35,278 nt of DNA from contig CAMWIL010000007.1 of NCBI GenBank assembly GCA_947174325.1, positions 1 to 35,278 of the forward strand. The letters are read 5' to 3'. The notes under the pieces were generated by a model. It ran no database searches, had not been told where the DNA came from, and worked only from the letters and a program-made list of their open reading frames with translations. This DNA comes from an uncultured Clostridia bacterium (GTDB lineage Bacteria; Bacillota; Clostridia; Christensenellales; UBA3700). Position numbers and translations under genes: made by a program. Of the stretch, positions 1 to 35,278 are shown piece by piece; the first letter of the stretch is position 1, and each line of letters begins with the position of its first letter.

Positions 1-503
1 CAACGATACTTATCAGTATTTGATTTAGTATAAATATATTTCAAATTTCCCATTCCTGTTTGATCTAAAAAGTTTAAAAAACTTGTTGCTCTATGACTTA
101 TACGCCTATCAAACACCTCTCCAAAATTAACAACTTCATCGTCATTTCCATTTAATAAAGCTGTAGTTATTTTTTCATCATATAAATCTTTGTTTATTTG
201 TATATAACTTGCATCCACATCTTTTTTATAAAAATTATCAATACTACCAGCACTAGATTTACAACGCATAAAGAATAGAAAACCGCCGTCAGTTTTAATG
301 ACTGTTTCTATACTCTCAACTTTTTGCATTCCATTCTTATTAAAAATATTATCACCTGAACCCAGTACAAAATCAATACAATCACATAATAATGATTTCC
401 CTTTACTATTTGGAGCAAATATATAAGAAACATTATTTTCAAACTGAATAAACCTTTTCTCACCACCTATACAATTCAATGTTATGTTTTCTATTTTAAA
501 CAT
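1..503 (-). CDS. ABC-3C-type SMC/ABC ATPase, N-terminal part (runs off the window)
   Basis: This reading frame is absent from the ORF track because it is open at the window edge. It starts at ATG 503 (MFKIENITLN) and stays open for 167 codons. Residues 30-37 read APNSKGKS, which fits the Walker A pattern [AG]xxxxGK[ST], followed by LLCDCIDFVLG. That P-loop plus a helix ending in FVLG is the arrangement of SMC/RecF-like ABC ATPases. The start is well supported: GGAGGA lies 11 nt upstream and the ATG overlaps the stop of the preceding gene by 8 nt (ATGTTTAA). Together with the two upstream genes this matches the ABC-three-component layout, in which the ATPase is thought to gate a toxic effector. 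Signature motif, Walker B and C-terminus lie outside the window, so the family is inferred from the P-loop and context. Composition is strongly AT-rich, unlike genes to the right. Confidence 0.6.
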   Translation of the reverse strand, partial: MFKIENITLNCIGGEKRFIQFENNVSYIFAPNSKGKSLLCDCIDFVLGSGDNIFNKNGMQKVESIETVIKTDGGFLFFMRCKSSAGSIDNFYKKDVDASYIQINKDLYDEKITTALLNGNDDEVVNFGEVFDRRISHRATSFLNFLDQTGMGNLKYIYTKSNTDKYR

Positions 504-909
504 GATTAATTATTTCCTCCATAAACCACACATCATTCATCTTATATATTTCTCTGCATATTTTTATTTCTTTATCACTTAAAGGTTCAATATCGCTTAA
601 ATATTTTTTATTAAAAGTAATTATTTTATCTGATATTTGAATGTAATTTGCCTTTGCCAATATATCCAGTGATTTAACTATAGTTAAAAAATCATCTTGA
701 TACAATAATATTTTTGAATTTAATCGAGCTAATACATTCTCAAAAACATCATATTTTAATCGCCCAACATTATCACCTTTTGATAAACAATTTTCCAAAC
801 AAAAAATTGTAAACACGCATTTACATACCGATAATGATTCAAAATAACTTATTAATTGATATAGACGAATCGTATATCGTGCCTCTTGCATCATTCCCGT
901 TTTATTCAT
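496..909 (-). CDS. Small middle component of the putative ABC-3C system
   Basis: A 137-aa protein with no signal peptide or membrane segment, predicted mostly helical. It has no motif that identifies it alone; the call rests on its place between a nuclease-like effector and an SMC-type ATPase, both on the same strand with overlapping ends. ABC-3C systems carry such a short middle component, often winged-helix-like. The ORF track starts at a GTG (912), but ATG at 909 follows directly and GGAG lies about 8 nt upstream, so 909 is preferred. The start overlaps the upstream gene's stop by 8 nt and the end overlaps the ATPase start by 8 nt, indicating translational coupling. Very AT-rich codon use. 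Alternative: an unrelated small linker protein. Confidence 0.5.
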   Translation of the reverse strand: MNKTGMMQEARYTIRLYQLISYFESLSVCKCVFTIFCLENCLSKGDNVGRLKYDVFENVLARLNSKILLYQDDFLTIVKSLDILAKANYIQISDKIITFNKKYLSDIEPLSDKEIKICREIYKMNDVWFMEEIINHV

Positions 910-2047
910 CACTCTTACTCCAACTTATCTGCTTGTCTTTTGGCGCTTCATCGCTTGACAAATGAATATAACACCCTTTACTAGAAAACCTATCTAATAT
1001 TATATCTTTATGATTTAACTTTATATCAACAACTTCATAGAACAGTTTATAACGATTATCAGATTCTAATTTTTCGTGATCTCTAAAAATATCATAAGCT
1101 TCAGTTTCAATATACTCAATATCATCTCTTTTTCTTTCAAAATACACCTCACGGATATCTCTATAAAAAAGTTCGTATCGTAAGTAATCTAAAATATCAT
1201 TTTTCAATAAGCCTATTCCATATAATTGAGAAACTTCTCTCTTATTAAAGTCAAAAATATTTTTTATTGTTTCTTCTGTTAAAGATTTTTTCCTAAATAT
1301 TTCAAAATTAGGTTGATACTCATTATCATTTACTTGGCGCGCAGCCGAATTATGTAAACTTAAAAAATCTTTAAATTCTATTTTGCACGACTCTCCTCTT
1401 TCCACAAAATCCCATACACGCTGATTAAGCATTGATAACAATATTGCCAATCGTTTTTCTTTTGCTATATTGCAAGTGACATCACTACAAAAATTGTCTA
1501 TGTAATATTCATAATCTTTTTTTTCTATTTCATTATTGGTAATCAACTGATGATTATCTATTAAGCTGTCAAGAATCGGGTCTAAATCACTTTTAAATTT
1601 ATCTTCATCAAAAACATTGTTAATCAAATATTTATCATATATTTTTCTTAATAAACTGTCCGACCTTAATTTTCTAGATGAATTATTTTTACTTACTAAA
1701 GTTTTAACTATTTTTTCAGACATCTCTTTTTTAGATAAAAAACTATAATTTTGTGAATGAATCAATGTGTATTTAGGATTTTGGATGTTATCTTGATCTA
1801 GCCAATTTAATACTACTTTCATTATGACTGAATCATCTAATTCTCCATTCTTAACTTGTATTAAATTTATTTGATTATATGATTGAATACTATGTGAAAA
1901 CAATTTATCTTCGTCTTTTACGCATTCTATATCATCACGCCCTTCAAAAACAACAGTATGCTCCCTAATATTAACAATAACACTATAAGTAAATACTTTT
2001 AACTGGTAAAGAAAACCTTTTAAACTGTCTATGCCATATGTTGCCAT
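902..2047 (-). CDS. ABC-3C effector: DUF4297/Cap4-like nuclease domain plus C-terminal domain
   Basis: A 381-aa soluble protein. Residues 11-66 carry the pattern G-x2-YQ (11-15), FEGRDDIE (34-41) and IQVKN (63-67). This arrangement (YQ, E..DDIE, QVK) is that of the PD-(D/E)xK-fold DUF4297/Cap4-type DNA endonucleases, with D38/D39, Q64 and K66 as likely active-site residues. The rest is helical and ends GCYIHLSSDEAP..QISW, resembling the tails of ABC-3C effector proteins. Expected role (inference): DNA cleavage on sensing invading DNA, controlled by the ATPase. It is the first gene of the cassette; ATG 2047 is preceded by GGAGAG at about 8 nt and by a good promoter. Its AT-rich sequence suggests lateral acquisition. 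The nuclease call is moderately secure; the ABC-3C label depends on the three-gene context. Confidence 0.6.
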   Translation of the reverse strand: MATYGIDSLKGFLYQLKVFTYSVIVNIREHTVVFEGRDDIECVKDEDKLFSHSIQSYNQINLIQVKNGELDDSVIMKVVLNWLDQDNIQNPKYTLIHSQNYSFLSKKEMSEKIVKTLVSKNNSSRKLRSDSLLRKIYDKYLINNVFDEDKFKSDLDPILDSLIDNHQLITNNEIEKKDYEYYIDNFCSDVTCNIAKEKRLAILLSMLNQRVWDFVERGESCKIEFKDFLSLHNSAARQVNDNEYQPNFEIFRKKSLTEETIKNIFDFNKREVSQLYGIGLLKNDILDYLRYELFYRDIREVYFERKRDDIEYIETEAYDIFRDHEKLESDNRYKLFYEVVDIKLNHKDIILDRFSSKGCYIHLSSDEAPKDKQISWSKSDE

Positions 2048-2106
2048 AATTTAACTCTCCATTTAAAAATTTACTTTTTATCCTAATTTGTCTCTCTTAC
2101 TTTATT

Positions 2107-2135
2107 ATAATATCATACGCTTCTTTATTTTTCAA
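2107..2135 (-). promoter_or_regulatory. Promoter of the ABC-3C cassette
   Basis: On the minus strand TTGAAA (2130-2135) and TATTAT (2107-2112) are separated by exactly 17 bp. The -10 lies about 60 bp upstream of the effector start at 2047, and the direction fits the cassette. Both boxes are near the sigma-A consensus. No clear operator was seen around it. Confidence 0.5.
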
Positions 2136-2280
2136 TAATCTGCTCACAAAATTATTTTTTAGTAAAATATTAAATTTTGAGCGGTCATTGAAAATAATCT
2201 ACTATTCAATTAGACTTTCTAAAAGAGGCACGATTCTTTCGTAACTCTTTTTGCTGGCCGTATAATTTTGCATATATCAA

Positions 2281-2332
2281 GTTCAAGTCCCTAACTCTGT
2301 ATCAATTGGTAGGTTCAAATCCCCCACTCTGT
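2281..2332 (+). repeat. Tandem tRNA T-arm/acceptor-like remnants
   Basis: GTTCAAGTCCCTAACTCTGT (2281-2300) and GTTCAAATCCCCCACTCTGT (2313-2332) match at 17 of 20 positions with a 32-bp offset. Each looks like a tRNA T-loop, 3' T-stem strand and 3' acceptor strand. The second is preceded by TCAATTGGTAG, a typical D-loop sequence, as if the anticodon arm had been deleted. No 5' acceptor strand or CCA was found and the T-stems do not pair, so neither copy is a functional tRNA. Such remnants are typical scars of elements integrating at tRNA genes, but integration here is inference. Confidence 0.4.
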
Positions 2333-2371
2333 CAGGCGATTAAAAAATCCTTTTTGTTCATCATAGACATA

Positions 2372-2392
2372 GCTAAGAAGTTGCTTCTTAGC
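2372..2392. other. Perfect 9-bp hairpin
   Basis: GCTAAGAAG and CTTCTTAGC form a perfect stem around a TTG loop. It lies just before the terminator-like hairpin at 2397-2435. No adjacent gene explains it; it belongs to the composite non-coding region. Confidence 0.4.
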
Positions 2393-2396
2393 GTGA

Positions 2397-2435
2397 AATA
2401 GAAAGTGAGATGCAAAACATCTCACTTTTTCTATT
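2397..2435. terminator. Terminator-like hairpin with U-run
   Basis: GTGAGATG (2405-2412) pairs with CATCTCAC (2418-2425) around a CAAAA loop and is followed by TTTTT on the plus strand; flanking AATAGAAA/TTTCTATT extend the stem with a 2-nt bulge. It has intrinsic-terminator shape on the plus strand, yet no plus-strand gene precedes it, so it may end a non-coding transcript or be part of a repeat. Confidence 0.5.
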
Positions 2436-2644
2436 CCCCTGCTTTTATTCAACTTCTTTTCATAGTGACAAGATTCGGGACATCGAAATTGTGACGCTCG
2501 CTTGCTCGCTATGCCGTCGCTTTGCTCCTTACAAATCCCTCACTCCCTGCCATTTTAAAGGACACTTTGAACAGTGTACTTTTATTTTTGAAAGAGTTGC
2601 GGGATACAGAGAATGCTGTCTTTTCATTTAATTCAGTTTCTATC

Positions 2645-2673
2645 TTTACAAGTTTGAAATTATTGTTTATAAT
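2645..2673 (+). promoter_or_regulatory. Promoter of the PP-loop/EFR1 operon
   Basis: TTTACA (2645-2650), a 17-bp spacer and a perfect TATAAT (2668-2673). Transcription should start near 2680, only about 10 nt before the GTG used by the ORF track, which argues for the later ATG at 2732 as the real start. Confidence 0.6.
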
Positions 2674-2731
2674 ATAAACAAGCGTAATTGTGTCGATTTC
2701 GCTAAACTTTCGGGCGGTCATTAAAAGTACT

Positions 2732-4117
2732 ATGTTTTATTTGCAAAATAGATGGAAATTGGAAAACGGACGTTTGCGCTATTACGGTTTGAGAAATAAA
2801 CCTTATATGTTCAAAAACGTCGTTAAACTGACGAAGTCGCAAGAGCGGATCGTCAAGAACTTGCCTTGCGAACTGAGCGACGCCGAAATTAAAACTATGA
2901 AAGATCTTATCGGAAAGCAAGTCGTCAAATCAGAAGAGTTGCGCGCAACGCCGAAATCGCTCAAAGACGCGCGTTTCTGCAAAACGTGTATCGCAAACGA
3001 TTTTATCATTGCAGGATTGGAATTTGACAAAAACGGTCAATGCCCCATGTGCGCCACTAAAAATGAAACAAAACATCTTAAAAGCGTTGTGCCTGTGAAA
3101 AACACTTTTGAGCATTCCAAAAAGTCAAGATTTGACGTCGCTGTTTTCTATACGGGCGGAAAAGACTCTACTTACCTGCTTTATTATTTATCAAAGGTTC
3201 TTGACTTAAAAGTACTTGCTTTGACTTGGGAACTGCCATTTATGTCCAACTGCGCAAGACAAAGTATCGAGGGCGCAAAAAAATCGTTGAGCAACGTTGA
3301 ATTTATCATTCGCAAAGTTGCTGACGAGGATCTAAAAAAAATCTACAAACGTCTTTATTCGACAGCCGGCAATACTTGCGCTTGTCCGTCGCTGGCATAT
3401 ATACTTTTTTATCCCGAACTCGTCGCCAACAAAGTACCTTACTTTGTTGCCGGCAATGAACCTGCTCAACTTGTCGGATTGTATTACAATCATATGGCGC
3501 CGAAAATCGCATATACTTTCGGCAACAACAAATTTCTAAACGCTATCATAAATCTTGGAAGAATCCTAACTCTGCGCCCGCCTTTGAAACGGGGGCAATT
3601 CCACACTCTTGCCACGATGCGACAGCTTGCATACGGCGATAACTTTATAAAAAATCTTGCGGGATACGGCAATCAGTTGGTACAGAAAGTCGTTGATGCG
3701 ATACACCAAGTCCCATCGATCGTCAAGCCTCTAAAACGCGCTATACGCTCTTCTTCTTTAAGCGGAAATATACCCGCCTTCGTGCAGGTGGATCTCAACG
3801 AGATTTGCGGCGGTCATTACGATTGGAGAAAAATAAAAGACTTGATAATTTCACAATGCGGTTGGGTAGCTCCGGAAAAAACGGATAAGGGATTGCATAC
3901 GAGTTGTAACATCGAAAAATGCAAAGAATATTCTCAATTCATAAGATTTTACAACATGGAAAGCAATATGATCCCTTTCAGCGCATTGGAAATATCCTTG
4001 GCTTCTCGCGACAAGGCGATCACACGCGAAGAAGCGATCGCAGAACTTAATTCAGCATTAGGCTTTTCTTTGGACGAGCCTCCTGAATGCGCGATAACGA
4101 AGGAGTATATAAAATAA
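2732..4117 (+). CDS. PP-loop ATP-pyrophosphatase-like protein with zinc-ribbon-like cysteines
   Basis: A 461-aa cytoplasmic protein. Residues 141-146 read TGGKDS, the PP-loop of the adenine nucleotide alpha-hydrolase superfamily, which adenylates a substrate before amide, sulfur or similar transfer. Upstream, C83-x2-C86 and C104-x2-C107 flank a GLEFDKNGQC stretch, recalling the Zn-ribbon before the PP-loop in N-acetyl sugar amidotransferases (WbpG/PseA type). Further cysteines are C216/C218 (CAC) and C392/C397 (TSCNIEKC), which could bind metal or carry sulfur. The substrate is not recognisable. The ORF track starts at GTG 2690, but that lacks an SD and its first 14 codons lie in the repeat-like region; ATG 2732 is preferred, though it also lacks a good SD. 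The stop overlaps the next start (TAATG), so it should work with the flavodoxin/ferredoxin partner, implying a redox step. Confidence 0.6.
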   Translation: MFYLQNRWKLENGRLRYYGLRNKPYMFKNVVKLTKSQERIVKNLPCELSDAEIKTMKDLIGKQVVKSEELRATPKSLKDARFCKTCIANDFIIAGLEFDKNGQCPMCATKNETKHLKSVVPVKNTFEHSKKSRFDVAVFYTGGKDSTYLLYYLSKVLDLKVLALTWELPFMSNCARQSIEGAKKSLSNVEFIIRKVADEDLKKIYKRLYSTAGNTCACPSLAYILFYPELVANKVPYFVAGNEPAQLVGLYYNHMAPKIAYTFGNNKFLNAIINLGRILTLRPPLKRGQFHTLATMRQLAYGDNFIKNLAGYGNQLVQKVVDAIHQVPSIVKPLKRAIRSSSLSGNIPAFVQVDLNEICGGHYDWRKIKDLIISQCGWVAPEKTDKGLHTSCNIEKCKEYSQFIRFYNMESNMIPFSALEISLASRDKAITREEAIAELNSALGFSLDEPPECAITKEYIK

Positions 4118-4797
4118 TGAATGCGATCGTCTACTACTCCAATACGAACCAATCTAAACGAATTGCCGGCTATTTTGCTGACAAATTAGATTATGCTCTC
4201 TTGGATATTTTCGACATGACGGAATTTGAATTTGACAACCTGATATTGGTATTTCCAATATATTGCCAAAATCTTCCCGACAAAATAAAAAAATTTCTAT
4301 CTCAAACGCAAGCGCCAAATCTTACTTTAATCGCCACTTACGGAAGAATGTGTCACGGAAACGTTTTATGCGAAGCGCAAAAGAAATTTGGACTCAACGT
4401 AATTGCCGCGGCGTACGTTCCTACAAAACATTCTTATTTGCAAGAAGCCGAATTTGAAGATTTCAAAGAATTGGACTGTGTTGTCGAAAAAGTGCTTGCG
4501 CCCTGCCCCGTTGCGATACCTAGATCTTATAAAAACGTTTTTTCAAATTTCTTGAAAAATCAACGCAGTCGAATAGGCGTCAAAATATACAAAACGCCTC
4601 AATGCGACGGATGCAATATTTGCTCTCAAATATGTAAGAACAATGCTATATCCCACGGCGTGACAAACAAGGACTGTATAAGGTGTCTAAAATGCATAAA
4701 CGCTTGTCCAAAGAACGCGTTGAAATTTAAGTTGCGGTCTCCAATGAGGATATATCTCAAAAAGAAAAAACAAAACAAACTTGAAATATATATTTGA
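4117..4797 (+). CDS. EFR1-family flavodoxin fused to 2[4Fe-4S] ferredoxin
   Basis: A 226-aa protein with two domains. Residues 1-130 resemble a flavodoxin (IVYYSNTNQSKRIA at 4-17 includes the FMN phosphate-binding loop). The C-terminal part has two complete CxxCxxCxxxC clusters at C163/166/169/173 and C187/190/193/197, each for a [4Fe-4S] centre. This is the EFR1-type arrangement and implies electron transfer between FMN and two clusters in the cytoplasm. The tail is very basic (LKKKKQNK). The ORF track starts at 4087, but ATG 4117 overlaps the PP-loop stop by one base and has AAGGAG 11 nt upstream, so it is the better start. The tight coupling suggests it delivers electrons to the PP-loop protein or its product. 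Confidence 0.75.
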   Translation: MNAIVYYSNTNQSKRIAGYFADKLDYALLDIFDMTEFEFDNLILVFPIYCQNLPDKIKKFLSQTQAPNLTLIATYGRMCHGNVLCEAQKKFGLNVIAAAYVPTKHSYLQEAEFEDFKELDCVVEKVLAPCPVAIPRSYKNVFSNFLKNQRSRIGVKIYKTPQCDGCNICSQICKNNAISHGVTNKDCIRCLKCINACPKNALKFKLRSPMRIYLKKKKQNKLEIYI

Positions 4798-4804
4798 CTA
4801 CGCA

Positions 4805-4840
4805 AACGCGCCGCTCAAACGAGCGACGCGTTATGGTTTT
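4805..4840. terminator. Bidirectional terminator between convergent genes
   Basis: AACGCG-C-CGCTC and GAGCG-A-CGCGTT form an 11-bp stem with one mismatch around an AAAC loop, with GGTTTT just after on the plus strand. It lies between the convergent EFR1 and leucine-rich-repeat genes and can serve both. The U-run is weak. Confidence 0.5.
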
Positions 4841-4889
4841 AACGTTATTGATTAAATTTCTTTATTATCTCTACGTCGCAGAAATCGCT

Positions 4890-6575
4890 TTATAAATTAG
4901 CTCTTCCCGAATATATTTCGTCCGCCGCGAGCGAAGATATAAAATCAGATATTTCGCTGTCTGTGGCTTCTGTTGAAACCAGTATCAAGATTTCAACTTC
5001 GGGCGAACCGTCGCTTTCTTTATTGAACGTAGTCTTCTGCCAAGTCCACTTGATAGATTCGATATACGCGGTAGAAAAATCGTCGCTTTCATAGAACAAA
5101 TACTCTCCAAGAACAGTAACCGTCTTAGGCAAACGCATATCCTCGAAAGCTACGCCCGCAAAGGCATAAGATTTGATTTCGTTGATACTTGTGATTTGAT
5201 TTCCGCCTTCATTATAGAATTTAAATCTTTTATCCGCTTTTTCTTCATCCGAGCCAACGTTGATTTTAGAACCGAAATACGACGTCTTGTCATAAGAACC
5301 GAAATAAGCGTAAACCACAGTGTGATCGGCGTTTGTAAGCAAACCGTGTTCGTACGAACTTGAAGAATTTGTCTTGCTGAAATTTTGCAACGTCAAGATT
5401 GCAAAATTCTGATTTTCATTGTCTACAGTAATTGCTCGTCTGGAATAAGTAGCGTTGTTGGTGTAGATCGCAAAAGCGCCTTCGCCTATCTTTTCTACGT
5501 TCTTTCCAATCTTGAAATCGCTGTTGTAAAGAAGTCTTGTACAACCCATAAACGCCTTTGCAGGAATTTCTTTTATAGATTCGGGCAACTCTATCGTAGA
5601 GAGATAAGTGCAATCTTGGAATACGCCCTCGCCCATAGTTTCGAGTTCTACGCCCTCGGCAAAATGAACGGTAGCAAGCGACGTATTGTTCATAAACGCA
5701 TTCGCTCCGACTGACTTTATCGTCGCAGGAAATTTGAACTGCGTGAAGTTGGTGGTAATATCCGCAAAAGCTTTATCCCCTATCGTCGTAAGATGAGGGA
5801 ATTCAAGAAGTTCGTTGGCATTTGATCTTAATCTCGTGCTTTGGAAAGCGCTATTGCCGATAGAAGCCAACTCGCAATCTTCGTCAAAGGTAAGTTCGGT
5901 AAACGCCGTAGCTCTGTAAAAAGCCTCGTCTCCGACTTTCTCCAAAGCTTTATTGAAATGCGCGCCGATCAATGCGGTACAGTTTTCAAAAGCGTTTGCG
6001 CCTATTTCCAAAAGTCCGCTCGGCATATAGAAAATTTCTTTGTCGATAGAATTTTCTTCTTCGTCAGAATAATTTTCTCTGCTGAATGAAAATTTAAGCG
6101 AGGAACAGTTGTAGAACGCTTTTTCTCCAATAAGCGTTACGCTGTCCGGAATAACGATGTCTCTAAGAGCCTTGCAACCGCTGAACGCGCCTGCCGGAAT
6201 TTCTTTAAGTCCAAGCGGCAAAACTACTTCTTCCAAAGCCGTCATATCCTTGAACGCTTCGCTCTCCAAACTAAACGCTGTCGAAGTTGTCTTGATTGTA
6301 ATGGTCTTTATGTTGCCAGCCTTGGTTGAAAACGCGTCTTTTGCGATAGAAACTACCCTGTTGCCTCTTACTTTGTCAGGCACAACAACGTCCGTATCGT
6401 CGCCGTCATAGCCCGTAATCGTGGCTCTCGTACCGCTTAGAGTATATGAAAATCCCCCCGAATATTCCGACAACCTTCCCGTACTGACGAGAAGTCCTAT
6501 CACGGTACCCAAAGACGCCAAGGCGATAACGAATACCGATACTACGACAATAATTTGTTTTGTCTTGTTGTTCAT
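4890..6575 (-). CDS. BspA-type leucine-rich-repeat protein, membrane-anchored
   Basis: A 561-aa protein with a short basic N-terminus, one strong hydrophobic segment (about residues 6-31), and an extracytoplasmic part made largely of LRR_5/BspA repeats. Typical units include AFSGCKALRDIVIPDSVTLI and AFMGCTRLLY, with the recurring pattern AFxxCxxLxxIxxPxSVxxIGxxAF between about residues 95 and 390 and again near 465-490. The hydrophobic segment lacks an obvious cleavage site, so it is probably a signal anchor. BspA-like proteins often mediate adhesion or protein binding; the partner here is unknown. Start 6575 is supported by GAGGT about 5 nt upstream and a good promoter. Residues 395-450 interrupt the repeats with a different sequence. 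It probably adds to the surface-protein theme of the window. Confidence 0.85.
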   Translation of the reverse strand: MNNKTKQIIVVVSVFVIALASLGTVIGLLVSTGRLSEYSGGFSYTLSGTRATITGYDGDDTDVVVPDKVRGNRVVSIAKDAFSTKAGNIKTITIKTTSTAFSLESEAFKDMTALEEVVLPLGLKEIPAGAFSGCKALRDIVIPDSVTLIGEKAFYNCSSLKFSFSRENYSDEEENSIDKEIFYMPSGLLEIGANAFENCTALIGAHFNKALEKVGDEAFYRATAFTELTFDEDCELASIGNSAFQSTRLRSNANELLEFPHLTTIGDKAFADITTNFTQFKFPATIKSVGANAFMNNTSLATVHFAEGVELETMGEGVFQDCTYLSTIELPESIKEIPAKAFMGCTRLLYNSDFKIGKNVEKIGEGAFAIYTNNATYSRRAITVDNENQNFAILTLQNFSKTNSSSSYEHGLLTNADHTVVYAYFGSYDKTSYFGSKINVGSDEEKADKRFKFYNEGGNQITSINEIKSYAFAGVAFEDMRLPKTVTVLGEYLFYESDDFSTAYIESIKWTWQKTTFNKESDGSPEVEILILVSTEATDSEISDFISSLAADEIYSGRANL

Positions 6576-6616
6576 ATTTACCTCATAAAAGTACTTTTAC
6601 GTTTATATCAATAGAC

Positions 6617-6632
6617 GAGAGCAAACGCTCTC
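6617..6632. other. Small hairpin in the leader of the LRR gene
   Basis: GAGAGC and GCTCTC pair perfectly around an AAAC/GTTT loop between the promoter and the LRR start. No terminator U-run follows; it could affect mRNA stability or translation. Confidence 0.35.
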
Positions 6633-6662
6633 AATAGCATTATTGCCACCTATCGTTTTTAT

Positions 6663-6691
6663 ATTATATCATACTGAAAAATAAATTACAA
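6663..6691 (-). promoter_or_regulatory. Promoter of the LRR protein gene
   Basis: On the minus strand TTGTAA (6686-6691), a 17-bp spacer and TATAAT (6663-6668). No terminator was seen after the upstream flavoprotein gene, so some read-through is also possible. Confidence 0.5.
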
Positions 6692-6737
6692 TTGTTTGTC
6701 AGTATTATATAAATTTAAGAGTTTCGTTTATATAAAT

Positions 6738-8321
6738 CTACTTGCAGACGTCGGATATAAGTTTGAGCGCAACGTTTATTCCGTCGACGGACGCCGACGT
6801 TATACCGCCTGCGTAACCCGCTCCTTCTCCGCATGGCATGAGTCCCCTCACGCTGCTATGTCCCTTTTCATCGCGCAAGATCCTTACCGGCGACGACGAT
6901 CTCGTTTCTACGCCCGTCAACAATGCGTCGGGATCAGCAAATCCGCGAAGTTTGCGGTCGAAAACTTTAATTGCTTCGCCTATGCTGTCAGTAACGTAAT
7001 CGGGCAGACATTCCCTTAGATCCGCAAATTCCACGCCGATAGGATAAGTCGGCTTTATTTCGCCCGCTCTCTGCGTTGCTCTGCCCTCTATAAGGTCTTG
7101 GAAGCGTTGACAGGGCGCTTTATACGATCCTGTCAAGGAATATGCCAGACGTTCGTACTTGCGTTGAAATTCCACGCCTGCAAGTACGTTATCCGAACCG
7201 AAATCTTTTGGATCTACGCCCACCAGTAACGCGCTGTTCGCATTTCTACCGTCACGGCTGAAATAACTCATACCGTTTGTCACAACGGCGTTTTCTTCTG
7301 AAGTGGCGGGCATAACGTAACCGCCGGGACACATGCAAAAAGTGTAACACGATCTGCCGTTGTCCAAATGCGCGGAAAGCGAATAATTCGCTGGCGGAAG
7401 TCCCACTGTATCGCCGTATTGCGCTCTGTCGATACTATCTTGCAAATGTTCGATACGCGCGCCTATGGAAAACGGTTTGGCTTTCATCAACACCTTTGAA
7501 GAAAGCATTTCAAAAGTATCTCGCGCGCTATGCCCTATGGCTAGGATACAGTGATCGCAGTCGATAGTCCACAATCCTTTAGCTTTATTTTTTACCGTAA
7601 CGGATTTTAGTACTCCGTCCTTTACGTCGATATCTACAAGTAACGAATCGAAAAAAACGCTGCCGCCCATTGCGATTATATCTTCTCGGATATTCTTGAC
7701 GACGTTGACCAATTTATCAGTACCTATGTGAGGCTTTGCTTCATATACGATTTGTTCGGGCGCGCCGTAATTTACAAATTCGCCTAACACAACGTTTATC
7801 TTGTCAGAACCTGTACCGGTGTTGAGTTTTCCGTCCGAAAAAGTACCCGCTCCGCCCTCGCCGAACTGCACGTTGCTTTGGGTATCCAAGACGCATTCGG
7901 AGACGAATTTCTCTATGCTTTCAGTCCTCTCTTCCACGCACTTTCCGCGCTCGATAATGATAGGCTTAAACCCCGCTTTAGCCAACGTAAGTCCCGCAAA
8001 AAGTCCCGCGGGACCCGCTCCTATTATCACGGGAGGTTTGTCCGACGCTTTTACCTTGGGAACTATCTCGTCAAGACTGCTTATCGGAGGCTCGTAAACG
8101 GTAGCTTTTTTATTACGAACAAGATACTTGCCTTCCGCTCGCAATTCAACTCCCACGCTCAACACGTAATGTATACGCCTTTTATCCCTGCTGTCAATCG
8201 ACTTCTTTATTATTTTATAGCTTTCGACTTCGCTCGGCGAAATTCTCAGCGATTTGGCAAGTTCTCTTTCCAAATCAATAAGCGTATATCCTACGGGAAG
8301 TTTCAACTGCGCCTTTATCAT
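6738..8321 (-). CDS. COG2509-family FAD-dependent dehydrogenase
   Basis: A 527-aa cytoplasmic flavoprotein. A dinucleotide-binding motif GAGPAG lies at residues 101-106, ending in a beta-strand with acidic residue (IIIERG), followed by TQSNVQFGEGGAGTFSDGKLN, a hallmark of the COG2509 group. The C-terminus holds GLMPCGEGAGYAGGITSASVDG, the second FAD contact. The N-terminal 90 residues form the small domain usual in this group. Its substrate is unknown in the family. The ORF track begins at 8363, but ATG 8321 is preferred: it has GAGG 10 nt upstream and overlaps the previous gene's stop in an ATGA, giving MIKAQLKLPVGY as N-terminus. The overlap implies coupled translation with the HI0933-type enzyme. 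Confidence 0.85.
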   Translation of the reverse strand: MIKAQLKLPVGYTLIDLERELAKSLRISPSEVESYKIIKKSIDSRDKRRIHYVLSVGVELRAEGKYLVRNKKATVYEPPISSLDEIVPKVKASDKPPVIIGAGPAGLFAGLTLAKAGFKPIIIERGKCVEERTESIEKFVSECVLDTQSNVQFGEGGAGTFSDGKLNTGTGSDKINVVLGEFVNYGAPEQIVYEAKPHIGTDKLVNVVKNIREDIIAMGGSVFFDSLLVDIDVKDGVLKSVTVKNKAKGLWTIDCDHCILAIGHSARDTFEMLSSKVLMKAKPFSIGARIEHLQDSIDRAQYGDTVGLPPANYSLSAHLDNGRSCYTFCMCPGGYVMPATSEENAVVTNGMSYFSRDGRNANSALLVGVDPKDFGSDNVLAGVEFQRKYERLAYSLTGSYKAPCQRFQDLIEGRATQRAGEIKPTYPIGVEFADLRECLPDYVTDSIGEAIKVFDRKLRGFADPDALLTGVETRSSSPVRILRDEKGHSSVRGLMPCGEGAGYAGGITSASVDGINVALKLISDVCK

Positions 8322-9484
8322 AAAATATCCTCGCTGCATGCCAACGCGCTTGCCCATGCCCAATGCAAATTAAAGCCTCCGCAAAGTCCGTCAACGTTTT
8401 CTACCTCGCCGATAATATACAACCCCTTGCAAAGCCGCGATTGCAAAGTAACGTCGTCTATATCTTCCAACGCTATTCCGCCGCCTGCGACTTGCGCGCT
8501 ATTCTTAGAACCAATACCCGTAATGTTTACTTTGAACGTTTTGCAACCGCGCGCAATATCGTTGGCTTTCTTGCGAGACATGATCAGCGATCTGTCCATA
8601 GGCAACGTCGCCAATACGTTAAACGCCAAAGCCTTATGCAAAATGCCTTCCAACGGCGCATACGCTCTACAATTATTATAAACGTATTCTGCAAGATCTT
8701 TTTCGGGCATATCGGGAACAAAGTCAACTTCTAGCTGACAGGACTTGACGTCGTCGCGGTATCTTGCAAGCATAGAGGAAAGTCGAAACGCCAACACTCC
8801 CGAAATCGCGTTATCTTTGAAAAGCAACTCGCCTCGCTCTCCCATTAACGTTTCGCCGTTGATCGAAATAGACGCATATACTTTTGCCCTAACTCCGTTT
8901 GCTCCTCGCACGTCTTTACAAAGAAGAGGCGCGATAGCGTAATTCAACGGGACGATTTTATGTCCGAAACCACTTACCAAAGAATGAGAATTAAGTCCGC
9001 ACGTCGCGTCGCTACCGCTCGCAAGTACAACCTTATCGGTAAAAAATTCGCCTTTTGACGTAATTACGGCAAATCCGTTTTCTTTCTTTTCTATCTTTTG
9101 AGCTACGCAATCGCAGATAACGTTGACTCTACGCTCCGCAAGTCTTTGTAATAAGACGTTGACTACCGTTGACGCGCTTTCGCTATAAGGATATATCCTG
9201 CCTTCTTGATCGGCTTTGCAAAGCAAACCAAGCGAAGCAAACTCATCCATTATCCTTTTTGCGTCATATTTATTTAAGATCTTTTTGACAAATGTATCGT
9301 TGTACGCTTCTGCTGACACGTTGAGATTGGACAAATTACACTTGCCGTTGCCGGTAGACAATAATTTCTTACCTACTCTGTCATTGCGCTCTACTATTGT
9401 GACTTCGCCGCCATTTTCCGCGACTTTGAGCGCGCATAAAATTCCTGACGCGCCTCCGCCGATAATTAGTACCTTCTTAGACAT
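8318..9484 (-). CDS. HI0933/YhiN-family NAD(P)/FAD-dependent oxidoreductase
   Basis: A 388-aa flavoprotein. VLIIGGGASGILCALKVAE (5-23) is the FAD-binding Rossmann motif; VGKKLLSTGNGKCNLSN and GRIYPYSESASTVVN are signatures of the HI0933/YhiN (COG2081) family, and the C-terminal GLYIIGEVENVDGLCGGFNL is the conserved second FAD motif. Members such as BaiN in bile-acid-converting clostridia suggest reductase activity on hydrophobic substrates, but most members are uncharacterised. The ORF track starts at 9505, which would fall at the predicted transcript start; ATG 9484 gives the family-typical MSKKVLIIGGG and is preferred, although its SD (AGGTG, 2 nt spacing) is weak. First gene of a two-gene operon with the COG2509 enzyme. 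Confidence 0.85.
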   Translation of the reverse strand: MSKKVLIIGGGASGILCALKVAENGGEVTIVERNDRVGKKLLSTGNGKCNLSNLNVSAEAYNDTFVKKILNKYDAKRIMDEFASLGLLCKADQEGRIYPYSESASTVVNVLLQRLAERRVNVICDCVAQKIEKKENGFAVITSKGEFFTDKVVLASGSDATCGLNSHSLVSGFGHKIVPLNYAIAPLLCKDVRGANGVRAKVYASISINGETLMGERGELLFKDNAISGVLAFRLSSMLARYRDDVKSCQLEVDFVPDMPEKDLAEYVYNNCRAYAPLEGILHKALAFNVLATLPMDRSLIMSRKKANDIARGCKTFKVNITGIGSKNSAQVAGGGIALEDIDDVTLQSRLCKGLYIIGEVENVDGLCGGFNLHWAWASALACSEDIL

Positions 9485-9515
9485 AACACCTACGCCCTGT
9501 AACATTCTTTATTAT

Positions 9516-9545
9516 ATAATAAAATATCAGTATATTAAAAGGCAA
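9516..9545 (-). promoter_or_regulatory. Promoter of the two-flavoprotein operon
   Basis: On the minus strand TTGCCT (9540-9545), an 18-bp spacer and TATTAT (9516-9521), overlapping an alternative TATAAT at 9511-9516. The -35 is only a partial match, so exact use is uncertain. Confidence 0.4.
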
Positions 9546-9841
9546 GTAAAATGAAATTCTTTCCCGCTATGTCAATAATGCGAATATATTCCGTTATGAC
9601 TGAAATTCCTCAACTTTTCTATATAACTGTCAAAATAAAATTAAATATGTTGCTAGTATTAATAGCAACAAAATCTAAAACAAAAACCTTCGCTCCGTTG
9701 GCGGTATCAGTAGAATAGCATACTCCAACAGTTGGTCAGAAAGGGAAATTTGCAATTAGTAAAATAGCGAATTTTTTGTCAATAACCAAAGCGTATTTAT
9801 ATAATATTTTTGTAGTATCAGAAGAATTACAATTGAAAAAC
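9546..9841. other. Non-coding stretch with one dyad
   Basis: Nearly 300 bp without a convincing gene. The only structure seen is TGTTGCTA (9648-9655) pairing with TAGCAACA (9663-9670) around a 7-nt loop. A 55-codon plus-strand ORF at 9551-9718 has a poor RBS and no recognisable features, so it is not called. Confidence 0.4.
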
Positions 9842-10005
9842 GTTCGGCGGAAAGTGAGATAGACAAAAAAGAAAGCGATAGATTTTTCGTCAGTTGGGCA
9901 TAGAAAAAAATTTCTCGTACTTGTTGTACGAGAAACTTTTTTTACGTGTCTAAATGGCGGAAAAAATAACGTTTTACTTTTGTCTATATTCGCTTTCCGC
10001 CGAAC
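9842..10005. repeat. 164-bp inverted-repeat element (MITE-like or elaborate terminator)
   Basis: The ends are about 27-28-bp inverted repeats: left GTTCGGCGGAAAGTGAGATA then GACAAAA, right the same in reverse with small differences in the middle. The inside holds the terminator at 9904-9943 and no ORF. It begins 6 bp beyond the stop codon of the 2100-aa surface protein. The shape is that of a miniature inverted-repeat element, but no target-site duplication is visible, so a gene-end structure is the alternative. Confidence 0.5.
9904..9943. terminator. Strong bidirectional intrinsic terminator
   Basis: TTTCTCGTAC (9911-9920) pairs perfectly with GTACGAGAAA (9926-9935) around TTGTT, with seven A on the left and CTTTTTTT on the right, so both strands show hairpin plus U-run. 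On the minus strand it would end the giant surface-protein operon. Confidence 0.8.
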
Positions 10006-10010
10006 AGCTT

Positions 10011-10529
10011 CTAATAAGATAACGTCGTAACGATCTTGGTCTTGAATTCCCCTTCATTGTAGGAGATTTCAATCGACGTCAATCTCTTTTCCTGAATGTC
10101 TGCTATTACTTTAACGGTAGCATTGGTAGCGTTGGCTCTGCCAAGGAACGCGCTGACGTTGGATACGTCTGCGGTAAAGCTTGCCGTAGTACGCGAAGTA
10201 ACGTAAGAAATGTTTTCAAAGTAATCTACGTTGAAATCCAATCCCGAACCGTTTGAACCTAACGCAAAGCTAGGCGCAGTAACGTTTTCATTGGTGGTTT
10301 CTACACCGTTCTCATTGCGATAAATGATAGTCGAGCCGTGTGATACCGTGATCTCGTAATCTCTTGACTTTTCGTTGCTTGCTACTTTATAGGAAGCAAG
10401 ATCGAGCAATTCTTCTTGCTTCATGGTAGTATCTTTACAACCTACGAATACCATTACCGCTACAAGCATTATGGTGATCGCCAATATAAATTTCTTTGCA
10501 TACTTCTTGCCGTTTGATTTTTTTGTCAC
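10011..10529 (-). other. Possible internally started lipoprotein within the 2100-aa ORF
   Basis: In the same frame, codon 1929 is a GTG (10529) with GAGGA about 10 nt upstream. Starting there gives a 172-aa protein: MTKKSNGKKYAKK, hydrophobic core FILAITIMLVAVMVF, lipobox VFVGC with Cys31, and a 140-aa beta-rich domain. This is a standard lipoprotein layout. It could be made as a separate product or be a fused gene remnant. No separate promoter was sought beyond the SD; this is inference from sequence layout. Confidence 0.4.
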
Positions 10530-13500
10530 AGTTTTTTCTTCCTCGTCTTCTTTTCTTTTCTTAGCAACGATACCAAGCATCAAACCGACAGCGCTCAAAC
10601 CTATACCCGTACTCGAAAGAGCGAGCGCGGTAGCAGTCGCCGAATTATTGCTCTTGCCTACAGCCTTTGCGGTAACGTCTTGCGCTCCTGCGACAACTGC
10701 GCTTGCGTCAGATAGCAACTTAGCAAGAGACGCGTCCAATGCAGCTATTTTGTTGTTGTCGATCAAATACAAATCGTCTTCGTGTACGTCGATCAACTGA
10801 GCTTTGAGCGCCCTGTAAGTCGACATATTGCTGAACGTGATCGTCTGCAAAGCGTTTATTCTATTTGCAAGATCGCCGGCGTTGCAACCAGTTCTAGCAT
10901 AAATATCCAAAACGTTGGACTCTTTGTAGTTGGGATCGATGCCTTCTTCTACTCTTACTCTGATAGAGTAGTTGTTCAACGGACTTACGTTTGAATATTC
11001 GTAAGTGTTGTTGCTATCTGCCGAGAGATAAGCCTCTCCGTTGACGCTATACTGCAAGCCCGGAATTTTACTTGAGAATACGAGCTTGTTGTAGTGTACT
11101 TCCATAACGATATCGTCGGCTGTGATAACGCGCGTCGCTTTATGGACTTCAAACGGAATGATTTTTTCGCCCGTGAACGGAGAATCTGCTCCGCTTGGTT
11201 TGATAACCATATAATAAGTGGCGGCATTTATAACTTCAGTCGTCATATTTTTGCCCTGCTCGTCGGTAGCAATACCGATAGACAACGCATTCTTTATCGC
11301 ATCGTTGTGAGCGTAAAGATCGAACTTGCTATAGAGGTTTTCGCCGGTGTATACTACTGATTCCTCAACGTCGATATAACGCTCGCCGTTGAAAGTAACG
11401 AAGAAGTATTCTCCTATGTCGTCAAAGTTTGCGTCGATAACGAGCAAATCGCCTTCATTGTAATCTATCCTGTAGTTGCCCGCTTCGACAGCGTCGCCCG
11501 TAAATCTGATCTTTACAACGCCTTCGTGTACTTTCAATTCTTCAAAATACTCGTCGATAAACAACTCGCAACCAATCTCGTCCGTAGCGAAGAAGCGTCC
11601 GCTCGTGACGGAATAAGGCAACTCGCCTTCGGCAATATACTCAAAGTGACTCCAATCATCGGTAGGCGTCTTGACAGCCTTCAAAGATCCCGGAATATGA
11701 TAAACTCTTACGGCATTGTTTACGTTGACCGTAACGTTGACCGGATTGATCGTAACGGTAGCGGTCTTAAACTCAACGTTTCCTTCGTTCTTGACCAAAA
11801 CGTAGTTGTTGTTGAGACTTCCGTCAGCTACGTTGAGAATACGATTCTCGTCTACCTTTGCCGTATAAGTTCCTACGTTTTTAGGATTGTTCTCTATCTC
11901 GCCGTTCTCGTTAAAGAAGTTGAAGCCTACGGTGATAGTATCCTCATCGCCATCCGCTAAGTTGTGGAACGTAAGCGTCGTCTCAGGATACTGTACTCTG
12001 CCGTTGTAATCAACGTTTGCGTCTTTTACATCGAATACGTTAATTTTGATTTCTCTCGGCGTGATATTGAATACAGCGGCGCCGCTTACTATGATCTTAT
12101 AGTTTTTAGCCTTCTCGTTGTTGCTGAAATCAATACCGACTTCGTAAGTGCCTACGTTTTTCGGGAGACCTTCAAGCACTGTATCTCCTAACGTATATAC
12201 CCAAATTGCCGTCTCATCCATATCGTCTCCAGCCATAAAGGTATTTTCGCCTGCAATCTCATAAGACGGTTTTGGCAATGCTTCTCCGTAAATAACCGAT
12301 CTAACGTCGATAAACGTTCTTATATTGATAGTCAACGGATCGACTGTGAGATAACTCTGCTCATCTTCATTGACGATAACAACATTATAGTTGTTGGACT
12401 TGTCAAGACTATTGTTGATACTTCCGTCAACGCCCGCAACGCCTTGATCTCCCTTGATAGAGCTTACTCTGATAGGCGTCTCGCTGCCTACTTCGCTTCC
12501 GGCATTCGCATCGGTGATAAGATTAACAACAATATTATCTCTAAAGCGGAACGTCTCTGTTCCTACGTATTTCCACGATCTTACCGCTTCATCTGCATTA
12601 GCCTCGCCAATAAAAGCGTCAACAGGCTTGGAATACTCTTTTCTTACGTCTTTGAGCTCGATCCTAACAGTGAGTTTACCCACGTTGACATGAGTCGTCT
12701 GCAAGTGGAATTCATAGTTTGCTACCTCATCCGCATCATAAGCGCCGTTGAGCAATAGCACGGGATAAACTATATAACATCCAATATCCCATATTTCACT
12801 CGGCAATTGATATATTTCAGTCATATCCGTCAGCTGTCTATAATGATATACAGCCATCGGGTCTTGGTTTTCCGCGAGAGGCTCGCCAACGTATTGATAT
12901 CTAAACTCCACTTGGTGAGAAGTACCGTGTATCGTCGATAATCCCGTATTATTAGAGGAATTGAACACACCGAAAGTTCCGCCGCCCGGTTTATAATCCG
13001 CGCCAAACGTATACTGAGTCTCTTGACCCGGCGTAACAGTAAACGTGACCTCTCTTGCCGTTATCTCTATCTGATACGTCTCCTCTGAATCAAGGTAGTT
13101 GCTTTCGCTCTTATTGGTGATCTTATACGTAATTCTGTATTCGCCTACGTTTTTGATAGGACCGTCAATTTCCACGTCATAAGATTCCCACTTTCCTGTA
13201 GAATAGTTAAATCTTTCATATATTGCCTCGGTCGGTTCTACCTTAGCGCCGTTATTTGCTATACCGTAAGCGTAATATCCGTCCGATTCGGGAGTTTTGT
13301 TTCCGTATACAAAAGACGCGTTAAGTTCTTGCGGATCTTGGAAGTTGATTTTTGCAGGAACGATCGTCACAATAAATCTTGTCGGATTAGGCAACGAATA
13401 GTTGGAGCTTGCTGAACCGTCGGCAAAGCTTATGATGACCTGATACGAGCCGCCAACATACGGCTGTCCGACTACGTAGTCTTCCGGTACGTCGATTGCA

Positions 13501-16313
13501 TTATAGTAATCGAGATTATTTTCGTCCATTCCCAAGATATCAATTTGTATCATATCCAAGTCAACGGTCTCTACGTTATAGAAATAGAATGCGTAATTGT
13601 TTTGCTGCATTTCCGCTTGAGAAATATAATCTTTGCCTCTGCCGAACTTAATAAGTTGTTCGACTCCGTTGTAATCGAGATTTATTCTATATGCCGACGA
13701 ACCTGCCTCGTACGAAAGACTTGAATTCATTTGAACGATCGTCGCTCTCTTTTTGATAGTAAGTTTTACGTCCTCTACGTCTTCCGATATCCTGTAATTC
13801 GAATTGTTCAAAGAAACGGGACGAACAATGTAATTACCTACGTCAGTTGCAGCGGAAACTTTATTTCCTTTATTAAAGTTTTCGTCAGCTTGGTAATATT
13901 CGAGAGTAGCCGTGACTGCCTGGTCGCCCATTACCAATTCGTCGGTCGGCACCGACGCCGAAAATACTACCGCGCGACCTTGGTATTCGGTTGTTTTTGC
14001 CTGTGTAGAAGGATCAGGTTGGATAGGTACGCCTGCTGGTTCGACTATATCAAGCGAAACGCTTTTTTGAACTACTTCTTGACGAATTCTCGGCTGCCAA
14101 TCAAAAGACTTAAGACCGGCTGCGTCAATGTGACTGTAGTCGTTGCCGGTATTATCCTTATATTTCTGCGCATACGTGATGTAATTAGGATCGTCTTTGA
14201 TATACGCTACCACACGCTTACTTGTATCCAAGAAATGGATATTATTGTAATTTACCTCGCTGCTACCTGACGGATTATCAAGATAGAGGAAAGTCGTATA
14301 TTCGCCGATTTCCATATAGTCGTCAGCGGAAACCGGATTTTTAGAAGTTCCTTTCAAAGTCTTCCAATAACTATACGCATCCGGATCGCTAGGACGAATA
14401 GTGGTTATTAAAGCATTTTGCGCAGTGGTATTCGGTTGACTGTAAAGACGAATCTCGGGGATATCCAACTTGTCTCCGTATTCCGCGTCATCACGGTTTA
14501 CCGGATCGGAACCTACCGCCGTAACGCCGTCGGAGAAAATTTTATACAAATATGCTGCGCGACCGAATTCATAATTTATTTCAACGTTCGGATACAGTCC
14601 TCTTTTAAGAACGGTATAAGTCAAGTCATAATTATCCTTGGCGTCTTGTATAGAATCGTTGCGCCAATAATAAGTATTTTGCAAATTTTCGCCTATTACG
14701 CCGCTTGAATTCCTCTTTATAATTTCATTAGCCCAAAGAATATGTTCTTTATCGCTGCTTATATCGTATACTGCCCAAATGTCGCTACCGTTTTCCGTAC
14801 CGCCCCAAGTCAAGTACGCTTTATCGCTAGAAGCAGGAACGAGAGTAGAATCGTCGTCTTTACGGTATTGCATAGTTACTACGTTGCCGGTTCTTGTGGT
14901 CGTTCCCGTCGCGCCTGAATATCCAATAGAATGCCAATCTCCCGACGCATACATATTACCTAAGCAATAGATATTGTTCGTGTTCTCAGAATGGTCGTTT
15001 TCATTACCCGACATACCTACGACCATGCCGTATACTTCGCTTACTCCGGTTTTATTTAGAGGAGAGAACGATGCGCCGCTAGTATAACATTTTGCCACAC
15101 CCGTCCAGGTATTGATAACGCCGTTGATATGCGCCACGCCTGAAGAACCGGAAATCGCATTATTTGCAGTTAAGTTGTTTGGTAAATATATGTTACTGCC
15201 TACCGCAACGCCAACCTCTGCATATGCAGTATTAGCATGGCTATCTGTAATCAAACCTTGCAAAGTGCCGGAACCTGCGGTATAAAGGTTGTAAGCCATT
15301 GCGCCGTTGCCCATCCAACCTGCAACGCCGCCCAAAAATACGCGACCGTGTCCGTTTATTGTTGTGCTGCTACATGCTCTTGTTTCTACATATAAAAGGC
15401 TATTAGATTCAAGATCGATCTTGGAATTGGAAATTGTAGCGGAAGCGCCCGTCAATACGCCGACAAAACCTCCGAACGCATATGAATTTCTAGACATAAA
15501 TTCGTTCTGCCTACCTAAGGAAGCGCTCAAATCTGATGCCTTTATCATATTAAAAGACGTGTTCGACTTTACTGTAACGCTGCAATTATCTATAACGCCG
15601 CTACAATAACCGGCTATATAGCCTCCGCATCCGCTTCCCGATGTACTCTGAGTACCTGATATATTAGTATTGACTATAAAGTTAGTATTTATGATTTTTG
15701 AATTAGTGGGGATATAGCCTATAAATGCGCCGTTTATATCAATGCTACTATGAGCGCCATTTGCGCTAAAAAACGTGCCGGAAGCTCCACCGACCACGTC
15801 AAACGTTACCCAAGGCTGAGCATTCAACTGATTAGTCGTAAGAGTCAACTTCTTACCGTTTCCGTCAAAGGTCAAATAATCCTTCATAGCGACGTTGGTC
15901 ATTACTCCATTAGTCCAACAAAATTGCATATCGTTGATAAGATAACCAATAGTCGCTTTTCTGCTTGTATCTTCTACGTATGATTTCGTATCAGGATTAT
16001 AAATACTGACGCTCTTTTCGCCTTGTAAAAAGCTCATAATATCGCCCGAAGTCTGCAAAGGCGTAGAAGCCTGATTGGCGTATATGAGCCTTGCGTCATA
16101 ACCGCCTTCGCCCTTCTCATTCGGTTGCGGAACGTTGCCGTTGACCATCAAATTCTTCACCGAAGACTCGGCAGTCTGCTCCGAAACCCCGTTGATCTGT
16201 ACGTCGTCCGCCTTTACGTTCGTTGCGCTTATGCCAAATATTACCGCTATAACAAACAGTACCACGATCATTGCCTGTAAGGCTATAAACGTTCTTCTCT
16301 TAGCATTAGACAT
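10011..16313 (-). CDS. Giant MBG/Ig-like surface protein with a lipoprotein-like C-terminal extension
   Basis: A 2100-aa exported protein. A signal peptide (about 1-35, ending NVKA before DDV) is followed by a region rich in glycine turns (FGGFVGVL, FLGGVAGWM), typical of GLUG/beta-helix modules, to about residue 500. The rest is a series of about nine Ig-like modules resembling MBG/YDG domains, marked by repeats such as KNVGTY, KNVGEY and NNSNYRI, each of roughly 80-100 aa. A membrane helix lies at about 1896-1917, followed by KKRKEDEEEK. Unusually, a second hydrophobic segment (1942-1958) ends in VFVGC at C1959, a lipobox, and is followed by about 140 beta-rich residues. GGAGGA lies 8 nt before ATG 16313. 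It is the third gene of the giant operon. Probable role: surface structure or adhesin. No LPXTG motif was seen. Confidence 0.8.
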   Translation of the reverse strand: MSNAKRRTFIALQAMIVVLFVIAVIFGISATNVKADDVQINGVSEQTAESSVKNLMVNGNVPQPNEKGEGGYDARLIYANQASTPLQTSGDIMSFLQGEKSVSIYNPDTKSYVEDTSRKATIGYLINDMQFCWTNGVMTNVAMKDYLTFDGNGKKLTLTTNQLNAQPWVTFDVVGGASGTFFSANGAHSSIDINGAFIGYIPTNSKIINTNFIVNTNISGTQSTSGSGCGGYIAGYCSGVIDNCSVTVKSNTSFNMIKASDLSASLGRQNEFMSRNSYAFGGFVGVLTGASATISNSKIDLESNSLLYVETRACSSTTINGHGRVFLGGVAGWMGNGAMAYNLYTAGSGTLQGLITDSHANTAYAEVGVAVGSNIYLPNNLTANNAISGSSGVAHINGVINTWTGVAKCYTSGASFSPLNKTGVSEVYGMVVGMSGNENDHSENTNNIYCLGNMYASGDWHSIGYSGATGTTTRTGNVVTMQYRKDDDSTLVPASSDKAYLTWGGTENGSDIWAVYDISSDKEHILWANEIIKRNSSGVIGENLQNTYYWRNDSIQDAKDNYDLTYTVLKRGLYPNVEINYEFGRAAYLYKIFSDGVTAVGSDPVNRDDAEYGDKLDIPEIRLYSQPNTTAQNALITTIRPSDPDAYSYWKTLKGTSKNPVSADDYMEIGEYTTFLYLDNPSGSSEVNYNNIHFLDTSKRVVAYIKDDPNYITYAQKYKDNTGNDYSHIDAAGLKSFDWQPRIRQEVVQKSVSLDIVEPAGVPIQPDPSTQAKTTEYQGRAVVFSASVPTDELVMGDQAVTATLEYYQADENFNKGNKVSAATDVGNYIVRPVSLNNSNYRISEDVEDVKLTIKKRATIVQMNSSLSYEAGSSAYRINLDYNGVEQLIKFGRGKDYISQAEMQQNNYAFYFYNVETVDLDMIQIDILGMDENNLDYYNAIDVPEDYVVGQPYVGGSYQVIISFADGSASSNYSLPNPTRFIVTIVPAKINFQDPQELNASFVYGNKTPESDGYYAYGIANNGAKVEPTEAIYERFNYSTGKWESYDVEIDGPIKNVGEYRITYKITNKSESNYLDSEETYQIEITAREVTFTVTPGQETQYTFGADYKPGGGTFGVFNSSNNTGLSTIHGTSHQVEFRYQYVGEPLAENQDPMAVYHYRQLTDMTEIYQLPSEIWDIGCYIVYPVLLLNGAYDADEVANYEFHLQTTHVNVGKLTVRIELKDVRKEYSKPVDAFIGEANADEAVRSWKYVGTETFRFRDNIVVNLITDANAGSEVGSETPIRVSSIKGDQGVAGVDGSINNSLDKSNNYNVVIVNEDEQSYLTVDPLTINIRTFIDVRSVIYGEALPKPSYEIAGENTFMAGDDMDETAIWVYTLGDTVLEGLPKNVGTYEVGIDFSNNEKAKNYKIIVSGAAVFNITPREIKINVFDVKDANVDYNGRVQYPETTLTFHNLADGDEDTITVGFNFFNENGEIENNPKNVGTYTAKVDENRILNVADGSLNNNYVLVKNEGNVEFKTATVTINPVNVTVNVNNAVRVYHIPGSLKAVKTPTDDWSHFEYIAEGELPYSVTSGRFFATDEIGCELFIDEYFEELKVHEGVVKIRFTGDAVEAGNYRIDYNEGDLLVIDANFDDIGEYFFVTFNGERYIDVEESVVYTGENLYSKFDLYAHNDAIKNALSIGIATDEQGKNMTTEVINAATYYMVIKPSGADSPFTGEKIIPFEVHKATRVITADDIVMEVHYNKLVFSSKIPGLQYSVNGEAYLSADSNNTYEYSNVSPLNNYSIRVRVEEGIDPNYKESNVLDIYARTGCNAGDLANRINALQTITFSNMSTYRALKAQLIDVHEDDLYLIDNNKIAALDASLAKLLSDASAVVAGAQDVTAKAVGKSNNSATATALALSSTGIGLSAVGLMLGIVAKKRKEDEEEKTVTKKSNGKKYAKKFILAITIMLVAVMVFVGCKDTTMKQEELLDLASYKVASNEKSRDYEITVSHGSTIIYRNENGVETTNENVTAPSFALGSNGSGLDFNVDYFENISYVTSRTTASFTADVSNVSAFLGRANATNATVKVIADIQEKRLTSIEISYNEGEFKTKIVTTLSY

Positions 16314-16341
16314 AAAATTTCCTCCATTATTCCATCACTTT

Positions 16342-16358
16342 TCAATCGCCACGATTGA
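16342..16358. other. Hairpin before the 2100-aa protein start
   Basis: TCAATCG and CGATTGA pair around a CCA loop, 29 bp upstream of the start codon in the 107-bp intercistronic gap. It follows the large palindrome and leaves the RBS free. Confidence 0.4.
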
Positions 16359-16381
16359 TTTGACTAAAAATCTATTATGTT

Positions 16382-16413
16382 CTCTACAATGCAGACGCGT
16401 CTGCATTGTAGAG
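16382..16413. other. Perfect 32-bp palindrome in the intercistronic gap
   Basis: The half-site CTCTACAATGCAGACG is followed at once by its exact reverse complement, so there is no loop or mismatch. It lies 8 bp after the stop of the 1909-aa gene within the operon. No adjacent U-run, so it is less likely a terminator than an mRNA-processing or stability element or a protein-binding site. Confidence 0.7.
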
Positions 16414-16420
16414 TTCTGCA

Positions 16421-19400
16421 TTATGCAATTACTTCGTCTTCTTTCTTTCTCTTGTTTACAATCACTACCGAAGTAACGATTGCAGCTATCATGACCGCAG
16501 CCGTCACGGATACGGCAACGATGCCCATTGTACTCAATTCTGACTTATTGATCTCGCCAACGATCAAATTCCAATGCTTGTTGATAAAATGATTGTCTCC
16601 GACATTCAATTCTACCGTGTATTCGCCGTCCGGAAGAACGCCGTCGGAATTCGGCTCTACTACGTTTCCGTTCGCGTCTTTATAGACGAGGAAACAAGCT
16701 GTGTTCTCGCCGTCTGCAGTATAATATCCGTAATTACCTTCAACGGGAAGTCCGCTTGGAATTCTAGTCGGCAAGTCTATACCGGCTTCGCTGACAACGA
16801 TCTCCGCTTTGTCGATCTGTATAAACGTATCGAGTTCCAACGTGTCGTGGTTGGCAACCGTCAATCTTACTCTTCCGTTGTAATTACCGGCATTGATAGC
16901 GTAGAGATTACCCACTTCGGAAGTCGTCAAACTTGTAATAGTAACCGGCTTGCCGTCGTAATAGTAATTTCCGCCTATTATATCCAAACCGTTGAACGTA
17001 ACTCTATGCTGAGTTCCGTCATATACGGCTGCTACCGGCACTGCCGTTACGCCTACTATCTTCGCGTTGGCGATAGTAACCGTTGCAGTAACCTGATAGT
17101 CTTGGAAACCTTCCTGCGTAACCGTCATGTAGATCCTGTGCGTTCCCGCATTGGTGATCTTAATATCGGAAAGGTTCTTGTAATCCTGACCGTTGTATCT
17201 AAATTCGACTTTTGCTTCTGCATAAGGCACTTTCGGATCGAGTTTTGTGACAAAATCGCTTCCGTCGTAAGTTCCGTCAACGCCTTCAAAAGATATACCT
17301 TTGAATACAGCCTTAGTGATCGTCATAATGACGTTTGCAGTACATTCTTCATAATTATCGTCGCCTGCATATTTTATTCTGTAAGTATACTCGCCGACTT
17401 CGGTGTACCAACCTGCGCCGTAACCGCTGTCACCGATCGGCTCCCAAGCGCCTTTATTGCTGTTGAGATACTCGATAGTGATTTTGCTGGAATCGATCAT
17501 TGCATACGACCAAATCTCTTCGGCGCTTCCGTTTACAGCTCTTACGTACGCTTGAGCGTCCACAAAGTTGAAAGCGCGATGGATAGGATTTTTGTTATCG
17601 TCAACGTCATACGCGTAAACAACGCTGTTTTTGAATACGAATTCCGTAGTTGCCTTTATGATAACCAAATCTCCCGAATACGTTTCTTTAAAGAACGCGC
17701 TATTGCCCGCATAGGATACTTCGACGTGATACAAACCTATTCTGTTGGGTACTCCGTCGATAGGATTTAATCTGTCATAGTCGCCTTTGATCGTACGCGT
17801 GTTCGTATCGTACTCGCTTCCTGCAAAATAAGGATAATAAGTATATTGCAAGTCTGCTTTACTAAACAAGCTCTCGTTCAAATTTGACGGTATGCCCGGG
17901 TCGTAGTCTATACCTCTTCCCGCATTATACTCAACAACGTTGATACCCATTGCAAGCGGCAACTTTCCTTGTCTGATATAGAAATAGAATTTATACGTCG
18001 GATCGTCTACGATCTTACCATTTTCGATATAAGTATCTTTTACGGAATAATTCTTATCTGAAATGGAGACAACGATCGTATACTCGCCTGTCTTGTAGAT
18101 AGCAGAGTTGGTTACGGTTTCGTCGCCCATACTCAATTCTACGTCTGCGTTTTGCGTATTGCCGTTGATATCTACGTAAGTAGCGGTAAAGACGTGCGAC
18201 GCGCCCGCGTTGACCGAGGTAGGAATATTATAACTACCGTCCATTTTGATATCGACAGATACCGGCAAAGCCTCGATATAGATGAGTTTACCCTTTACTG
18301 ACAACTCCATATTGCCGCCCAAATCGGATATTACTTCGCCGTTGCACCAATATCCCGTTTCGCTGACAGGTTGGATCGTTTTCGCCAAACAATCTAATTT
18401 TACGGTCACAGGCTCATCCTTTATGCCGACGTTTACGTCAATAGTTTCAGGAATTGTTTCGCCGTATTTGTAAACGTTGGAAAGTCCCATAACGTACTCA
18501 AGTTGGATCTGGTAAACATATTTGTTGATCTTGGTATTCATAGGTATTGCGCATACCGAAGAAGTAACGTTGTCGCCTACGATCGTATACGCATTCTCAA
18601 AATCGATCTTGGAGTTATCTGCAAAATACAGATTGTATCTTTCCGTGATCGCTTCGTCCGCGGCAAACGTAGCGTAAAGCTTGACGCTATCAGCCGCATT
18701 TGACGATTCGTATTTAAGTTCTACCTTGATCCTAATGCTGATATCTTCCGGATAAGCAATATACGCAGGGGTATAAAGCACTCCGATGCCTTTTTCATTG
18801 GCGTATTGCATAATGTTCTCGCGTTGCTCCGCTCCAAAGTCTACGTTTATATAGAACGTCGAAGCGCCTACGTAACTGTCATTGCCGTCATAGACCTTGT
18901 TGAAGAACTTTTCGAGATCAGTTACGTTTTCGTTCGCGATTATATCCGCAATACTTCTTCCGTCGTAGTTGCCGCCGGAAACGTATACGCTCTTGAGCGA
19001 GTAGTCTATATAGAGGCTCGCCACTTTATAGTTTATTATAAAACTTCCTACAAGACCGTTATCCGTCACTATTCCGCTTCTGGAGAAATATACGTCTTGA
19101 TACAAGCCTTGCACGTTGACCATTCTCATCTTGAACGGAGCGCTTATGCTTCTTACGGGATCGCCCATATTCCAGTTGACAAGGAAAGATTTCTCTCCCA
19201 TGCTGTTGATGATGTAAGGGCTGTCCGTATTCATTCCGTTGACGTCCTGAGCCATAGCGTCTTCCCACTTGTCGCTACCGTCGGGATTTTTCTGCCAGCT
19301 GTATTGCAACTGCCAATCAGAACATCCTACGGTCGGATTAAATCTTATCGTAGCGCCTTGCGTGGAATAACCGTAGTCGCTCGTAAGATAAGTGAGCTTT

Positions 19401-22150
19401 GACAAAGATAAAGTAGGTTCTGCCAACATATAGTCTACGTTCGCCTGCAATTCAACCGGTTGAACGTTGCCCATATTGTCGGTATAGTTGATAGTATAAG
19501 TTTGGTTCTTAGTAAGAATTACCTCTACGTCATAACTGCCGTCTTCTTGCAAGATGTTTTTGATCTGCGGATTGGACTGACTGCTCGGAGCGAATTTTAT
19601 ACCGCTCTTCGTATCGGTAATATTGTATCTTACTACTATTCTGTCTTTACGCCAAGTAGATAGTTCGCTCTCTGAAATCGGAGTGTCGTGTCCTTGCGAA
19701 TCTCTTACAAAATAAGATATATCGCTGATTTCCGGCTTTTCGTTATCTATCTTGACAAGTTTATCCTCCGAAGACTTCGTTCTTGCAACGATGATATCGT
19801 TATCGCCGTCTTTAACGTAAGCTATAAAGGAATACGCCATACCGTTCTTACCGGTAGATTCTTCTATTCTGATAGTCGCTCTATTGCCGATTTTGCTGAA
19901 CTTATCCGCGCTGTCCATAACTATCGAACCGTTGCGGACGTATCTTACGGACTCAAAGTCGTTTTCGCTGCCCATGAGCAGTTCAAAGTCCGCATAATTG
20001 CTCCAAGTCTCGGATACTAACGTACCGCTGCCGTATTCAAGCACGCCTTCGGTTATTCTGAAAGTATATCTTGTAGGCGACCAAGCCGCAATTCTTTGAT
20101 TATCACTATAATAGCCCAAGTCGATATAAGTATTTTCTTCAGCCTGAACGGTCATCGTATACGTTCCCGGCAAAGCCGTACCCGACATATCCGAGCTTGT
20201 AGCTATGCCATTTCTCAAAATTTGCCATTCGTTGTCTTTATATTCTTCCAAGGTTATGCCCGACGCGGCAATGACTCTCGGTCTGTTGAGCGTAGCGTTC
20301 TTACCTTGATACTCTCTCGTCAATCTTTCGCCGTTTGTGTTTTCAAGAGATATCGTTGTCATCGAGCCGAACGAATACTCATAGTTGCCTGTCGTACTTG
20401 AAGTGATCAACTTGCTCTCGGCATAAGTCGGCATAGATCTCATCAGACTAATACGCTCTGTGCTTCCCAAAGTCGCCAACCAAATGATATTTCCGCGTTC
20501 TCCGTTGGAAAGCGTATATTGTTTTCCATCGGTATTACCAATATCGTCTGCCAACAACTTCTCGTCGTCCATAGCAGAACCGTTGGCAAAAGCGTGAATT
20601 CTCAAATCGTAACGATTGGAAGACTCGTTGTTGAGTCTTACGACAACTTCTCCGCCTTCAGTCTTCGGATAAATTCCTACCCAAGACAATAATACGTTGG
20701 AACGGAAAGAGTCAAGAGAGCAATTAGCCTCGTTGGTCGTGTCTACGTGGTTGCTTGCTCTGAAATCAATCAGATCGTAAAGCACCGCGCAACTTCCTAT
20801 ATTTTCGCCTACCGAACCGAACAACTGTCCGTAGGACGTATTATTGGCGTTTTCATAATTGTTTTGAGACATACCCGTCCAGCTTGAAACGATACCATTA
20901 ACCTGTCCTTGATTGACGATATGCTTCGTTCCGCTTTCTTTACCGCCGTCCTGCACGCCGTCGACAGCCGCAGCAATATTAAGACAAGCGCCTATCGCTC
21001 CGCCCGAATATGCGCGGTAATAGCTGTTTTTACCCTTAGCTTTATTTGCTATCGCCTTGACTATTCCACTTCCTGTAACAGCGCTGTATTGTACGATAGC
21101 GTTTTTCATAACGTCGCCTTCCATAGCGCCTTGATCTATTTTTCCGATAAGACCGCCGGCAATAGCAAGAGAAGCCATATTGTCAGTCAATACCCAAGTT
21201 CCGTCTGCCGAACCTGCAACGCCGCAATATACGCCGGCATTTTCGGCAATGTCAATTTGGGAGTTTAGCATCGAACTTCCTCTGCCCAATCTTCCGACCA
21301 AACCTCCTACAAAAGCCATATTGTAGATCAAATCGTTAGAACCTTTCTCGGATAGTTTGTTGAGTACCTTAAAATTATTGTTGAGATTAAGACGAACGTT
21401 GTCGATCACACCGCCGTCGCCGTTCATGCCGGCAACCACTCCGGCTACCGTATTGTTGTTGCTTCCTGCCGGGGAATAGATACAGTCAGTGTCGGTTTCC
21501 ATGCTTTTATTGCCTTGCCAACCGCCACTCCAATAAATACCCGTCGTTGCCGTAATTGCTCCGTGACTGGATCTGTATTCGATCGTAAAGTTTTCTACCG
21601 TGCCTTTATTGATAGCCATAAGCATTCCGGTATATCTATACGACGTAGCGCCAAAGGTGAAGTAAGTATCGTTGGTATCAGTGTAATACTCGTATTGTCC
21701 CGTTCCTGCCCAAATATTGACAGTATATCCGTTGCCGTCAAGGAACTTCGTAAATATCGCGCTTGAACTTACTTTATCAGTAATGAAATCGTATCCTGAT
21801 CCCGCGCCGGTACCGTTTGCGTAAGCGATGCCTACGTCATTAGCAAGATACGCGTGAGTATAGTTGCTTTCACCGTTGATGAAATTGTAAAGTTGCTCGC
21901 CTGTCGTGATCTTCAAGATCTTACTGCTATCAACATTCAAATAGGCAACTTCCTGCTCGTCAGTCCTATGTCCGCCTTCGACGTCCGTCAACTGTCCGTG
22001 AGTGCCCGCATAAGTTGCGGAAAATACGTTACCCGCAGCTTTGGCCGTCATAGGCTTGTTTAAGAAACTCGCCAATGCTATCGCAAGTACTGCGACAAGC
22101 AGTATTGCGATGATTGACGTTACGGTTTTTTTCATTATCTTTCCATTCAT
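16421..22150 (-). CDS. Giant exported surface protein with beta-helix, Ig-like and MBG modules
   Basis: A 1909-aa protein with a signal peptide (to about residue 39, AKA before AGN). Residues about 40-460 contain GLUG-like glycine turns (FVGGLVGRL near 280, IAGGLIGKI near 330), suggesting a beta-helix. Ig-like domains follow, one beginning IDNEKPEISDISYFVRD near 801. The last third holds MBG-like modules with motifs YDGTQHRVTF and INAGNYNGRVRL. One membrane helix (about 1875-1899) and a short basic tail NKRKKEDEVIA anchor it, as in the next gene but without that protein's extension. Start: ATG 22150 has only an AAGAG-like SD; ATG 22135 (MKKTVTS) preceded by GGAAAG is an alternative. Only 23 bp separate it from the upstream lipoprotein gene, indicating one operon. 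Likely adhesion or surface scaffold; ligand unknown. Confidence 0.8.
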   Translation of the reverse strand: MNGKIMKKTVTSIIAILLVAVLAIALASFLNKPMTAKAAGNVFSATYAGTHGQLTDVEGGHRTDEQEVAYLNVDSSKILKITTGEQLYNFINGESNYTHAYLANDVGIAYANGTGAGSGYDFITDKVSSSAIFTKFLDGNGYTVNIWAGTGQYEYYTDTNDTYFTFGATSYRYTGMLMAINKGTVENFTIEYRSSHGAITATTGIYWSGGWQGNKSMETDTDCIYSPAGSNNNTVAGVVAGMNGDGGVIDNVRLNLNNNFKVLNKLSEKGSNDLIYNMAFVGGLVGRLGRGSSMLNSQIDIAENAGVYCGVAGSADGTWVLTDNMASLAIAGGLIGKIDQGAMEGDVMKNAIVQYSAVTGSGIVKAIANKAKGKNSYYRAYSGGAIGACLNIAAAVDGVQDGGKESGTKHIVNQGQVNGIVSSWTGMSQNNYENANNTSYGQLFGSVGENIGSCAVLYDLIDFRASNHVDTTNEANCSLDSFRSNVLLSWVGIYPKTEGGEVVVRLNNESSNRYDLRIHAFANGSAMDDEKLLADDIGNTDGKQYTLSNGERGNIIWLATLGSTERISLMRSMPTYAESKLITSSTTGNYEYSFGSMTTISLENTNGERLTREYQGKNATLNRPRVIAASGITLEEYKDNEWQILRNGIATSSDMSGTALPGTYTMTVQAEENTYIDLGYYSDNQRIAAWSPTRYTFRITEGVLEYGSGTLVSETWSNYADFELLMGSENDFESVRYVRNGSIVMDSADKFSKIGNRATIRIEESTGKNGMAYSFIAYVKDGDNDIIVARTKSSEDKLVKIDNEKPEISDISYFVRDSQGHDTPISESELSTWRKDRIVVRYNITDTKSGIKFAPSSQSNPQIKNILQEDGSYDVEVILTKNQTYTINYTDNMGNVQPVELQANVDYMLAEPTLSLSKLTYLTSDYGYSTQGATIRFNPTVGCSDWQLQYSWQKNPDGSDKWEDAMAQDVNGMNTDSPYIINSMGEKSFLVNWNMGDPVRSISAPFKMRMVNVQGLYQDVYFSRSGIVTDNGLVGSFIINYKVASLYIDYSLKSVYVSGGNYDGRSIADIIANENVTDLEKFFNKVYDGNDSYVGASTFYINVDFGAEQRENIMQYANEKGIGVLYTPAYIAYPEDISIRIKVELKYESSNAADSVKLYATFAADEAITERYNLYFADNSKIDFENAYTIVGDNVTSSVCAIPMNTKINKYVYQIQLEYVMGLSNVYKYGETIPETIDVNVGIKDEPVTVKLDCLAKTIQPVSETGYWCNGEVISDLGGNMELSVKGKLIYIEALPVSVDIKMDGSYNIPTSVNAGASHVFTATYVDINGNTQNADVELSMGDETVTNSAIYKTGEYTIVVSISDKNYSVKDTYIENGKIVDDPTYKFYFYIRQGKLPLAMGINVVEYNAGRGIDYDPGIPSNLNESLFSKADLQYTYYPYFAGSEYDTNTRTIKGDYDRLNPIDGVPNRIGLYHVEVSYAGNSAFFKETYSGDLVIIKATTEFVFKNSVVYAYDVDDNKNPIHRAFNFVDAQAYVRAVNGSAEEIWSYAMIDSSKITIEYLNSNKGAWEPIGDSGYGAGWYTEVGEYTYRIKYAGDDNYEECTANVIMTITKAVFKGISFEGVDGTYDGSDFVTKLDPKVPYAEAKVEFRYNGQDYKNLSDIKITNAGTHRIYMTVTQEGFQDYQVTATVTIANAKIVGVTAVPVAAVYDGTQHRVTFNGLDIIGGNYYYDGKPVTITSLTTSEVGNLYAINAGNYNGRVRLTVANHDTLELDTFIQIDKAEIVVSEAGIDLPTRIPSGLPVEGNYGYYTADGENTACFLVYKDANGNVVEPNSDGVLPDGEYTVELNVGDNHFINKHWNLIVGEINKSELSTMGIVAVSVTAAVMIAAIVTSVVIVNKRKKEDEVIA

Positions 22151-22173
22151 AATTTCTCTTTATCCCCCTACAA

Positions 22174-25100
22174 TTAAGCCGTTTGCGAATTACTTAATAC
22201 TACTACCGCTTTAATGGTAATGCGTTGAGCGATGTCTCCGCTACAAACCGTTAACGTAACGTCAGTACCGATAGTTGCAAGATCTTCGTCCGATACCGGA
22301 GCGCCGTTTCTGTCTCTGTAATAATAAGCCTTGCCGTCAACTTCAAATCTCTCAACGCTTTGTACGTCGTAATAATTCATGTTGACTCCCAACAGATCTA
22401 TGGTACATTCGTAAGTGCCGTAAGTGCCGTCCGTGAACGCTACGTAAAGATTACGCGTCATAGACGTTGTCAACAACTCCTCCTCGCTAAGGTTGGATCC
22501 GCCTTGCATTATCTGGACATAATATCCTTCGGTACCTACGTAATCAACTTTCTTAGCTACGACGTTTACGTTGACTCTAAACGTTCTGTCGTATTTGCTG
22601 TCCAACGCTTTTGAAATCATCTTGACGGTGTAAACGTCGCTTATCGCGTAGTTGATTTCCGTCAGATCCCAATCAACGTTGACGTTGAAGTATTCTTTTA
22701 TCACAGCAGATGTAACCACTATGCCCGATCCTTCTCTTGCGAAGAAATCTTCGATCATATCAAAGTATCTCGTCGTATAAGTCGATTCTTGCGAATTCTT
22801 CGTATAGACTACTTCGTACTGAACGTAAGTATCAAATTCTTCGGATACGTTGCCCGAAACAGTCTTCAAACCGTTTGCCTTGATATTTTCAAGATCGCTG
22901 AAATCTATATCTCCGACAACTTTATAGACGTAACCCGTAGTCGCAAAGTTGGAATATACTCTGCTTCCGTTTTCGTCGATCGTGTACTTGTACGGATCGA
23001 TATCCATACTCTCTACTGCAACTTTGAGATTCGTACGGTCGATGATCTCTACATTGATAGGATACTTATATTCTTCAGAAATAACAACGTATGCCGTCAA
23101 ATCTTTTCTGCCGTCCATCGTGATGAGCGATCTGTCGAACTCCCAATTAACTTCAAGTTCGGACTCTTTCTTGCTCATATATACCATCGTTACGGTAGAC
23201 GGGAACGGATCCATTCCGTAATAGAGCACTTGTATCGGATCGATGTAGAAAGTAGTTTCTCCGTTATGCTTAACGCTGTATTCGCTGCCCGCTACGTCGA
23301 TACCGTCAGGTACGAGGTTTTCGACTCTAACGTTGACGTAAACCATCTGTTCGAGATCGCCGACAATTTTGCTTGCAAGGTCGCCGGTAACGTCATAACC
23401 TATCTTGACTTGCAACTGACCGAATTTGCTTGAATAGTCTATGATATTGAAATTCTCAAGTCCTATCCATTGTATCGGCATCTTGAATACGCTTCCGTTT
23501 GTAAATACTACCCATGCTTCTTGCGGATAGATCTGTTGATCAGTATCTCCGTGCTCTTTTCTGAGCAAATATTCAAACGGATCTATGAAGTACGTCGACT
23601 GCGTGAGCGCTTCGTCAAAGTATACCGCCTGAACTTCGTTTCTCATGACTACGACTTCTGTGTCGAACGTCCAAGTGAAGTTGCCGCTGTACTTGCTGTT
23701 GTCCAAAGATACGCTAACCGGCGTACTTTGAGCATTGTTGTTGTTCCAACCAAAATCGATGTTTTTGTACTGATCTTCGTTCCAAGAGATGTACACTTCT
23801 TCTGCAATACCGTCGTTATTGTCGATGATATTTTCAGAAGGATCTATAGGAGACGCATACACGTCGTTATAGTTAGCCAATGCAGTAGTTGGGAACGGAT
23901 TGTATTGCTCGTCGCCCGTGATCAAATACATATAGTACTGATACGGATCTATTCTGAGCGTATTTTCAAGTCCGTTTATCGTCAACTTGCTGACTTTCTT
24001 TGTCTTGATCCAAACCATAAGGCTTACGTTCTGCAACGTGTTGTTATCTGCATTACCAATGGTAGTGGTTATGATAAACGCCGTACCGTCAACGTTTCTC
24101 GATAAGCCGTCTTCGTCGACAACTCTGTCATAGAAACCGCTGTTTTCCGCCGCGCTTACGTCCCAATCTCCGTTGATATCGAGACCTACCGCCATTCCAT
24201 CCTTATACTTGAAATAGAATACGTCGGAAATATAATCTCTTATGCTCGATTCTTTCGTAAGCTCGTATTCATACAGATCAATGATCAATCTCGGGATCTG
24301 TCCGTCCTTCGCGCTGATCGCCTCTCCGTCAATGATAGCCTGATCGATAGTTGAATCAATAAAGTTGATAGTTACGGGCATATCCGCTTGATCTTCTCTT
24401 GGGAAGTGTACCCAAGCGTTGACTTGATTGTCTTCTTTGAACGTTTTGGGAACTGCCGCGCCCGTTTTATCTTCGTTGAGGAAATCCAACCTCTCCGTGC
24501 TTATCTTTCTGGTAGAGCCGTCTTTCATTCTTACCGTGATAAAGTCAGGCCATACGTCGTAAGCGTGCAATGAGAAAGATTCTACTCTCTCTATTCCGCC
24601 GCCGTCGCCGAGAGCGTTGATAGTGATCTCCATAGTTCTCGTTATTGTGCCGAACGTCGCTCTAGCTTCGATCACGTAAATGCCTTTGTTTTTCAAAATA
24701 GCAAGAGAATCCTGAGTCACCAAAGTATCGGGATTACCCGCGCTGTTGACAGAATAATCAATCCAAGCGCTGTTTTCGTCATATCTATGTCTCTTCAGAT
24801 AGAACGAAACGCTCTTCTTGATGATCGCGCCGCTTGCGCCATCTTGATAACTAGCATCCTTATCTTTGAAATGCTTATTGTATATCTCCTCCGCGCCGTC
24901 GTCATCATTGGTGTAGGTATATGGAGCGTAATCGATACGCGACGGAATATCCGACCACGTTACGCTTCCTTGCGCGTCATTACCTGTCACGCCCGGTATT
25001 GCATTGGACGGATCGCCGACAGCCTTGAACATATTGTATATCCAAATTTGAGTAAAGTAGCCGTTTGTTCTTGCGCTGCTTGCGCCGTATGCCAAATTTC

Positions 25101-28100
25101 CGTCATAATCATAGATTTCGTCATTATGATCATCGCCTATGACGTATATGTTGGCAAGCGTAGCGTCTACGACGTTGACTCCCACGTGGAATTCATTAAA
25201 TACCGCAAACGGAATCAATGGACGAATGAGTCTGCTAACTTGAGTATATACGTTATTAAGCAAAGTATCTGTAATAAAGATGCTAACTCCGCCGTAACCC
25301 ACTGCTTTTACAACGTCTTGAAGCAACGGAGAGAGTTGCGATCTCAACGAACCCCAGAATGAATCCGTATTGTTGTCAGATCCGGGGATCATTCTCGTCC
25401 AAGCTACGTTGGAGAGATAGTCTTGAGAGAACATATCGGGAGCCAACGCTTTGAGGTTGAGCAACGATTCTTTACCTGTGCCCTTAGAGAATATTGCTCC
25501 GAGCACTGTGTCGATCAAATTATTGATCGTGTATGGATCGAACTCGACGTCGACATTGAAGTTGCCGTTTGATCTAAGGCTTACTTCGATACCTCTGCTG
25601 AGAAGTTTGACAACGTCTAAGTCTTTAAGCAATTCCTTAAATTTATCGCCGATAGACGGTTCGTTATTGCCGTCTTCGCCGTCAGCCGTAGCAAGAGCCT
25701 GCGTATCCGTCTGAGAACTCATATTATCAAACATATCATCCAACTGCGTGAAGAGTCCGTCAAACAAATCGCCCAAAGTACCCAACAGATCCAAATCTAT
25801 GGCCATATCTTTGACAACAGTACCAAAATCTATAAAGAATTCGACAACGTTCTTTGCCAAAGTCAGTTTTATTTGACCTGCGTCATAGTCAAGTACAACG
25901 TACGCTATCGCCTTGGAAGAACCGTTGGCGGTGTTGTCGTTGAAGAGCGTTTTGTCTATTTGGTATACGCCTACTACGATATTTCCTCTAGGTATACGAG
26001 GCTCGCCGTCCGCGCCTACCATTCTATCGTCGTTACCTGCTCTCCAGATTCTTATTCTTGTATAACCTGCGCTGCCGAGAGCTGAATTTGCGTCGCTTGT
26101 GTTGTTGGCAAGGTCAATAGTAAGACCGATATCCAAATTATCAAGCATTGTTTTTGCAAGAGTTCTGCCGCTCGTAGCGTCCCAATCCGCAATATTTTCA
26201 TAGTCTACGCGGATATCTACTTCTCCGCCGACGTTGAGTTCCAACTTAGCTTTGACTTCTATATCCTGCACGCCTACGTCGATACCAAATTCGTTGCCGA
26301 ACAAATCGAGTTTGCCGTCAAGCGTAAAGTCGATACCCAAGTTGATACCCAAAAGTTCGTTGAGCAACGTATTGATAAGCGTAGAAGTAAAGTTGAGCGC
26401 GATAGACGTATCTTCAAGACTTACGGCGCTGAGCAAGTATTTTACCAGATCCATAACTTGGAGATTTTCGCCGATAGTCGGAATATTATCGTCTGTCGCA
26501 ATGTCTCCTTCCGTCGAACCTGCGCCCGGCAAAGTCGGAAGACCCGCCTGCTCCAACAAATCGCCTATGATCTCGTTCAGATCAAAGCCTTGGATCTGTT
26601 TAACGTATCCGTCGATCATTCCGAATACCTTGGAAATGATATTGGAGTTGACGAGTTCCGCGCTGAACAAGCCTAGACCTTCAAGATTAATGATAAGGCT
26701 GTTACGGTAGATGTATACGCCGAGTACTACCTTACCTCTGTATTGCATCTCCAACTTGATCGCGCTACGTACAGAATTCGTAAGATCGATATCCCATTGC
26801 AAAAGCAACTTAACGTCTGTTTCCCATTCGTCAAGGTTGAGTGTGATAGGAACTTCCAATCTCTTGCCTACGCTTGCGAGAATGGTGTTGATCATTCTTT
26901 GCAGATCCATCTTGTTGTCTTTTGTCAACAACGTGAGAGTGAGATCAAGACTTCCCGTACCTACGGTATCCATGATCGCTTGGATCAAATCCGACTTATA
27001 CTGTTCGAATTCCAACGCCTTAGCGGCAAAATTGAACTTTTTATCGTCAGGAATCTTGCCCACAACTATTGGATAATCCGCAGTACCTGCTTCAAACAAC
27101 AACTTGAAGCCGGTATCGACACCATTAGCATTTATATAATTGTATTTCTTATACGCGTACGCTTTATTATCTTTATCAGTATTTTGATATACGATCTTCT
27201 TTCCGTTCTCATCGTGAGTAGGAAGTTGTTCGCCTTTTTCGTCATAGTAGAACACGCAAATGCTGTCCTTTTTTATGCCGTTTTCTTCTTGATAGTCGAT
27301 CATTACAGGGATCAAATTGCCGGTAAATTCAAACTTGAAGCCGTCTTTTCTGCCCATAGAAGTCTCCAAGTTTATTTCCATAAGACCGAGAGCTTCCGCA
27401 AGCGTTCCATCTATAATGTCAGGATCGATCATATTGATAACCGCCAAAATCGACGCCATAGAGATCATAGGCGTGATCGCCTCGGAATTCACTCCAAGAA
27501 TGATTGCCGCAAGCTCCTCGTTCAAAGTCGCCTGTCCGGCATTGCCGTTTGCCATAGCCATTGCGCCATCAGTAGACGGAGCGGACGACAAGCCGATAAG
27601 ACTTCCCAAATCAAAATTGAATATGAGATCTCCGCCCTCAATCTTCATAGAGGTGAGCAATTGAGCTATCATATCGTCGATAAGCGAGAATATCACTTGA
27701 GAGAAACGCAAATCGAATTTGAGTTTCGGCAACGTAATATTAGCTATCTTAAAATTAGATAAATCTATATAAACACTATTTCTATATCCGTATATACCTA
27801 ATAATACAGTATCCTTAGCAAACTTAACGCCTTCGTCGCCTTCTCCGACTCTAATATCGTTCTCTGCTTTAAGTTCGAATAAGAACGTACTTTCGCTCGG
27901 ATTTGCTCTATCAAGAGCAATTTGGATATTGAGGGACGCATCCAATACGAATTGATCGGTAAATTCCCAAATAATATCCGTGTCTGCGATTTGCGGCAAA
28001 CCGAAGCTTGCGATGAACGGAGCAAGATTGTATCTTCCTTCGTTGAACGTCATACTAAAGTGCGTTCTGATAATAATTCCCGACAGCAACGTATCAATAA

Positions 28101-30078
28101 CGCCGCTGAGAGAATTGATATAACTTGTATTTTCTTTATTTATACCTTCTTCAATACGTTTGTCGAGGTCAAGATCCTCATAACCGATATAGAACTGATG
28201 TATTTTCACTTCTAAATCAAGCGTAGAATCAATCGTTGCGTCTACCGCAATACTGTCAAGTCCGCCTTCAAAGAGATTGATCGTAAGATTGACCTCCGGA
28301 ATAGCGGCAGGGAAAGAAAATCCTAAATCTTTGCCAATAAGACTGCCGATCGCGTCTATAAGTTTGTCATTCGCGGTTATTATGATTTGACTGCCTTCTA
28401 CCCTTATATTATTGCTGAAACCGACAAGCTGAGTAAGCGCGTCGATAAAGTTCTTAAATCCTGCGTTGATAACGTATTTACCGTTGTCAGCCGAGGAAAG
28501 AGCAATCACTTCCGCATTTGCGGTAGCAAGTATTTTTTCAAGATCATTTTGCGAATAAACCGCCACAGAGCCATCTTTTTCTACCGAAGCGCCTGAATTA
28601 TCTACTATATCTCTAAAGTCCGTGCCAAGCGCGCCGTCAATGGCGCCAGTGATCATATCTACCAACGCGCTCACAAGCGTAGAAAGGTTGGTATCTACTC
28701 TCAAATTGATGTTTTGCATATAGTTGGGCAATAAGTTGTCGAGGTTGATATAAAGACTTCCCTCTGTGTAATAAATGCCCGCTTGCGGTCTGGATCCTTC
28801 TCCGTCCGCAAGAGTTCCGTCCTGTTTGAGCAAATACAATTCTATAGCGATCTTGTTTTTGTCAACAGGCTCTTTTTTATAATTCAAATCCAAATCCAAA
28901 GCAAAGGACAGCCTAAGTCCCGTGCCGCCTTCAAGCAACAACATACCCGCAGGCAAGCGGAAATCGGGCAATAAACCCGTGCTTCCCAAAAGTTGATTGA
29001 GTACCAAACCTACGTCGAGTCGCTTATTCTCCATCACAGGGTTGCCCTCTGCGTCAACAACAGGATTGTTGTTTTCATCTACTTTCTGCACCATTTGAGT
29101 GCCGACCAAAAGGTCAATAGAGAATTGTATGTTGGTCAACGAGAAGTTGACGAGAGCCGACTCGTCTATCTCGGGTATATATGTATCTACAGCAGTATCT
29201 TTAATATCCAAATCAATCACCAAGCTGGTGTGTTCATTTGCCGCATTATCGTCAATATTTACGCCTAAAAATATCAATTTACCGTCAGCGTCGAAATTGG
29301 ATTGCAATTTATACACGCCGTTGGGCATCAAACCGCTCAAATAACTGAGGAAAGGTCCCACGTCGACAGGTAAAGTGAATGGCAATCTATTGAGAAGGTT
29401 AGGAATACCGTCCAAAAGACCTTTGACATCAAATACCATCGAAATATTTTGACCGCCTTCTTCAGTAACCTCAACAACAGGGGCTTGGAAAAGTATCATC
29501 ATTATCAAAGGCAAGTAAGTACTAATCGTATCTCCAATGCCGCCGATAAGATCAGGCAATTTTCCTATAGCAGACTCAATAAGGCTGACCATATAGTTGG
29601 GATTGAAATCTTCGAGATAAAGCAACGACTTACCTTCGCCGAGATCGACGTACATTTTGTCGTTGACCATATATATGCCGAAGACTCTCTCTCTCGTCTC
29701 CTGATTGGCAATCTGCTGATAGACGATAAATGACAATTCATTACGGTATTTATCGTAAAGATTGCCCTTAAAAGCTATCGTCGTCTTCTTGCCGTCAGGC
29801 GCGGTAAAGTCCAATTCGAAATCTATTCCGAGAACTTTCTCGGGAGTTTCGATAGCGCCTATGATCTTCTCCAACAATTCCATCGACTCGTAGTATATAG
29901 TCGGCTCGGTAGGATCATCATCTCCCCCATTTATAGGTGGAGGAACCGGCATAGTACCATTGCCGTTTTGACCACTATTGGGATCGTCTTTAGGATGGCA
30001 GGCAGCGAACACCGACATCATCGCAACCAGTAGTATCACCACTAACAATAAGGCTGTAATCAATTTGGATTTTTTCAT
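22174..30078 (-). CDS. Giant 2634-aa lipoprotein with tandem modules
   Basis: First gene of the operon. The signal peptide ends in SVFAAC, with lipidated Cys at residue 27, followed by a Gly/Pro/Asp linker. Residues about 60-1650 contain repeated beta-rich modules marked by related motifs: GIYMVNDKMYVDL (134), GIYYTEGSLYINL (434), GIYGYRNSVYIDL (761), GVYIYRNSLIINL (1120) and a weaker copy at 1370. From about 1780 to the end come Ig-like units with a different mark: IDLYEY (1933), IDPYQY (2043), IDPFEY (2165), IDPIQV (2279) and IDPYKY (2360). There is no C-terminal membrane segment, so it is held to the membrane by its N-terminal lipid. I do not recognise a named family; LolA/LppX-like beta folds are possible for the first modules. 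AGGAGAGG precedes the ATG. Probably a stalk or scaffold reaching through the wall. Confidence 0.8.
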   Translation of the reverse strand: MKKSKLITALLLVVILLVAMMSVFAACHPKDDPNSGQNGNGTMPVPPPINGGDDDPTEPTIYYESMELLEKIIGAIETPEKVLGIDFELDFTAPDGKKTTIAFKGNLYDKYRNELSFIVYQQIANQETRERVFGIYMVNDKMYVDLGEGKSLLYLEDFNPNYMVSLIESAIGKLPDLIGGIGDTISTYLPLIMMILFQAPVVEVTEEGGQNISMVFDVKGLLDGIPNLLNRLPFTLPVDVGPFLSYLSGLMPNGVYKLQSNFDADGKLIFLGVNIDDNAANEHTSLVIDLDIKDTAVDTYIPEIDESALVNFSLTNIQFSIDLLVGTQMVQKVDENNNPVVDAEGNPVMENKRLDVGLVLNQLLGSTGLLPDFRLPAGMLLLEGGTGLRLSFALDLDLNYKKEPVDKNKIAIELYLLKQDGTLADGEGSRPQAGIYYTEGSLYINLDNLLPNYMQNINLRVDTNLSTLVSALVDMITGAIDGALGTDFRDIVDNSGASVEKDGSVAVYSQNDLEKILATANAEVIALSSADNGKYVINAGFKNFIDALTQLVGFSNNIRVEGSQIIITANDKLIDAIGSLIGKDLGFSFPAAIPEVNLTINLFEGGLDSIAVDATIDSTLDLEVKIHQFYIGYEDLDLDKRIEEGINKENTSYINSLSGVIDTLLSGIIIRTHFSMTFNEGRYNLAPFIASFGLPQIADTDIIWEFTDQFVLDASLNIQIALDRANPSESTFLFELKAENDIRVGEGDEGVKFAKDTVLLGIYGYRNSVYIDLSNFKIANITLPKLKFDLRFSQVIFSLIDDMIAQLLTSMKIEGGDLIFNFDLGSLIGLSSAPSTDGAMAMANGNAGQATLNEELAAIILGVNSEAITPMISMASILAVINMIDPDIIDGTLAEALGLMEINLETSMGRKDGFKFEFTGNLIPVMIDYQEENGIKKDSICVFYYDEKGEQLPTHDENGKKIVYQNTDKDNKAYAYKKYNYINANGVDTGFKLLFEAGTADYPIVVGKIPDDKKFNFAAKALEFEQYKSDLIQAIMDTVGTGSLDLTLTLLTKDNKMDLQRMINTILASVGKRLEVPITLNLDEWETDVKLLLQWDIDLTNSVRSAIKLEMQYRGKVVLGVYIYRNSLIINLEGLGLFSAELVNSNIISKVFGMIDGYVKQIQGFDLNEIIGDLLEQAGLPTLPGAGSTEGDIATDDNIPTIGENLQVMDLVKYLLSAVSLEDTSIALNFTSTLINTLLNELLGINLGIDFTLDGKLDLFGNEFGIDVGVQDIEVKAKLELNVGGEVDIRVDYENIADWDATSGRTLAKTMLDNLDIGLTIDLANNTSDANSALGSAGYTRIRIWRAGNDDRMVGADGEPRIPRGNIVVGVYQIDKTLFNDNTANGSSKAIAYVVLDYDAGQIKLTLAKNVVEFFIDFGTVVKDMAIDLDLLGTLGDLFDGLFTQLDDMFDNMSSQTDTQALATADGEDGNNEPSIGDKFKELLKDLDVVKLLSRGIEVSLRSNGNFNVDVEFDPYTINNLIDTVLGAIFSKGTGKESLLNLKALAPDMFSQDYLSNVAWTRMIPGSDNNTDSFWGSLRSQLSPLLQDVVKAVGYGGVSIFITDTLLNNVYTQVSRLIRPLIPFAVFNEFHVGVNVVDATLANIYVIGDDHNDEIYDYDGNLAYGASSARTNGYFTQIWIYNMFKAVGDPSNAIPGVTGNDAQGSVTWSDIPSRIDYAPYTYTNDDDGAEEIYNKHFKDKDASYQDGASGAIIKKSVSFYLKRHRYDENSAWIDYSVNSAGNPDTLVTQDSLAILKNKGIYVIEARATFGTITRTMEITINALGDGGGIERVESFSLHAYDVWPDFITVRMKDGSTRKISTERLDFLNEDKTGAAVPKTFKEDNQVNAWVHFPREDQADMPVTINFIDSTIDQAIIDGEAISAKDGQIPRLIIDLYEYELTKESSIRDYISDVFYFKYKDGMAVGLDINGDWDVSAAENSGFYDRVVDEDGLSRNVDGTAFIITTTIGNADNNTLQNVSLMVWIKTKKVSKLTINGLENTLRIDPYQYYMYLITGDEQYNPFPTTALANYNDVYASPIDPSENIIDNNDGIAEEVYISWNEDQYKNIDFGWNNNNAQSTPVSVSLDNSKYSGNFTWTFDTEVVVMRNEVQAVYFDEALTQSTYFIDPFEYLLRKEHGDTDQQIYPQEAWVVFTNGSVFKMPIQWIGLENFNIIDYSSKFGQLQVKIGYDVTGDLASKIVGDLEQMVYVNVRVENLVPDGIDVAGSEYSVKHNGETTFYIDPIQVLYYGMDPFPSTVTMVYMSKKESELEVNWEFDRSLITMDGRKDLTAYVVISEEYKYPINVEIIDRTNLKVAVESMDIDPYKYTIDENGSRVYSNFATTGYVYKVVGDIDFSDLENIKANGLKTVSGNVSEEFDTYVQYEVVYTKNSQESTYTTRYFDMIEDFFAREGSGIVVTSAVIKEYFNVNVDWDLTEINYAISDVYTVKMISKALDSKYDRTFRVNVNVVAKKVDYVGTEGYYVQIMQGGSNLSEEELLTTSMTRNLYVAFTDGTYGTYECTIDLLGVNMNYYDVQSVERFEVDGKAYYYRDRNGAPVSDEDLATIGTDVTLTVCSGDIAQRITIKAVVVLSNSQTA

Positions 30079-30094
30079 TTTCCCTCTCCTAGTT

Positions 30095-30108
30095 AGCGCT
30101 TTCGCGCT
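30095..30108. other. GNRA-type hairpin before the giant lipoprotein RBS
   Basis: On the minus strand AGCGC-GAAA-GCGCT forms a 5-bp stem with a GAAA tetraloop directly upstream of the RBS. It may influence stability of the long operon mRNA. Confidence 0.4.
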
Positions 30109-30121
30109 TTCTTATATTTTA

Positions 30122-30150
30122 AATATATTACTTTTCAAACCAAAAGTCAA
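30122..30150 (-). promoter_or_regulatory. Promoter of the giant surface-protein operon
   Basis: On the minus strand TTGACT (30145-30150), a 17-bp spacer and TATATT (30122-30127); each box differs from consensus at one base. It is the only good promoter seen for the three genes down to 10011. Confidence 0.65.
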
Positions 30151-30359
30151 GACTAAAAACGCATAAATTTAAGACGCGTATATATAAAAGCCCGTCCAAA
30201 TTATGGAAACGATTGAATTTTTGAGCTTGTTTTTAGAAGAAAAACACAAGATATGGTGGCTATTTTAGCGATTTTGCACTAAACAAAGAAAACAGACGGT
30301 TTGATTAATTTACATAAATTTTACATTCCATCAGCAAAATTTCAAGAAAAATCACGCCT
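30151..30359. other. Intergenic region between divergent operons
   Basis: AT-rich stretch between the giant operon promoter and the rubrerythrin-like gene. Nothing convincing was seen; a 21-codon ORF at 30203-30268 lacks an RBS. Confidence 0.4.
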
Positions 30360-30411
30360 TAAACCGATAAATTAGTTATCTGCGGTTTAGATATTGAAAT
30401 TTGGATATAAT
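30360..30411 (+). promoter_or_regulatory. Promoter region of the rubrerythrin-like gene with an overlapping dyad
   Basis: TATAAT lies at 30406-30411, 18 bp before the start, but the expected -35 position (30383-30388, CGGTTT) is poor. That position is one arm of a dyad, TAAACCG (30360-30366) and CGGTTTA (30383-30389). A weak -35 overlapped by a dyad suggests activator or repressor control; the regulator is unknown. Confidence 0.4.
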
Positions 30412-30428
30412 TCCGTAGAGGTGAAATT

Positions 30429-30959
30429 ATGAAAGACATCAAACAATCGCAGACGTACGCAAACGTGACAAAAGAGATAGAAAACAGAGGAAGAAATATG
30501 TTGCTTCTCAACTGCTTTGCCGAAAGAGCGCGCGAACAGGGGTATTTTACCATAGCCGCGAAATTCGATTCGATCGTCAGACAGGAACGCGAGCACTGCC
30601 GCGTACTTTACCGTATCATCGAGGACGGCAATGACATTGATACGTTGGCAAATCTTATATATTGCGCCGGAGAACTTCACAGAAGCGGCGAAAGACTGAG
30701 CAATGCGCTTTACGAAACCGCATCGACAGAAGGCTTTGAATACCTCTCAAACGTACTGTCAGAAATTGCCAAAGTGGACTTTCGCACGAAGGACGAAATA
30801 AAAAGTATCATGTCGGATCTCAAAGTCGGAAAACTCTACTCGTCTGATAACGTAGCAAAATGGCATTGTATGAAATGCGGCTTTTCCTGCGAAGGCAACA
30901 GCGCGCCCGAAATCTGTCCTTTGTGTAACAGTCAAAAGGGCTTTTTCCTAAAACGCTGA
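30429..30959 (+). CDS. Rubrerythrin-like protein with degenerate diiron site and intact rubredoxin domain
   Basis: A 176-aa protein that lines up over its whole length with classical rubrerythrin. The C-terminal rubredoxin-like Fe(SCys)4 site is intact: C147-x2-C150-x12-C163-x2-C166 (KWHCMKCGF, APEICPLC). The ferritin-like domain keeps E53 and H56 (QEREH), but the residue matching ligand Glu20 is Arg20, the ExxE of the third helix (Glu94/Glu97 in Desulfovibrio) is missing, and the final ExxxH-type ligands read as DFRT. By this alignment from memory it cannot hold a normal diiron centre, so peroxidase activity is doubtful; electron transfer, single-metal binding or regulation are alternatives. 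GAGGTG gives a clear RBS before ATG 30429. Gene stands alone. Confidence 0.75.
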   Translation: MKDIKQSQTYANVTKEIENRGRNMLLLNCFAERAREQGYFTIAAKFDSIVRQEREHCRVLYRIIEDGNDIDTLANLIYCAGELHRSGERLSNALYETASTEGFEYLSNVLSEIAKVDFRTKDEIKSIMSDLKVGKLYSSDNVAKWHCMKCGFSCEGNSAPEICPLCNSQKGFFLKR

Positions 30960-31077
30960 AAGCGCAAAATTAACAGAAAATACAACGATATTATCCATAA
31001 TTTTTCTAGTAAAAATTCCGCGCAAGCCTCGATTTTATCCCCAAGAAAAATCATAGCTCACGGTAATCACGATCCCA

Positions 31078-31113
31078 AAACGGCGGGTTTAAGATATCTT
31101 TTCCCCGCCGTTT
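31078..31113. terminator. Bidirectional terminator-like hairpin
   Basis: AAACGGCGGG pairs perfectly with CCCGCCGTTT (10 bp) around a 16-nt loop that itself holds the palindrome AAGATATCTT. It lies between the convergent rubrerythrin-like and NlpC/P60 genes. The U-run beyond the stem is short on both strands. Confidence 0.6.
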
Positions 31114-31236
31114 AGTTTCGGCTATATCAACGGCTTAATAAAATTTCGCTTATCTGACTCGCCGATTTTATCTTTTGTATTTTATACTATTTTATCCATA
31201 TACTTTTTGAGACGATAACCGCAGCGTTCAGCGTGT

Positions 31237-32136
31237 TTATACAAACCTTTTCGCCGTTATGAAATAGCTCCATCTTGTGCTGCTGATCTCCTCTATTACC
31301 GCATGGTCGGACGCCGTGTGAAGGATATAATTATTACCCAAATACAACGCTACGTGTCCCACGCGTTCTACGCCTGTATTGTAGTATCTGCTCGCATTTG
31401 TGAAGAACATCACGTCGCCTCTTTTTAAATCGCCGTTGGCGACTGTAGCGCCTTGAAGCACTTGAGTGCGAGTATTCAAATCAAGAAGTATACCGCCTCC
31501 CATATAAAATATGTATTGCATAAGCGCTGAGCAATCGAATTCGCCTTGAACAAAGTTTTTATTGAGAACTCCGTTGCCCCAGTGGTAGCGTTGACTGCCC
31601 CAAACGTACGGATATCCCATAAGCTCTTCGCCTATCGAAATAATTCTTTCGATCTTATCGCTCGACGACTGCTTCATTTGAACTATATGAGCATAGTTGT
31701 TACCTGCATATACGTACGCTACGCGCTGTTTATACACAGTTTTGTACCAGCCGTTCACCGAACCTTCATAACGCAACATATCCCCTTTGTCCATGCTTCC
31801 TACTACCGCAGAGCCGGTAGACGGTCCGGATCGGATATTCAGTCCTTGCGTATCGCTCAAAATCATAGATGAATACTTGACAACGGGAGCGACGACTTGC
31901 GGAGTATCGTTTGAATTCGTTCCGTTCCCTTCTTCGGGACTCTCGTTAGGCTCATCCGACGTTGGAGGAACTACAATCTCTACGTCAGGATGACGAAACG
32001 CATCCCAATTTGCAGACCAATCCGCATCCAATTCCACGTTATTCCCGCTATTTTGGCTTTGACACGCGGCAAAAGCGCATGTCGAAAACGCGCAGATCAT
32101 AATCAAAGCTATTGCAGTCGTAAGTATTTTTTTCAT
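31237..32136 (-). CDS. SH3b-NlpC/P60 lipoprotein (peptidoglycan endopeptidase)
   Basis: A 299-aa envelope protein. The signal peptide ends in AFAAC with lipidated Cys25. An acidic Pro/Asn-rich linker leads to a bacterial SH3 domain (about 90-150; LNIRSGPSTGSAVVG, WYKTV, AYVYAG) that likely binds the wall. The NlpC/P60 domain fills 160-299 with catalytic Cys202 (GEFDCSALMQ), His261 (RVGHVALYLG) and His273 (ILHTASD), so it should be active as a D,L-endopeptidase cutting stem peptides. The ORF track starts at 32217, but GGAGGT lies 6 nt before ATG 32136 and a promoter lies inside the longer ORF, so 32136 is the true start. It could remodel the wall for export or insertion of the giant surface proteins; this link is only by proximity. 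Confidence 0.9.
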   Translation of the reverse strand: MKKILTTAIALIMICAFSTCAFAACQSQNSGNNVELDADWSANWDAFRHPDVEIVVPPTSDEPNESPEEGNGTNSNDTPQVVAPVVKYSSMILSDTQGLNIRSGPSTGSAVVGSMDKGDMLRYEGSVNGWYKTVYKQRVAYVYAGNNYAHIVQMKQSSSDKIERIISIGEELMGYPYVWGSQRYHWGNGVLNKNFVQGEFDCSALMQYIFYMGGGILLDLNTRTQVLQGATVANGDLKRGDVMFFTNASRYYNTGVERVGHVALYLGNNYILHTASDHAVIEEISSTRWSYFITAKRFV

Positions 32137-32161
32137 AGCGACCTCCTTTTCCTTCGACTTC

Positions 32162-32190
32162 ATTCTAACATTTAATAAAACGCCGTTCAA
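32162..32190 (-). promoter_or_regulatory. Promoter of the NlpC/P60 gene
   Basis: On the minus strand TTGAAC (32185-32190), a 17-bp spacer and TAGAAT (32162-32167), about 26 bp before the RBS-supported start. Confidence 0.55.
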
Positions 32191-32264
32191 TACACAAAAT
32201 TTTCCAATTGAGCGCATTTTGCATAAATTTAATTTATTTGGTATTAAAAAATAAGAATGTATGT

Positions 32265-32270
32265 TATACT
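32265..32270 (+). promoter_or_regulatory. Candidate -10 box for the DUF815 gene
   Basis: TATACT about 95 bp before the start codon. No -35 with normal spacing was found (TTGGTA is 21 bp away), so this is a weak call. Confidence 0.25.
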
Positions 32271-32363
32271 ATGAATTATCCTAGACAAACATATAGCGTA
32301 AAAAGTTTGCTAAGTCGTTAGATTTTCAAAAAAGTGAAAAACTAGCGGATAATGAGGTCAAAA

Positions 32364-33632
32364 ATGAAAAACTTCACTCAAAAGTTAAGACTTTTCGATA
32401 CGAACGGAACTCTTCTTGAAAAATTCGTCGAAGCCTGCGACTGTCAAAACGTTAAGCCAACCGAAACTGTTGGCGAATTGCTCAATTTTGCCAACGTACA
32501 TGCGGTAAACGGCAACTGCTGGCGCTATTATATAGCTTATTTTATTGCAAGCGACGTCAATGCGTTTTCACTTGCGTTTGAACGCAAAAACGCTTGCGAC
32601 AGCACTCTGCTCGAATTTGCCAAAGAAGACTGCGAAAATCTAATGCAAATTTTTAATTACGATCTGTCTTCCTTGCCTTTTATCGGCTATAAATCCTCGC
32701 TTCTGACTAATTTTAAAAGCACGGAACGAATATCCAACAAACCTTATGCGGAAATTGTCGCCAAACTTTCTCTTGATCTGGAAAAATGCGATACTCCGAA
32801 AAAATTCCTATGCGCGATTACTAAATTTTACAGTGTATACGGAGTGGGCGAACTAGGTCTTAACAAAGCTTTCAGAGTTGTCGCCGAGGATAGTCTCCCA
32901 GGCAAGAAAATAACACATCATACGTCACAATTACTGCCGATTACAAATATGAACAAAAAAGGACTGTCTGATATAGTCGGTTATGAATTGCAAAAGCAAA
33001 AAGTAATACAAAATACTCAAGCTTTTTTAGACGGGAAACCTGCCAACAACGTATTGCTGTACGGCGATATGGGTACGGGAAAATCTTCTACCGTTAAAGC
33101 TCTTATAAACGAATATTACGAACAAGGTCTTAGGATAATCGAGATATACAAACATCAATTTTCCTTTATCAGTGACATTATTAGCAGGTTATCGAGTAGA
33201 AATTATAAATTTATTCTCTATCTCGACGATTTGTCTTTTGACGACTTTGAAGTGGAATACAAATACTTCAAAGCAATTATCGACGGAGGTCTCGAAGTCA
33301 AGCCCGACAACATATTAATATACGCTACGTCCAATAGAAGACATATAATTAAGGAAAATTACAGCGATGGAAACGATATAGATTCTATGGACGAATTGCA
33401 CAAATCCGATACCAAAAACGAAAAACTTTCCCTTGTCGCGCGCTTTGGTTTGAGCATCTATTACCCTTCGCCCGACCAAGAGGAATTCCTCAATATTGTC
33501 CACGAGATCGCCAAAAAATACGATATTAAAATGGACAGGGAAAAGCTTGACAAGCTGGCGCTCACTTGGGCGATACGCAACGGCGCGAAATCAGGAAGAA
33601 TGGCAGAACAATTTATTCACACGCTTCTTTAA
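32364..33632 (+). CDS. DUF815-family AAA ATPase
   Basis: A 422-aa cytoplasmic ATPase. Walker A GDMGTGKSS is at about 234-242, Walker B FILYLDD at 283-289 and the sensor-like ATSNRRH near 322-327, followed by arginines in the lid (ARFG, RNGAKSGR). The order LYGDMGTGKSS, LYLDDLSF, ATSNRRH is characteristic of DUF815 (PF05673), found widely in Clostridia with no established function. The N-terminal 200 residues are a family-specific helical domain. The ORF track begins at 32352, but GAGGT sits 5 nt before the ATG at 32364, making that the likely start. It is followed at 129 bp by the SIS gene, which has its own promoter. Confidence 0.85.
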   Translation: MKNFTQKLRLFDTNGTLLEKFVEACDCQNVKPTETVGELLNFANVHAVNGNCWRYYIAYFIASDVNAFSLAFERKNACDSTLLEFAKEDCENLMQIFNYDLSSLPFIGYKSSLLTNFKSTERISNKPYAEIVAKLSLDLEKCDTPKKFLCAITKFYSVYGVGELGLNKAFRVVAEDSLPGKKITHHTSQLLPITNMNKKGLSDIVGYELQKQKVIQNTQAFLDGKPANNVLLYGDMGTGKSSTVKALINEYYEQGLRIIEIYKHQFSFISDIISRLSSRNYKFILYLDDLSFDDFEVEYKYFKAIIDGGLEVKPDNILIYATSNRRHIIKENYSDGNDIDSMDELHKSDTKNEKLSLVARFGLSIYYPSPDQEEFLNIVHEIAKKYDIKMDREKLDKLALTWAIRNGAKSGRMAEQFIHTLL

Positions 33633-33637
33633 CGGTA

Positions 33638-33666
33638 TTGATTGCGCGCGTGAATTGTGGTATAAT
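33638..33666 (+). promoter_or_regulatory. Promoter of the SIS gene
   Basis: TTGATT (33638-33643), a 17-bp spacer and TATAAT (33661-33666) with an extended -10 TGG directly before it. It lies just after the DUF815 stop; the leader is about 90 nt. Confidence 0.6.
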
Positions 33667-33761
33667 ATATACAGTGGAAAATATATCTGCGTAACATTAC
33701 GTCGCTTTTGACATTAATATAATAATACAGCAAAACAACTTTTATCGAGAGGTATAAATAT

Positions 33762-34793
33762 ATGACAACTTTAATGCAACAAGAAATTTTCAGCGAACCA
33801 ACGATGATGAAACGTACTATTGCGGCTTGCAAACCCGTCTTGCCGAAAATTTTCGCGGCTTTTAAGGAAAAAGGTATAACGAATATCGTCACTATGGCAA
33901 GAGGAACGTCCGACAACGCCGCAACGGTCTTCTCTTTCGTATGTCCTTTACTCACAGGCATCAAAGTAGGAAAATATCATCCGTCTTTGACGACAGTATA
34001 CAACAGCGACGTAGATATGAAAAATACTTGTATGGTCATCATATCGCAAAGCGGTATGTCCAAAGACACTGTCGCAGTAATGGAAAAAGCCATTGCCAAC
34101 GGAGCTATGACGATCGCGGTGACAAACAATGATCAAAGCCCTGTCGCTAAAAACTGCGATTTCCACCTTTTTATGGACGTAGAAGAAGAAAAGAGCGTTG
34201 CCGCTACAAAGACTTATATCGGCGAACTTTTCGCGCTGTATTTGCTCACAGACGCGTTGAGAGGCAATTTCGATTGCAATCTCAATTCTCTAGCTGACAG
34301 AATACAGGAAATCCTTGACCTTGATCCGAAAATTGCGGAGGTCGCAAAGAATATTTGCTCGCGCAACAACTTTATAGTACTCTCTCGCGGCGCTATGCTC
34401 GGCACAGGCGACGAATGCGCGCTTAAACTCACAGAATGCTGTTATTTATTCAACCGCTCTTATTCCTCGGCGAACTTTATGCACGGTCCGCTGTCTTTGG
34501 TAGACGACAAAGCCAACGTTATTATGCTCGCGCCTAATAGCGAATTCAATGCAGAGTTTATCGAAATGGCAAAGCGCGTGTCAAATCTCGGCGCAAACCT
34601 CACTGCGTTCAGCAATATCCCCGAAGTACTCGCCTGCGCCAACAACAAAATCGTTATGCCTAACGCGGATACCTTTGAAGCGCCTGTCCTCTACGGTACG
34701 GCTGTCAGCTTGCTTGCATTAAATATCGGTCTTGCAAAAGGTCTTAACGTAGATACTCCGAGAAACCTTAATAAAGTTACTATAACTTTGTAA
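33762..34793 (+). CDS. Double-SIS sugar-phosphate protein, GlmS-isomerase-like (NagB-II/AgaS type)
   Basis: A 343-aa protein with two SIS domains (about 30-165 and 190-330) and no glutaminase domain. ARGTSDNAA (46-54), SQSGMSKDT (95-103) and ATKTY (148-152) are the sugar-phosphate-binding signatures of the GlmS isomerase family, and DTPRNLNKVT (331-340) matches the conserved GlmS tail, including the Schiff-base lysine position. Length fits the NagB-II/AgaS/FrlB-type deaminases and isomerases. One deviation: before HGP (241-243) the family usually has Glu three residues upstream (ELKHGP in GlmS); here it is Asn238, so the usual catalytic base may be missing. Likely acts on an amino- or fructosyl-amine sugar phosphate; the substrate cannot be told. 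GAGAGGT is the RBS. Monocistronic, with a strong terminator. Confidence 0.85.
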   Translation: MTTLMQQEIFSEPTMMKRTIAACKPVLPKIFAAFKEKGITNIVTMARGTSDNAATVFSFVCPLLTGIKVGKYHPSLTTVYNSDVDMKNTCMVIISQSGMSKDTVAVMEKAIANGAMTIAVTNNDQSPVAKNCDFHLFMDVEEEKSVAATKTYIGELFALYLLTDALRGNFDCNLNSLADRIQEILDLDPKIAEVAKNICSRNNFIVLSRGAMLGTGDECALKLTECCYLFNRSYSSANFMHGPLSLVDDKANVIMLAPNSEFNAEFIEMAKRVSNLGANLTAFSNIPEVLACANNKIVMPNADTFEAPVLYGTAVSLLALNIGLAKGLNVDTPRNLNKVTITL

Positions 34794-34821
34794 TTTTCAC
34801 ATACGGAAAAATTAATTAATA

Positions 34822-34858
34822 CGGTCTCTGATTTTATTAAATCGGAGACCGATTTTTT
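34822..34858 (+). terminator. Strong intrinsic terminator of the SIS gene
   Basis: CGGTCTCTGATTT pairs with AAATCGGAGACCG (13 bp, one G-U) around TATT and is followed by ATTTTTT. Confidence 0.9.
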
Positions 34859-34871
34859 ATAAGAAAATTCA

Positions 34872-35278
34872 GGCGCGCGAGGAAAACACAAGGGAGTTTA
34901 CTTCTCGTAAATGACCGAAGGTTGCCGCAACGCAACGATGTATTTCGACGGCATACTCTCTTGCTCAGTCGCTCGGCTTAGAGCCGAGAAAGACAAGGCG
35001 CGCGAGGAAAACCTAAGGGAGTTTACTTCTTGTAAATGACCGAAGGTTGCCGCAGCGCAACGATGTATTCGACGGCATACTCTCTTGCTCAGTCGCTCGG
35101 CTTAGAGCCAAGAAAGACAAGGCGCGCGAGGAAAACCCAAGGGAGTTTACTTCTTATAAATGACCGAAGGTTGCCGCAGCGCAACGATGTATTTCGACGG
35201 CATACTCTCTTGCTCAGTCGCTCGGCTTAGAGCCAAGAAAGACAAGGCGCGCGAGGAAAACCCAAGGGAGTTTACTTC
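34872..35278. repeat. Tandem array of 124/125-bp units, running off the window
   Basis: Units start at 34872, 34997, 35121 and 35246 (the last cut by the edge), each beginning GGCGCGCGAGGAAAAC. Copies differ only by a few substitutions and a 1-bp deletion (ATGTATTTCG versus ATGTATTCG). The period is not a multiple of three and ORFs across it shift frame, so it is non-coding. Each unit contains small inverted repeats: TTTAC-GTAAA, and CTCGGCT-TAG-AGCCGAG, which is perfect in the first copy and has one mismatch in later copies. Total length and purpose are unknown because the array continues beyond the window. Confidence 0.85.

Follow-up and report, generated by a model that had tools for sequence, protein, structure and literature searches.

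Organization of the locus

Do three giant surface-protein genes that stand side by side in an uncultured gut bacterium encode a dedicated apparatus, or are they unrelated adhesins that happen to be neighbours? The genes lie in a 35,278-nt stretch of DNA (contig CAMWIL010000007.1; Clostridia, Christensenellales, UBA3700), hereafter the window. All features given with coordinates below are on its minus strand. The three ORFs are open, lie back to back over 20 kb and encode proteins of 2634, 1909 and 2100 aa, with 23 bp between genes 1 and 2 and 107 bp between genes 2 and 3; these coordinates agree with a sequence-only reading of the locus. The perfect terminator which that reading placed after the trio is also present, as an intrinsic terminator with a 10-bp stem followed by seven T (9935-9904), about 75 bp 3' of gene 3.

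A ribosome-binding-like sequence precedes the ATG of each giant gene. The earlier reading also claimed one good promoter. A candidate operon promoter, TTGACT-17-TATATT (30122-30150), matches the consensus at 10 of 12 positions and lies 44 bp 5' of gene 1, and none of the listed consensus sites falls on the minus strand in either intergenic gap. However, shuffled sequence also yields numerous such matches, and a single promoter is therefore plausible only. The gap between genes 2 and 3 contains a strong RNA hairpin lacking a U-tract (16382-16413; z = -4.46), and all gene 2-3 gaps of more than 60 nt contain a hairpin.

Gene 1 encodes a lipoprotein with probable LolA-like repeats

Gene 1 (22174-30078) encodes a giant lipoprotein of 2634 aa with orthologues in the genus and in other genera. 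It carries the lipobox SVFAAC with Cys27, as expected of a bacterial lipoprotein, and a lipobox motif occurs in 34 of the 36 gene 1-type proteins of the family. None of the three giants of the window scored above cut-off in Pfam or NCBIfam scans. A repeat profile delineates four units of about 280 aa: repeat 1 (aa 61-345; 29044-29898), repeat 2 (aa 359-655; 28114-29004; domain E 1.4e-32), repeat 3 (aa 679-937; 27268-28044; domain E 4e-26) and repeat 4 (aa 1055-1332; 26083-26916; domain E 3.8e-63). A weaker segment, matched by the repeat-4 profile only (aa 1364-1563; 25390-25989; E 1.3e-12), is probably a fifth. Big_4-like Ig repeats (aa 1934-2381; 22936-24279) were delineated by profile self-comparison, and Big_4 was detected in 9 of 12 gene 1 homologues (best E 6e-10). 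The repeat family is order-wide: the profile counts from 4 to about 16 copies across relatives, gene 1-type genes measure 8 to 41 kb, and the longest single ORF encodes 13,588 aa.

The AlphaFold model of repeat 1 has a pLDDT of 78.9. Foldseek matched the gene 1 repeat models to LolA, LolB, LprF and Csa1 at a probability of about 1.00; the top matches all belong to the LolA/LppX-fold superfamily, with E values down to 6e-5 and TM-scores of only 0.35-0.43. RseB appears among the matches of a longer model. No sequence profile in the Pfam and PDB searches connected the repeats with LolA, with LprG or with a PDB chain, and the PDB searches returned chance matches only. Because of these TM-scores and the missing profile link, membership of the repeats in a LolA/LprF-like fold is likely rather than certain. 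The AF2 model of aa 55-1210 (pLDDT 61, pTM 0.46) is too weak to define domain packing. The repeat strands are amphipathic, with a hydrophobic fraction of 0.84 on one face and 0.36 on the other (null 0.58). The LolA fold is best known as a lipid carrier, and the repeats may likewise bind a lipid or another hydrophobic ligand; RseB and Csa1 are LolA-fold proteins that are not known lipid shuttles.

Genes 2 and 3 encode adhesin-like proteins

Gene 2 (16421-22150) encodes a surface protein of 1909 aa with a signal peptide and a C-terminal helix followed by KRKK. Its N-terminal domain (aa 78-448; 20807-21919) is common to gene 3 (aa 83-436; hhalign probability 99%) and contains G-rich repeats whose sequence is suggestive of a beta-helix. 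Further along lies an MBG-type stalk (aa 1200-1860; 16571-18553), which hhalign relates to the gene 3 repeats at 92-96%. MBG domains fall below cut-off in the copies of the window itself and are assigned through homologues, with MBG_3 in 2 of 11 gene 2 homologues and MBG_2 in 6 of 10 gene 3 homologues (best E 9e-21).

Genes 2 and 3 do not encode sortase-anchored adhesins; their tails end in a helix and K/R residues and carry no LPxTG, and no sortase (PF04203) was found in the five genomes tested. Nor was Omp85 found in the genome of the window; the bacterium probably has no outer membrane, the destination of Lol sorting. The absence of both Omp85 and sortase fits membrane and lipid anchoring in a monoderm.

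Gene 3 is fused to a small lipoprotein

The sequence-only reading had proposed three anchoring modes: a lipid anchor, a single C-terminal helix, and a helix plus lipobox. The gene 1 lipobox and the gene 2 helix bear out two of these. On sequence comparison, the supposed third mode in gene 3 (2100 aa; 10011-16313) is a fusion with a small lipoprotein, found in the genus of the window. The tail consists of a first helix assigned by hydropathy (aa about 1898-1917; 10563-10622), where stand-alone homologues end, a basic linker, a second, signal-like helix with the lipobox VFVGC at Cys1959 (10437-10496), and a small lipoprotein domain of 142 aa (10014-10439). In other genera, a separate gene for a homologous lipoprotein of 160-179 aa follows gene 3. 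The signal-like helix with its positive flank and the lipobox cysteine are retained in all 13 fused forms and in the stand-alone forms. Gene 3 is broken in G002 at a place where bases are unresolved (X in the translation), and the break thus probably reflects an assembly gap. The small domain was also considered as a further LolA-like unit, and hhalign found no relation to the gene 1 repeats.

We propose that the small lipoprotein is probably freed from gene 3 by Lgt/LspA at the internal lipobox. An LspA gene is present in the genome of the window; none was found in G005 or G016. Internal translation initiation could instead yield the lipoprotein separately, with no polyprotein processing, and a GTG with an upstream GAGG does occur in the linker of the window, with similar sites in G005 and G006. 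Four homologues (G007, G008, G011 and G016) have no such site yet keep the lipobox, and we consider internal initiation rather unlikely.

The trio is conserved and inherited as a unit

Twenty-one genomes of one family, 14 from the genus and 7 from three other genera, preserve the order 1-2-3. Gene 1 orthologues occur in 14 of the 17 genomes of the genus, including that of the window, and G012 holds fragments. Two congeners, G014 and G015, lack the whole trio, and there 15 nt separate its flanking genes. Of 36 family loci with a gene 1 relative, 35 have a gene 2/3-family giant as the following gene, and 14 of these 35 were outside the set used for building the profile. Within the genus, the three proteins diverge in step (pairwise distances, r = 0.98-0.99). 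In the other families of the order, the sampled gene 1 relatives stand alone, without gene 2/3 partners; the repeat lipoprotein can therefore function in their absence.

Conserved order across four genera, absence as a block from an empty site, near-constant pairing and co-divergence support the earlier suggestion of a dedicated surface apparatus. Of the signs which that reading had named as its refutation, lost gene order and independent distribution were looked for and not seen. The results contradict the opposite reading, in which unrelated giant adhesins with independent distributions are neighbours by chance; each protein does have its own signal sequence and anchor, and separate promoters are possible, but we find such a coincidence scarcely credible.

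The genes around the trio were also compared. An NlpC/P60-SH3 lipoprotein upstream (31237-32217) is a recurrent neighbour of gene 1 relatives and a putative accessory part. A similar gene follows an 11,335-aa relative in another family. Two flavoproteins (HI0933-like and FAD_C) are conserved downstream neighbours, and the HI0933-like protein had suggested a link to BaiN and bile acids. The two occur together without the trio in five genomes (G014, G018, G020, G025 and G027) and are therefore treated here as bystanders.

Proposed function and its alternatives

We then propose a model for the trio, which we hold with moderate confidence: a dedicated, vertically inherited surface apparatus in which hydrophobic-ligand-binding modules stand beside adhesins. 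Gene 1 would be exported, anchored in the membrane by its lipid and extended through the wall. Four or five LolA/LprF-like half-barrels in a row, each binding a lipid or another hydrophobic ligand with its single hydrophobic face, would lead into Big_4 Ig-like spacers. Genes 2 and 3 would provide long adhesin-like partners with a common N-terminal recognition domain, an MBG stalk and a C-terminal membrane helix, and the set would be completed by the small lipoprotein, which in this genus is part of gene 3. The proteins may form a complex. The set would most likely attach cells to a substrate or host surface, where it would capture hydrophobic molecules or pass them on.

The set could also be purely structural and adhesive, with the gene 1 repeats as inert spacers that lift a tip through the wall and genes 2 and 3 as ordinary MBG-stalk adhesins that attach to mucin, fibre or other cells. 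MBG and Big_4 domains are typical of stalks, the repeat number varies as freely as in spacer arrays, and the Giant1-5 cluster of Apilactobacillus kunkeei has been interpreted as adhesins (PMC12863079). Spacers, however, are normally small Ig-like folds, whereas the gene 1 unit, of 280 aa, is predicted to be a LolA-like half-barrel with one hydrophobic face; we regard the structural explanation as possible but doubtful. A sensory or stress arrangement, in which an adjoining two-component system responds to envelope lipids or lipoproteins detected by RseB-like domains, would account for the RseB match and for the response regulator, often with a histidine kinase, directly upstream of the trio in most relatives. 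Yet both two-component genes are absent from the subclade of the window (G000, G002 and G005), G014 and G015 retain the regulator although they lack the trio, and sensing has no need of giant size, all of which makes this arrangement very unlikely.

It is tempting to speculate further that the apparatus exemplifies an order-wide and hitherto undescribed class of lipid-handling machine, in which tethered chains of LolA-like carriers (up to 13,588 aa) move hydrophobic molecules across the wall of cells lacking an outer membrane, joined in one family by giant adhesins and in one genus by a lipoprotein released from the internal lipobox of a polyprotein. We consider this broader proposal rather unlikely.

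Together, our results describe what looks like a surface machine of a previously undescribed kind. Giant surface proteins are usually classed as adhesins one by one, and here a module is gained or lost as a unit. An order of mostly uncultured gut bacteria invests genes of 8 to 41 kb in lipoproteins of LolA-like domains, and one family couples such a lipoprotein to two more giants. The system might offer a testable route to the surface handling of bile acids, fatty acids or host lipids, and the fused gene 3 may be a natural example of a membrane polyprotein that lipoprotein signal peptidase cleaves. Neither tandem LolA giants nor an LspA-cut polyprotein was found described in the literature searched, which included few subscription papers and preprints.

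Comparison with known systems

LolA/LolB and the LprG-LppX-LprF group share with gene 1 a half-barrel topology with one hydrophobic face, which for gene 1 is predicted, and LprF and LolB are lipid-anchored as gene 1 is. Each of these proteins is one domain of about 200 aa, whereas gene 1 has four or five and its relatives up to about 16; the repeats have no detectable sequence similarity to the LolA and LprG families, and the genome has no outer membrane marker. Staphylococcal Csa1 and SAOUHSC_02783, Foldseek matches of the modelled repeat, represent a LolA-like fold in monoderms but, unlike gene 1, are small, single-domain and without giant partner genes. Bridge-like lipid transfer proteins (AsmA/TamB/VPS13) are long proteins whose modules repeat a hydrophobic surface and form a continuous groove; no continuous groove is visible in the gene 1 model.

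Giant1-5 of A. kunkeei, compared by published description only, are likewise consecutive, very large surface-protein genes in a small genome, in which long repeats bear N-terminal domains of ligand type. The A. kunkeei proteins lack a transmembrane domain, probably attach through SH3b-like C-termini, and have repeats that are alpha-helical or small beta domains (PMC12863079), whereas the trio is anchored by lipid and by helix and the gene 1 lipoprotein carries LolA-like repeats. Firmicutes MBG adhesins resemble genes 2 and 3 in their MBG-type stalks and C-terminal anchor. Unlike those adhesins, genes 2 and 3 dispense with LPxTG and, in the five genomes, with sortase, and in the family loci examined they always stand behind a gene 1-type lipoprotein.

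Conservation of the three-gene module

All three giant genes claimed by the sequence-only reading are open and lie next to one another on the minus strand, as gene 1 (30078-22174, 2634 aa), gene 2 (22150-16421, 1909 aa) and gene 3 (16313-10011, 2100 aa), together spanning 10011-30078. The small gaps (23 and 107 bp) and the perfect intrinsic terminator downstream of gene 3 that it described are both present, and the ribosome-binding sequences are good. Of its one good promoter, a promoter-like site directly 5' of gene 1 can be seen, but sites of this kind are frequent by chance.

The same reading had proposed looking for this gene order in relatives. The trio is found in order in 14/17 genus genomes examined (one of the 14 broken by an assembly gap). 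Three further genera of the family share the order, in seven genomes (G017 and G022; G019, G024 and G028; G021 and G026). Genus-only profiles match genes 2 and 3 of these genera at E = 3e-68 or better and tell the two genes apart. The named relatives are metagenome-assembled "uncultured Christensenellaceae", "Christensenella sp." or Clostridia. The usual order is NlpC/P60, response regulator, histidine kinase, trio, small lipoprotein, HI0933 flavoprotein, FAD protein and LRR_5 protein.

Within the genus, G012 holds fragments, and G014 and G015 lack all three genes. The G014 response regulator gene ends at 9402, and the HI0933 gene follows from 9418; G015 shares this junction. Since the entire 20 kb is gone with the neighbours otherwise in place, the three genes form a single module. 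Within the genus, pairwise distances correlate at r = 0.994 for genes 1 and 2, 0.977 for genes 1 and 3, and 0.983 for genes 2 and 3. This agreement is supportive only, since shared vertical inheritance gives neighbouring genes correlated distances too (0.88-0.98).

Several neighbouring features were also observed. The divergence of the downstream LRR_5 (BspA-type) membrane protein (4890-6575) tracks that of the trio nearly as closely as the trio genes track one another (r = 0.95-0.98), yet this protein persists without the trio in G014. The two-component system 5' of gene 1 decays across the genus: both genes occur in G006, G008, G011 and G016, the response regulator only in G001, G004, G007, G009 and G013, and neither in G000 (the window's genome), G002 and G005; in the trio-less G014 and G015 the regulator alone is left. 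A second HI0933-type flavoprotein of the window's genome (G000:C14:4050-5285) has one in-frame TGA. At 34871-35278, a 125-bp tandem unit (3.3 copies, 96% match) reaches beyond the contig end. Positions 1-2050 are AT-rich (26-27% GC versus about 43%) with three consecutive minus-strand ORFs, of which a 381-aa one has no Pfam/NCBIfam match; the segment has a foreign appearance and may be a mobile or defence island.

Gene 1 carries predicted LolA-like repeats and is followed by a giant gene

Profile self-comparison of gene 1 shows two repeat zones. Iterated searches delineated repeats at aa 61-333, 359-655, 679-937 and 1055-1332, a weaker unit at aa 1364-1563, and up to about 16 units in relatives; the C-terminal part contains Big_4 Ig-like repeats. 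The repeat had no match among Pfam and PDB sequence profiles. An AlphaFold2 model of repeat 1 (82-row alignment of repeats; pLDDT 78.9, pTM 0.58) matched LolA, LolB, LprF, Csa1B and SAOUHSC_02783 in a Foldseek search of the PDB (probability about 1.00, E from 6e-5), with TM-scores of only 0.35-0.43, and an earlier, weaker 1156-aa model pointed in the identical direction. The repeat strands have a hydrophobic and a polar face (hydrophobic share 0.84 versus 0.36; random stretches 0.58). With moderate confidence, the repeats are predicted to adopt a LolA/LppX-like fold.

Gene 1 relatives (1628 to 7246 aa) were fetched at 36 loci of the family. In 35 of these, the gene that follows on the same strand is recognised by the gene 2 or gene 3 profile, and 14 of the 35 were not used in profile building. 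The distance is mostly -53 to +84 nt; in the exception, G031, the next gene lies 223 nt away and is a fragment, truncated where the fetched region stops. This pairing is the strongest evidence for a putative shared machine.

The repeat profile is positive in 65/247 genomes of the order, spanning six families; in a 342-genome sample, no genome from other orders of the class matched it. Outside the window's family, open frames with LolA-like repeats reach 13,588 aa (G237:C2:100847-141613), 11,335 aa (G099:C9:18987-52994), 9,230 aa (G224:C3:11393-39085) and 7,367 aa or more (G155), with N-terminal lipoboxes and no giant partners; one of the first three is followed by an NlpC/P60 lipoprotein like the window's. 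The window's gene 1 is thus among the smaller representatives of a class of enormous lipoproteins that extends across the order.

Anchoring of genes 2 and 3

Genes 2 and 3 are partly paralogous: hhalign aligns their N-terminal domains at 99% probability, and both stalks contain MBG-type repeats. Gene 2 has a single C-terminal helix followed by a K/R tail. Sortase was absent in 5/5 genomes tested and Omp85 was not found in the window's genome, which is consistent with membrane and lipid anchoring in a monoderm cell.

In the other genera, gene 3 ends after its C-terminal helix, and a separate lipoprotein gene (160-179 aa) follows after a gap that is typically about 10 to 15 nt. Every complete copy in this genus joins them in a single open frame, which runs from the helix through a basic linker and a second, lipobox-bearing helix to the lipoprotein domain. 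The lipobox cysteine is retained in 13/13 fused forms, and the window's genome has an LspA gene. The "helix plus lipobox" anchor of the sequence-only reading is thus most plausibly a polyprotein or fusion in which the lipoprotein portion is probably still lipidated. Its second helix (N-in, C-out) would make it, topologically, a proper LspA substrate. A precedent of this general type is fbcH, a cytochrome b/c1 fusion that a signal peptidase cleaves; a literature search for an LspA-cut counterpart found none. Alternatively, in some species, the lipoprotein might be made by internal initiation at a linker GTG. LspA (PF01252) was not found in G005 and G016, both of which encode lipobox proteins; their assemblies may be incomplete.

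Gaps above 60 nt, whether they separate genes 2 and 3 or a gene 1 relative from its partner, hold a strong hairpin without a U-tract. The GC hairpin of the window's gene 2-3 gap lies at 16382-16413, and comparable ones occur in the gene 2-3 gaps of G006, G007, G008, G011, G016, G019 and G028. Their sequences are unrelated between species; the structure recurs (z = -4.5 in the window; -5.9, -3.3 and -1.9 in three others). A possible role of the hairpin is in mRNA stability or processing, which would allow unequal output from the genes.

Discussion

The content, order, co-inheritance, block loss and fusion of the trio are observed, and the LolA-like repeats of gene 1 are supported by modelling. 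We then propose that gene 1 would be held in the membrane by its lipid and span the wall as a string of half-barrels, which could bind hydrophobic molecules. Genes 2 and 3 would extend to the substrate, and the small lipoprotein would act at the membrane base beside gene 3. The main rival explanation is that the LolA-like units are mere spacers for an adhesive set.

By published description, the A. kunkeei Giant1-5 cluster comes closest in anatomy, with other repeats and no membrane or lipid anchor (PMC12863079). LolA and LprF, the fold parallels, are single-domain, whereas gene 1 is multi-repeat. The trio is therefore regarded here as a variation on systems already described, although it may prove to be something more.
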